NCBI GenBank assembly: GCA_963669155.1
Contig: OZ022576.1
Coordinates: 21,188,008 to 21,252,007, forward strand
DNA length: 64,000 nucleotides
Reading direction: 5' to 3'
Source of the DNA: Arbacia lixula
Lineage: Eukaryota; Echinodermata; Echinoidea; Arbacioida; Arbaciidae
Shown one piece after another: positions 1 to 64,000 of this stretch (positions are counted from its first letter, which is position 1; each line of letters starts with the position of its first letter). The translations under genes were made by a program, and so were the position numbers. The notes beneath the pieces are model-generated. The model did not search any database, was not told the origin of the DNA, and saw only the letters and a program-made list of their open reading frames with translations.

Positions 1-626
1 GCATAAGGGGGGATCTAGCAATCATCCTTTCACTCTTAAAGGTAGTTGCGTCAGTATTAGTAATGTTATTTACTCCTTGCCCATCAGCCCAACCTAGCAA
101 TTGGGTTTCAAGATTATGAAAAGCACAAAAGTTTGTGCCCTGCCTTAACAACACAGCAGCTATAGAGATGAGAAGCAAACATAATATATGAAACTTATAT
201 GTCCATTAAGCCTGCAATAGGTGAAACCCTGTATGCCCTATTGCTATGCTGTATGATAAAGCATAATGGCTTGATGATACATTTTACTTTATGCCTAGAT
301 ATGATTAGATGGAGTGAGCCAACTTTGTTCTAATATGTTTCATGTGTCACTGGAAAGATTAGAATATCTTCCCTGCTAATTATGCTATGGTGATAAATCA
401 ATGTCTGTTTATTTATACTGTACTCTGTTTTATTGACCTTTGCTACAGGCACAATAAATTTCCTCTTATACTTGAAAGATAATTTGGCAGCTTTGATTCA
501 TGGGTTTTGGTCGTGATATGCGGTTATATTCCTTCAGAAATGATCAAGACAATCAGCTCTGTGATGGTGCCACTGACCACTGACCACAAACTCTTTCTGT
601 ATGTCTACCTATCTCCATGCTGACAG
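1..626. other. Intron sequence upstream of first visible exon
   Basis: AT-rich, no coding signal seen. It ends in a CAG acceptor at 624-626, so it is the intron before HYR1. The phase-1 acceptor shows that at least one further upstream exon exists outside the window. Confidence 0.6.
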
Positions 627-866
627 ATATAACACCACCCACCATCACCTGCCCCACTGACATCACTCAGCCGGCAGACTCAGGGACCAATTCCACCTCC
701 ATCTCCTGGTCTGATCCGGTTGCCGCTGACAACGTAGGAGTGATTAACATCTATGGAAACGAGACCAATGGCACTACCTTTGAGCTGGGCGTACATGTGA
801 TTGCGCTGACTGCGATTGATGATGAAGGGAATTCAGCCTCGTGTGCCTTCAATGTCACCGTCATCG
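627..866 (+). CDS. aGPCR exon: HYR domain 1
   Basis: 80 codons, phase 1 to 1, acceptor CAG at 626 and donor GTAGGC at 867. It encodes a full HYR (hyalin repeat, Ig-like fold) module: it opens DITPPTITCPTDITQ, has the Trp of the SWSDP segment, and ends with the paired-Cys segment NSASCAFNVTVIG. Several N-x-S/T sites are visible. Confidence 0.88.
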
Positions 867-3800
867 GTAGGCTTATTGTTACCAAATTAAGAAGATTTTC
901 AAGCCAATAAAAAGCAACACAAATTGTCGGCAACCTGTTGTTAATCAAGTGCAAAAAACAGTCATGAATATGAAAAACAAAACCTTATAGAATCATTGTC
1001 AGATGTAGGGTGCATTGTTATTTAGATGACTCCTTTTACTACTTCAGCTAATATTTAGGAGGTAGGATAGGAGTCCTAATTGTGCTTTAGTAAGGTGTGG
1101 GCTAAGGATTAGGGTTTTAGTTTTGGTTGAATAAACCTAGTCTTGAAAGGAAGTTTCAAAGTTGTATGTTGACACTACACGAGGATAAGACAAAAGTGGG
1201 TGTACTGGTAGACCAAATAGTTTAATACCCTGACCCAGTGGCCCTAAATAGGAGACTTCAATAAATGAAATGTTTTATTTATACTGTTGGCCAGTCAAGA
1301 AACTGATGTGAAATGCGTTCCTCTCCAAAGGGTTGCCACTTGTGGGATTCAGGCCCTGACAGTATTAGCTCATACAGATTTTGAAATTTGTTTGTGTATA
1401 AGGAATGTCCTTTCAAGCCCTGGATAGAAATATAAATAAGTATACCCAATCTGTGTACCAAGACAACTCAAAGGAGACATACACGTCTCTAGAGACAGTG
1501 GACTTTCTGTACCAGGTGAATTATTTTTGTTCTTTATATATATATTCATGAGTCATGAATTATCTAAATAGATTAAAAAAATCATGAATCATGAATCGTG
1601 AATCTCTTCATGATTCAAGAGTCATGAATCTAAATAGATTCAAAGAATTGAGGTTCATTCCAGTGCAAATAATAGCTTCCCAAAAGTAAAATATATGCCT
1701 TCTCAATATTTTTTTCAGCCCCATTACATTATATGCAAAATGACAATTGATGGCTTTTGCACTTTTTTTTCTCTTTATGTTTTTATATTTGCACTTTTGT
1801 TTTGTATTATAGAATTTGTAACATATACTCATAGCTTGTTCCCTCAGCATTAGGTAGCAATTGTGTTTTTATTTGTCTGCCTCTGTAGACACGGAGCCAC
1901 CTGAACTAATCTGCCCTGATAACATTACCCAGCCGACTGACCAAGGTGTATATACTGCCCTCGTTGAATGGCCGATGCCAGTAGCTGTGGATGCTTCAGG
2001 AGACATCCCGTTCATCCAGATAACTCCCCAGATGTACCAGTCTGGAAGCTCCTTTCCTGCTGGAAACACAATGCTGAGTGTGCTTGCAAGCGATTCAGCA
2101 GGGAATGTTGCCAACTGCAGCTTTTGGGTCATAGTTTTAGGTGAATACTAGTTCCTTAATATTGTGTGCAATGCTAGTTTTTATGATCCTAAGGTCACCG
2201 TTTGTTTCTTATTCCACCGACTCTTGCTTTTTTTGTTTATGAATTTAATTACACTGAAATTCATTCCGTGACACTCTGTTCTTTGACTGCTTGTGAAACA
2301 AACATGACTACTACTGTGTATGCCATATATTTGTGAGTCTCATTTTTCGTGAATCAGAACTTCTGACAATTTCACAAGTGGTTTAATTCGCGATTGTGGA
2401 GTACTAGTACTGGTACTAGAAGTATATGTGTTCATGCAGATCATATTCATGTCACAATCAGAGTTAATATCTTTACATGTTGTTAAATTCACGTATGGCA
2501 CCTGACTTGCATAATTCACGAAAATAAAAACCCAGCAAAATATATGGGGTATACAGTATGATAATACTACTTTTGTTACTTTTTTCTACCACTATTATGA
2601 CTTTTGCTAAATGCCTACTGTATATGACTACTATTTCTTCTTCTACGACAGCTGCTACTGGTAACTGCTGCCATCTCTACTGTTTCTTCTACTCAATTTG
2701 TTGCTTCTGTTTACAATGTCTGATGTTGTTTTTCTAATATTTATTCATACAAAAAAAATTGTAATTGTTCATAGGTGAGAAAGCTACTTGTTGCGACTGT
2801 GCTTATGCCTTGTTGTGTATATGAACAGTTAGATCAAATGGCTATTGTCTTTAATGTGAAGTATCATGGAGACTCAAAGAATTTGGAAGAGGTATTTCCA
2901 CAAGTAATCTGTCCCTAGAATGGTTAGACAGAGATATATGCATAACATACTTACTTACTAACATAGTTACTTACATTGGTAATACATGTATATATTTATC
3001 AATGCATTATCAATATTATAATATTGTAGAATTTCCTTTTACTTTCTGTCTAATTTAGACATGGAGCCCCCAAACATAACATGCCCAGAGGATGTTTATG
3101 CTACTACAACTCACAACTTTTGTTCCGCAAATGTGACCATTGGGTCAGCCATTTCTACCGACAATTCTGACCCTCAGCCTCGAATTGTCAATGAGCCTTT
3201 TATGAATGAATCACTAGCGGGGAAGTTTGCCTTGGTGCTTGAGGACTCTGACGATGCAGGGAATAGCGCTAGATGTACAGTGACCATCACTGTGGAAGGT
3301 AAATGAATGTATTCTGTTGGTTGGCATAACTCACGAATGCACAGCTTCAAGTGCATTTTATTAATTGTTTCTTCACAAATAGCTATATTATTTCAGAACT
3401 AAGTTCGATTTCTTCTTTGTTTTGTTCAGAATATGTTACTTTCTTAAAGACTGTCTACGTTAATTAGTTTCAAATATGTCAATTCAGCTGTGGAAAATTA
3501 TGGTGAGCATGTGCATATTTATTACGGAGTAGGAAAGAAAGCTTAAGTACACCTTGTACATTTAAAAAGGTGTTGTTTGTTTGCCTGACAAATGCAGTGC
3601 ACCAGTAATAAGTTGTCAATCTTTGTTTACCAGTACAGCGCCATAAATCATGATATTCATGTTCACCTAATGTAAAGCTTTCCCTCTCCAATATTTGTTT
3701 TTTTGAATCTGTCACCCACACTCACTGTTATGACATCCTACTTTATATCCCTTCTGTGAGATTTCTAGGAACGTGATTGGTCAATTGATGCTCTGTCAGC

Positions 3801-6800
3801 TCTGAATAGTTTTCATTTTTTTCCCGAAGCAGCACTGCGCATGCTCTATTTACTATTTTTTCCTTAGCACTACTGTGCATGCTCCCTACCTGTAACAAAA
3901 TTTGTTTGACTACGAGCAGTACACGTGATACATTTCTTTCCAGCTGCTTTTTTTTTTTGCGTTTTAGCGGAAAATCATTGAGTGCACTATGGGAACTTTC
4001 GCGGTGTTGTGGCCGAGGGGCAACTTGAATTTCCTTTGATTTGCCCAAGCTGCAGGAAATGAAAACAAACAAACAAATGAATCGGGCTCCTACGTTTAGA
4101 GCTTAGAGCAATATTAGAGATATATTGATCATGCATTTTCTTTGAACTTTGATAGATTTGACCTGTTGATAGATGCAATTAAAGTCCTCAATATTTTCCC
4201 CTTGCAGCAGTTCAAACCGAACTCGGTCACTGGAGGTCGCCATGTTTGTTTACAATCTCTGTTGGTCGGAACAGTTGAGCGGGTGTAAATTAGTGCACAG
4301 TGCATGCATGCAGTGCACGGCGTGTAAGCATTCACCTGGGATGAACCGATATCGAGACAGAGGGGAAAAGGGCTACTATTTTTGTTCTGTTATTGTTGTA
4401 CAAAAGGGATATAAACAAATATCCCAAGCATTAAGTTCGAAAGTATAGTGGAAATTATCCATCTTCGGAGGGACTGGCATAAGTTACTATTTTTTCCACT
4501 GAAAAAATGGTTCTATGCCAGTCCCTCCTCAGGTAGATAATTTCCATTATATCCCTCATTAATATATTCCAGTTCGTTGATTGGTTGAAAGGGTGTCACA
4601 TGACCATAAATAGATGAACTATTTGAAGGAAAGAGAGCTCAGAGGGAAGAAAAGTACTATTTCGTGACGTCAGAGGGAAAAAAAGTACTATTTCGTGACG
4701 TCATGTCAAAAATAGTCTCTTTTTTCCCTCTGGACTATCGATATCCGGGCTATTAGTGATCGATACAATTTGCATCGATTCATCCCAGGTAAATGCGCGA
4801 CACGCAAAATCTGCGCGATACATTTCTTTCCAGCTGCCTTTTGACGCTTTAGCGGAAAATTATTGGGCGCGCTGCCAGAACTCCCGCGGTGTTGCGGCCG
4901 AGGTGCAACTTGAATTTCTGTTGGTTTGCTCAAGCCGTAGGAAATAACAAAACATCTGAATCGGGCTCCTGCGTTCGGAGCTTAGAGCATGGGCACTATA
5001 TTACAAGGTCCATGGTAAGGATTAAATTAATGAGCAAAGAATATATTAATGAAGGATATAAAACAAATATTTCATGATCTTTATTCGGGAACTTTGTGGA
5101 ATCTATTGGTCCCCTCGGTGAAAAATAGTACCGCACGCCCTCCACTTAACCTCGGTGCAAATAGATTCCACAAGATCCCTCATGGTCATGAAATATTTGT
5201 ATACTATACAATCTCACAGCTTGGTATATTTGTATAATATAAAACCGTTTAGTACAGACATTCAGTGAATACATGCTGTGTAAGAAATTGTTATCCCAGC
5301 TGTGTCATGTAAATTTCACTGTTCACATTGGGAGGGCAGGAAATTCCAGGGATGTTGATTTCAGAAAACAACATTGATTGCACTGTTCTTATGCATGATT
5401 GGGGGTATATTTCAAGCCTGTAAACTGTAAACAGGAAATACCCTGTATGTTTCAATTACCTGTGCATCAACTTCATTGCCCTTATTCAGTAATGACCATA
5501 TAGAAAGCAGACATATGATGCAGTACTACTGTAGATGACAAGAGATATTATTGCATTTTAAGGCCACCACAGATGTGTAAGGGCTTACAAGTATACACAT
5601 GGAGTCCCTTTCTTGCACAAATCCAATGACCAGATCCTCCGATTCAGCCAGTCATAAAGCTGTACGACTGATAGGATCGTGCCATGTGTGTGGTGACCTT
5701 TATGGATAACCAGCTGCATTAAGTGAAAATAAGAGCAGTTAGTGAAAGAAAATACTACTCTATTTACTTGGTACCTTGAAGACATAAAACAGCAGTTTCC
5801 CACACCTATCTTTAATAGTAACCTTCTCATGGCATGCTATAGATTAAGTTCAGAGTATTTTGTTTCCGATATTTTCAAGCTAGTTAATAAATCTGCTACT
5901 TACTGGAATTGAATGGGAGTCCCGGAGAGGTTTTTTTTTAAACTTAAAGACAAGGTTTCCTTTTTGCAGGTCAAAAAATAAAATTTGGAAAAAAACACAT
6001 TGAAAATGGAGAAAATACTGTATGATAACTTCCCTCCCAATAATAGAATTGAGAACTGACTTTCAGTGAAATTATAGCCATTGCTAGACTTTGAGGAGGT
6101 TTTGGGCTGGTCGTCCAAGACCTACAGCCTAAAGACCAAAGACTGCTGTTCGCTATGGTCCACACCAAATGTTGAGTTTTAACGGGGCACCTTGTCGTTA
6201 AGTGTTGTCGTAGGAGGTTGCATGTGCATTTTTTGCAATTAATTTTTTTCTTCTGAAATACATAGACAAGAGTATGTGATTGTAGATTAAACCCATTCTA
6301 TTAAAACATTATTTTCTGTCTATATTTGCAGACAACCAGCCACCCGATATCATGTGTCCCAACGACACGATCCAATCCACAGATGCAGGATTGTATGATG
6401 CGATCGTCTCCTGGCCGAATGCCAGTGCTTCTGATAATTGTGGTTTAGTAGTGCCAACTTCGGATTACCAGCCTGGGAGCCAGTTTCCGGTCGGAGAGAC
6501 TACAGTGACCTATACTGTCTCAGATAGCAGCGGGAACATGGCCAATTGCTCATTTCTTGTCATCATTCAGGGTAAGAATAATTTGGATTTATTACTCATT
6601 CTGAAAGTTGTGTAAATGTCGTTCCCATATGCCTTGGTAGAGAGGCAGAAATTGGAAGAAATGAAAGTCAAATATGTACATACATGTATATGTCTAAAGC
6701 TATTTCCGATACATATATTATGTGTGTATATGTGAGTGTGTGTGTCTGTGTACATGTATGTATGTGGGGTTGGGGGGGGGGAGGGTGAGCACTCTGTGAT

Positions 6801-9800
6801 TACTTACGAGTTCAGGTTTTTAATTTGCGATGTTGTGCTTTTATGAATTTCTTTAGTATTTACAATAGTATTTACAATCATGTGTCATGGGGTAGAACCT
6901 TTGTGAAAACTTTCCTTTTTGTCTCGCCCACCGGAGGTGAAGGCGAGACTAAGGGATCCAAATGGCGTCCGTCCGTCGTCCGTCCGTCGTCCGTCCGTCG
7001 TCCGTCCGTCGTCCGTCGTCCGTCGTCCGTCGTCCGTCGTCCGTCACAAATGTTAAAGTTTACCTGCAAGACTCTCTTTTGACAAATAACTTCACATGGG
7101 TTGCTTGGATTACAACCTAACTTGGGTCATAGATGCACTGGGGGTACCTTCATGTTATGGTACCGTTGGAGGTCACAGGATAAGGTCAAAGGTCATTTGA
7201 GGTCATACGTTAAAGTTTACCTGCAAGACTCTCTTTTGACAAATAACTTCACATAGGTTGCTTGGATTACAACCTAACTTGGGTCATAGATGCACTGGGG
7301 GTACCTTCATGCTATGATACCGTTGGAGGTCACAGGATAAGGTCAAAGGTCATTTGAGGTCATACGTTAAAGTTTACCTGCAAGACTCTCTTTTGACAAA
7401 TAACTTCACATGGGTTGCTTGGATTACAACCTAACTTGGGTCATAGATGCACTGGGGGTACCTTCATGTTATGGTACCGTTGGAGGTCACAGGATAAGGT
7501 CAAAGGTCATTTGAGGTCATACGTTAAAGTTTACCTGCAAGACTCTCTTTTGACAAATAACTTCACATGGGTTGCTTGGATTACAATCTAACTTGGGTCA
7601 TAGATGCACTGGGGGTACCTTCATGTTATGGTACCGTTGGAGGTCACAGGATAAGGTCAAAGGTCATTTGAGGTCATACGTTAAAGTTTACCTGCAAGAC
7701 TCTCTTTTGACAAATAACTTCACATGGGTTGCTTGGATTACAACCTAACTTGGGTCATAGATGCACTGGGGGAACCTTCATGTTATGGTACCGTTGGAGG
7801 TCACAGGATAAGGTCAAAGGTCATTTGAGGTCATACGTTAAAGTTTACCTGCAAGACTCTCTTTTGACAAATAACTTCACATAGGTTGCTTGGATTACAA
7901 CCTAACTTGGGTCATAGATGCACTGGGGGTACCTTCATGTTATGTTACCGTTGGAGGTCACAGGATAAGGTCAAAGGTCATTTGAGGTCATACGTTAAAG
8001 TTTACCTGCAAGACTCCCTTTTGACAAATAACTTCACATGGGTTGCTTGGATTACAACCTAACTTGGGTCATAGATGCACTGGGGGTACCTTCATGTTAT
8101 GGTACCGTTGGAGGTCACAGGATAAGGTCAAAGGTCATTTGAGGTCATACGTTAAAGTTTACCTGCAAGACTCTCTTTTGACAAATAACTTCACATGGGT
8201 TGCTTGGATTACAACCTAACTTGGGTCATAGATGCACTGGGGGTACCTTCATGTTATGGTACCGTTGGAGGTCACAGGATAAGGTCAAAGGTCATTTGAG
8301 GTCATACATTAAAGTTTACCTGCAAGACTCTCTTTTGACAAATAACTTCACATAGGTTGCTTGGATTACAACCTAACTTGGGTCATAGATGCACTAGGGG
8401 TACCTTCATGTTATGGTGCTGTTGGAGGTCACAGGATAAGGTCAAAGGTCATTTGAGGTCATACGTTAAAGTTTACCTGCAAGACTCTCTTTTGACAAAT
8501 AACTTCACATAGGTTGCTTGGATTACAACCTAACTTGGGTCATAGATGCACTGGGGGTACCTTCATGTTATGGTACCGTTGGAGGTCACAGGATAAGGTC
8601 AAAGGTCATTTGAGGTCAGGGATACAATTCTTTTGCGTAGCAACGGAGATCGCGATATTTCTGGTTATTTTCGCAAGTGGGCGAGACACAATATTGCTAA
8701 TGCCTTGTTTTAAAAAAAAAATCAATATTTCTAAAGTTGACTGAATGCTGTGTCATGACAATCGCTCTATATACAGCTGGCTTCTGAACTCACATTCAAT
8801 AAGCTTTGGTAGCACAAGAAGGTATTGGCTTGGGATGAGATTTATTGAGGTTCAAAAGGTTAAAGATCACACACCTATGTTCTCATCCAATTTGGAACAA
8901 ATGTGCACCAATCACCTTTGAAGCATCTTCAAGAATTTGAATCTGCTGATTTCCTATGGAAGGTCGAGGTACTGCAATGACATTGTCACATTCATGGGCT
9001 TCTCTTCTTTTTATTTCTTCAATTGATGACTTAAGATCGTGAATCACCCAACGTGACCTGCCCAAGTAACATCACTCAAGTACAAGATCTTAACAGTGCC
9101 GTTGCTGTAGTAGAATGGGATGATCCAGCAGTGGTGGATAATAGCGGCACCAACATTCAGCCAATGAGTGACACGGCCTCGGGATCCAACTTTAGTCTAG
9201 GTGTTACTCAAGTCAACATCATTGCTACTGACCTGAGCAACAATACAGCCTTCTGTACATTCACAGTAACCATCATTGGTATGTTCAAGTAACTCATTCA
9301 ATCTGAATTCATATGCAAATGTACTAAAAATGTTCCTTTTTAACAAATAAATGGAAAGACTGTCTGAAACATTTACTATCCAATTTAACCCTAATACTCC
9401 CGGGGTATTTCAAAGCTTGTTATTACCGGGGGGGGGGGGGGGGGGGGGGCCTGAGATCTCGGCCATGGGTCGCCGATTGCCTCAAAATTTTGCACAAGGG
9501 TAAAGAATTATGTAATCTACAAAGTTGTATAGCTAAATTTACGAAAGTCCTTTTATTTTTTTTCTAACTAATTAATTTATGCTAATTTATGCGAGAAATC
9601 GTAGATTTTTGTATTTCTCACTAAATAAAGCCTCAGGAATATTAATTTTTGGTACAAATGTCTTTCATAACTCCCTCATCAATTCTTGAAAGAAAAAGAT
9701 AGGTTGTGGTAATAATTTCTTATGTATTTTATTGTTTTTCAATTTTCTTATGTATTTCTTTGTTTTTCGTCAAGATTCAGATGCGTATGCGTGGGTGTGG

Positions 9801-12800
9801 GTGTGTGTGAATGTGTGTGTGTGTGTGTGGTAATCATTTACACTATTTGAAACAATGATAACACTTAGAAAAGTATTTACATAAATTGGAAAAGCTCCTG
9901 ATTTTATCCATAGGGTTATACACAGTCACATAGAGAAATAGCGAAATTTCAGTGACATGTGTTCGGTAAACGTAATCTGACACCCGCACGGTAGGTCCGA
10001 TCGCCATAAATTTGGTATCAAAATGTGCGTGAAGGATCAGAGAAAAAAGTCAAGAAATTTCGTTTCGAAATATTGAGGCGTTAGGAAGTACCGACAAAAC
10101 TTCGACAGGGGGGGGGGGCCATAATGGCCCCCCCTCCCCGGGAGTATTAGGGTTAAGTACAAAAGAAGACTTGATTATTACAAATCACCCTCATGGTTCA
10201 CCTATAGCAGGAATTAAATTAACTCATTAATTTGCATTTCATTGAATTTCCAGATGTTTAATACTTTATATTTCATAATGCAAAACAACTACATGTTCAT
10301 TTCAATGTTAGCTTTTTGAGTGATATTTTGACCTGTAGGATCTTCTCTGCTTTTAAAGATATTTTAACAATATGGTGTACCAAAGTAAGTCTTATTTATG
10401 TTCACCCATGTAAGATATAGGACTAAGAGAAGCTTCCAATAAGATTATATTACTTCCTATATTGCTCACACTTCCTGATGGAATGTAAGAGAACCTATCT
10501 CACCATGTGTACTGTCGTTCTACTTAAGAGGAACATGTAGATAACTTTCAAATCCATTGCAACTTGTAGACTTGTATATTACTTATACATTACAGCGCCC
10601 AAAACAAATACCCATTGAAGGTTGCAAATCTCTTATGCATTGAAGATATGCTCTTTTCTGTGTCATGCAGCGAGGCTGTACTGCCCTGAGAACGTGACAA
10701 CGGTGGCGGATCCATTCTCTGAGACGGCCATAGTCACATGGCCATCTGTGGGGGAAGGTCTGGGGACCGTGCCAAGGAACGGATCCATGTTTATCCAAGG
10801 AGTGACCCCAGTCTCGGTTAGCGGCAGGGAGGATGAATGCACCTTCTTTGTATATGTAGAAGGTTAGGTGGTCTATGAATGCCGTTTCATTATTAAAGGG
10901 AATATACCGTACTGGGGAAGACAAAAAAGCCTTCAAAAGTTGATCGTAAGCAATTTTCTTGCCAATGGACTCAAATTCATGTATTGTCCATTTTAGAAAC
11001 TTGCTGAAAGTTATTTGCCCTCAAATGATCCACATTTGGAGAAATTCACTAAATGTTCGGGCGCATCTGTATGTGCCATTCATTCTTATTAAGTCTTAGG
11101 GTGCCAAACAAACAAATAATTCTCTGGGATTTATGTGTGTTACTGATGAAAAATACGGACATGGCACATGAAGGGTTCTTAACCATTTTGAATGATCACT
11201 GTGAAATATTCCTTTCCTCAGAGCTGGTTGATCCAGTCTGTCCAGAGTCCTCTGTGCTAGAGGTAGCTAGCCCATCTACATCCCTTTCCTGGCAGCTGCC
11301 CGCCCAGCCGTTTTCTCTCTACACAGTACAGACCTCCCCCACTAATGGATCAGATGTCTCCGTTCCAGCTGGGGGATCTGTCAGTGTCGTTAACATCACT
11401 GTATACATCACTGACCACCCAGAATACAACTGCACATTTGATATTGCAGTTAAAGGTGAGCAACATTAAAAAAAAAAGTAAATATTTTGCAGAGGTGATC
11501 ATTTGTTAGGAGAAAGGTGATGATAGAAGCATACATTCATCGGTAAGAAAGTATTTTTGGTGGTAATAAAGATGAAAGCAGAATTCCTTTATTCATTAAA
11601 ATGAATATTCCTGTTATTATCTTTTAAAGAGTGTTGACTATTTTTAGCTATCTAGCACTATGTTTTGCTTAGCTACTGACACTGACAGTTTATGGACCAA
11701 TTCTGAAAAAGTAACACATGCTCATGAAGTTGTCAAATATGAAATAGCATTTTCTTTCAAGGACAGCTATGTATGACGAACATCAAGTTTTTACATTAGT
11801 TTGTTGGGAAACAAAAAGTTAGCAACTTTTTGAAATATTTTAATGTGTGTGTGTACTAAATGTGTAAGGAACACCGTATTATTAACATCAATTAATCATT
11901 GATACATATCCCTTTAAAGACATTATGCAGATAAAATACACCACACAAATCCAAGTTTTAATTGTGAATAATTTGTGCACTTGCTGAATACCTCTATGCA
12001 CCCAGCGGTAACATGTCTGGTGCCGGAGCTCCCAAACAACCTGTTCTTCAACCTATCCTCAAGCGAATCCTACCCTGGACTGGGGGAGACTTGTCTGCTG
12101 AATGACACTGTGACCTTTGGCACCACCTGCTTCTATGGGTGCAACACAGGGTACAATCTGAAGGGGAGTGCGGATGTGACTTGCTTGGATAGCGGTCTTC
12201 TCTCTGGCGATCTTCCCTTCTGTGAAGGTATGGGCTTCGGGTCGTGGCTTCATTTTCTCTTTGGTGGATGCTTTTGGAATAAATTACATGTATCTTTTCT
12301 TTATTTTCTGTATTTTCTTTATTTTCTTTTTATTATTGTTTTAATATTGTTCTTTTTTTGGGGGGGGGGGAGGTAATGAATAATGTTTTGCAAATGTTGT
12401 GGTTGAACAGATCATGGTAAAAATGTTCTGGAAATATATATTAGGTGCTATCACTGCCCTTGTTTGTTTCTTTGTTCTGAAGTAGATAGCTTGTATTGTA
12501 CAATAAATTTGAACACAGTGACATTACATTTATTATTGTAGATGATATAAACAATCTTTCTTAATGGCAAATTTCAGGGGGAAACACATCATTTGTTTTT
12601 ACAGTGTTTTCCTCATCCTCCTGAATATACAATAGTTGATTTCAGTGTGATGATTGCTGGTCAATTCTCTGTATTTCCCTCATTTTGTCCCTATAGTTGT
12701 GACCTGTCCTCTACCGGCCATGTTCCCTTCCTTCCTCCTGCCCGTGGAGTCGCTCTCATCACCAAACTGCTCTGAGGGTGCCGTAATTCCCTATAATAAC

Positions 12801-15800
12801 ACCTGCAGCTTTGAGTGCGCCACTGGATATAACCAGACCGGAGACCCGACAATCATATGCACAGAAGACGGCACATTTACTTCCGATTTGCCACATTGTG
12901 GAAGTAAGCTAGGCACATACTTCATGAATTTTTTTAAATTTTTGTTTATCAAGATTTGTCTTTATTTTCTGCTATTTCTTCCGATGCTATCTTCACACTT
13001 TCTCATGAATCTTGCTGGGGAATGAGACTTGTATGATGACATTGTATGTAAGTTAGTATGTATGACAGTTGACAGTTGACTTCTCTTCATCTTCTCTCTC
13101 CTTCTCTGTACCCCTTCCCTCTTACCTTCAACTCTCCATGTATCCCTCCTTACCTGTGTCTCACTCTCTCGTTATCCCCCCCCTCCTCCTTGGCTACTGA
13201 CCCTCCTTCACTCTCTCCATTCCATCGTAAAAAACCTATTGTTTCCACTGACTCACTCTCCTTCTCATGAAAGAGGAAGATGCTCTGCAGTGATTTTACC
13301 CTTGAGATTAACCCTTTTGCATTTGACACTCCACGGTTCTCACCCAGTTGTGCAGTGTCTCATCCCGGCCTATGGTCCCGGCCTCACCTCGGCTGATGGG
13401 TCATGTGGGGAGAGGACATACATCAACTACACAGATGGCTGTGTCTTCATGTGTGAAGTGGGATACAACCTGACTGGCAGTAATCAAGCGACATGCAGAC
13501 CTGATGGTAGCCTCTCTTCAAGTCTACCTACCTGTCAAGGTAAAAGACCCAATTTAAAAACAGATTATATCAAGCCATATTGTCTTCAGATTCCACATAA
13601 TATATTTAGCATATAATGCTTTAATACTATAAAATTAAAAATATCGAAAAAGAGGAAAATAGCAAAACTGTATTTTAATGATTTTCTTACGCATGCACGT
13701 TTATCCAAGTTCAACTGTTAAACATGGTACAGGATGTGTATTTCACACTCTAGCTAGTATGTTCATGCACTGATATCTTCTTCACAACACTCCTTTTGGC
13801 CTGACTATGATGACTGGATGATTTTGGGAAAAGATAAGAAAAGAGGTAACCAATTTTGCAGTAAGGAATATCAAGAAGGTTTGGAATACTTGGGTATCTA
13901 AGCCATATTGTCTTAAGGTTTTTTTGACATATTTGATAAGTGAAAATTAACATTTTGGTTGACTTATCATGGGTAAATGTACATCAAGAGATTTTCTTTG
14001 CCTGGTGCTGAGGAGGTTAATGGTGTAACAGCAGCCACATGATATATCACATTCCATCTCTTCCTCTCTATCTTACAGTCATTATGTAATCATTTGGTAT
14101 CGAAACTGTATGAGTGAAGCAGTTTTTCACAGCTGGTCACAAATTGTTCTAATGAGACTGAATTGAAGTCAAGTATTTTTTAAAAAAGGTAATTTCTTTA
14201 ATAACTGAATGTCACTTAATCTGTTCATGATTTAGTACTTCACATCAAAATTCTCCTCTCTCTCATTCTGTCAAACAGACATTACGTGTGAAGTCCCGTC
14301 CTTCTCCCCTGGACTACTGACCACCGACTTAGCATGTCTCTCAGGTGCTGTGGTAGCCTACAACACAAGCTGCCCTTTCGTGTGTGAACAAGGCTATAAC
14401 TTAATGGGCGCTTCATCGTTAACCTGTACTGAAGATGGCAGCTTCACTGGGCCTCTGCCTGCTTGTGAAAGTAAGTTCATCCATAGAGTTTTGATCAGGA
14501 GATTACATGTGAGATAAATATCCTCCACACTTGCCAGAAAGATGTGTTTTCATGATGAATCCACTGACCAAATAAGCACCAGGACTCTGCAGGCTGACTT
14601 TTTATATAATTAAGGAACATAGTCTGTGATGTTTGGCTTGAAAGTGCATTAGTGCAAGCAATTAATCACGTTGTACATGTTTTATTCCTACATCATAACA
14701 TACATTCCCTACTCTTCTCCCTCCTCTTTCTCCTGTCTTCCTCCTCTAGTCGTGGTCTGTGGAATCCCGTCCAGCCTCCCCGACGAGCTGTCGTCCGTCC
14801 AGCCCAACTGCAGCGCTGGCGGTGCGATAGAGTACGGGTCCTCCTGTCTGTACGAGTGCTCCGAAGGCTATGACATCACTGGCAACCAGTCCCTGCAGTG
14901 CCAGAGTGACGGCCAGCTGTCTGCTGAGCTCCCTACCTGTCAATGTAAGGACGGGGTAACTCTCTTTGCGCATCATTCAGGCATTGTGGCACAAGATGTC
15001 CTCATAACTTCCATAGAGATCTAACATGAAAAGGGTTAATCCAATGTTGAAGGGGAATTGTCTAAAAACGCAGGGCAATGTTTTCTGAATGGTATCGTTA
15101 GCACTGGAAAATTGTTGAATGGTTTATATTTTTCTCAAAAGAATCATGATTGCAGCTCTGAGTTTTAATTGCATTTGATTTTGTGCAACTTAAGGTAACA
15201 ACACTGAGAGTCATCGTTACAGACATACGTTGATAACATACACAATGCAAATATGAATATAAGCATATTAACCTGATCAAAGGGTAATTCTTGAGAATAA
15301 ATAATTTTCAAGTTTTGTAAAGTCAAACACAATTAGACCCTTATAGGTGGCTAATGTGTATGATGCTGTGAGACAAAAATTGCATTATACATACTTGAGC
15401 ATTAGTACATTATACGTTATTTTTTAGTGAAATTTCTTAACATTTCTCTTTAAAGTTGAACCTAAAATAGGATGATTGATAATGTTTGAGTGTTTGGTAC
15501 AAAAATGAAATTGAAAATTAAGATTTGTTGCATCATACATAATAAATATTCCTTCGGTTTTACACATGATACAGAAAGTTAAGTCAGCCATATGTTAATA
15601 TATTACTGTGAATTGAAGGTTTAAAATTGTAGCTCAGAAAATTTAGTTGCCATTTGTTACTATACATTAAAGACTTCAAGTCGTGTGGTTATATGAGTAT
15701 TTCATGAAACTCATCATGGATCAGTAGTATACCCTAATGATAACATGATATGTCACAGTCACAGCTTCACAAGCATTTTCAGGAAAAGTGGGAAAATATT

Positions 15801-18800
15801 CTTTGTTTTAACATAATATCACCTTTACTTCAACCCCGTTACCTCTGTGAAGTGGTGATGTGCAGTGTGCCTGCCTTTTCCCCAAACCTACTCGCCAAGG
15901 ACAGAAACTGTGCGGAGGGGTTAAAGGTCAATTATGCTGCTTCCTGCCTGTATGAATGTGAGGAGGGCTATGACCTGGTGGGATCCCCCTCCATCAGCTG
16001 TCTGGCTAATGGCTCCTTCTCAGATGCTCTCCCCATCTGTCAAGGTGAGTCAAGTTAATTCAACTCAATAAATCGATTATTAAAGGGGCATATATTAGCC
16101 CCTATAATAAGTTGAATTGAATAAAAGCAGAACAATAAGCTTATGGATGAGCAAAAGTTTGAGAGAAATGAAACATATCATAATGGAGTTATTTGTGTTT
16201 ACAAATGTTGATGTTCACTAGCCCTGTAAGTTTGCTCTCTAAATCTCTCTACAGTGAATTTAGGCACATTATTCTCGTGGTATTGTTTTGTTTATGAATA
16301 TACACAACTACAATGACAATAATGAATCAGGGTTTCACTCTCCTTAAAGAACACAAGATTCCCAGCTCATAGGTGAATGCATGGATGATTACATAGATAA
16401 AGTATCTGTAGACATTACTCTGTTTATTTGAGTTTGTCTGTTTTCCCCATCCCCATCCATTTATACCATATTTCAAGATCCATTTGACTGATTGACTTGG
16501 AATGTGCTATTTAAATATAATTTATGGATCCAGTAAACCCCCGACAACATCCAAGTAAGGTCGAACATAAAAGGTCAATGAACACTTTCTCCCCCTCCCC
16601 GCCCCGCCGTAATATTTTCCACAATAACTGGTAATCCAAAGATGGATTATAACCAGATTTGAATTATGTTGATAGGATAGAGTATCAAGTAAGCATAACT
16701 GTATTTAACAATAGACTTTACAATAATTAGCTCTCTACAAGGATACAAGGAAAATGGGCACATCTGAGCACTGTTAATCCTTTGGAACTGAACTGAACAA
16801 ACCCTCCATGACCCTCTGCTGTCCCCTTGTGTTTCAGTTGTGACATGCAGCATACCGTCGTTCACATCCCAGCTGGGATCGAGCTGTAATGAGAGCGTGA
16901 GCGTTCCTTTCAGCACGGTGTGCACCTTCTCCTGTGCTCCTGGCTACGACCTGGTGGGCAGCGCGTCCTTGGAATGCCTGGCTGATGGCAACCTCACCAC
17001 CACACTGCCCTCATGTGACAGTGAGTCCCGATTCAAACTTATGAAATTTGGTTTATCATCCGAGACATTACTGGCCTAGGAATATGACTTCATCCTGGCA
17101 AACCTAAGCACTGTCTTTTAAAGAATTGCTATAAATTACAACTTGACTAGAGATCAATATCGATTGTAACTCAGTCCATTAGAGATATTGATTTGGATGT
17201 GCGATCGATATAGATATCCCTTTATTGCTCTATAGCTTAAAAATGGTTTAAAGATGTATTCAAAGACTTAGGTGAATTCAGAGTTGCAATGTTGCATAAC
17301 ATAGAATGAGTTATTTCAGCACAACTATGAGTGAACTGTTTCTTCTCCGCTATAGTTGTGATGTGCCCAATCCCTGAGGCCCTGCCCTCTCAGCTAGGGT
17401 CAGCGTTTGCAAACTGCAGCGCTGGGGGCAGCCTGGAGTATGACACCACCTGCCTTTTTGAGTGCTCGGAGGGATACACTCTAGATGGCAGCCCTCAGGT
17501 GTCCTGCCTTAGCGACGGCTCTCTCTCAGGGAGTCTACCCACATGTGACGGTGAGTACAGTCAAAGCTGTCTGAGAAAACCACTTACGTACCTAGCACCT
17601 CTACATATTAGAGTCCAGGAAATTGCATCAGCCTTTAAAGACCACCTGTCCACAAAGACCACATTTTCTGTTTTCCTTGGAGTGGCATTTTATAAGCAAA
17701 GTATATGGACGATTATTCCATAATAAAGAAAACATTGTCTGTTTTACTCAGTTTACTCAGCTTCAGTTGATTTTGCAATGTAGAACAGGCATATTGTAAT
17801 CCATGTGAAGCATCATAAAGGTTTGGTTTACACAGGATAATAATTCAAACAGTGGGAAAATTGTTGTACCAAGGGGTCACTCAGATTTAAATACATAGAA
17901 TATATAAACATGTAAAGAAAGTCAGCTGGCAAAATTAATTTAGCAATTATAATGACTTCAAATGTGTGTACATTCATGCACATCCTATGAACTATATTTT
18001 GCATATTGTGAGAAGCAGCAATAGCAGCAATTCACAGATTTGATTTTCAGTAGCATGAGCCTGAAGTAACAAAGATTAATCCATGTTTTCATTGACAGTG
18101 GTAATGTGTACGATTGAGACTCTACCTTCAAATCTGGTGACATCATCCTCATCGTGCGGCTCTGGATCTGCCATCAACTACACAGACACCTGCACATATT
18201 CATGTGATGTTGGCTTCAATCTGATTGGACTACCCTTGATCACATGTCTAGCTAATGGCTCGTTATCCTCCAACTTGCCCGCATGCGAAGGTTTGTAAAA
18301 GATTATTCATTTCAATGCCTTTTACAATCTCCTTCGATGGACTGTTAAAAGTTGGCATGGTGAATTCTGCTCTGAAAAATTAAGATATGGTGTGTATTTA
18401 TATTTATTTATGTACACATGGAGCTAGTTTAATAGGAAGATATCAATTTCTTGTTTTCTCACTCTGTCTGATGATATGTATATCTGCCATGGAAATTATG
18501 TGGTAGTGAAAGCACATGCAATTGATTGAATGCTTTATGGTAACCTCAACCCCTCGTTTACCATTCTCGTTATAATCATAGTATGGAATAAAAAAATTAA
18601 AGGATCCTCTTCTATTCTAGTGCTCATTTATCTTTGGAAAAGTATATTTGAATGCAAGCTTCCTTTTCATACCATCTTTCAACATTATTGTGTACATAGC
18701 TATGAATAGTTGTGATCTTGCATTTCATTATTCATTATTATTTAATTTAAACATTATTCTGTAGTTTAATATATATCTATGATCTGTGATTCCTTGCAGT

Positions 18801-21800
18801 AATGACGTGTACTCTGAGCAGCTTCCCCTCCCAGCTGACGGCCGATCTCTCAGCCTGTAGTGAGGGCAGTGTGGTGAACTATGACACAAACTGCTCCTTC
18901 AGCTGCGAGAATGGTTACGACCTGGTCGGCTCCGCTTGGACGGTCTGTGGGGAGGACGGAGCCTTCTCAAACAGCCTCCCTCAATGTCAACGTAAGGCCT
19001 TCTCCCTCCATACCCCTCCTACTCAAGGGGGGATATCGTCCCTATGCAGAGAGAAATACCATCTGGTATTGCTTACGTACCCCAAAAGACTCTTTTATTC
19101 TAAGTGGAATGTTGTGAGTCTGTTATCGCTAACAATGATAACTCCTAAGTGTGCATATTTAACACCAAAAACATGCACACGTTGTGCAGTATGTTATACT
19201 TAAAGGTGATATTCATAGAAAATCCAAAAATATGAAGATATTCATCTACAGAAAGCTTATAAGCCATACAATGAGCTCGGATGGCATTCTAACAATATAT
19301 CACTTTCCAAAAAGCGAAATTAGGGTGAAAACAATCACCGTATTCTCGGGGACAAATTTGACCTACTGTCATCCGAAACGGCTTTTAGGTCTGACGTAAG
19401 AAACGGGAGACGTTATTGTGCATCACACATGCCAATCCGCAGCTTCTTTTTCGCCAGAAGCATCAGGCATTGTTCATGAGACTGTGATGGCAGTTGCTAG
19501 TGGATTAACAGGTGTGATACACAATGGTCATTGTGAAGCGTATCCCGGCTGTGACGTACACACATCGCCACTTTCCCTTGGGCGATTTCGTAGGTCAGGA
19601 AGAGAGTCAATTTAGTGAAATTTGACTTTCATTAAACACACAACTGAACAATTTCATGGCATGTTAACTGCATAAATTGCTGTAATAACTCATTCAATTA
19701 TAAAATAAACTATATTTATTCAATTTTATTTCCTATGAATATCACCTTTAAATTTTCCTGCTTGCTTTGAGACAGCATGTGCTGGTTAAGATCCGCTCTG
19801 GAAATAAATTCACTATCATAGACCCATACCCACATGGTATCTTTGTCTATCTTGGAGTAAACTCTATTCTGATTGTGTGTTTTATTCTGTTATGTGTACA
19901 TTATATTGTTGCAAAAATACATGTAATACTATCTGTTTGCTCAAATTGATGATGATAATAATTGTAATGATAATATTAACAATGATAGAAGTAATGATAT
20001 TAATGTTAATATTATTATGATATGATGTAATCAATCTGAAGTCTGTATCTCTTGACCCTGACCCAGTTGTGACGTGTGCTGTGCCTGCTTCTCTCCCTGC
20101 CAACCTGGAGTCTCCGGAGTGCAGCGTGGGCGGGGCGGTTAACTTCGGTACCGCCTGCCCCTTCCAGTGTGTGGTGGGCTTCACTCTGTTGGGCAATGAC
20201 TCTCTGACCTGCCTCGCTACGGGCTTGCTGTCAGACACTCTGCCGACATGCCAGGGTAAGAACAACATCATCCTGAAATTATCCAGTAGGTGCATGTCCA
20301 GTTGTGATGTTCTGAAATGAAGCCTTACGTGGAAGTCCTATGTTTTCTCCTGTTTGGTGTTTAGAAATTCATCCTAACTTAATTAAAATGTTTGTAAGAA
20401 TTAGCAAGTTAGGAAGATGGTATGCATGTATGATCATATGGATGTATGGATGATATGATCCCAACACAATACTGTTATCCCTCAGCCTAGGTCTCGTGAT
20501 AATCATATTCTTTTGGGGTCACCTAGTGGCCATAGTTTTTAACCATGAATCTAAGGGCAGTGTCTATTTGTATACTACATCAAACTTTTTCCTTGGATGC
20601 CCCACATCTGTTTGTTTCCCTGCTTTGCATGCATACCCAGTATATGCTACATAATTCTAGCCTGAAGCTAATTTATGTTTCCTCTCCTTCTCTATAGTTG
20701 TGACGTGTACCATCCCGTCCTTCGGTAGTCCTCTATCCTCCACCACGTGCTCCCCCAATACTAACATTGACAACGGCGCCCTCTGTGACTTCAGATGTGA
20801 CGCAGGCTATACACTGGTGGGATCGTCCTCCATTAGCTGCAATGCCACTGGGTCTCTCTCAGACCCTGTACCAACCTGCCAAGGTATCATAGAACAGTTG
20901 AACCCCTTCATTCACCATTGAATCTAGACAAAGCCCATAAAGCATACACTTTGTCTGCCAGAGCTGGTTAAGCTGGTTGACCACTGCTGCATTTTTGCAC
21001 CACTATTCATTATTTCTAACATGTTGCTTACTGTTAGATTTGTTTGCTTTATGAAACCTTGTCCAGTAAGGATGTCAAAATTTGCTATGGAACTGGGGTA
21101 ACCAAAGGAGAGTTGGTTTAATTCTGTCCTCTAGGGTATTTCAAGTTGATTTATGGACTGTGATCTATTGTCTGAAGAGCAGATTGTATGTGAATCATAT
21201 CTGAGTGGGAAAAAAGCTAGCCCATTGATATGCAAGCTCAGTAAAAGAACAGGTTAATGTAGAGTACCATTTTGTCTCTGACAGGATAGGGGTTCATTGT
21301 AAAAATGTGAACACTTACTTATAGAAAAACCCTTTTCTGGAAAAGTTCAGACTGCCCCAAGTGCTTTTAATTATTTCTTCAAATCAATGAAAGCATTTCT
21401 ATGAGATACAATGCCTGAAAATGTCAAAGAAACTCATATTTTTCTGGGTAAATCAATAGTCTTGCCTACAAGGCACATGAAGCTCCTCAACAATTCAATG
21501 TGAAGTGGCAAAATAGCTGAATATATGATAATGATTCCATCTAGATTAATTTAATACAATGTTAGAAACCTTTCAAATATTTGTCTTCTGTAGCAAATAA
21601 AATCGTACATTTGTAATAACAGATTTTTCTTTCCCTTTGCTTTTGCAGTTGTGACGTGTCCAGTCCCATCCTTCCCAGCAAATTTAACCGCTATCAATGG
21701 CACTTGCACCCCGAACTCTGACGTGCCCTATGCCACAACCTGCACCTTTGAGTGTAGCGTTGGGTTTAGTCTTGTCGGAGAAGCTGGTGTCTCATGTGCT

Positions 21801-24800
21801 GCGAGTGGAGAATTAACCTCAGCTCTTCCAACCTGCCAGGGTAAGTGACTGTCAGATGCTGGAGGGGCCTCTATCAGGGTACCCCCCCCCCTGTCCCCCA
21901 CAAGAGTATGGGTAGCAAACTCTTTTAACATTCAAAATACTGTATTGCGGGAAGAATAAGACTTGTATGTTTGTATTATCAGATTTCGGCTTGAAGGACA
22001 AAGAAACTTGCTTCCTCCTGTGTGCTTTATAGCCTTGAGTGTATGCCTACAATATATGCACATGCACATGCACATGTAGCTGTCATTGAGACACCATTAG
22101 TGTCAAACATATTCAGCTGTATGCTGAATATAATGTCCTTATAAAATATTTAACCCAAGCACTTACATAGAATGTGCTCATTTGAATAAAAGGTTTTGGT
22201 GGGTTTTCTTGCATTTCAAAAATTTTACTTAGTTCTTGAGACCACAGAATAAAAATCCCAAGTATTCACAGATTATATGAAATTATGCTTTCTGTTCCAT
22301 GGGTGTATGTTTGTAATACAGCTGTCACCTGTAGCATCCCTACGCTGCCAGCCCAGCTGTCCCCCGTAGATGCTGAGTGCCAAGTAGGTCTTGACGTCCC
22401 GTACGCCACAGTGTGCAGCTATGGGTGCAGTATGGGGTACACCCTCATCGGCAGTCAGAGCCTGACCTGTTTGGGAGATGGAAGCCTGTCTGGTGCTCTG
22501 CCCACCTGCCAGGGTAAGGCTCTATGTTCGACTACTTCCATCATATAAAGGAGCCGGAATCTTTGTAAATGACCAATGCCAATTAAGCTTACAGTGCTTA
22601 CAATTACATGCTTGATGGTATGAAGGTACTGAAATCTTTGTAATTAACAAGGAGCCAAAGTAAAGAATGATGTAATGTATTTCAAAGTGTGAGGCAGCTA
22701 GTGTATTGTGTATAACATGACCAAGATGGGGATGTGAAACTGTGGTGTTGGTAGTTTGTCCGATATGTCCTATGCTTAGTTGATTTTAACTTTATCATCT
22801 TGATAAACATACTAATTACAGATAAAAAAAAATAAACACCAACTTCATATGAGGATGATTCACCTGTACCAGAAAATTACAGACACAATTATTCTAGCAT
22901 TGATTTTATTTGGGAAGCAAGGACATTGTGATACATTAAAAACATATTGATATAATCACTGTAACTCTGTCATTATGGTGTGTCAGATTTAATTGAGTCC
23001 TCATCAATGGAACTTGCAATGGTATAATTTGGCACACTTTGTTCACATCTACTATTGATATCAGATTTGGATATGGAAGTTAGATATGGTGGTATTACAG
23101 AGATCTTGCGATATACATGGACAAGAATATGTCAGACATTTGCTAGATTGTGCTGAGGGACACTGCATTAACCATATCACAGTATATAAAGTTAGGCTTA
23201 GAACAAAAATCTCTAAAATGGTTTCAGTGTATGAGCTAATATATTGGGGATATTTGCACCATAGGGTCACAAATTAAGTAACATGTGAAAATGTTGAAAG
23301 AGAAATCATGCTATTTTGCCACTCACACTTAGATAAGTAGTAACACCCAGCAGTTGATGTACTGTTTCTTCCAGTCTTGCGGCATTTCTTACTGCAGTAA
23401 GTAGCGGACGTGATGTGTTATTGCGCAAGATATATGTGAAAGTTACAAGGGTGTCAATCACGATGGTCTGTGATGCCGTCATCCGCAAAAATATCTGCAT
23501 GTGCAACTATTGGCTTATACAGTATTGTGTGGTGTGTTTCAACTTGTGTGTTGTTATAGTGGTACAGTGCAGCATCCCAGCATTTCCTGCTAACCTCACC
23601 ACCAGTGATTCCCAGTGTACGGCTGGGTCCACAGTGGACTACAGCACCCAGTGTGTCTATGCCTGTCAGCCTGGGTACGAGGCGGCTGGCAACACCTCAC
23701 TAGTCTGCACGGAGAGTGGGGCTCTCTCAGCCGACCTCCCGACGTGTCAAGGTGGGTGTATGAGGCTCTGCTGCCCTCTCTAGGTGCCACCGTTACATGT
23801 TTTTATGCCAGTAACGCAAATACATCCGATAGAGCAGCATTGTATGTGGTGGAGGAGGAGTCTCTTTAGGAGGAAAATGTGAATTGTGTGCACTAGCTGA
23901 TCAAGAACCACAACAAAGGAAAAAGGAATCATGTCTAGTAAATAATAAAATGAAATTAGCAATATAATGACTGAAATTAAGGTCAAGGAAATCATTACTT
24001 TTATGCTATTTTAATAATTGAAAATTGTGTGAGGTTTTGAAGATTTAATCTGTGATTTCCTCTCAACATTCTCACTAATTGCTTTCACATTATTTATTGA
24101 TAAGTTCAAAAAAGCCACATGGTATCCTCGGATTTTTCTCTCACGCATATTATAACAAGTAAAACATGAATGAAATGACATCAAAAGAGGGACACTTTCC
24201 CCTCTGAATAATATTTTCAAGAAATCATACATTCCTGTTTTCATTAAAACAAACCCTGCTTCTAACCACGAGTCTGTATTTGTTGCCAATTTGCTGAGCA
24301 GTGATTGACATCTGTGGGGACATCAAGCCATGTCCAATGGTGTCTACCTGTACTGGTGGCATCAACACATTTTCCTGCGAGTGCAACTCTGGTTATACCA
24401 CAACGCAGACAGTGAACGGGGAGGCTTTGATCTTCAGCTGTACAGACATTGATGAGTGCGATGCCACAACGCCCCCTTGTGATGCCAATGCCCGCTGCGA
24501 TAACTTCGCAGGGAGCTACCTATGTACATGCTTGGAAGGGTATGCTGGAAACGGGACGTCCTGCACAGGTAACTGTTACAGTTATTGAATAAGCAAGAGA
24601 TTTGTTGATCTGGCTGAAATCATTTGGTTTATATTAAGTTTATGAAGCATAATCGTGTTTCCACAAATATCAAAACATATGGATTACTTTATTTTGATAA
24701 ACAGAAGAACATGATGTGACCAAGGATCCTGGCTTATGTAAAAAGAATTAATCAATTTTTGTCCATGTACCTACATATCACATGAGTGAAAGCATCATTT

Positions 24801-27800
24801 AAAAATCAGGTTTATTAGAGTTATTGATCAGTTTTGGCAAATAATTGTTTGCAGGGCTATAACTTATATTTCTAATCATTTGATTAGTTCTTATTTCTAG
24901 GCTTACTTGATAATTCTAGGGCAAAATTAACAAAATGTCCATATGATGTGTACAGAAGTGGGATGTTGCCTAACAAACCACAATGACAACCCTGTTTACA
25001 GCTGTTGATCCGTGCGACTTGGCACCGTGCCAGAATGGGGGTACTTGTACAACATCAGCTGACGGGACCAGCTACACCTGTGCCTGCCCAGTGTCTTACA
25101 CTGATGTCAACTGCAACACTCTCATTGTTGCACAGGGTGAGTGTCTTATCATACGCTTAACCTACTAACCCTCTAACTATCAAGCCAGGAAAAGTCCAAT
25201 TGATTAAGTACATATTTCATGCTCAAATGATAATGGAATGGTTAAATCCAGTGCCACAGTGACTGAAATGTCTTGGACAGGTGTTTTAAGGGAACACTTG
25301 TAAAAACAATATTTCAAAGGTGTTCTCAGGGGTGTTTTAGATGAGATGTGTCATTCTTTTGTTACAATAGTTTAACATTCCCTTCAATTGAGATATTTTT
25401 TTTTTATTGTAGGCATTCATACTTGCCATATTCTCATCACAATATCATAATGTACATACTTGTTAATGTGTTGCAATAAGCAAGTTTTAAAAGTTGTACA
25501 TTTTGTTGCAGGGGCCATAATTGATACCGAAAGTTAGAGCACTTGTAAAATTTGCAAGCTCTTCCTTACAATTGTTAGATAAAAGCTAATGTATTTTTGT
25601 CTCGCCCACCGGAGGTGAAGGCGAGACTAAGGGATCCAAATGGCGTCCGTCCGTCGTCCGTCCGTCGTCCGTCGTCCGTCACAAATGTTAAAGTTTACCT
25701 GCAAGACTCTCTTATGATCCATAACTTAGCAACTGTTACAGCAATGGCAGCCACACTTGGTTGATAGAAGCACTAGGGGTATCTTCATGTTATGGTGTTG
25801 TCAGAGGTCATGTGATGATGTCAAAGGTCATTTGAGGTCATATATTAAAGAGTATGTGCAAGACTCTCTTTTTGTCTCGCCCACCGGAGGTGAAGGCGAG
25901 ACTAAGGGATCCAAATGGCGTCCGTCCGTCGTCCGTCCGTCGTCCGTCCGTCGTCCGTCGTCCATCACAAATGTTAAAGTTTACCTGCAAGACTCTCTTA
26001 TGATCCATAACTTCACGTGGGTTGCTTGGATTACAACCTAACTTGGGTCATAGATGCACTGGGGGTACCTTCATGTTATGGTGGCGTTGGAGGTCACAGG
26101 ATAAGGTCAAAGGTCATTTGAGGTCATACGTTAAAGTTTACCTGCAAGACTCTCTTTTGACAAATAACTTCACATAGGTTGCTTGGATTACAACCTAACT
26201 TGGGTCATAGATGCACTGGGGGTACCTTCATGTTATGGTGCTGTTGGAGGTCACAGGATAAGGTCAAAGGTCATTTGAGGTCATACGTTAAAGTTTACCT
26301 GCAAGACTCTCTTTTGACAAATAACTTCACATGGGTTGCTTGGATTAAAACCTAACTTGGGTCATAGATGCACTGGGGGTACCTTCATGTTATGGTACCG
26401 TTGGAGGTCACAGGATAAGGTCAAAGGTCATTTGAGGTCATACGTTAAAGTTTACCTGCAAGACTCTCTTTTGACAAATAACTTCACATGGGTTGCTTGG
26501 ATTACAACCTAAGTTGGGTCATAGATGCACTGGGGGTACCTTCATGTTATGGTGGCGTTGGAGGTCACAGGATAAGGTCAAAGGTCATTTGAGGTCATAC
26601 GTTAAAGTTTACCTGCAAGACTCTCTTTTGACAAATAACTTCACATGGGTTGCTTGGATTACAACCTAACTTGGGTCATAGATGCACTGGGGGTACCTAC
26701 ATGTTATGGTGCTGTTGGAGGTCACAGGATAAGGTCAAAGGTCATTTGAGGTCATACGTTAAAGTTTACCTGCAAGACTCTCTTATGATCCATAACTTCA
26801 CATGGGTTGCTTGGATTACAACCTAACTTGGGTCATAGATGCACTGGGGGTACCTTCATGTTATGGTGGCGTTGGAGGTCACAGGATAAGGTCAAAGGTC
26901 ATTTGAGGTCATACGTTAAAGTTTACTTGCAAGACTCTCTTATCACACATAACTCATCACATGTTGCTACAATGGCAATCAAACTTGGATGATGGATGCA
27001 CTGGGGGCACCTGCATGTTATTGTGCTGTAAGAGGTCACATGATAAGGTCAAAAGTCATTTGAGGTCATACATTAAAGTTTACTTGCAAGACTCTTGGTG
27101 AAGGCTTCCTAACTTGTGCACAGAATTGTGTGAGCATGTGTGAGCTTTACTGATGTAGATTTAGGCAAACATTACTCATGCACATTTATGCAAATTTATT
27201 CAAAGTCACTACTTTGCACCTGATTTTGATGTTGTCTGTTTAAAGTTGCTTATTTGTTTGTTTCAGTTTTCTTTTGCGTAGCAACGGAGATCGCGATATT
27301 TCTGGTTATTTTCGCAAGTGGGCGAGACACAATATTGCTAATGCCTTGTTCTATGTTAAAGTTTACCTGCAAGACTCTCTTTTGACAAATAACTTCACAT
27401 AGGTTGCTTGGATTACAACCTAACTTGGGTCATAGATGCACTGGGGGTACCTTCATGTTATGGTACCGTTGGAGGTCACAGGATAAGGTCAAAGGTCATT
27501 TGAGGTCATACGTTAAAGTTTACCTGCAAGACTCTCTTTTGACAAATAACTTCACATGGGTTGCTTGGATTACAACCTAACTTGGGCCATAGATGCACTG
27601 GGGGTACCTCCATGTTATGGTGCCGTTGGAGGTCACAGGATAAGGTCAAAGGTCATTTGAGGTCATACGTTAAAGTTTACCTGCAAGACTCTCTTTTGAC
27701 AAATAACTTCACATGGGTTGCTTGGATTACAACCTAACTTGGGTCATAGATGCACTGGGGGTACCTTCATGTTATGGTGGCGTTGGAGGTCACAGGATAA

Positions 27801-30800
27801 GGTCAAAGGTCATTTGAGGTCATACGTTAAAGTTTACCTGCAAGACTCTCTTTTGACAAATAACTTCACATGGGTTGCTTGGATTACAACCTAACTTGGG
27901 TCATAGATGCACTGGGGGTACCTACATGTTATGGTGCTGTTGGAGGTCACAGGATAAGGTCAAAGGTCATTTGAGGTCATACGTTAAAGTTTACCTGCAA
28001 GACTCTCTTATGATCCATAACTTCACATGGGTTGCTTGGATTACAACCTAACTTGGGTCATAGATGCACTGGGGGTACCTTCATGTTATGGTGGCGTTGG
28101 AGGTCACAGGATAAGGTCAAAGGTCATTTGAGGTCATACGTTAAAGTTTACTTGCAAGACTCTCTTATCACACATAACTCATCACATGTTGCTACAATGG
28201 CAATCAAACTTGGATGATGGATGCACTGGGGGCACCTGCATGTTATTGTGCTGTAAGAGGTCACATGATAAGGTCAAAGGTCATTTGCGGTCATACATTA
28301 AAGTTTACTTGCAAGACTCTTAGTGAAGGCTTCCTAACTTGTGCACAGAATTGTGTGAGCATGTGTGAGCTTTACTGACGGAGATTTAGGCAAACATTAC
28401 TCATGCACATTTATGCAAATTTATTCAAAGTCACTACTTTGCACCTGATTTTGATGTTGTCTGTTTAAAGTTGCTTATTTGTTTGTTTCAGTTTTCTTTT
28501 GCGTAGCAACGGAGATCGCGATATTTCTGGTTATTTTCGCAAGTGGGCGAGACACAATATTGCTAATGCCTTGTTCTATGTTAAAGTTTACCTGCAAGAC
28601 TCTCTTTTGACAAATAACTTCACATAGGTTGCTTGGATTACAACCTAACGTGGGTCATAGATGCACTGGGGGTACCTCCATGTTATGGTGCCGTTGGAGG
28701 TCACAGGATAAGGTCAAAGGTCATTTGAGGTCATACGTTAAAGTTTACCTGCAAGACTCTCTTTTGACAAATAACTTCACATAGGTTGCTTGGATTACAA
28801 CCTAACTTGGGTCATAGATGCACTGGGGGTACCTTCATGTTATGGTGCTGTTGGAGGTCACAGGATAAGTTCAAAGGTCATTTGAGGTCATACATTAAAG
28901 TTTACTTGCAAGACTCTTGGTGAAGGCTTCCTAACTTGTGCACAGAATTGTGTGAGCATGTGTGAGCATTACTGATGTAGATTTAGGCAAACATTACTCA
29001 TGCACAACTTTATTCCATGTTCAGTTTTCAACTGCAGCACTAATTTTAACCTTTTTACATTTCTATGCCCCCCAGAGACAAAGTTTACTTCGCCTCTATT
29101 GTGCAACTGATTATCATCCTGTTTTGTCTTTGTCTAATCTAATAGAACTTGGTGGAGGCTTTTTATTCCATCTCAAAGAAGGGGGAAGGTGAGGGAGGGG
29201 GAGTAGATAGAGGAAGTAGCATTGCGTGAAATAGCCCTTCTCATTTATGGAATGTTACATTCTATGGCAGATATTTCACAATCAGCCAGGAATACAATTC
29301 TTTTGCGTAGCAACGGAGATCGCGATATTTCTGGTTATTTTCGCAAGTGGGCGAGACACAATATTGCTAATGCCTTGTATTAATATTGTTGTTATCATTT
29401 ATATAAGATTGTTATTGTCTATTGTTCCCTTCTCCTCTAGAGCCCCCTGCCGTGGTGACCAACCCAACCTCCCAGTCCGTGGATGCCCGCACCAGACTCA
29501 CCTTTTCATGCTCCTTCCAGAACGTCGAAAGCTTTGAGTGGTACAAGGATTCAGTCCTCGTCACGGGCAGCTCCAACCAGTCGCCCCTCGTCATCAACCC
29601 AGTCCTTGCCGAAGACCAAGGCTACTATCTCTGTCGGGCTGTCGGGATCAATGGTGATGTTGTAGAGACCAATGCAGCGCTGCTCCAAGTAAACGGTAGG
29701 TTTATGCAAATTTATCGCCAAAGCTTTTGATATGCAATACTTATGACATTATTTGTCTGTACAAAAACAACTTCAAGAATGTGAGAATTTTTTATTTGTT
29801 ACTGGTAAATATTTTCTTTCTATCCTCTACTCACAGATTTTGATAACTATTGAGTGATAGCATTATTCAACTTGATATTCATTTGAGAATTGTGTCTTAT
29901 TTTTTACTGGTAAACATTTTCTTTCTATCCTTTACTCACAGATGTTGATAACTATTGAGTGATAGCATTATTCAACTTGATATTCATTTGAGAATTGTGT
30001 CTTATTTTTTACTGGTAAACATTTTCTTTCTATCCTTTACTCACAGATGTTGATAACTTTGTAGTGACAGCATCATTCAACTTGGCATTCAACTCCAGTC
30101 TAACGGACAAAAGCTCTGTGTTTTATCAGAACACAGCGAACACGGTGATAAACTTTGTGAGTATTAAGATGGCATCCATGTTTCAGTAGATCTGTAATTG
30201 GTGCATGACACCAAGATAGAAACTCTTCTTCCTAGATCACAGAGTTGTTGGAAAGTTTGAAGTCGTCTGCCAGTCCATTCGTATGCTCTCTTAACAATCT
30301 TTTGCCAAGTTGAGTGAGATTTGCTCCTTCTGTGGGATCCATGAAAATGACATAGTGTTCATGTACTTTAAACTTGCACTTGTGTGTGCTTCATTGAATA
30401 GATTAGATTGTGGGTGACATACCATCTTTCTCTTTCTCCAAATGTATGCTTTACTAACTAGTTTCTTGGGACCCTGTAGAAAAAAGGGTTATAAAAGATA
30501 TTCCAGTTATTTACAATACAATGGCTGACTTAAAGTCTTTCATGAGATGTATGCCTATTGTGTTTACTGAAAATTACTGAATTCTGTCCCATGTGCACTT
30601 TCAGAAAATCACATACAGGAATGTCCCTCCAATGTAAAGCTTTTGATCCCTGGTAGTGTTAAAGGATCTCATGAAACGGTACAATCATTTAAAATGCAAT
30701 TGTCCGGCTTGAGTGATGGCTGGGCTTCTGGCATTAAAGAAGAGTTGTGAAATCTGCTTTCCAACCAACACACCTGTAGATCAAGACACCATTGCAGAAC

Positions 30801-33800
30801 AGCTTCCAAGACCCCTTGTCCGTGCTGGTGAAGAGGTTCCGGTCAGGGAGCGTGGTGACGGACTTCTCACTCTACATCTACAACGGATCTCAGTCAGACA
30901 CCTCCTACATAGAGAGCATCACCTCTACCATGATGAACCTGGCTACCAACTCTGGGGGATTCCTGGATCCAGCTTCCATCCAGACCCTCAGCGCTGGTCA
31001 GTTGGACCTAGGAAATAAGATTGTTGAAGTATTAACCCTCTGTAAAGTGTTGTAAAATGCCACCATCCAGATCCTAAACGCCGGTCAGTTTGATCTAGGA
31101 AATCAGATTAATCAGATTAATGGTGCCCTCTGCAAACTGGTGAGAAGTGTCTCTATTCAGATGCTCATTGCTATTCAGGTCTAACAAAGAAAAAGAAACT
31201 ACTGAAGTTTGATATTCTCAGTGGAGCGGTACAACATGCCTTCATTCAGACAAAGAGTTTCTCAGTCTAACATCAAATACTTTGTCAAGAACTATTGAGG
31301 TATGGGTGGTCATTGCACCTGATACAAGTGTGAATATTGCTTTCTGTAAGGTGATATCAAATGCCAGGATTTAGACTCAGTGCTGGTCAATTCACACAAA
31401 GTGGGCTAAAAAGTCATATCATTTGTCTAGGATTATAAAGACAGTTAGTCATTACACCTAATATGCTGATGATACAAATATTTTCATTTTAATTAAGGTA
31501 AGTTGAATACAGATTTGATATGACCTGTTTCAGGTAAATCTGATCGTTACAAGTTTGTATGTCTTGTTATTGAGGCACGTATCTCAATTCTCTTTCTTGA
31601 TGATGTAGTTCAATAATTTGTGTACCTGTCCCTGAAATTTCTTAACTCATGTATCATGTGCTTGACGATAATTATCTTACAAACAGTGACTTGTGCACCC
31701 ATGACATTCAGCACCGTGTACGGCGAGGCATCCTTTGAATCTGGCGCCATCACAAGTCAAGCAAATTCAACTGGTGCCACTTGCCCTGATTACACACTCA
31801 ACCGTAAGTTCATCTCTCAGTAAAATAAATTTCTGCAGCAAAGTCAAGGCTTAAATTTCCTTCTTATATGTCAGTCTTCTGCATCAATACCATTATTTGT
31901 AGTTCTTCCTGACTTCCATTCTTGGCTCATCTTCTATTTTCTCTTTTGAAATAGTTTGATTACACAAAGGATACTGAAAAGAGTTGTAGCTGTTATATAA
32001 ACAACAATATCTACACATACAAAGAAGGCATGGGGAAACACTGAATTGTTTTTGTTGAAGATGGTCTGAACGTGAATGTAATATTCCTCTCTAAATTAAT
32101 ATGGTATACAGTTCCTTAACTTCCTACATACTTGAGTTTTTATACATTTTGGCAAATAGAACAGTGCTCTGTGCTCGGCTTCTATTCAAGTGTCTATTGC
32201 ATTTCCCCACCAACCTCACCCAGGGATAAATGGGTATCTGGTACACAGATGGGTGTGAAAGGCAATGACAGACTCTGTCCTGACTGTTAGTATAATGATA
32301 TCTTGCAAGGAATGCTTTCCAGGGGATGGAAACGGCCTGGTAAAAATGTGAGTATGCAGGTTTAAAATGTATCCACTAACCAGGGCCCTGAGTTATAAAG
32401 ACCTGCAGTCGATCGCAACTCGACTGGTGGTTGCTATCAATCGCAACTCTGTACATCAGAGATATAGAATTGTGATCAATTCAGATCACAACTCTTTCCT
32501 AAGACAGGGCCCAGGGGCCATATTCATGAAAGCTTACTAGCCTAGTAAGTTACTACAATGCATGCATTGCGATGCACTTTAGCAACTAAGTTGGCTTAGT
32601 AAGGTTCATGAATGTGGCGTCAGGGGTTAACCTGTATGTCCTATGATCTCTGTATTTCCTGCAGGTTTCCAGCATGTGCTTGTGGCAACGTGTGAGGGTG
32701 ACTCTGTGAACCCCTGTGTCTGGGTGTCGCAGGATCACTGCGGCAGGAACCTCACAGCGGACGAACTTCTAGAGATCCTCCTACAGGTTAGCGTCAAATA
32801 GTGCTAATAATGTCAAATAATGACTTACACCAGTGTGTTAGCAGCATAACAAAATATTCTATGCAAGAATCCGTCTAAGCTGAATTGAATAAAAGTCCAA
32901 CAATCTATAGGGTGTTTAACAAGCAAAAATATTGAGTGGCAATGGCATCATTCCTCCTGGTTTACAACACTTCTGGGTTAACATGGCGAGAAACATGCAT
33001 TCTTTTATTTAAATACTGATTAGATCACATACAGGTACATGAACTCCAAAGTTGTTTTTCTTCATCTCATTGTGTTAACCCTGCATGCATACATTCCTTG
33101 TTGAGGAGCAAGTCACAGTGGAGAAGTCTTCTTTTGTTCATCTACATATTTGTTCTTATATTCCGTTATTATTATGCCTCCGCCACGAAGTGGCCGGAGG
33201 CATTATGTTTTCGGGTTGTCCGTCCGTCCGTACGTCCGTCCCGAATCCGTTTCGGCAATATCTTGAGAACCGTGAACCAGATTTGCTTCAAACTTGGTAC
33301 ATGTGTGTATTGCATCAAACCAATGAAGTGTGTAAAATTGGGGTCAAATCTGATTGAGGTTAAAGGTCTAAGGTCATTGAACATTGTGAAAAATTGCCCA
33401 AAATTGACCTTTTTCACAATAAATCCAAATCCAAGGATGTAGCTCTCATTAAACATGGTACACGGATAGATCACTACTTGGGGATAGACTGATGACATTT
33501 TTGGTAAAATTCCTGAAAGGTCAGAGGTCAAAGGTCAATGAACTTTGCCAAAATTGGCTAAAAACTGCCCCAAACTTTATATTTTTCACAATAAATCCAA
33601 ATCCAATGGTACATTACCAACTAAACATGGTGCAAAGATGGATCACTACTTGGGGCTAGACTGGTGACATTTTTGGTGAAATTTCTCAAAGGTCAGAGGT
33701 CTAAGGTCAATGAACTTTGCCAAAAATTACCTAGAAATTGCCCCCAAAGTGATATTTTTCAAAGTAAATCCAAATCCAATGGTACATTACCAACTAAACA

Positions 33801-36800
33801 TGGTGCAAAGATGGATCACTACTTGGGGTAGACTGATAACATTTTTGGTGAAATTTCGCATAGGTCAAAGGTCAATGCACTTTGCCAAAATTGGCTATTT
33901 TTCGCATTGAATCCAAATCTAATGATTCAATTCAAACAAACATCATACAGAGATGTGTCACTTCATGAAGGTAGACTGGTGAAAGTTTGGGTAAAATTCC
34001 TGAAAGGTCAGAGGTCAACGGTTTATGAATGGCCCCCAGATTGATACTTCTCACAATAAATCCAATTATGCATTTCAAGAAAACATGGTAAAAGAATCAC
34101 AAGGATACAAGGATGGATTTAGACAGACTGGTTAGATTGGAAGTCAAAGAAGTAAGAGATCAAAGGTCAAATGAACATTGCCAAACATGGAAAAACAGAA
34201 TGGTATTTTTATTTCACATAGGAATTCACTGGAACATTCTCAACCAAACAAACAGATTTTCTGAAAATAATCTAAATAGAGCTAGCAAAGAGGCGGAGGC
34301 ATATTTATCGACTGCGTGGCAGTCGAATTGCTCTAGTTTTATTTTATTTCCGGATCTCATTGTGTTATTAAATCCATGTGCATGCATGCATTCCTTGCAT
34401 AGGAGCAAATCACAACGGAGAATGCTGAGAGTGTGGCTGAGGAGACTGCTGAAATCACAGAAAACGCTGAGGAACTGACCTCAGATGGTCTGATGTCGGT
34501 AGCAGAGATCATTGAGGACATCACAGAAGTAGCATCGACGGATGTGCAGGTCAGTCAGTCCAGCTTGCTAGATATCAACATGGGGGATGAGGGACATGTT
34601 ATGTGCAAAGTAGAGCCCTTTATGTTACCACAGGAGCTTTATATGACAGCCCGTATGGTTGACACAGGCAACATCATGTCAGTAGTGAAGAAAGCCATGG
34701 AGACATGTTTGCACTGGTAAAACACAACATTCCCATAGGGTAATATGTGACCGCCCAGCTCGAAACCCACAAAAAGTCGCGGGGTACGATTTTCTATAAT
34801 AGACCAAAATATGTCATTTGTGTTGACCACATTAAATTTTTGAAGTTTGTCCTATCTGAAAGAGTGAACATTCCTCTATCTGCTGTCAAAATTTGGTGGC
34901 ACAAGACAAAACCGAGATATTAGCAGTTATTCTGGACCATAATTCTGATAATTCCTTCATACCGGTTGCCATGGGGTTTTGATTAAGATTTTCATTGACA
35001 CTTCTGCTTTGCGCGCATGAATGAACCCAATTTTAAAATCCTGTTTTCTCTCTTTCCTGTGAAACTGCACCTCCAAAACCTCTTTCATTCTAATCACTTT
35101 TTGACTCGGTTAGGATGGTCCAATTTTGACAAGTTATATATCATTTCAAAGCTTAGAACCTACTCTTTAAAACTATGTCAATTCATTTTGGGCGACTTTT
35201 TGTGGGTTTCGAGCTGGGCGGTCACATATGGAGTATGGAGTCTGGCAGAGAAGGAGTTGGCACAGTCAACAGGTTAAATTGTGGAGAGGGATTCATCATC
35301 ACATATAGGCAATGTACTTTAAAGTCATTTGTGTCCATCCATAGGCAATGTATTTAACATCCATTGTGTCCATGCATCCATTTTTGCATAGGTAATATAT
35401 ACCATTGCCATAGGATAGTAAGGAGAGGAGTTCAAGACATTTGGGTCCATCTGTAGTTGATAATGTCAATGATGATGACAAAGTGATCAACATGACAACA
35501 TGTCAAATAGTAAAGAAAGATTTATCATCAGACATAGGCAATGTGCATGAAAACCATTTGTGGCCATCCACAGGTGACAATGTCAATGGTGAACATCGTC
35601 AACAACATCGCGGAATCGTCCAGTGATGAGGAGCTAGAGGAGGCACAGCAGGAGAGCCAGGCGGCGTCCAGGATGGTCCAGGCCATAGAGAACCAGCTGC
35701 TCCTGGTGGAGGTGGAGGACCAGGAGGTCGTCCGCATTGTCCAGACCAACATTGCTGCAGAGGTGAGGATCCAGAGGGAAGGAGGTTCTTACATATGGGT
35801 CACTATATGAATCCTTAACCTTATGCCTAAATCGTAATCTTAGCTTGTGGTACTTAACAAAATTGGAATAGATCATTTTAAGATGGTAACACCATATGGA
35901 ATGTATCAGTCATTAGCCCCTCCCTATTCATCTCTTCCAGGCACTTGATGTTATCCCTGAGGACCTCGTTACGGGGATCTCCATAGTGATGTCTGCAAGC
36001 TCGGACGGGGAGAGCATCTCGGATGCAGACTTCCAGGTGACTGAGGGGATGGTGCAGGGCCCCGTCACCAATGACTCTCAGACGCCCGTTGCCCAGGCAA
36101 CCCTGTTCATCCCCCCTGAGGTGGCCAGCTCCATCCCTGATAGGGCGCGGCTTGTGGCCACCACCTACCTCGAGGCCAGCCTGTTCCCTTCGGAGGAGCT
36201 CACCACACTCAACCAGAACCAGAGTGACTTCAACCGCAGCATCTTCTCCCGCATCATCGCTGCCTCCTTCGGCTCCATCGTCGTCACTGACCTGGACACA
36301 CCCATCCAGCTGACGTTTGTGCCCACAAATGAGGTAAGACGGGTTCGTTGGTATGTGGAGAGTTCTTTTTGAAAGGGTAATAAATCCACCTTGACAACTT
36401 ATATGCTTTTCACACTAGCAAAAATTAGCCCCGTACTATCCTTATCCCCGTACTATCCCCAGCCCCGTACTATTTTTTGAAGCTTTTCACACTGGCATTT
36501 CTTAGCCCCGTACTATTTCTTAAACCCGACTAGCTGTTCTCACTCAAAATCGTTAGCTCCAGACTTTCTCGACAGCTTATGAATATTTATGAATGTACGT
36601 CTTGCACATCGACTCTTTACCACTCGGCATCAAGGTCACTCGCCCGTCGGGCCTTATCTGATTGGTCTCGGCGTTTCGGCCTTGAGAGCTGACACTGCAT
36701 TTCCTTAGCCCAGTACTATTTTTCGTTTCTACTCACACTGGCGCTCTTAGCCCCAGACTATTTGGCTTGGCCCTGCAATTGCGGTGTTAGCCCTGCTTTT

Positions 36801-39800
36801 TTGCAGGGCCAAATAATCCCGGATCATTGGTGGGGCTAGCCTACTTTGGTAAAAACCAATGTGAACAGAAAGTGGTCTAAGCTTAGCCCCGTACTATAGA
36901 TGGGGCTAAGGGGGGGCCTTAGCCCCACCTAAAGTACGGGGCTAAGGAAATTTTTGCCAGTGTGAAAAGCATATTAGGAGCAAACCTAGGCTCTATCTTC
37001 TAAAGATTTGTGATTGATCTGAACTGATTGCATGTCCAATTCTCTGTCTCTCATGTACAGTGTTATGATTGTAATTGATTGCAAATCTTTGTGAGATAAG
37101 GCACAGGTGTCTGAATCTGAGTTTTAATCATCATATCCTTTCTTATTCTAATCACAAATCCTTGTGCCCTTTAAGCAGTAAGTGAGGAGGTAAGTTGCTG
37201 AAGATTTGCAGTGTTTATGAATGTATACCTCTACTGCCCTTTTTTAGATCAACTTTAAGCCATTGTGTCTGTTAATGAAAATTGTGCTATATCCACTTTG
37301 AAAACCTAAGATGAAAGTAGGTTCCTTGATGAAGTTTTAATCATCACCTCCATCTGATCAGTGCTCGTCCACCTAATCCCTATCCTGATAAACTTTATGC
37401 CCAAACAACCAGTAAGAACTAGCAGGATTAGGATTTGTCAATGATTCTCAACCTAATCTCTAAATACCAAGATTTTTGCACTCAGTACCTACTCAAAATA
37501 TTTTTGCAGAATGCAACCAATCCGCAGTGTGTGTTTTGGGACTTTGAGGTGAATAGCTGGTCGACAGACGGGTGTCGGCTCCTGAGCAATGACAGCTTGG
37601 ACCAGATCGTCTGTGAGTGTGATCACCTGACCAACTTTGGTGTGCTCATGGTAAGTTCCTGATGGATCACATCTCCTTGAGGGTTCTGTGGTACTGAATC
37701 ACATGTGTGCACTTCTTGGCTGTTTGAACTATTTGTATGGAATATCGCAGAACTGTATCGAATACAGCATCATGGTTTGTGCATCATGCTACTTTCTGAA
37801 TGTATTTGTAGATACTGCACACTTTCCTACATATCATGATTATTTTCTTGTACTAGTTAGTGGTGGTGTTTGGGCATTTCATGTAGGACTTCGCGGGTCT
37901 CGTGAGTTTTATACAATCAACCTGAGTTTGCTCCATCCTGGTTTCAGGAACTGGTGTATTATATCCAGTCCATATAATAATAGTTAGAGGTGGAATTATG
38001 CTTGTACTTTTGGGAAAGAGTTTATTCACGTTGAAAGTTATTGAAATTAAAGTGAGATTGCATAAGATGTGATTCATTACAAATATGTAATCGGAAGTAC
38101 AACTCTGCCATCACACAATTAACTTTATAGGATATTTATGATGGGGAAGGGAATGAGGTAATGTAAAGTGAGGAATTGCATTAGATGTAAATGTATTCTG
38201 TTTATGAAACCATGACTACATCTTGACTATCTCACGGTAAATTTGCTTCATAATTTTTAATTTGCAGGACATCTATGGCGGGGCAGGTTTGTCTGATCAG
38301 GCCGACTTCATTCTGGAAATCATCAGCTATGTAGGTTGCGCTATGTCCATCTGGGGTCTGGTCATCACTATTCTGACCTACGCTACAAACAAGTAAGATA
38401 TCTGCTGACTACAAGAGTAGAATGGAGAAATTATCTTTTGATTGCACATCAACACTCTTTTGCAAATTCCCAAATGCATGTATAATTTTGTTTTGGTTTT
38501 GATTTTGTGCTGTAACTCTCCATGGTAATCAAAGTGATTACTCAATCTTGTTAGAATATAAGCAAAGAAAAGTGGACCATGCAGGACTTGAACCTGTACC
38601 TCTGCTTGCCAGGTAGCGACACTATCCACTAGGCTAACCACTTGGCTTATGGATAATGATTTAATACTTAGGAATATGGACCCAAGGCCTTCATTTCTCT
38701 TGCTTGTTTAATGTCGTATGTTATTTGATCTATAAAAAGATTGACACATTCAAGTTTACGGTACATAAGTTGCAGCTAACACATCAGATTGTGCTCACCC
38801 AAACCCTGTGTGCGTGCATGCTCACTTGCAGGAAGCTGCGGGAACGGAAGCCCAACCAGATCCTGATCTCCCTGTCGTCTGCTTTGCTGGGCATGTACAT
38901 CATCTTCATGGTGATGATCACCGTGGATACGGAGCGGGGCGTGGAGGAAATCCCCCCATTGCCGTGCTGCATCTTGGCCGGCTTCCTGCACTACTTCACG
39001 CTGGCGTCCCTCTTCTGGATGGGCGTGGAGGGCTACAACATGTACATCCTCTTTGTGCGAGTGCTGGACTCCTACGTGCCCTTCTTTATGCGCAAGTCCT
39101 CGCTTGTTGCATGGGGTGAGAGATGGTCACTTATAACCTTCCTGTGCCTCTGAGGCATTTTTTTGTATAAATAATCTACTGAAATCCAATAGAGTAGCAG
39201 TTTGTCTAGCACTCAGAGGGTTAACCCAGTCTCTGTCTGATTGTCTAATGCACTGTGCTTAATGTAATTCAGCTCACGCTCATGCTCACCTTAGGCTAAG
39301 CTCTTACATATTTAGAATTATTCATTTGATTGTTTTTGTTTATTGGTATCATTTCAAAGATTATTAGCACTACTTCACATATACTTTAATTTCACTCCCC
39401 CCCCCCCCCCCCCCGAAAAGAAGATGCAATTAAGATTCATTAAACAATGAACATTTTCTTGGAAGAGGATCAGTGATCATGGCCAATTGGCCTTGATTCA
39501 GAAGTTTCCCCACTGTAACATTTGATACTAATATTGCTTGAGATGTTTTTATTATTGTTATCTATTGAATACCATTTTATTTGAGCAGAACACAAATAAC
39601 TGTGCATGGTGTTATTAAGCTCTCCATTGTTGTAACTTGTAAGTCTGAGTTTGATTTTTACTCCTTTCCTATTCTTGTAGGAGGACCTATGGTGATAGTA
39701 GCAGTCACTGGCGGGGCAGCTCGCCAGTACTATGCACGCACAGACTTGTAAGTAGACATAATGGGCCTGTCTCCAGCTAATAGAAATGTTTGAGTAGAAC

Positions 39801-41027
39801 TTAATTATATGACTGGGTTCATATCCAGAAACCTCCATTTGAGGGAATCCAAATACATGCACATAGATTTTCAAATAGTGTAATTTGGCACTAAGTGTAA
39901 AGCTCATTGTTTGTTGTCATGTTTACAACTGTTAGATTTAAAATTGCTCGTGACCCTGTCCCAGTGCCTTTGATGGAATTTTTTTCTTGGAATTAACTGA
40001 TAAATTATATAATGAAAGCAACTCTTTCATCCACTGGAAATAATTGATATGCCGTGTAAAGTAAATGTTATATATTGTACTTTCCTATTTACCACTAGAA
40101 CAAGGTGGTATCATGACTCAAATTCAACTTGGTTAAGCTGAGAGATGGGAACTTGGCATATTCTTCGAAATTAGCTTAAAAATCTTTGTTTGAAAATGTT
40201 TGTATATCATAGATATGATACCAAGTGCTGTCCACAAATGGATAGCTCACATATTTTCATTAGAGACAGGCAATTAGACATATGTCATCGATTCAGATGA
40301 TTGATTCAGATCAATCACAACTCTTTAAAAGATTGGGCCCACACATGCTTTTTGCCTTTTTAGTACAGGAATTCACTTTTCTAAGAGAGGCCATCATGTC
40401 ATAAGCAACTCTCTTCCAAAGGTCGAGATATAATGCCACATTGTCTTGTGTTTGCTATCTAGTTGTTTCCTTCAATTCTGGCCTCTGATTGGTGGCATGC
40501 TGATCCCTATTGGTGTCATCATGATCTTCAACCTGGTGGTCTTCATCCGCGTCATGCGGCGCCTCGGCAAGACTGTCAAGGGGCGGAGCGTGGACGAGAC
40601 CACGCGCCGCCAGCGGCTACGGCGCTTCCAGAACGCCATCTGCATCCTTCTCCTGATGGGCCTTACCTGGTCGCTAGGATACCTGAGCATCATCCGGCCG
40701 GCCAGCGTGGCTGTCCAGGGGATCTTCACCGTCATCAACTCTCTCCAGGGCTACTTCATCTTCATGCTGTACTGCGTGCGGCAGCCCCAGGTGCGCCGGC
40801 AGTGGCGTGCCCAGTTCGGCTGCTGCTTACCAGCATCCATGCAGGTGACCAAAGGGTTCTCCTCCAGCGCAGCGCATACCAGCTCCACCTTCAACACCTC
40901 CAATAAGGCTAGGCAGCGTGCCAAGTCCAGCTCAGACTCTGCTGGATTCAGACCAGAACTCATAGCTCGGTCCCCTCCTGAGAGGTTGCCTAGGGCAGGC
41001 TTTGATAACGGGGGTGCTGAGATCTAG
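627..41027 (+). CDS. Giant mosaic adhesion GPCR (37 exons visible, 5' end outside window)
   Basis: Joined exons listed below give one open frame of about 2,562 codons ending at a TAG (41025-41027). Approximate residues of the visible protein: seven HYR domains 1-547, fifteen CCP/sushi 548-1518, EGF-like modules 1519-1652, Ig 1653-1737, SEA 1738-1846, HRM-like segment 1847-1926, GAIN 1927-2169, GPS 2170-2216, 7TM and tail 2217-2562. All splice junctions are GT-AG with compatible phases. Family knowledge: adhesion GPCRs self-cleave at the GPS and signal through a tethered peptide. The long ectodomain implies an adhesion or matrix ligand, which the sequence does not identify. HYR and CCP modules together recall SVEP1/polydom-type secreted proteins, but here they sit on a 7TM core. 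There is no signal peptide because upstream exons are missing. Introns in which I recognised no repeat or gene: 867-1888, 10863-11221, 11456-12005, 12228-12696, 12904-13347, 13540-14278, 14945-15852, 16045-16837, 17021-17355, 17551-18098, 18291-18799, 20256-20697, 20884-21648, 21841-22321, 22514-23559, 23752-24301, 24569-25001, 31804-32384, 37651-38267, 39116-39680 and 39748-40462. Confidence 0.9.
1889..2140 (+). CDS. aGPCR exon: HYR domain 2
   Basis: 84 codons, phase 1 to 1, acceptor TAG at 1888 and donor GTGAAT. It starts DTEPPELICPDNITQPTDQG and ends SAGNVANCSFWVIVLG, both typical HYR signatures. Confidence 0.88.
2311..2560. repeat. Dispersed repeat, copy 1
   Basis: About 240 bp that matches 58466-58715, in the same orientation, at clearly recognisable but diverged identity. 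Shared landmarks include the TGTATGCCATATATTT start, GTGGAGTACTAGTAC in the middle and ATTCACGA near the end. Family not recognised; no terminal repeats are evident. Confidence 0.65.
3059..3298 (+). CDS. aGPCR exon: HYR domain 3
   Basis: 80 codons, phase 1 to 1, acceptor TTTAG and donor GTAAAT. It starts DMEPPNITCPEDVYATTT and ends NSARCTVTITVEG. It lacks the Trp seen in most sister domains and has an extra Cys (NFCSANV), so it is more divergent. Confidence 0.85.
3740..5240. repeat. Cluster of foldback and duplicated repeats in the HYR3-HYR4 intron
   Basis: Three nested structures. (1) A diverged direct duplication, 3927-4112 versus 4817-4989, sharing the segments from GATACATTTCTTTCCAGCTG to GCTTAGAGCA. 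(2) An inverted repeat, about 4450-4482 versus 4512-4546, around GGAGGGACTGGCATA. (3) An inverted repeat, 5064-5115 versus 5150-5199, with CAAATATTTCATGA at its outer ends. A tandem motif with TTTCGTGACGTCA lies at 4650-4700. It looks like non-autonomous foldback DNA elements. The short frames in it show no known domain. Confidence 0.6.
6332..6571 (+). CDS. aGPCR exon: HYR domain 4
   Basis: 80 codons, phase 1 to 1, acceptor GCAG at 6331 and donor GTAAGA. It starts DNQPPDIMCPNDTIQSTDAG, has SWPNASASDNCG, and ends NMANCSFLVIIQG. A complete HYR module. Confidence 0.88.
6915..8712. mobile_element. Satellite-bearing non-autonomous element, copy 1
   Basis: The left end is TTTTTGTCTCGCCCACCGGA, containing a short hairpin (GTCTCGCC then GGCGAGAC at 6921-6949). 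A CGTCCGTCC-type microsatellite follows (about 6968-7043), then ten 157-bp tandem units (7052-8620). The right end contains AAGTGGGCGAGAC and finishes around ATTGCTAATGCCTTGT. The same left and right ends recur in copy 2 (25594-29380), so they define the element. GTCTCGCCCAC at the left and GTGGGCGAGAC at the right are an inverted terminal pair. No transposase is encoded. It sits in the HYR4-HYR5 intron. Superfamily not assigned. Confidence 0.75.
7052..8620. repeat. 157-bp tandem array, ten units
   Basis: Units start GTTAAAGTTTACCTGCAAGA at 7052, 7209, 7366, 7523, 7680, 7837, 7994, 8151, 8308 and 8465, exactly 157 bp apart. Units differ by only a few substitutions, so the array is recent or homogenised. 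Each unit holds four AGGTCA-type half-sites, including AGGTCAAAGGTCA and AGGTCATTTGAGGTCA. Confidence 0.93.
9036..9278 (+). CDS. aGPCR exon: HYR domain 5
   Basis: 81 codons, phase 1 to 1. It starts DRESPNVTCPSNITQVQD and ends NNTAFCTFTVTIIG. The acceptor that keeps the family phase is TTAAG at 9031-9035, a less usual AAG site; no better YAG lies close enough. Donor GTATGT at 9279. Confidence 0.82.
9385..10156. mobile_element. TTAA-flanked MITE
   Basis: A perfect 17-bp terminal inverted repeat CCCTAATACTCCCGGGG (9389-9405) and its complement (10136-10152) is flanked by TTAA on both sides (9385-9388, 10153-10156). No coding capacity; long G runs lie just inside both ends. TTAA target duplication is the hallmark of piggyBac-type insertion; the family assignment is inference. 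Confidence 0.8.
10671..10862 (+). CDS. aGPCR exon: HYR domain 6 (short, degenerate)
   Basis: 64 codons instead of about 80, phase 1 to 1, acceptor TGCAG and donor GTTAGG. It starts ARLYCPENVTTVADPFSE and ends EDECTFFVYVEG. The strand segment around the usual SxDxxGN motif is shortened to SGREDE. The frame is open and the phases fit, so it is probably still used. Confidence 0.78.
11222..11455 (+). CDS. aGPCR exon: HYR domain 7 (divergent)
   Basis: 78 codons, phase 1 to 1, acceptor CTCAG and donor GTGAGC. It starts ELVDPVCPESSVLEVASP, has SWQLPAQP, and ends YNCTFDIAVKG. The canonical PPxIxCP start is altered, but both Cys and the terminal strand remain. Confidence 0.78.
12006..12227 (+). CDS. 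aGPCR exon: CCP/sushi domain 1
   Basis: 74 codons, phase 1 to 1. It starts AVTCLVPELPNNL and ends GDLPFCEG. Six Cys, with GCNTGYNLKGS as the core CxxGYxLxG motif. It has a longer first loop than its sisters. Confidence 0.86.
12697..12903 (+). CDS. aGPCR exon: CCP/sushi domain 2
   Basis: 69 codons, phase 1 to 1, acceptor CTATAG and donor GTAAGC. VVTCPLPAMFPSFLLP at the start, ECATGYNQTGD core, SDLPHCG end. Six Cys. Confidence 0.87.
13348..13539 (+). CDS. aGPCR exon: CCP/sushi domain 3
   Basis: 64 codons, phase 1 to 1. IVQCLIPAYGPGL start, MCEVGYNLTGS core, SSSLPTCQG end. Six Cys. Confidence 0.87.
14279..14470 (+). CDS. aGPCR exon: CCP/sushi domain 4
   Basis: 64 codons, phase 1 to 1, acceptor AACAG at 14278 and donor GTAAGT at 14471. 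DITCEVPSFSPGLLTTD start, VCEQGYNLMGA core, TGPLPACE end. It has no ATG near its start, so a search for ATG-initiated frames would miss it. Confidence 0.87.
14750..14944 (+). CDS. aGPCR exon: CCP/sushi domain 5
   Basis: 65 codons, phase 1 to 1, acceptor CTCTAG and donor GTAAGG. VVVCGIPSSLPDEL start, ECSEGYDITGN core, SAELPTCQ end. Six Cys. Confidence 0.87.
15853..16044 (+). CDS. aGPCR exon: CCP/sushi domain 6
   Basis: 64 codons, phase 1 to 1. The phase-keeping acceptor is GTGAAG (15847-15852), another AAG site. LVMCSVPAFSPNLLAKD start, ECEEGYDLVGS core, SDALPICQG end. Confidence 0.83.
16838..17020 (+). CDS. aGPCR exon: CCP/sushi domain 7
   Basis: 61 codons, phase 1 to 1, acceptor TTTCAG and donor GTGAGT. 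VVTCSIPSFTSQLGSSC start, SCAPGYDLVGS core, TTTLPSCD end. The first loop is shorter. Confidence 0.87.
17356..17550 (+). CDS. aGPCR exon: CCP/sushi domain 8
   Basis: 65 codons, phase 1 to 1, acceptor CTATAG and donor GTGAGT. IVMCPIPEALPSQLGSAF start, ECSEGYTLDGS core, SGSLPTCDG end. Six Cys. Confidence 0.87.
18099..18290 (+). CDS. aGPCR exon: CCP/sushi domain 9
   Basis: 64 codons, phase 1 to 1, acceptor GACAG and donor GTTTGT. VVMCTIETLPSNLVTSS start, SCDVGFNLIGL core, SSNLPACEG end. The core Tyr is Phe here. Confidence 0.86.
18800..18991 (+). CDS. aGPCR exon: CCP/sushi domain 10
   Basis: 64 codons, phase 1 to 1, acceptor TGCAG and donor GTAAGG. VMTCTLSSFPSQLTADL start, SCENGYDLVGSAWTVC core, SNSLPQCQ end. 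It is the only CCP here with a Trp before the fifth Cys. Confidence 0.87.
19200..19751. mobile_element. TTAA-flanked MITE
   Basis: Terminal inverted repeats AGGTGATATTCATAG (19204-19218) and its complement (19733-19747) are flanked by TTAA at 19200-19203 and 19748-19751. No coding domain. It lies in the CCP10-CCP11 intron. Confidence 0.8.
20067..20255 (+). CDS. aGPCR exon: CCP/sushi domain 11
   Basis: 63 codons, phase 1 to 1, acceptor CCCAG and donor GTAAGA. VTCAVPASLPANLESPEC start, QCVVGFTLLGN core, SDTLPTCQG end. Confidence 0.87.
20698..20883 (+). CDS. aGPCR exon: CCP/sushi domain 12
   Basis: 62 codons, phase 1 to 1, acceptor CTATAG and donor GTATCA. VVTCTIPSFGSPLSSTTC start, RCDAGYTLVGS core, SDPVPTCQG end. 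Confidence 0.87.
21649..21840 (+). CDS. aGPCR exon: CCP/sushi domain 13
   Basis: 64 codons, phase 1 to 1, acceptor TTGCAG and donor GTAAGT. VVTCPVPSFPANLTAING start, ECSVGFSLVGE core, TSALPTCQG end. Confidence 0.87.
22322..22513 (+). CDS. aGPCR exon: CCP/sushi domain 14
   Basis: 64 codons, phase 1 to 1, acceptor TACAG and donor GTAAGG. AVTCSIPTLPAQLSPVD start, GCSMGYTLIGS core, SGALPTCQG end. Confidence 0.87.
23560..23751 (+). CDS. aGPCR exon: CCP/sushi domain 15
   Basis: 64 codons, phase 1 to 1, acceptor TTATAG and donor GTGGGT. VVQCSIPAFPANLTTSD start, ACQPGYEAAGN core, SADLPTCQG end. Last CCP before the EGF modules. Confidence 0.87.
24302..24568 (+). CDS. aGPCR exon: two EGF-like modules, second calcium-binding
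   Basis: 89 codons, phase 1 to 1, acceptor AGCAG and donor GTAACT. The first module (VIDICGDIKPCPMVSTC onward) is an EGF-like repeat. The second starts DIDECDATTPPCDANARC, and its DxDEC start plus the later N/D-x-F-Y-type segment NFAGSYLC match calcium-binding EGF. Confidence 0.87.
25002..25136 (+). CDS. aGPCR exon: EGF module
   Basis: 45 codons, phase 1 to 1, acceptor TTACAG and donor GTGAGT. DPCDLAPCQNGGTCTTSADG gives the standard C-x4-C-QNGGTC EGF pattern, with later Cys in TCACPVSYTDVNC. Confidence 0.87.
25594..29380. mobile_element. Satellite-bearing non-autonomous element, composite copy 2
   Basis: It fills most of the EGF-Ig intron. Two left ends (TTTTTGTCTCGCCCACCGG, about 25594 and 25868), each followed by a CGTCC microsatellite, and three right ends (GTGGGCGAGACACAATATTG near 27319, 28543 and 29348) show nested or serially duplicated copies. 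Between them are 157-bp satellite units and a second module with GGTGAAGGCTTCCTAACTTG. A near-perfect 1,225-bp tandem duplication is present (about 26130-27350 versus 27351-28575). The third block carries unrelated sequence at about 28998-29289 before the last right end. Confidence 0.75.
29441..29695 (+). CDS. aGPCR exon: Ig domain
   Basis: 85 codons, phase 1 to 1, acceptor CTCTAG and donor GTAGGT. EPPAVVTNPTSQSVDA start, LTFSCSF with the first Cys, FEWYKDS with the core Trp, then AEDQGYYLCRAVG with the DxGxYxC motif. A complete I/V-set-like Ig fold. Confidence 0.9.
29795..30100. repeat. Three 105-bp tandem copies spanning an exon start
   Basis: TCACAG acceptors at 29831, 29936 and 30041 are 105 bp apart, each preceded by the same polypyrimidine tract and followed by GATNTTGATAACT. 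Only the third leads into the open SEA exon. The first two run into stops within a few codons in the expected phase. Confidence 0.88.
30047..30156 (+). CDS. aGPCR exon: SEA domain, first part
   Basis: 110 nt, enters phase 1 and leaves phase 0; acceptor TCACAG at 30046, donor GTGAGT. It encodes DVDNFVVTASFNLAFNSSLT then DKSSVFYQNTANTVINF. It continues in the next exon as a SEA domain. Confidence 0.78.
30780..30996 (+). CDS. aGPCR exon: SEA domain, second part
   Basis: 217 nt, enters phase 0, leaves phase 1; acceptor CTGTAG, donor GTCAGT at 30997. It starts IKTPLQNSFQDPLSVLVKRF and then has FRSGSVVTDFSLYIYNG, the SEA core. The GSVVT at 30846-30860 resembles the SEA autoproteolysis motif GSVVV. 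It ends ASIQTLSA. Confidence 0.8.
31058..31420. repeat. Decayed tandem copies of the preceding exon end
   Basis: The exon end plus donor region (CCATCCAGACCCTCAGCGCT then GGTCAG and CTAGGAAAT) is repeated at 31063-31110. Weaker repeats lie near 31150, 31240 and 31365 (ATTCAGAC/ATTTAGAC with TCAGTGCTGGTCA). The copies are not open and have no consistent splice sites. Confidence 0.55.
31687..31803 (+). CDS. aGPCR exon: Cys-containing HRM-like segment, part 1
   Basis: 39 codons, phase 1 to 1, acceptor AACAG and donor GTAAGT. VTCAPMTFSTVYGEASFESG then ATCPDYTLN. The pattern G-A-x-CP followed by C-x-W in the next exon resembles the hormone-receptor-like (HRM) segment found before GAIN in adhesion GPCRs. 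That assignment is tentative. Confidence 0.72.
32385..32640. repeat. Small palindromic repeats in intron
   Basis: The segment 32515-32625 begins GCCATATTCATGAA and ends with the near-complement TTCATGAATGTGGC, enclosing a short hairpin-prone core: a MITE-like palindrome. The adjacent 32385-32510 holds GATCAATTCAGATC-type repeats with CGCAACTC, a motif also seen near 17150 and 40300. Confidence 0.55.
32665..32786 (+). CDS. aGPCR exon: HRM-like segment, part 2
   Basis: 122 nt, enters phase 1, leaves phase 0; acceptor TGCAG at 32664, donor GTTAGC. RFQHVLVATCEGDSVNPCVW then VSQDHCGRNLTADELLEILL. The last residues begin the helical subdomain A of GAIN. Confidence 0.8.
33126..34336. mobile_element. 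Hairpin-ended, AGGTCA-rich non-autonomous element (Helitron-like 3' end)
   Basis: Near the left, 33174-33203 forms a hairpin (ATGCCTCCGCCAC, GAA, GTGGCCGGAGGCAT), then CGTCCGTCC, then degenerate repeats of about 160 bp around GGATCACTACTTGG and AGGTCAGAGGTCAAAGGTCA. Near the right, GGCGGAGGCAT (34292-34302) repeats the left end inverted. A second hairpin CGACTGCGTGGCAGTCG (34309-34325) is followed 7 bases later by CTAG and then T, as at Helitron 3' ends. No encoded protein. The left limit is uncertain. Confidence 0.6.
34403..34549 (+). CDS. aGPCR exon: GAIN domain, subdomain A
   Basis: 49 codons, phase 0 to 0, acceptor GCATAG and donor GTCAGT. EQITTENAESVAEETAEITE then SVAEIIEDITEVASTDVQ. 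Amphipathic helices rich in Glu, as in the helical half of GAIN. Confidence 0.82.
34550..34742. other. Intron start, no feature recognised
   Basis: An open stretch reading LYMTARMVDTGNIMSVVKKA after a CACAG at 34634 recalls GAIN helices, but it ends in a stop and has no donor. It may be a decayed exon copy or chance. Confidence 0.3.
34743..35229. mobile_element. MITE with 37-bp perfect inverted ends
   Basis: 34743-34779 is the exact reverse complement of 35193-35229 (starts ATATGTGACCGCCCAGCTCG). There is no coding capacity inside. Clear target duplications were not identified beyond TA-rich flanks, so the superfamily is unassigned. Confidence 0.85.
35290..35590. repeat. Degenerate tandem copies of an exon acceptor region
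   Basis: Three related blocks: 35290-35360 (CCATCCATAG), 35428-35498 (CCATCTGTAG then GATAATGTCAATGATGATGA) and 35522-35590 (CCATCCACAG then the real exon GTGACAATGTCAATGGTGAA). The middle copy still resembles the exon start but is closed. Confidence 0.65.
35574..35762 (+). CDS. aGPCR exon: GAIN domain, subdomain A continued
   Basis: 63 codons, phase 0 to 0, acceptor CCACAG and donor GTGAGG. VTMSMVNIVNNIAESSSDEE then MVQAIENQLLLVEVEDQEVV. Helical GAIN segment. Confidence 0.83.
35941..36333 (+). CDS. aGPCR exon: GAIN domain, subdomain B
   Basis: 131 codons, phase 0 to 0, acceptor TTCCAG and donor GTAAGA. TLFIPPEVASSIPDRARLVA and later SFGSIVVTDLDTPIQLTFVP give the beta-sandwich strands that precede the GPS. 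FNRSIFSRIIAASF fits the usual variable segment. Confidence 0.9.
36401..36974. mobile_element. MITE rich in AGCCCCGTACTAT motifs
   Basis: The first 26 bp (ATATGCTTTTCACACTAGCA onward) match the reverse complement of the last 26 bp with one mismatch. Inside, TTAGCCCCGTACTAT-like units occur in both orientations, so the ends can fold. No coding domain. From its end to 37509 the intron shows nothing I recognise. Confidence 0.8.
37510..37650 (+). CDS. aGPCR exon: GPS cleavage motif and start of tethered agonist
   Basis: 47 codons, phase 0 to 0, acceptor TTGCAG and donor GTAAGT. CVFWDFEVNSWSTDGC then CECDHLTNFGVLM: four Cys, two Trp and the HL/T cleavage triad. The scissile bond falls between codons 37627-37629 (Leu) and 37630-37632 (Thr). 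The released end, TNFGVLM, matches the Stachel consensus TxFxVLM. Confidence 0.95.
38268..38392 (+). CDS. aGPCR exon: TM1
   Basis: 125 nt, enters phase 0, leaves phase 2; acceptor TTGCAG, donor GTAAGA. DIYGGAGLSDQADFILEIIS then YVGCAMSIWGLVITILTYAT. The end of the tethered agonist is followed by TM1 with the family's SYVGC start. It has no ATG near the start. Confidence 0.92.
38445..38645 (-). mobile_element. tRNA-derived SINE
   Basis: On the minus strand, an A box TAGCCTAGTGG (38626-38636) and a B box GGTTCAAGTCC (38584-38594) sit at pol III spacing, with an intact T arm CAGG-TTCAAGT-CCTG. The acceptor stem does not pair well and a non-tRNA tail with A-rich tracts follows to about 38445, so it is a SINE head rather than a working tRNA. 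Confidence 0.6.
38832..39115 (+). CDS. aGPCR exon: TM2-TM3 and start of TM4
   Basis: 284 nt, enters phase 2, leaves phase 1; acceptor TTGCAG and donor GTGAGA. PNQILISLSSALLGMYIIFM (TM2), PCCILAGFLHYFTLASLFWM (TM3 with its conserved Cys), then GVEGYNMYILFVRVL, and SLVAWG leading into TM4. Confidence 0.94.
39681..39747 (+). CDS. aGPCR exon: TM4
   Basis: 67 nt, enters phase 1, leaves phase 2; acceptor TTGTAG, donor GTAAGT. GGPMVIVAVTGGAARQYYAR: the family's GxPxxIVxVT helix. Too short to stand out alone, but fixed by phase and family pattern. Confidence 0.88.
40463..41027 (+). CDS. aGPCR last coding exon: TM5-TM7 and cytoplasmic tail
   Basis: 565 nt including TAG; enters phase 2, acceptor ATCTAG at 40462. 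CFLQFWPLIGGMLIPIGVIM (ECL2 Cys and TM5), AICILLLMGLTWSLGYLSII (TM6), VINSLQGYFIFMLYCV (TM7). The tail of about 80 residues is Ser-rich and ends GFDNGGAEI. It has no obvious class I PDZ ligand. Confidence 0.95.
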
Positions 41028-44000
41028 TAGACTAGTGGCCTAGCTGCAAGTCAGCGTCATTATATAGAGTTGTGTTTTATGCAGTGCATATTACTCCTTT
41101 CAAAATGATCTGTAACACATGTGAACATATTGACTGATGTATTGATTTTTTTATATTTTTTGTTAAACAGATCTGTAATACATGTTAACTTATACCTATT
41201 GATATATTGATGTTATTCTATATTAGTTAAACAGATCTATAATACATGCTAACATACCTGCTCATATATTGATGCTATTTCAGATTAGTCAAAACACATC
41301 TGTAATCTGTGTTAACATATCTACTGATATATATTGATGCTATTTTATATGTGTTACCTTCTCCACACTATCAGCATGATTCATGAGTTCATTGTTGATA
41401 CTGCTTATGTCCTTTATCGAGCCCCTCCCACAACAAGCTTATTATATATTTTTTTAAATGTAAATTCTTGGAAAGTAAACGATTTACAATATGAGCATAC
41501 ACAAATAACTTAACCAGCTTATAAAATGTATAGATGTTGTATACTACTGTTGCATTTGCATAAAATGTGTTGCAATGAATATATACAGTACTAGAATGGT
41601 ATATTTGTTCTTCCTTTAAATTAAGTTTTTCTTCACAAATACTGTGATATATAATGTGAATATATTTTGTTCCTGTTCTTTTATAACGGAACACGAGATT
41701 TAGTTTGCCTTCCAGTGATATCTATTTTATTAACTTTCACCCTTGTCATGGTTTATAAATGCGAATATGTTCTCATTGTTTTTCTAGTAACAAAGATTGC
41801 ACAAATCTTGAAAATGAGCCTTGAGCCTTGGAGAGTACTTGAATTATGAAACACCTTGAGAAGTTATTCAATTTCATATCCGTGAAAATGTTCTTGAAGT
41901 CTATTGTATATTTGCAATTTTCAAAAATCAGATAATCTTTTTAAAACTATGTAAACTCTCAGAGCATATATTTTTTTCATATAGCTTTGAAAATTTAAGT
42001 CATACTTGATTGATGAAATTTATTTGTGTATGCATGTTAAACTTGAGTGTAATATTCAGGAAATATGGTATTATGAATAAATGCAGTCTTTCAGATAAAT
42101 CATTTCCATCCATATATGCATGAATTTAAGTGCAGGTACATGTATATATGCAATTTCCTATTGTGTGGGTTTTTAGGAGTATGTAGTACATTATCCCACA
42201 GGCCACAAGTTCTTTGGATCCTGTTTTTTGTTATTGTAGTATTTTGGCTTCTTCAAATATCGGTCTGTATGAATAATCATTGTGTATTAGATTTTAAATT
42301 ATATTTGTCATTATGTGGATCAATCTGCTTTCAGAAGGAATGTCTTCATCAAACATGTTAATATTATTTAAAGACATTGTGATTTAAAACAATCTGACAT
42401 GTACTTACCCTATAAGATTGAAGCAAAGGACAGGATATGTGGGTATTTTGCGTAATGATTCAGTGTTTTTACTTAATTTAAAACATAGTTAAAATCGTGA
42501 TTTATTTACTAAGCTAAAAATATGGCAAATCATACACGAAAGATGTATTTGATGTAAGAGTTTAGTATTTGCCAAATAATTTGATATTTTCTTAAATAAT
42601 TTGTTACATTGTATTATAGAAAAGGGTTTGGGAACTAGTAGAACTAGTATTGTGCTTAGGTAGTTTTTACAGGTGATGGATGAAAGTAGTATTTACATTG
42701 TAATTGTTCATTGTATATCCAAACATCTTACTTTTTCATCGATTTACAGTGTACCAAGTACAAAGTTTGTATCGAGAATGATATCATAATAGCATAGTTT
42801 TTAGTCTTATTGTATTATTTCACATGAAATGTGTCACGTATGTGCATAGCCCTTTGTTACATATAATATTAAAATAAGACATATGAATGTTTCTGGTAAA
42901 ACATTCACATTGTGCAATATGTAAAGAAGGTAGTGTATGCACCTGCGGTAAGAATCCAATTCAGGTACTTTATGGCTTGTTTTGCTCCAGGAAACTTATT
43001 GATACAACATTCAGGTGGGGGTATTTGTTGCAAAAAAAGTACTAGTCAGCAGTGTGATGATGTTTTCTATGGCCTCAATGGATCATCTTGCTTAGTATAC
43101 TCAGAGTTTCTGAAAACGGTGTTATATAGATGTGATTATATCCTGGGGATTCAACTATTTTGAATGAAATTGGGAATATTCTCAGCTAATATGATACAGG
43201 GTTTTATAGCAGTGTGAAGCTTTTTTGGCTAGATTTAATTGGTTACTGGCTATGACAAGTACTCAAGAAAAGTAATACTGGACGGATCAATTATTATCAT
43301 CCTTTATGTATTCTTATGCACTCATGATTTTTCAATCTCATTCAAAAATATATGACAAAGCTATACTTACAGATTATTAAAACCTTCCTGTATTTTAAAA
43401 GTTTGTGGCTACAATGCAATGAAACTGCTACAGTTAATCATTATTTAGTCCTCTTTGTGATTAAGGTTATTCTGGTTTTCATTAAGAAACTATTTGTCCC
43501 CTACATAGGATGATTAATGTATATATGTAATCTCTGATTGTTGGTGATGAATATTCAGTCAAAATCAGATGCCTGCATATGTTTTTCGGGAAAGTGTTAT
43601 GCCCCAACAGATTATTGCATTACATATGCAAGATGCGAAAATGTCATCTATTCTCCTTTCTCAAAGTCAGACTTTTATCCAGTTCTCTCTCCAAAAGCAA
43701 ACAAAAAATCTGTCAAATGAAATAAATACTGTCAGGTTTTTGCTTTTTTCCCTGTGAATAGCATTTTTTTTAAAATAAAGACTTTGTCCTATTAATTTCA
43801 ACAGTGCATGCAGTCCTGAGCTTCAATAGCGTAACAGTGAAACATTGGGAAAACTTGAGTGATGATGTAACACCGAAAATCCTTGTATGATTTAAAAGAC
43901 ACTAGAACCAAGAGTGCATGGTGGCGGGTGGAGAGAAAACACCGCATAGGCTTCACTTCAAATAAAACCAAAACGATCACAGAATTAACACTTTTGAATG

Positions 44001-45240
44001 AGATCCAGGGTTGCTCATCTTTAAATGGCTTTGAACTTTGCTATACATCTATTTATTATGTGCATTTTATCAACAAGAGGCTGCTAAGTTTTATTTGCAG
44101 TGAAACATCTGCTGAACATGCCTATGGCTGCTTTTTATACTACTCCAAAAGTGTATTTATATTCTTGTATTTGTTTCTCAATAAACTGTTATTATATTCC
44201 TACACCATTGTTTTCTTTGTGTTCTTCATTTCTCTGATCAACTGAGAAAAAAGGTTGCAATACATTGATGAATTGTATACATATTTAGATGTGAATTATT
44301 ATGTCACATCCCAGAAACACTAAGTTTTGAAGATACATATGTTCCACATGACACCATTATGTAATTTGATGATGACCTTAACTTTAACAAAACATCACTG
44401 ACATGCATAACATAGCTGTATACGTGTTGAATTGATTGTAATCCAGGAGAATCAAGGTAAAACTTGTAATGTTTACCTTTACAATTTGAATACCATTGTG
44501 AGGCGTCATGAGTATTAGGCAAATTCTTGTCTTGAAGGAGCTAGAGCTATCAGAAACTTGAGTTAATTTTCAGCGGAAAGGGTGTTCAAATCGACATCCC
44601 TCAAAGTCTATGTCAAATGCTTTTGTCATAAACTATATAAAAATATATGTCGGGGAAGGAGGGGGGGGGGGGTGGGGGAGTGGCGTCGATGTAGAGTAGT
44701 TGTTCTGCCTATACATGTAATTGCAATCGAAACGCTCAAAAAGAGTTACTGTATTTTTTGAATGACTCACTACGTCTCGGAGCCTGACATCGACACATTC
44801 ACCTATCAATCGAATGTCGAGTCAATTCTAGTGCTTGTGCTTTTCTAGAAGCTTAAATACTAAAAATCTGGGTTTACAAAGGAGGTTAATCCACATGATT
44901 GTACTATACATGTTAGGTTGCGATCTTCATTTTGAATATAATGGTCACTCTGCATTAGGACCTAAATTAGGTGAATATTGGAAGTTCTTTCCTGGATGAT
45001 GGGAAATGCAGGTATATACACCCGCCTCTAAGCCTGCCAGTTTGGACATGATAGGAGGAATATAATACCCCTTTCACAATCGATGATTAGCGTGTCTACC
45101 AAGTATCTCTCCAATACTTAAAGTTTCAATGAGACAAAGTGTACAGTCTATAGGGGCCTATTTCATTTATCTGAAAAAAAAGTAATTCAAGTCGGCAAAT
45201 AACAGGAAAAAGAAAATGTTGCGGTTTCATATCAGCCATA
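41028..45240. other. Probable 3' UTR of the aGPCR, then intergenic
   Basis: AT-rich, no coding domain seen on either strand. AATAAA signals at 42076, 43721, 43774 and 44180 are candidate polyadenylation sites; the sequence does not show which is used. Confidence 0.45.
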
Positions 45241-45269
45241 GGCCTTTGATAATGAAATGAAAGGAATGA

Positions 45270-45665
45270 GTAAGGGGGAAGAGAGGAAAGAGAGAGAGAG
45301 TGGGGGGGGGGGTAGATGGGAAAGACAGGGAGGGAGAGAGAGAGAGAGAGGGGGGGGTAGATGGGAAAGACAGGGAGAGAGAGAGAGAGAGAGTGGGGGG
45401 GGGGGTAGATGGGAAAGACAGGGAGGGGGAGAGAAGGAGGGGTACAAGAGACATATATAGAGCTCTCATGCCTTTCTATGCTGGACTCTTTTTCTCACCC
45501 CGCCGCCGCGTCCTTCTCTTCATCTTCATCTCCATTCCCAATCCAATCTCGTGAAAGCCTTTGATTTTAACATAATCCTTTAAAAAAGTATAGAAAAGAG
45601 AGGAGGTAGAAAGAGATTGAGAGAGGGACAGAGACAGAGACAGATCGAGAGAGAGAGAGAGGGAG
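45270..45665. repeat. GA-rich tandem repeats
   Basis: GTAGATGGGAAAGACAGGGA recurs at about 45312, 45357 and 45405, separated by GAGAGAG and G runs: a 44-48 bp minisatellite. A second GAGAGA tract is at 45590-45662. The apparent reading frames are low-complexity artefacts. Confidence 0.8.
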
Positions 45666-45908
45666 CAGGAAGGTGTTTACACAACTTTTCAATGAACGAC
45701 CGTAATCTGATCGTGAGCGCGCCGCAACGTACGACAGCTAGGGCTTAATGATCATGATTATAGTTAAATCATCGACAACTCCAAAAAATTAATGCATGCT
45801 TCAGAATAAATCGTGAGAATTCTGAGGTTTAGCAATATGCAACAATTCACTCATTGCTAAACTTTTTATGATTAGAAGTTACAAGCTGCTCCAATCTCCC
45901 TTCCCCAC

Positions 45909-46176
<268 letters not shown>

Positions 46177-46555
46177 TTTTCCATATTCTTTATTTGATTT
46201 CATTCACATAATGAAATAAACAATTTCACTTTATAACATAGGATTACAAATCCATAAACTTGATATTTCTATTGATTCGATAAACACAATAAAGCATGAT
46301 ATACCAATAAACACAATATATATGTGCCATATTCTACCTGAATATGCAACTTAAAAATTATATTCCTCTCAAATAGAATAATAATTATAATACTAAAAGA
46401 AATGTATAATAGTAATAATAAAGCAATTCCATAATACATTAGAATGAAATCTTTTCTGATACCCCCTCCCCCCCCCCCCCAACATATAAATCTACCCCCA
46501 CACAAAAACATGTAAGTCCACCCCCACCCCTACACACACACACATACACACTCAC

Positions 46556-46574
46556 ATATATACTCACACACAAA

Positions 46575-46608
<34 letters not shown>
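46556..46608. repeat. CA microsatellite
   Basis: (CA)n adjoining the 3' end of the LINE fragment; on the minus strand it is a TG tail and may belong to it. Confidence 0.85.
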
Positions 46609-46609
46609 A

Positions 46610-47835
46610 CTCTAACCCTATGTGCTATAGTTCTTCTCATTCAAATTTGAACTGCAATGTTATCAGACCTCAATTTGTAAAGTTTCCCATTTCTGTAAGT
46701 GGATCTGCAATCTACACGCTTTAATTGCCAAATTCTTCTCTTCCTCTATAAAATCCCGTATAATTTGACACATCTCAACTCTGGGAGGTAAGTTGCTTGT
46801 TCTACATATAAAAATAGTATATTTCAGTAAAATCATGAGTGCGTTCACACATTTGATTCTATTCAAGTTACCTGACAACCCCAAAAATATGTCTTGCCAC
46901 TCCATGTTGCTGATTTCAACTAATTTAAAATGTTCAATAATATATTTCCATAACTGTTTAACCTCCGCACAATGTAGGAATAAGTGTGGATACGTTTCAG
47001 GTTCTTTATTACAAAAGGAGCATAAATTGTCGCGCACAAATCCAAACTTCAGAAGATGTTCCTTAGTGTACATAGCACAATGCAGTATTTTGAACTGGAA
47101 TTCTCTTTGTTTACTGACAAGAGTGGTGCTCCTTGGTATAATAAAATAAACACTCATTTCTTTGCTTGTAAAATTAAAGTTGTTCCGAGCTAATTTGCAA
47201 GCTATCAGACTCTTCTAAATCCTTGACGGAAACATCATGAATTTTCCTCGATTTTAAGCTCTGAAAGTTAGTTTCCTGCCCAGAAATATTCAAAATGATA
47301 GTGGAATTTAAAAGATCAACTTGCTGAAATTTGACCGATGATGAAACCTTCTTCCAGCTCATTGGCATAGCATTGTAAATATCAAGTATCCGAGGCAGGC
47401 CACACCCTTTAACACCTAAGCTTTGAAAATGTGCCACAGGCTATATATGACCCTTATCTGCAATATGATCTACATATGATAGATGCCTAAATTGTATAAA
47501 TCATTGTCGAAAATCATTTTGCCATTAATGCATACTTAACTGTTGTTAAATCCTACTGGATTCATAAATTCACCTGTAGTATTTCTAAAAATGTTCATGT
47601 CTTGCCAGGCTTTCAGAACTTCTAAATAAAATGGTAGGGATGTCAACTTCAATTTGGAAGACTCGTAATCACATAAGGGAATAAATCTTCCTCCTACAGA
47701 TCTAAAACAATAATCAAAGTATCTTTTCCATCCAACATTTTTCTCTCCATACAATAAACGTTTCACCCACATGATGCGTTGTGTTTTGACAAATAGCTTA
47801 AGGTTACTCATCTTTAACCCCCGTACTCATAATTC
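46610..47835 (-). mobile_element. LINE 3' fragment (non-LTR retrotransposon, decayed)
   Basis: Minus-strand pieces in order. 47811-47536: FVKTQRIMWVKRLLYGEKNV then FDYCFRSVGGRFIPLCDYES, the region after the reverse transcriptase core. 47437-47174: a divergent linker. 47157-46663: FKILHCAMYTKEHLLKFGFV then LCSFCNKEPETYPHLFLHCA, the zf-RVT zinc-binding motif (C-x2-C-x8-H-x3-H/C). The frame is split into three by stops and shifts, and the reverse transcriptase core and endonuclease are absent, so it is 5' truncated and dead. An L1/Tx1-like clade is likely but not proven. Confidence 0.82.
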
Positions 47836-48047
47836 TGACATATTATTTTTCTTTTTATTCGATCCTTTCCACACCATAGAAATTCAAATGCAATCTTTTC
47901 CATTTCTACATATACCCACTGAGGAACCACTATAAGTGGTGAAACATAGTTTAATTTTGACAATGCTTATGTCTTCAATAGATGTATTTTATCCATCAAT
48001 GTCAAATCTCTTTCCTTCCACCATTAGAAGTCGTTTAATTTTACTTA

Positions 48048-48102
<55 letters not shown>

Positions 48103-48165
48103 TAAACACGCACACACACATAAACACGCACACACACATAAACACACACACACACACACACATGC
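48048..48165. repeat. CA microsatellite with AAACACG interruptions
   Basis: (CA)n with regular CATAAACACG units; the frames through it are repeat artefacts. Confidence 0.95.
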
Positions 48166-48178
48166 ACTCAAACATTCT

Positions 48179-48775
48179 GTTCACGAAGTTGGGAACCTTT
48201 TTGTGACATTTTATCATAACTTTTAAAATAAGACTTATCTAAAGTTGGGCATTTGATGTAATATTTGTGTTACCTTCATGAAGCATTTAAAGATCTCAAG
48301 ACATTTGGTTTTATGCTACTTTTCAAATAATATTAGAAACTGTACAAAAATTAGGGTTCTGGATCAGGATGTAACACGGACACGGTGTCCATATATGTTA
48401 CATCCGCTACTGTTTATTTTTGGTTTTACAGCAAATCAGTATTACCAATCATGATTAGTATTGGTGTGGTAACTATAGGGGTACATGGCTGATGCAATGC
48501 GACAAAAATTGGAATAAACAAATACTTGATTCACTGACTTCTGATGAATTGGTTGTGGATGTAATGGTGTCCAAATGTGTGACAAAATGACCCATTTTGG
48601 AAACCGTTACATCCACAACCAGTTCTCCAAAAGTCAGTGAATGAAGTATTTGTTTGTTCCTATTTTCATTGCATTGCATCAGCCACAAATATTACATCAA
48701 ATGCCCAACTTTAGATAAGTCATATTTTAAAAGTTATGATAAATTGTCACAAAATGGGTGCCCAACTTTGTGAAC
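48179..48775. mobile_element. Foldback element with long inverted arms
   Basis: 48179-48270 pairs with 48684-48775 (GTTCACGAAGTTGGG / its complement; AAAGTTGGGCATTTGATGTA on both). An inner pair, about 48485-48575 versus 48590-48683, meets at a tight apex. The left arm has about 210 extra bases (48271-48484). No protein is encoded. Confidence 0.75.
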
Positions 48776-48863
48776 ACATATTCGTACATACATCCCGGTT
48801 TGTCAATCATTTAAAAATCCTTTCCAAACTCCCTGGTCGCACGGACATCCGCACCCCCTGAAG

Positions 48864-49372
48864 TTAAAGGGGAAGTTCACCCTGAAATTATTTTGGTTAC
48901 AACAAAAAGAGACAATTGAAAGAAACATATGAGTGAAGGTTTGACGAAAATCGGTCAACGGAAAAGAAAGTTATTTGATTTTAAAGTTTTGATTTTGTGA
49001 CGTCACGTGCGAGGCGCTTTCCCATATGTTGTGTACAAAATAAGTCGATAAATTGCTTTTTTCCTTGTTTTTGACAACGGAATAATTTTTTTTCGGACAG
49101 GTATGTGTGTAAAAACGTACTTCTGATAATGTATCAAACGCACAAGTAAAAGGATGCATATCTTTGTGAGAAAATGCACATTTTCGAAAAAATTTTTTAC
49201 ACAACATATGGGAGAGCACCTCGCATGTGACGTCACAAAATAAAAACTTTAAAATCAAATAACTTTCTTTTCCTTTGACCGATTTTCGTCAAACCTTCAC
49301 TCATATGTTTTTTTCATTTGCCTTTTTTTTATTGAAACCAAAATAATTTCAGGCCGTGAACTTCCCCTTTAA
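48864..49372. mobile_element. TTAA-flanked MITE with long arms
   Basis: TTAA at 48864-48867 and 49369-49372 encloses ends AGGGGAAGTTCAC / GTGAACTTCCCCT. The arms stay complementary for roughly 150 bp (GATTTTCGTC, CGTCACGTG/CGTCACAAAA segments). Short frames inside are palindrome artefacts. Confidence 0.82.
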
Positions 49373-49830
49373 GTTGCATGAAAGAAACATATTAGTGAAG
49401 GTCTGACGAAAATCTGCGTCAAAGGATACGAAAGTTGTGATCTTTATTTCACTTGAGTGGTGCTCTCCCATATGATATGTGCTGTATATGTCGATACATT
49501 GCTCTTTTTCTGTTTTTGATGGAGGAATACACTTTTTTCCACAGAAGTACTGTATGTGTGTAAAAACCTGTTTCTATATAATAATGTTTAAAATGTAGAG
49601 GTAAATGCATATCCCTCTCAGAAAATCGACATTAAAAAATATATATACATGTATATAGTGCTCAACATATAAGAGCATCTCGCGCGTGACGTCACAAAAT
49701 CAAAATTTTAAGCAATCGTAACTTTCTTATCCTTTGACGGATTTTCATCAAACCTAGCTAATTTTTTTTCATGGTTCTATAGGCCTACTGCTTTAAAAAC
49801 AATTTGATTTCAGAGTGGACTATCCCTTAA
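49373..49830. mobile_element. Related TTAA MITE, left end worn
   Basis: It abuts the previous element and shares its arm sequence (GACGAAAATC...CAAAGGATACGAAAGTT versus AACTTTCTTATCCTTTGACGG). It ends in GTGGACTATCCCTTAA. The matching outer left end is missing. Confidence 0.65.
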
Positions 49831-51989
49831 CAAACATTAAAGGCTTTATTTGATTTTGGTGTTTTCACGGTGTCGATCTTATCTTAATATGTATTAGTAA
49901 TGATTAAATATAAAGTACATTTATTCTTATGGCCGTGGGAATTTGGCCACTTGACCCACTTGATGTACTGATTACCGTTTTCATACCAGTCAGGGGTTAC
50001 AATACCATTGCATCATTGATGCCAGCACAGCACAATCGTATCAGCGCTTTTACATGCGATATAAACCTAGCGCGACGTATACGTACGTGGATTCACAAAT
50101 TGAGACTGTGCTGTACTCGGATGGATGGCAACCGTACCGGATGGACTGAAACGAAACTCGCGTCACAAATACCGTATGTTTCTCGCTTTTAAATAATGTT
50201 TTCATCTTCACATTTTTTGATGCCTAATATTATGTCATTTCATATGAAATATTGTACAATTGTGAAGAATTATCATTTTATTCAAATCGTTTATCTTCGA
50301 ACTTGGTAACTAGCTGTCAATGTACTTCAGACGGTGAAATGTATGTATGGGACTGCAGTTAACAAGAAGTCTGTTAGTGTGAGTGTGGCAGAGGGAGGAA
50401 TCATTTGCATTACATTTCATGACATAAAGTAAGAAACCTAATTATTTCTTATTGCTTATATCTAATTTATCTATTGAAGAAGGCAATCTGGTACAATAGG
50501 GGACCAGCTGCAGTATGCATAATGCACGCACTGGGAACGCTGCAATACTGATTGTAATCGGCAGAAAATGACCTAAAAATCACTTTTTTTGGATGAATTA
50601 GGTAGGGACGCCCACAAAATATTAAAAAAAAACTTCAAAATACAAATTCTCACAATATATGCATGTTTGCGCTATTGATAATCCATACAAATCATTGATT
50701 TTGGCAAAATAACAAAAGTATTTATTTCAACAAGATTTTAGCATCATCTCCGAGTCACAGATAATGCCGCTACACTGTACACAAAATTCGCGTCATTGCT
50801 AATATTAATTAACGTTCTGCCGGTACTCGCTTAGCGTATATTCCGGGGGGTTGCTGGATCCGCACGGGGTGAGCCAGCCTATTGTTACGTCATGCATACA
50901 TGCATATAATATATTAGCAGTTGGACTTAACTGCGAGCGTGCGGTGGACCGTGGGCGCATGCGAACGGTGCAGCACGGCTGATACATATTCCGATATACA
51001 TGTAGTATAGTGCGTCAGCGAGCGGGACGCCGTGTCCGCAAGCCACTCATCGCGGTCAGCTATAGCGCCGATCCGAGTGGTTTAGCTATTAATGGATGGC
51101 TGCCTGTTGCGGGCGCAGCATGGTAGCGGAGGCTGCGAAACTCTCAGTATCATAGCAGCTGACAAGCCAGGCTTAGAATTTCACGATGATTGTCGTTGCC
51201 CCCTCCGGAATTTCATGAAATTTATCAACATCGCATATTCATAGATCTAAACATGGGCTCATAAAACCCTTTTGCGGCACAACTGCCCCTTTGTAAAACG
51301 TTCAATCAAAAGCCAAATAGAAGCTCAGTATTTACTCTTGACACTACTCTTGTTTCGAATTGATCCTCATAACAGAACATTTTTGTTTTCACCATGATTT
51401 ACAAAAAAGTGAAGTGGATTTTCAAAAACTTACCGCAAAATGTTTCGATCTCACTCGGTCATTGCAGCTTTCCCAAAAAAATTTTCCCAATAAACATCCA
51501 TTCAAACTGAATCCAAATGAGAAAATCACTTTCCAAACAATGGAGTATAAAATACCCCTGATCCAGTTGTCTCTATTACTGCGTAACCAGCCCCTTTGTT
51601 TATGATTGAATATATTCATATCAAAACAATTGTGCATTTTGAAATCCTTTCATATTGAGGAATAGCCAGAAAATTAATGGAAATTTGCTCTCAACAAAAG
51701 TGTTCATTCAGATCACTGAACCTTGAAACCTGTCCCTTTAGATAATGCGCAATACATGTATCTCAATCTCTTCTCTGTGTTTCTCTTTTCTAACCAATGT
51801 TAGTGTAATAACTTTTTGTGTGCTTCATGTGGTTATTCTCTCACACGACAGCATGCAGTGTGCGGATATATTCACATATTACATGTTGATGAATGGAAAT
51901 ACGTATTGTACTGTATTGAATAATACATTTTGTGATGATATTGCTCATACACTATTCTGTGGTCCATTGACATTTCTTGGCTCATGCAG
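49831..51989. other. Intergenic region upstream of BDP1
   Basis: No coding domain on either strand. A CpG-richer segment lies at 50930-51180; the rest is AT-rich. Confidence 0.45.
50930..51180 (+). promoter_or_regulatory. Possible CpG-rich promoter or 5' UTR of BDP1
   Basis: Local CpG and GC content rises well above the surroundings. The coding start of BDP1, about 0.8 kb downstream, has a good CAG acceptor 6 bases before its ATG, implying a non-coding upstream exon. No TATA or defined start site is seen, so the link is inference. Confidence 0.3.
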
Positions 51990-51995
51990 TGTAAA

Positions 51996-52247
51996 ATGAG
52001 GCGATCCAAGATCCGGCCAAGTATCAACTTGGCATCGCGGCGGTCTGTAACGGCCCCTGCCCCAGCCAAGGAGAAGACCCCTGTCAGCACGCCCGTCGCA
52101 TCAGACGTGCCTCCGCTGAGTCATGGAGGCAGTGCATCAGAGGCAGGCCCAAAGGGAGATGGTGCACATTTAGGAGCCTCGGAGACGAAGCGTAGCCAGA
52201 GTGAATGTGGTCCAGGGGGAGACCAGGCCATTCCAGCACAGAATGTG
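51996..52247 (+). CDS. BDP1: BDP1 coding exon 1
   Basis: 84 codons, donor GTAAAG after NVV-type end (phase 0). The exon probably begins at 51990 after CTCATGCAG. I chose ATG 51996 over the upstream in-frame ATG at 51984 because that one lies before the acceptor. Confidence 0.8.
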
Positions 52248-55200
52248 GTAAAGAGAGCTGGAGTTGTTTTATATAGGAGACAGACTAGGATGAATGTGTT
52301 TTTATGGTATTAGTCCTAATTATAAACCTCATACATAGATTCCTCTCATCTGATTGGTTAAAAGTAGAGTCATCGAAATAGCTGTGCCCCCGTTTTTAAC
52401 AAGATGACGTCAAAATTAACTGTGCCCGGGGCATGGCAATCGACTGTGCCCGGAAAATAATAAGACAACCTCAACACCGCGCGATATCGCTCGTGTGTGC
52501 GCAATCCCTGTACGCGCAATGAGTGTTGATTTACATGCCTATTACATGCTATCTTGTAGGCCTTGTCAGTTCAGGAAATCTTTTAACCAATCGATGAGAA
52601 GAATCTATACATTCGGTTTATAAAACAAATATTGACTGCTTAATATTCGGGGCACAGTTAAAATCATAGGCCCTCGGTGATGTCAAAACCATGACTATGC
52701 CCTCAGCTTCGCTTCGGGCATAGTCATGGTTTTGACATCATCTTGGGCTTATAATTTTAACTGTGCCCCTCATAGCAGTCAATATTTGTATACTGTTAGC
52801 TATCGCTTAATAGTTTCTGAACATCGTATAATAATAGTACTTCAGAGAAACTCTTTGTCATATATAACTCACTATTATGACTAATATTAAGCTCTGGAGG
52901 TGTTGAGACCTTTTCATTGTTGAACAAATTTCCCCATTAATTGTCTCAAAAGTATTGTCTTTAAAATATATGTCTATCTATGAGATACTTACAAAGATTT
53001 CAATTAATCCAATGATTACCTGTTATAAAAAAAAAACTGTGACTAACGTTGACAATATGTTTATAGCCTGTATGCAAGTAAGGCCTCTTCATAAATTGTA
53101 GAATGTTTTTCTTCTCCATATACAGTAACATCCCATGTTCCATTATACTGCCTGCTGTCTCCTGCATTTTCTGCCTATTCTAGTGACTACTTATAGATTT
53201 TGTTTGTCCATCAACTATCTCTCCTTCTGGAGAGATGACCATCTTTCCCCCATTTCTCCAATTTATTCTGTTATAATGCATATTTCACTTTGGTCATGCC
53301 CCTTCCATCTTATTTGTTCATGCTCAGGCCCTTCCCGTAATACATAGTATTTCTATTGCCCTGTCTGGGATCATTTCTCTGATCAGGTGACTAATGGCAT
53401 CCAGGAAGTTAACACAGCCCCAGCTCCAGCGCATGAGTCTCGACGCCAAGACGTGCCTTCCAAGCTTCCAATCGAAGCAACATCACTGGCAGCAAACCAA
53501 CCCTCTACTTCTACCACCGGAGCAACCACAACGTCATCTCTGTCTGCCTCGCAATCCCAGGAGGCAACCTCCAAGGATGGAAATGAGAAGAAGACGTCTG
53601 CTGCCCCCGCTGCTGGGGGGAGGAGGAAGAGGTTCTCGGCTGTGCCCAACCTGGGCCAGCCGAGGCTGCGACCTTTGACCCCTAGGGCGTCCGTACAGCA
53701 GCCGGAAGCCCCCGTGACCCGCCCGGCTGTGCACGTGGCCGGGGCTGCTGGGAAGGAGCAGAAGGAGAATGAGCAGAGAGTCACGGTCATGGGGCCGCCC
53801 CCGGTCCAACGGATGCTGTCATCAACAGATCTACACAAGAAAAAAGGTACACACACCCATAGCTATTGTGCTCCTATCTTTAGATTTTCAAGGACGAAAT
53901 TGATGAAGAGGTATGCATGTGTGCCGCTTTTATCCTGATGGTGATCAAGAGCAAAATATCTTTGTACAGCTCATTCAAAAAGAGAATGGGGCTTCAGAGA
54001 TGGGAATTTTTCTTTGCTTCTTTAAAAGATATTTGGTTACCTTTGTGCTCATTTTTGTTGTAATGAATAGTCTTCACCTGATAATTGTCGACTTGAAAAT
54101 GGGATTGTTATGTCGTGTAAAATATTGATAAGTGCTGCTTTACGGTTCCTACCTTGATATACCGGGTAAGTATTTAAAGGTAAGGGGTAGCTGTGGTAAA
54201 GACTATGGGAGCTGTAATCAATGGAATATTCTTTTGTAATTTCAGGTTCACAAGAAGGAATCGTCTCAAAATGATAAACTAGTCCAAATGAAATGAAATC
54301 CGAGCTCAGTGAAGACTACAGAAGAGTTGTGACATGATTGCAACTCCTGCCCCTTACCTTTAACCCATTACATGCCAAGCAAAATGCTGGTCTGTGTGCA
54401 GTGTGTGTAGTGCTTGTACCAGAAAGCTTCAATGACACAGAGAGGGTTAGGTTTGAATGTATCAGAACAGATAAACAGGTGTGTGCTTCATGTATCATCA
54501 CATACATTTATTTCATTTGTCTTGGTCCCCCTTTCAGTCGACTCCCCAAGCTCATTACCATCACCCAGTGCTGTCAATATATCTGAGGTGGATGCCGTCA
54601 AGTCCAAGACTGCATCTATGCCCATGGCCAAGACAGCCGAAGCTCCACAGGGGGCTGTTGGGAAGGCCTCGGACGGAGACAGCAAGAAGATTGGAGGGCC
54701 TCAGCCTCCCCAAGCCAACGTCTACAGCAAGAAACTCAAGGAACTCAAGGACCAAATTGATGAAGAGGTGTGTGTTATCGCTGTTATCTGATCAAGAGCA
54801 ATATGCTTTTGTGCAGCTCATTCAAATGGGAATTGGGTCTTCAGAACTTGCCGCTAATGAAATATAAATGCAGATTTCTCACCATGGATGTAATACAAAC
54901 TCTCTCTTTTCTTATTTTGATATAATTTGTTCAATGCCCATTGTCAACTCTATTGAATTATATGTAAACACAATCCCAAAGAAAATTTCATATACTTTAC
55001 AGATTCATACACAAGGAATGCTGTGGTAATCAAACAGCAACATTGACAACTTGTTCACTGTTATTATATTATATTATATTATATTATATTATATATATAT
55101 ATATTATATTATTATATATTATATTATATATTCATAATCTTTGATATTTTTATTTCCATGACTTCATATTCATGTTTAGACGCCATCAAAAAGGAGGAAA

Positions 55201-58200
55201 AGGCATGCTCGAAGTAACAGCCCAGACAGAACCAAGATGACAATGAGTGATTTGATTTACTACAATCCCAAGACAAATAGAATGAAGTGAGTATTTCCAG
55301 TCTTTTTTGTTGAGATTGTGTAGAGACAGGTATACAGGCTTATTTTTTGGATCTCCTAATCTCAAATCTTGGAACTGACTACAATCCCATGGCAAATATA
55401 ATGAAGCAAGTACTTTCTTTATTGCTGTAGATCTTATGTAACAGATATACAAATGTATGGCTGTATGGGCCTTTCCACAGTAGCCACAGTAAAGTACATT
55501 TCTGTTACATTTACTGTAATATTTGCATAAATCTCTTAAATTCCAATTATTATTTTTTGTCTCTTAAATAAATCAGCCAATAATAATAAAATATCAAAGA
55601 AATGTATTGATTTGCAGTTTACAAGGTTTTCTATGCTTCAGAAAATTTGCCCTGTATAAATTTGTCACAGCATGTTGGTAATGGGACAGACTGAGTCTGA
55701 ATACACTCGTCTCTCCCATTACCACTGTGACATGGCAAATATGTACAGGCTTAGTTTACAAATATATAATAATGAACATTCAGAGCAGGATTTTAGCAGA
55801 AGTTATTTTGGAAGAATTTCAACACTAAATATTCAATATTTTGGTAATGCAAGGTGGTGATAATTTCAAGTGATTCAGTTGTGCCAAAAAATATTCCTTT
55901 ACTGTAGACAGATGCATATTGCTGTGTGTATTTGTTTCAATGACCATGTGTATCCAACATATCATCTTTATACCGTAGAGCATTTTTTGCCACCACCAGA
56001 AAGTCTGTCAAGTTGGATTTACATGTTAAATATTTGTGACATCTCCAGTTCTCCAGTTGTAATATGATCTGGTCGCATTGGGTGTGCTAGTCATACTATC
56101 TATACTCGCTGGCTTTAACATATATATAGTTTTGCTTTGAGAGACCCCATTGTTGTGTTTGTAAATGACAGATACTGCATAAACCATCCTTCAATCAATC
56201 TTTTTAGTGGCACGCCATGCAAGCCCCATTTAGTTTGCGTGCATTTCTCTATGCAGTAGAATGACAGGATTAAGATCATTGTGTACAAGGGTAATTTCAT
56301 TTTTATTTTTGTTTTCCCTTTCCAGGATGTCTGAGGCAGAAAAGCAGAACAAGAAGACAAAAACTGAAAATCATCAGAAGAAAAAAGTCAGCTTTGCACC
56401 GTGAGTATCACAATGAAAGACCCATATTAATTAACCCCCCTCCCCCCTGAAGAAAATATTTAAATGAATAAATAAAACAATTGGAAACAAAAAAAGTTCA
56501 AATGAAAGTCCTGCACTTACTGGAAATGCTTAGGATAAAATGGATTTGAAAAGAAATTACTTCCTTTCTTATTGTCTTAAACATTGTTCTCAGATAGCAT
56601 TCCTGGTGAAGTATAAGGTACCGGTAAGACATTTGAATTGTTGCAAACATCTGCAGTTGCTTTCACAATGATCTTGTATGTCAGAGTCGTCAGAGTCTTA
56701 TCCTAGTTGTTTGTTTGCATCATGAATGATATGGCAGAGAGGATGAAGAGAATGAAGACGAAGACGACACCTCATCGACGACCACCGTGGCACCACAGGT
56801 AAAGATCGGCCCTGATGGCGCCATTGTGATCGACCAGACCAGCTTGTTCTTGGAAGCTTCCCCGCTGAAGACCTTTGACCCTGCAGACAGTGAGCTGGTC
56901 CATGAAGACTCGTCCACGACCACCTATGCCAGCTTCATCAACCGGAAACGCACTGCTACCTGGACTCCCAAAGGTATGTATCAAGCTATCTTACCTGATT
57001 TCCTCTGAGCTGGTGACCAATAGTAAAGTGTCTATATGCTTGTGTCAATTAATAGGAGTGAAAGTACAATGCACTTTTACTTTTTCAACATGTCATATGA
57101 AAGCTCCACAATTTGATATTGATATTATATCAATTGTCTTCCAGACATGTAATTATCCATGTATTACTCTCTAGATTATAAATATTTGGAGTTAGTGAAA
57201 CATTAGACCTACACGATATTACTATATGAATCAGTTTTGGCAAACTGATTTCAATCCATGATCAAAAGCAATTGTGATATATTTTGTTTGTTAGTCCTAT
57301 TTACCATTTGTTCAAAGCATATGAGGTTAAATCATTTACATGTTTCTGTAGTTAGTGATAGCTGAAAAGGCAACTAATTTTTAGCCCCATCAGTTTGATA
57401 CTGATTGATTAATTCCCTTTTGATTCTTCACTCATTTGATCAGATACCAAGAGGTTCTTCAGAGCCCTCAGCTCGGTTGGCACCGACTTCACCACAATCA
57501 ACGTACTATTTCCATCCAGGACTAGAGCAGAGATCAAACGCAAGTTTAAGAGAGAGGAGAGGTACAACCGCAAGAAAGTGGACTTGGCTCTGTGTGAGTT
57601 AATACCTGTAGACTGGGCAATCTTGGAAACATTTGTGTTGTTGTTTTAGGGAAGACAGTCATGGCCATGGACTATTCATCTGTCATTCTTATCCAGAAGG
57701 TTGCATAGGTGAAACAATCAAGCCACGTTAATGTACACATCAGAGTTTACAGACAATTTATTGAAGCTTCAATTTCATAGGCCTACGTGAATTGTCATGA
57801 TTTGAGTTATTTATTGTCCATCAGGAAATTCACTTTTCACCTGATTTCAAATTCACATGATGAACATGTACATGTACAAGATTTCTTGATGTATTAGATT
57901 GTAATGTCTTTGGAACTTAACTTTCCATATCTAAACCTTACCAAGTGTGTTCTCCTTGTGTACCTCCTACCTTCCTATCTCCAACTACAGCGGACATGAA
58001 GGAGCTGGATATGTCACTGTTTGACCCGTCATCTGGAGAATCTGATGCAGAGTCTGTGGTGGATGGAGGGAAAGACAAGAAGACCACGCACAAAAACAAG
58101 AAGGCCAAACTTCGCCAAAATGGTAAGGACTTCTCCTCAATGTAGACTTCTTTTTTTCTATGGTCTTGCTTTGAATGATGCATTTATCTGTGGTTTAAGG

Positions 58201-60533
58201 GCATGTGGCCACCAGGGTGCAGCTAAGAGGTGAAAAGGGTGCCAAGAGCACCCCCTACAACGATTAATGGGTTTCTTTGGGTCGCCAAACAATATTCAAA
58301 ATTTGTTAAATCTATATTTTTAAATTGCACCATTATTTCATTGGAAAGATAATTCCCGGATTGCAAGAGAATTGCTCTATGGATGCATCAATTTTGTTTT
58401 GTTTTGTGATTAAGTTTGCCTCTGAGGGTGCTGGACATACCTGTATTGTGTGTAAATTAATAATTAAATACTGTGTATGCCATATATTTAGTGAGTCTAA
58501 TTTTTCACGAATCGGGACTTCTCAACAATTTCGCAAGTGGTTAAATTTGCGATCGTGGAGTACTAGTACGAGTAGTACAATACATGTGTGCGTGCACGTC
58601 ATATTCATGTCAGGATCAAAGTCAATATTTGTTTGTGTTGTTAAAATCGCGAATAGCACCCCACTCACGAAATTCACGACATTAAAAACATTAAAAACAT
58701 TGCAAAATATATTCAATTCAAAAGAGTTGTAGCCTAATGACATTGTAATATGAGAACAATTGATAGATTGAATAATGATACAGTCAAACCTGTATCAAAA
58801 ATCTGCTCAAGGGAGGCAAGAAATGTGGTCTGTATGAGCAGGTGGTCTTTCTGTACATATTGATAGAGGTTTCAATGAAAAACATTGTTCAAGAGAATCA
58901 AATGTAGTCTTTCTATACAGGTGGTCGCTAAAGCAGGTTTCATTGTATTGTACTTGGGTTATTTTTGTTTACAGGGAAAGATCAGAAGGCTGCTGCTGCT
59001 GCTGCTGCCACTACTGTTCAGAAAGACGAGGGAAGCGATAAAGATGATGATGACAGGAGTGATGCTCAGTCCACCACCACACAGGACATCAATGATGCTG
59101 AGGAAGAGCCGAACCTGAGCACCATTCTGAGCACGACGCGATATGGACGTCAGCCCAAGCTTAGGACATCTTTCACCATCGAGATCCCTCCCAAGGTGAA
59201 TCGCAAGAGGACTCGGGCGTCTCCCAGCCAGAGCCAGGGCACCCCACGGAAGGCGTTTGACGATTATGCCCAGCACCGCATGGAGCGCTTGATGAAGGAG
59301 CATGAGGCCACCCTGATGCTGAAGCGACTTGCCAGGAATGAGGTCGGGGTGGAGGAGGAGGAGGGGTCGGAGTGCGGAAGGAGTGTCATGTCTGAAGCAA
59401 TGAGCGAGGTGGGGAGTGAGGTGGGTGGGGACGATGGGAACGACGTGGAGGTTGTGGGTATGACAAACAACTTTCAAGAGAGGAGGGTCATCCTTCAGAG
59501 GAGCTCGCCCCTGGCGTCGCTCCCAGCCAACGCTCTCTCTGGGATGTCATCACCAGTAGGGACTGGTCTGGGTGACTCGTCCCTCAAGAAGGTCACCTTG
59601 ATGATCACCACCCCAGACGGCAAGCAGAGCTTTGTCCAGGTCAACCTGAACGAGGATGCCACCATGGCGGTACCTGGTCAGCCAGGGTTCAGCCCAAGAG
59701 GTGTGGCAACTGATACAAGGTTAGGAGAAGGTACCCATCCAGTGGCCACTCAGTCTCCAGTAGCTTCAACCAGCATGGGAACTGGGTCCATTCCAGTAAG
59801 GACTGGTGGCTCCTTGATAGCGGCGAGTCCTGCAAGAAACCTGGTGTCTCTGACAAACGTTTCATCGCCATACCAACAATCCTCACCCCAAAGCAATAAG
59901 ATCAGAACGCTTGTTACAACAGGAAATATCCAACCCTCAAAACAGTCCAACAATGTCACCATTGCAAAGATTGTTGATGGCAAAGTAGTGTTCTGCCCAC
60001 CAGAAGCTTCAAAACCGTACCCACCCATTGTAAGGAGTACAACAGCAGACAGGACTCGGACCATGAGCACAATGGCACCTATATCTGTACCTGTAACTGT
60101 ACCTCATGTCACAAACTCCATGCACGGGAGCCAAGAGGCGATACAACCAGCAGTAGCCATATCCTCTTCACTGAATCCCATCACCATTTTACCCGCCTCT
60201 CTAGACGAATCCCCAGCTTTGTCCTTACCCATCACTGCAGACTCTATCCCGATCTCCACAGACCCCATCTCAATCTCTACAGACTCCATAGCCATGACTG
60301 CAGACGCCATGTCCAGCGAGGCGTTACTGGCAATGGGAACGCTCCCGGAGCTAGACATGAGCATGTCATTTGCTGGGAACCTGGGTGTGGTGGCCTATGA
60401 GGAGAGCATTGTGACAATGGGCGACCCCATTGTGGCCCAGCAGGTGGATGTAGCTAGCACTAACCCTGACGGCTCGGTCCCAAGGGTGCGGCGGAAACAA
60501 TCCCCCTCCGAACCTTTCATTCCCCCCACGTGA
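51996..60533 (+). CDS. BDP1: Transcription factor TFIIIB component B'' (9 coding exons)
   Basis: Joined exons give about 1,066 residues from ATG 51996 to TGA 60531-60533. The N-terminus MRRSKIRPSINLASRRS resembles other BDP1 starts. Residues about 330-350 hold KMTMSDLIYYNPKTNRMK, the conserved block before SANT. Residues about 446-497 are the SANT/Myb domain (TATWTPKDTKRFFRALSSVG, then TRAEIKRKFKREERYNRK). Known role: with TBP and BRF1/BRF2 it forms TFIIIB, which recruits RNA polymerase III to tRNA, 5S and U6-type genes. Linkers are low-complexity, acidic or Ser/Thr-rich. It is much shorter than human BDP1 (about 2,600 aa); the vertebrate C-terminal repeats are not seen. All joins are GT-AG and phase-compatible. 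Confidence 0.9.
52625..52791. repeat. Foldback hairpin in BDP1 intron 1
   Basis: Arms 52625-52702 and 52715-52791 are near-complementary (CATGACTATGCCC and GGGCATAGTCATG at the apex; AAATATTGACTGCT and its complement outside). GTGCCCGGGGCA-type motifs upstream (about 52385-52460) suggest the element begins near 52330. Confidence 0.7.
53387..53846 (+). CDS. BDP1: BDP1 coding exon 2
   Basis: 460 nt, phase 0 to 1, acceptor ATCAG and donor GTACAC. Ser/Thr/Ala/Pro-rich: VTNGIQEVNTAPAPAHESRR, later RRKRFSAVPNLGQPRLRPLT. The RRFSxxPNL-like segment is typical of BDP1 N-termini. Confidence 0.85.
53880..54010. repeat. Decayed copy of BDP1 exon 3 end and donor
   Basis: 53888-54010 repeats 54748-54850: AAATTGATGAAGAGGT followed by GATCAAGAGCAA and GCTCATTCAAA. 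The copy lies in the intron before the exon it resembles and is out of frame. Confidence 0.75.
54538..54767 (+). CDS. BDP1: BDP1 coding exon 3
   Basis: 230 nt, phase 1 to 0, acceptor TTTCAG and donor GTGTGT. VDSPSSLPSPSAVNISEVDA start; the end NVYSKKLKELKDQIDEE is a charged helix. Confidence 0.85.
55060..55132. repeat. ATATT microsatellite
   Basis: (TTATA)n/(AT)n tract in the intron before exon 4. Confidence 0.95.
55180..55286 (+). CDS. BDP1: BDP1 coding exon 4 (conserved pre-SANT block)
   Basis: 107 nt, phase 0 to 2, acceptor GTTTAG and donor GTGAGT. TPSKRRKRHARSNSPDRTKM then TMSDLIYYNPKTNRMK. The LIYYxPxxN motif is shared across BDP1 proteins. No ATG at its start. Confidence 0.92.
55287..56325. 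other. BDP1 intron 4, no feature recognised
   Basis: AT-rich. A short repeat of the exon edge may exist at 55379-55410 (ACTACAATCCCATGGCAAATA then ATGAAGCAAGTA versus the exon's TACTACAATCCCAAGACAAA and ATGAAGTGAGTA). Confidence 0.5.
56326..56400 (+). CDS. BDP1: BDP1 coding exon 5
   Basis: 75 nt, phase 2 to 2, acceptor TTCCAG and donor GTGAGT. Lys-rich: MSEAEKQNKKTKTENHQKKK then VSFAP, a likely nuclear localisation segment. Confidence 0.86.
56738..56973 (+). CDS. BDP1: BDP1 coding exon 6 (acidic segment and SANT start)
   Basis: 236 nt, phase 2 to 1, acceptor GGCAG and donor GTATGT. EDEENEDEDDTSSTTT, then APQVKIGPDGAIVIDQTSLF and TYASFINRKRTATWTPK. The GPDGxIVID(E/Q)xSL motif and the first SANT Trp are hallmarks of BDP1. 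Confidence 0.94.
57444..57593 (+). CDS. BDP1: BDP1 coding exon 7 (SANT domain)
   Basis: 150 nt, phase 1 to 1, acceptor ATCAG and donor GTGAGT. DTKRFFRALSSVGTDFTTIN then PSRTRAEIKRKFKREERYNR. Helices 1-3 of SANT; the RxRxEIKxKFKxEE helix is the best conserved part of BDP1. Confidence 0.95.
57594..57990. other. BDP1 intron 7, no feature recognised
   Basis: AT-rich intron without a repeat I can name. Confidence 0.5.
57991..58122 (+). CDS. BDP1: BDP1 coding exon 8
   Basis: 132 nt, phase 1 to 1, acceptor CTACAG and donor GTAAGG. SDMKELDMSLFDPSSGESDA then a Lys-rich stretch. Confidence 0.86.
58466..58715. repeat. Dispersed repeat, copy 2
   Basis: Partner of 2311-2560 (see there). It lies in the intron before the last BDP1 exon. 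Confidence 0.65.
58975..60533 (+). CDS. BDP1: BDP1 last coding exon
   Basis: 1,559 nt including TGA, enters phase 1, acceptor TTACAG. It starts GKDQKAAAAAAATT, is acidic at DEGSDKDDDDRSDAQ, then has YGRQPKLRTSFTIEIPPKVN and a long Ser/Thr/Pro-rich region ending RKQSPSEPFIPPT. Apart from the RxRQPK-type segment I recognise no further domain. Confidence 0.88.
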
Positions 60534-63500
60534 TCAGGAGATGGAGCTCTGCATGCTCTTGAATGTGCCTAAGTGATCTAAACTTAAGCAGAGACAGGAG
60601 TTTGCATGAAATGAAGTTGTTACATTTGCACCTCAATGTTTTTATGTTTCCTTCTGCCCTGTCTACGAATAAGTCCATTTTACAGTATCCAAATTATAAT
60701 TTTGTATCCTATGGTTTAGTTGTTCTTTTACAAAGTCAATATCACCAGTGTGTGATTGTCCTGTATGCTACACTTATTAAACTACGAGTGCGGCCTTTCA
60801 TTAGTATTATTTGCCTTGGCAGCAGACATGGGTGTGTTGTGAAGCAAGTAACAGACAGGCAACAACAACATCCACAATACTTGTTACTTGGTTAGGATGT
60901 TTTTAATAGTATGGTATCGAAAGCTGCAACAATGCATCATGATGAGAGAAAGAAAATATGTTCAGAAGTCACTTCAAGATGGTGAGGCACAAAGCAAGAG
61001 GCTTGATTTTATTTCACAGAATACGTAGGGAATCATGGTTAAGATTGAAAATCAAATACGTATACCAAAGAATTGGCTTGGCACGTGGATCATGTGCTCC
61101 GGGCGCTTTAGCCCCGCAAAGCTAAACAGACCCCCCTTAAAATAATAAAAGAGCCCCTGCCAAAAAATTATTTTGGTTCAGGGCGTCTGCTTTGTGACGA
61201 GGCTTGAAAAGTACCCTTGCAAATTTGTTTTACCCCTGGTAATAAAACTAGGCAATATTTCATTGTACAGGGAACAAGTATTTGATCAAACAAATACAAG
61301 AAATAAAAATAACAAGAAATTTTAAACAGATAATTGTTTTTTGTGTGATAGTGCATACACATAGGAAGAGGTTCTTCCTTGGCAAGGTCCTAAGCTATCA
61401 CTGATAATTTCATTTTCGACATCACAATCAGTCGGTCATAATTGTTTTCACAGTGACTTCTTGTCAACTCTGTAATGAGGAAGTATTATGCAGGCAATGG
61501 TGAAATATTTTTAAAAGTACCAGTAATCCTTGTTTTCTTTGAATTTGATGAAAATAGTTGAGCCTAAGAGGCAAACGGCAAAGTATGATATTTGCAATGC
61601 ATGCCATTTTATTGATTAAATGTCCCTGAGAACTTACATATTTCAGAGATGGACCTAAATGCTAGTAGTTTCGTTTATGCAAGGAATTTGATTTTACACT
61701 CCCTGTGATGATCATACTAATGAGGTGGTCAGCTAAAAAGATGCCAATATTTGTCATCATAAGGTAGCAGAAAGTTGCATCCTATTCTTAATTACATTAT
61801 AAGGCAATGTGTGCATATTTGTATTATTTAATTCCCCCCAGCATGCTTGAAAATTCAATACAGTATTAGGAATGAGTTGTACAATGTTCATCAGTGTACT
61901 CTTCACTCCAAAAAGGAATGGAATTGGGGAAAATGTATATGCATACTTGATCAGTTTGATGCAAAGCAGGAAATCTTGTGTGATTTGAGTGGACAAAAGT
62001 GAATTTGTGACAATTCTTTTGAATGATATATTCTGTAATTGTTTGCTGTTGATACTTCTTTTTCACTAATTGTATACTTAGCTAAAGTTTAAGTGCAATA
62101 TGAGTTTAATAACATGAAGTGAAATACTCTGGTTTGTAAATTCTATTTTATTTGTGTATTGTCACAAATACACGTCTTAGATAAGGGGTGGTAGTGGTGA
62201 GCCCAAAATGTGGCAGGAAGGCTTTACCATCCTACCTTTATTGTAAAGAACTATAAATCCACCAACTTGTCACATGAAGGAAACCCCTCAAAATCACATA
62301 CCAATGGTATAATCCTGATAACAGAATGATTGTACCCATTATTATGGAGGTCAGAATGGTTGATATTTTTAAATCTACAAACAGATGGTAGATTGACAGT
62401 GCTGCTATATTCAATTCATAACACAGCTCTTTTATCATAGCTCAAATGTGTTTAAATTTGCAAGAACTCTTAGTTTCATTAACGTTTTCATAAACGTCAG
62501 AGCTCTTCTCTGGGCACATTCAAACAATCTTGAGAGAAGTTAAAATCCCTTCCCACCAGTACCTTTTACCTTTCATATATTAAAGCACATAGCCCATAGA
62601 AAACTAAGTTTGTTTGTATTGTCATGTTAGGCAAGGTAATATTCTTTTAATGTGTTTAATGTGTTTGGATACATTCCAAATAGAAACTTGCCATCATGCT
62701 CTTTTCACTCTCAAGGGGAATTATTTATTCTTCATGTGAAGATGTTCACTGAATAGCAGATAAATATCACATCAGTCACTAGAAAAGTAGAATTATATTG
62801 ACTGCTGTGTGTAGAATTTTTAAAAAGGGGATGTTACCATACTGAAGCCATGGGGAACATTTCCCTCTATTTTCTGACAGTTCAGTAATCTTCTCTTTTT
62901 TTTTCTTTTTCTTTTCTTTTTTTACTATTAGAATTTTTGTCCAGTAATAAAGATCAGATCCTCAATCTTACAAATTCATGTAATCTGCAATTTTTTTTAA
63001 TAAAACCTTTCACTGAAAGTATTTAAAAGAGTTAAAGAGAACGTGCAGAAAATGGTATGAATAAAGAAATGATTATTACTCCACTGTCCTCAAAATTATA
63101 TACATGTAATCGTTTATATGAAATCATGTAAAATAATGGCACATTCCCTTTACAAAAAACAAGCATTTTTATAAGTTTTATTGATGCATGAATACATCAC
63201 ATTTTCATGCTTAAAAAGCTGACTTTAGATGGTGTGTGTTGGATTTGCTATCCATATTTTTTTTTTTGTGCATACATAGACAGGATACAGTTTACGTGAA
63301 TGTCCAGCTCTGGACAGGTACTAAACTATATTTGGCAATGGCATTCCTGATTCTGTATAATTTCAGGAGAAAGTAACTACATTCCCTTGCCTGTACCCAC
63401 AGTGTGCTATGTTCTATGATCAGGTAAATTCCTGTATCCATTTTGGCTGAAATATGTCCCCTTAATCCTGTCATTTCCATTGGCACACAATTGTGTGCAA

Positions 63501-64000
63501 AAGTGAATGGCACATAGATGGCTAGATTCTGAGAGGGTTAACTAATGTATGGGCAAGTGAGATTAATGATTACTGGTATGGTAAAAAGAATGAACTTCAG
63601 AGTTAATCTTTCTGCTTTTTTTTCATAAATAATGTTGCGATTTGATTCATATTTCCATATTATTGGCTATGGAAAGTAATTAATCTTGTACTGTCCAGTT
63701 CCATTTTAACAAAGTGCTTTGGACCAAGCCACATACCTAGTTATAAACAAATCTTGCTAGACATGATTCCTGAACACAGATATTTCCATGTGTACTGTAT
63801 TAAATTGGGACCAGAGAATTGTTTTGTTCTAATGGGAGAGGACTTGTACTTGTACATGGTATATTGTGGCAGAGTTTGATCATCCTGGCACATTATCATG
63901 CTCATTTCAATCCAGATTACTGTCCCATGGTCCTATGTATCCTCTACTGGAGGGATGACTCCAAGCATGGGGATTTGCATGAAATAATCTATCACAGAAA
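60534..64000. other. BDP1 3' UTR and downstream sequence
   Basis: No coding domain on either strand. Candidate AATAAA signals at 61241, 62946, 62999 and 63060; the used one cannot be told from sequence alone. Confidence 0.45.

Follow-up and report, generated by a model that had tools for sequence, protein, structure and literature searches.

The 64,000-nt stretch of DNA analysed here (C1:21188008-21252007 (+), within the 607-Mb Arbacia lixula genome in 590 contigs; hereafter the window) contains the greater part of a single, very large gene predicted to encode a cell-surface receptor. We consider it probable that this is a single giant adhesion GPCR gene, with an LDLa/EGF N-terminus, 36 HYR-position and 18 CCP modules, three EGFs, an Ig domain and a SEA-GAIN-GPS-7TM core, and that its product is a matrix- or partner-anchored receptor of the tethered-agonist type. 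The modules that an earlier note had read between 627 and 41027, and their order from HYR to 7TM, are present there as splice-consistent exons, most of them with Pfam matches, and are likewise visible in the reading frames of 1-42000.

The gene model was built by dynamic programming on splice-site and codon scores, with gene ends insertable at a cost. It predicts 37 exons on the + strand of the window (627-41027) in one open frame, all introns being AG/GT, and continues upstream of the window, where positions carry negative numbers, with 34 further in-phase exons from -30950 to -28 (LDLa, EGF, 29 HYR-position and three CCP exons). The intron that joins these to the window exons occupies 1-626 (+) of the window. 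The whole predicted chain of 71 exons, with AG/GT introns throughout, reads through 5,145 residues uninterrupted by a stop, and the model inserted no gene end between -31675 and 41027. The codon scores were trained on the exons of this locus itself, so that the coding scores are not independent evidence; the paralogous loci described below are. Four boundaries were set by hand, namely the weak acceptors at -25918, -5926 and 9036 and the SEA donor at 30156. All 59 exons of the chain up to the Ig exon are of class 1-1, including the 25 in the window, which begin at 627 and end with the Ig exon itself (29441-29695); the three hand-set starts are counted among them, and the model's original choices at those starts were likewise 1-1. 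This fits the phase-1 module shuffling that had been proposed for the gene. The description of the whole as phase-matched exons holds as class 1-1 for the modules up to Ig, but phases 0, 1 and 2 all occur among the SEA-GAIN-7TM exons, matching those of paralogue A.

The array extends more than 30 kb upstream of the window, and the 5′ boundary at 627 given in the earlier note was an effect of the window edge. Its counts of seven HYR and 15 CCP modules are correct by position as window content, but not for the whole gene, which has 36 HYR-position and 18 CCP exons besides LDLa and EGF. Seven was rejected as the true HYR number, since the array continues upstream and the count was set by the window edge. 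The 34 upstream exons are themselves preceded by a further two LDLa exons, which have poorly defined acceptors (Pfam 7.7e-10 and 2.1e-11); the initial LDLa exon of the model, modelled as a first exon, is excluded from the 71-exon chain. A search by similarity to the by-eye candidate of paralogue A found no signal peptide exon upstream of LDLa, and visual inspection of the listed + strand frames of at least 48-55 codons between -100000 and about -34000 revealed no domain exon. That region includes, upstream of the first LDLa exon, a frame of ~1,360 codons (-38422 to -34343) whose first 150 residues resemble, on inspection, a retroelement polyprotein. The window gave no hits in Rfam and tRNA scans.

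The seven HYR-position exons of the window, all on the + strand and of class 1-1, lie at 627-866, 1889-2140, 3059-3298, 6332-6571, 9036-9278 (start hand-set), 10671-10862 and 11222-11455, the last two being divergent. Five of the seven score as Pfam HYR (4.9e-76). The sixth gave no Pfam match at a limit of E=10, and the seventh gave fn3 at 0.0025, below the cut-off, together with one weaker match, and no HYR; as domain calls, the seven HYRs of the earlier note are borne out for five positions but not for these two. Pfam was run on nine of the 29 HYR-position exons upstream and scored seven of these nine, the other 20 being judged by eye, alignment and tree. The upstream exon at -2834, scanned alone, is not HYR by Pfam and has no coding signal of its own, and the exon at -5213 lies within a piece in which two of four HYR-position exons score. 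Eighteen HYR exons from -18800 to -8176 share a mean identity of 94.8% and are separated by introns mostly of about 280-300 bp; they are likely a recent expansion, and possibly one that varies in copy number.

The near-identity of these 18 exons suggests ongoing turnover of the array, as would suit a receptor that mainly serves immune or gamete recognition, in which the CCPs would bind opsonised targets or the HYR array a gamete partner, and the array would be a variable recognition region instead of a matrix anchor. A printed parallel is EBR1_5, a putative sea urchin egg receptor of 1,243 residues with seven HYR domains, SEA and a transmembrane domain, for which the accessible part of PMC5521101 describes positive selection in HYR. 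Among the array copies here, however, mean pN is below pS (0.039 vs 0.098), which at this crude level indicates no diversifying selection, and we regard a mainly recognition-type receptor as possible but doubtful.

The tree also bears on whether the upstream exons belong to the same gene. HYR27-28-29-CCP1-2-3 and HYR34-35-36-CCP4-5-6 form ordered sister pairs, a block of six domains, with support of 0.99-1.0 for the three HYR pairs, 0.987 for CCP2/5 and 0.946 for CCP3/6, while CCP1/4 are sisters at <0.8 within a three-member group at 0.898. This ordered pairing fits an internal block duplication. It also counts in favour of a rival reading, in which the upstream LDLa-EGF-HYR29-CCP3 exons would be a separate, tandemly duplicated and 3′-truncated gene, and the window gene would start between -28 and 627. 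The break-cost profile across the chain introns is poorly suited to detecting short signal-peptide exons, and a dedicated scan, itself crude, was therefore run in addition; it found four phase-fitting signal-peptide-like first exons in 56.5 kb of chain introns, and one of these four, a weak one, is at 199-313, in the intron between the upstream and window exons. A gene start at that place is possible. Yet the intervening intron is only 654 bp long with phases that fit on both sides, the best terminal exon in it scores below zero (-5.8), and HYR30-33 separate the two blocks, an arrangement that can result from an internal duplication. A separate upstream gene is thus unlikely in our estimate, and a single gene running through this intron is preferred. 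The upstream-window join and the CCP-EGF join are predicted solely from the gene model and phase.

Between the upstream HYR27/28 and the window HYR5/6, the two closest pairs, pS is 0.126 and 0.129 and pN 0.005 and 0.014; because pN is far below pS, both copies of these pairs look held as coding sequence. The exons 9036-9278/10671-10862 and -5926..-5684/-5213..-5022 share 96-97% identity that is limited to these exons and their edges, and the neighbouring CCP copies give short, weaker matches only. Identity confined to those HYR-position exons suggests gene conversion or strong constraint.

The array is followed by 15 CCP/Sushi exons of class 1-1 (12006-23751 (+); Pfam Sushi, 15 stretches, 7.1e-84), which start at 12006, 12697, 13348, 14279, 14750, 15853, 16838, 17356, 18099, 18800, 20067, 20698, 21649, 22322 and 23560. 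Two EGF exons come next on the same strand, one matching EGF and EGF_CA in Pfam (24302-24568) and the other EGF (25002-25136). Pfam finds one stretch of EGF_CA and two of EGF in this module, in which three EGFs are seen by eye, and homologous EGF exons precede Ig in paralogue A. The EGF-Ig intron (25137-29440 (+), 4,304 bp) is more than half made of a 157-bp tandem repeat. Arrays of this repeat, with 94-98% matches within arrays, occupy two introns of the gene (7052-8618 and 25973-28917), and paralogue A has frames of this repeat, or of a related one, within one of its introns (about 32620-33275 in reverse-strand positions). The Ig exon (29441-29695 (+), class 1-1; Pfam Ig_3 8.3e-08) is 42% identical to its counterpart in paralogue A.

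A probable SEA domain is encoded by two exons (30047-30156, donor hand-set, and 30798-30996 (+)) and carries a GSVV cleavage-type motif (RSGSVVTDF). The SEA assignment made earlier is weaker than stated there, the Pfam SEA score being below the cut-off (E=0.0097; 16.5 vs 26.4 bits). The PDB matches of a two-sequence profile were confined to MUC1 SEA, with one chain at E=0.44 and another at 0.62. A unit of 105 bp in about three copies (29792-30091) runs into the SEA acceptor, so that copies of the acceptor sequence precede the modelled one. Next come two exons of a cysteine-containing linker (31687-32786 (+)), which stands in the place of HormR/HRM, as in the SEA-HormR-GAIN order of Gpr126; it gave no Pfam HRM match at a limit of E=10. 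SEA and linker together are 40% identical to those of paralogue A.

The GAIN domain is encoded by three exons (34403-34549, 35574-35762 and 35941-36333 (+)) and is recognized by its matches to ADGRG6 structures, the ectodomain 6v55_A matching query residues 271-560 (5e-18) and 21du_R matching residues 275-838, that is GAIN and 7TM (1.3e-66). None of the Pfam GAIN models passed in the window protein, and one, the GPR128 GAIN model, passed in paralogue A (1.8e-05). The GPS exon (37510-37650 (+); Pfam GPS 7.5e-15) contains the cleavage motif and the start of a tethered agonist, CECDHL|TNFGVLM, and four exons (38268-38392, 38832-39115, 39681-39747 and 40463-41027 (+), with the stop at 41027) encode the 7TM core and C-terminal tail. 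Pfam 7tm_2 matches this core over profile positions 4-250 of 250 (5.8e-36), and its 10 hydropathy peaks were grouped by the analyst into seven helices. In the whole chain, 4,792 residues precede the GPS cut site, 171 N-glycosylation sequons are found, and the SEA and GPS sites are 412 residues apart. The features of an adhesion GPCR (class B2) found in the predicted protein are a 7tm_2 core, a GPS with an HL|T site and, by the ADGRG6 matches, a GAIN domain; these include every such feature that was testable, self-cleavage being represented by its motif.

A 7TM query gave 122 scored matches in the genome, counted by exon piece. The three paralogous loci that were fetched are the closest or have a nearby HYR match, and are not a random sample. 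Paralogue A (C1:20753001-20793000 (-)) contains a CCP, four HYR, six EGF_CA, an EGF pair, a further EGF, Ig, SEA-like exons, the linker, GAIN, GPS and 7TM, with a signal-peptide-like exon upstream by eye. Paralogue B (C16, +) has five HYR exons, two EGF, Ig, part of SEA and GAIN exons, and paralogue C (C2, -) has six HYR exons, two EGF, Ig, part of SEA and GAIN exons; in both, GPS and 7TM match as well, and do so on the strand of these exons. The HYR-EGF-Ig-GAIN order is kept at all three loci, and 7TM pieces are found at each. In the paralogues SEA was identified by visual inspection alone, in full in A but only in part in B and C, and Pfam at E up to 0.01 gave no SEA in the chains of A and C. 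Paralogue A and the window gene are 44.6% identical over 1,038 residues from EGF to the C-terminus, and their in/out phases are identical at 14 exons, the last exon being split once more in A. An ADGRF3 N-terminal model falls on one EGF of paralogue A, below the cut-off (0.0047). The chain of paralogue B has a frame break in GAIN (four stops, one small exon omitted) and entered the comparison only as far as Ig and the SEA half, for order, phase and intron size; in that of paralogue C, which stops in GAIN, the linker and half of SEA are missing, and the GPS and 7TM of C come from the 7TM query only.

These comparisons point to HYR-EGF-Ig-SEA-GAIN-7TM as a recurrent receptor type in this genome, with the join of HYR to 7TM as a family property. 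Acquisition of the array by the window gene alone, which the earlier note had suggested, is contradicted by the recurrence of HYR-EGF-Ig-...-GAIN-7TM on C1, C16 and C2; special to the window gene among the four loci compared are the predicted CCP block (18) and the expanded HYR array. The one receptor gene claimed earlier, with the array spliced to an Ig-SEA-GAIN-7TM core, is supported by frame, phase and the three paralogous loci. The converse, the two genes that the earlier note had named as its refutation, would be a secreted matrix protein of HYR, CCP and EGF modules whose gene stops after 25136, followed by an independent Ig-SEA-GAIN-7TM receptor with its start inside the 4.3-kb intron; the length and satellite content of that intron leave room for it, but a split there was rejected on paralogue order, phase and intron size and is very unlikely, because the paralogues keep the HYR-EGF-Ig-GAIN order with short introns at the EGF-Ig junction (415 bp in A, 410 in B and 1,024 in C, in the same phase), the free gene model put no end in the intron, and the simple, crude scan found no phase-fitting signal-peptide-like first exon in it. 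The Ig-SEA intron likewise contained none in that scan, and the HYR-EGF introns of A, B and C are 489, 348 and 317 bp. Elsewhere in the genome, the 150 best HYR matches include very large clusters at C17:1682298-1740925 and on C6 (around 4.9-5.1 and 18.9-19.0 Mb).

The solved protein that best matches the GAIN-7TM segment is ADGRG6 (228.5 bits), and ADGRG2 comes second (169.8). Constructs of little more than the 7TM make the subfamily less clear, with ADGRG2 at 119.2 bits, ADGRL3 and ADGRE5 at 105.5 each, ADGRD1 at 90.6, ADGRG5 at 71.6, ADGRF1 at 66 and ADGRG1 at 63. No Pfam match to CUB, pentraxin, VWA or Calx-beta was found in the pieces scanned, which included 16 of the 36 HYR-position exons. 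SVEP1/polydom is a secreted protein that combines VWA and pentraxin with HYR, CCP and EGF. The window gene shares the last three modules, and to that extent 'polydom-like' was an apt description, but it has no VWA or pentraxin match in the scanned pieces, on which ground membership in polydom was rejected; its predicted product ends in GPS and 7TM, and polydom has far fewer HYR domains. ADGRV1 is likewise a giant adhesion GPCR with a repeat-array ectodomain, built in its case from Calx-beta repeats, which the window gene does not match.

ADGRF5 carries Ig domains, with SEA and then Ig before GAIN, whereas the Ig of the window gene (29441-29695) precedes the probable SEA (30047-30996). We know of no HYR/CCP array in ADGRF5 or ADGRF1, and ADGRF1 scores below ADGRG6 and ADGRG2 against the window core. 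ADGRF5/GPR116 and ADGRF1/GPR110 resemble the window gene, with its probable SEA and GSVV-type motif, in having SEA near GAIN and self-cleavage motifs of the GSVVV or GSIVA type in SEA (PMC6954182, in the part available). The same part of PMC6954182 gives the order SEA, HormR, GAIN for Gpr126 and a precedent for cleavage at SEA. ADGRG6/GPR126, the best solved relative of GAIN-7TM, shares with the window gene a modular ectodomain and, given the probable SEA of the latter, the order SEA, linker/HormR, GAIN with SEA as a putative second break point, but has CUB and PTX where the window gene has LDLa-EGF-HYR-CCP-EGF-Ig (PMC6954182), and human GPR126 is cut by furin, unlike the GSVV-type motif here. 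By the features tested, the predicted window gene is not ADGRG6, ADGRF5 or polydom.

EBR1_5, with HYR, SEA and a transmembrane domain in one protein, is the nearest printed architecture found, a likeness by description and not by sequence; the accessible part of PMC5521101 describes it neither as a GPCR nor with CCP. EBR1_5 is possibly a relative, or a partial gene model. A partial search of the literature on adhesion GPCRs and HYR/hyalin repeats found no described adhesion GPCR with an HYR or CCP array. Within the available parts of PMC13197933, PMC4302439 and PMC6208332 there is no Sushi-bearing adhesion GPCR; hyalin was sought in the first two and HYR in PMC4302439 only, with none found, and the phrase 'hyalin repeat' was not found in the available part of PMC12716839. 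An HYR domain on some GPCR may already have been noted in an eLife paper that has 'hyalin repeat' and 'HYR domain' once each.

HYR arrays are best known from secreted matrix proteins, and exposure of a tethered agonist has been proposed for adhesion GPCRs such as ADGRG6. By analogy, and going beyond the gene anatomy described above, we infer cleavage, binding and activation as follows. The receptor would cleave itself at the GPS (HL|T), and perhaps a second time at the GSVV loop of SEA, the pieces staying together in both cases. The long array, predicted to be glycosylated, would bind matrix or a partner cell, and a pull on the array, or its loss, would expose the TNFGVLM agonist and render the 7TM core active. 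ADGRG4, with its long stalk, has been proposed to sense force or distance (PMC10687090, in part). Tandem exon duplication may vary the length of the array. A more speculative version, which we hold to be distinctly improbable, places two break points that cleave themselves (SEA GSVV and GAIN HL|T) one after the other below an HYR array that differs in copy number among individuals; tether length, and hence the trigger force or distance, would then be a heritable polymorphism, in a family that may include sea urchin HYR-SEA egg-receptor-like proteins.

The predicted receptor type couples HYR arrays to a G-protein signalling core and has several members in one genome. It can be used to test how ligand-binding arrays are acquired by adhesion GPCRs and whether array length sets a mechanical trigger. 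In genomes of this kind, gene models rich in HYR or CCP may represent truncated adhesion GPCRs. Downstream of the gene, the window contains a 533-codon open frame (58932-60530 (+)), Ser/Thr-rich by eye and unmatched in Pfam at E up to 0.01, which is perhaps a large exon of another gene, and a zf-RVT fragment (46663-47211 (-); 1.7e-09), a retroelement remnant.
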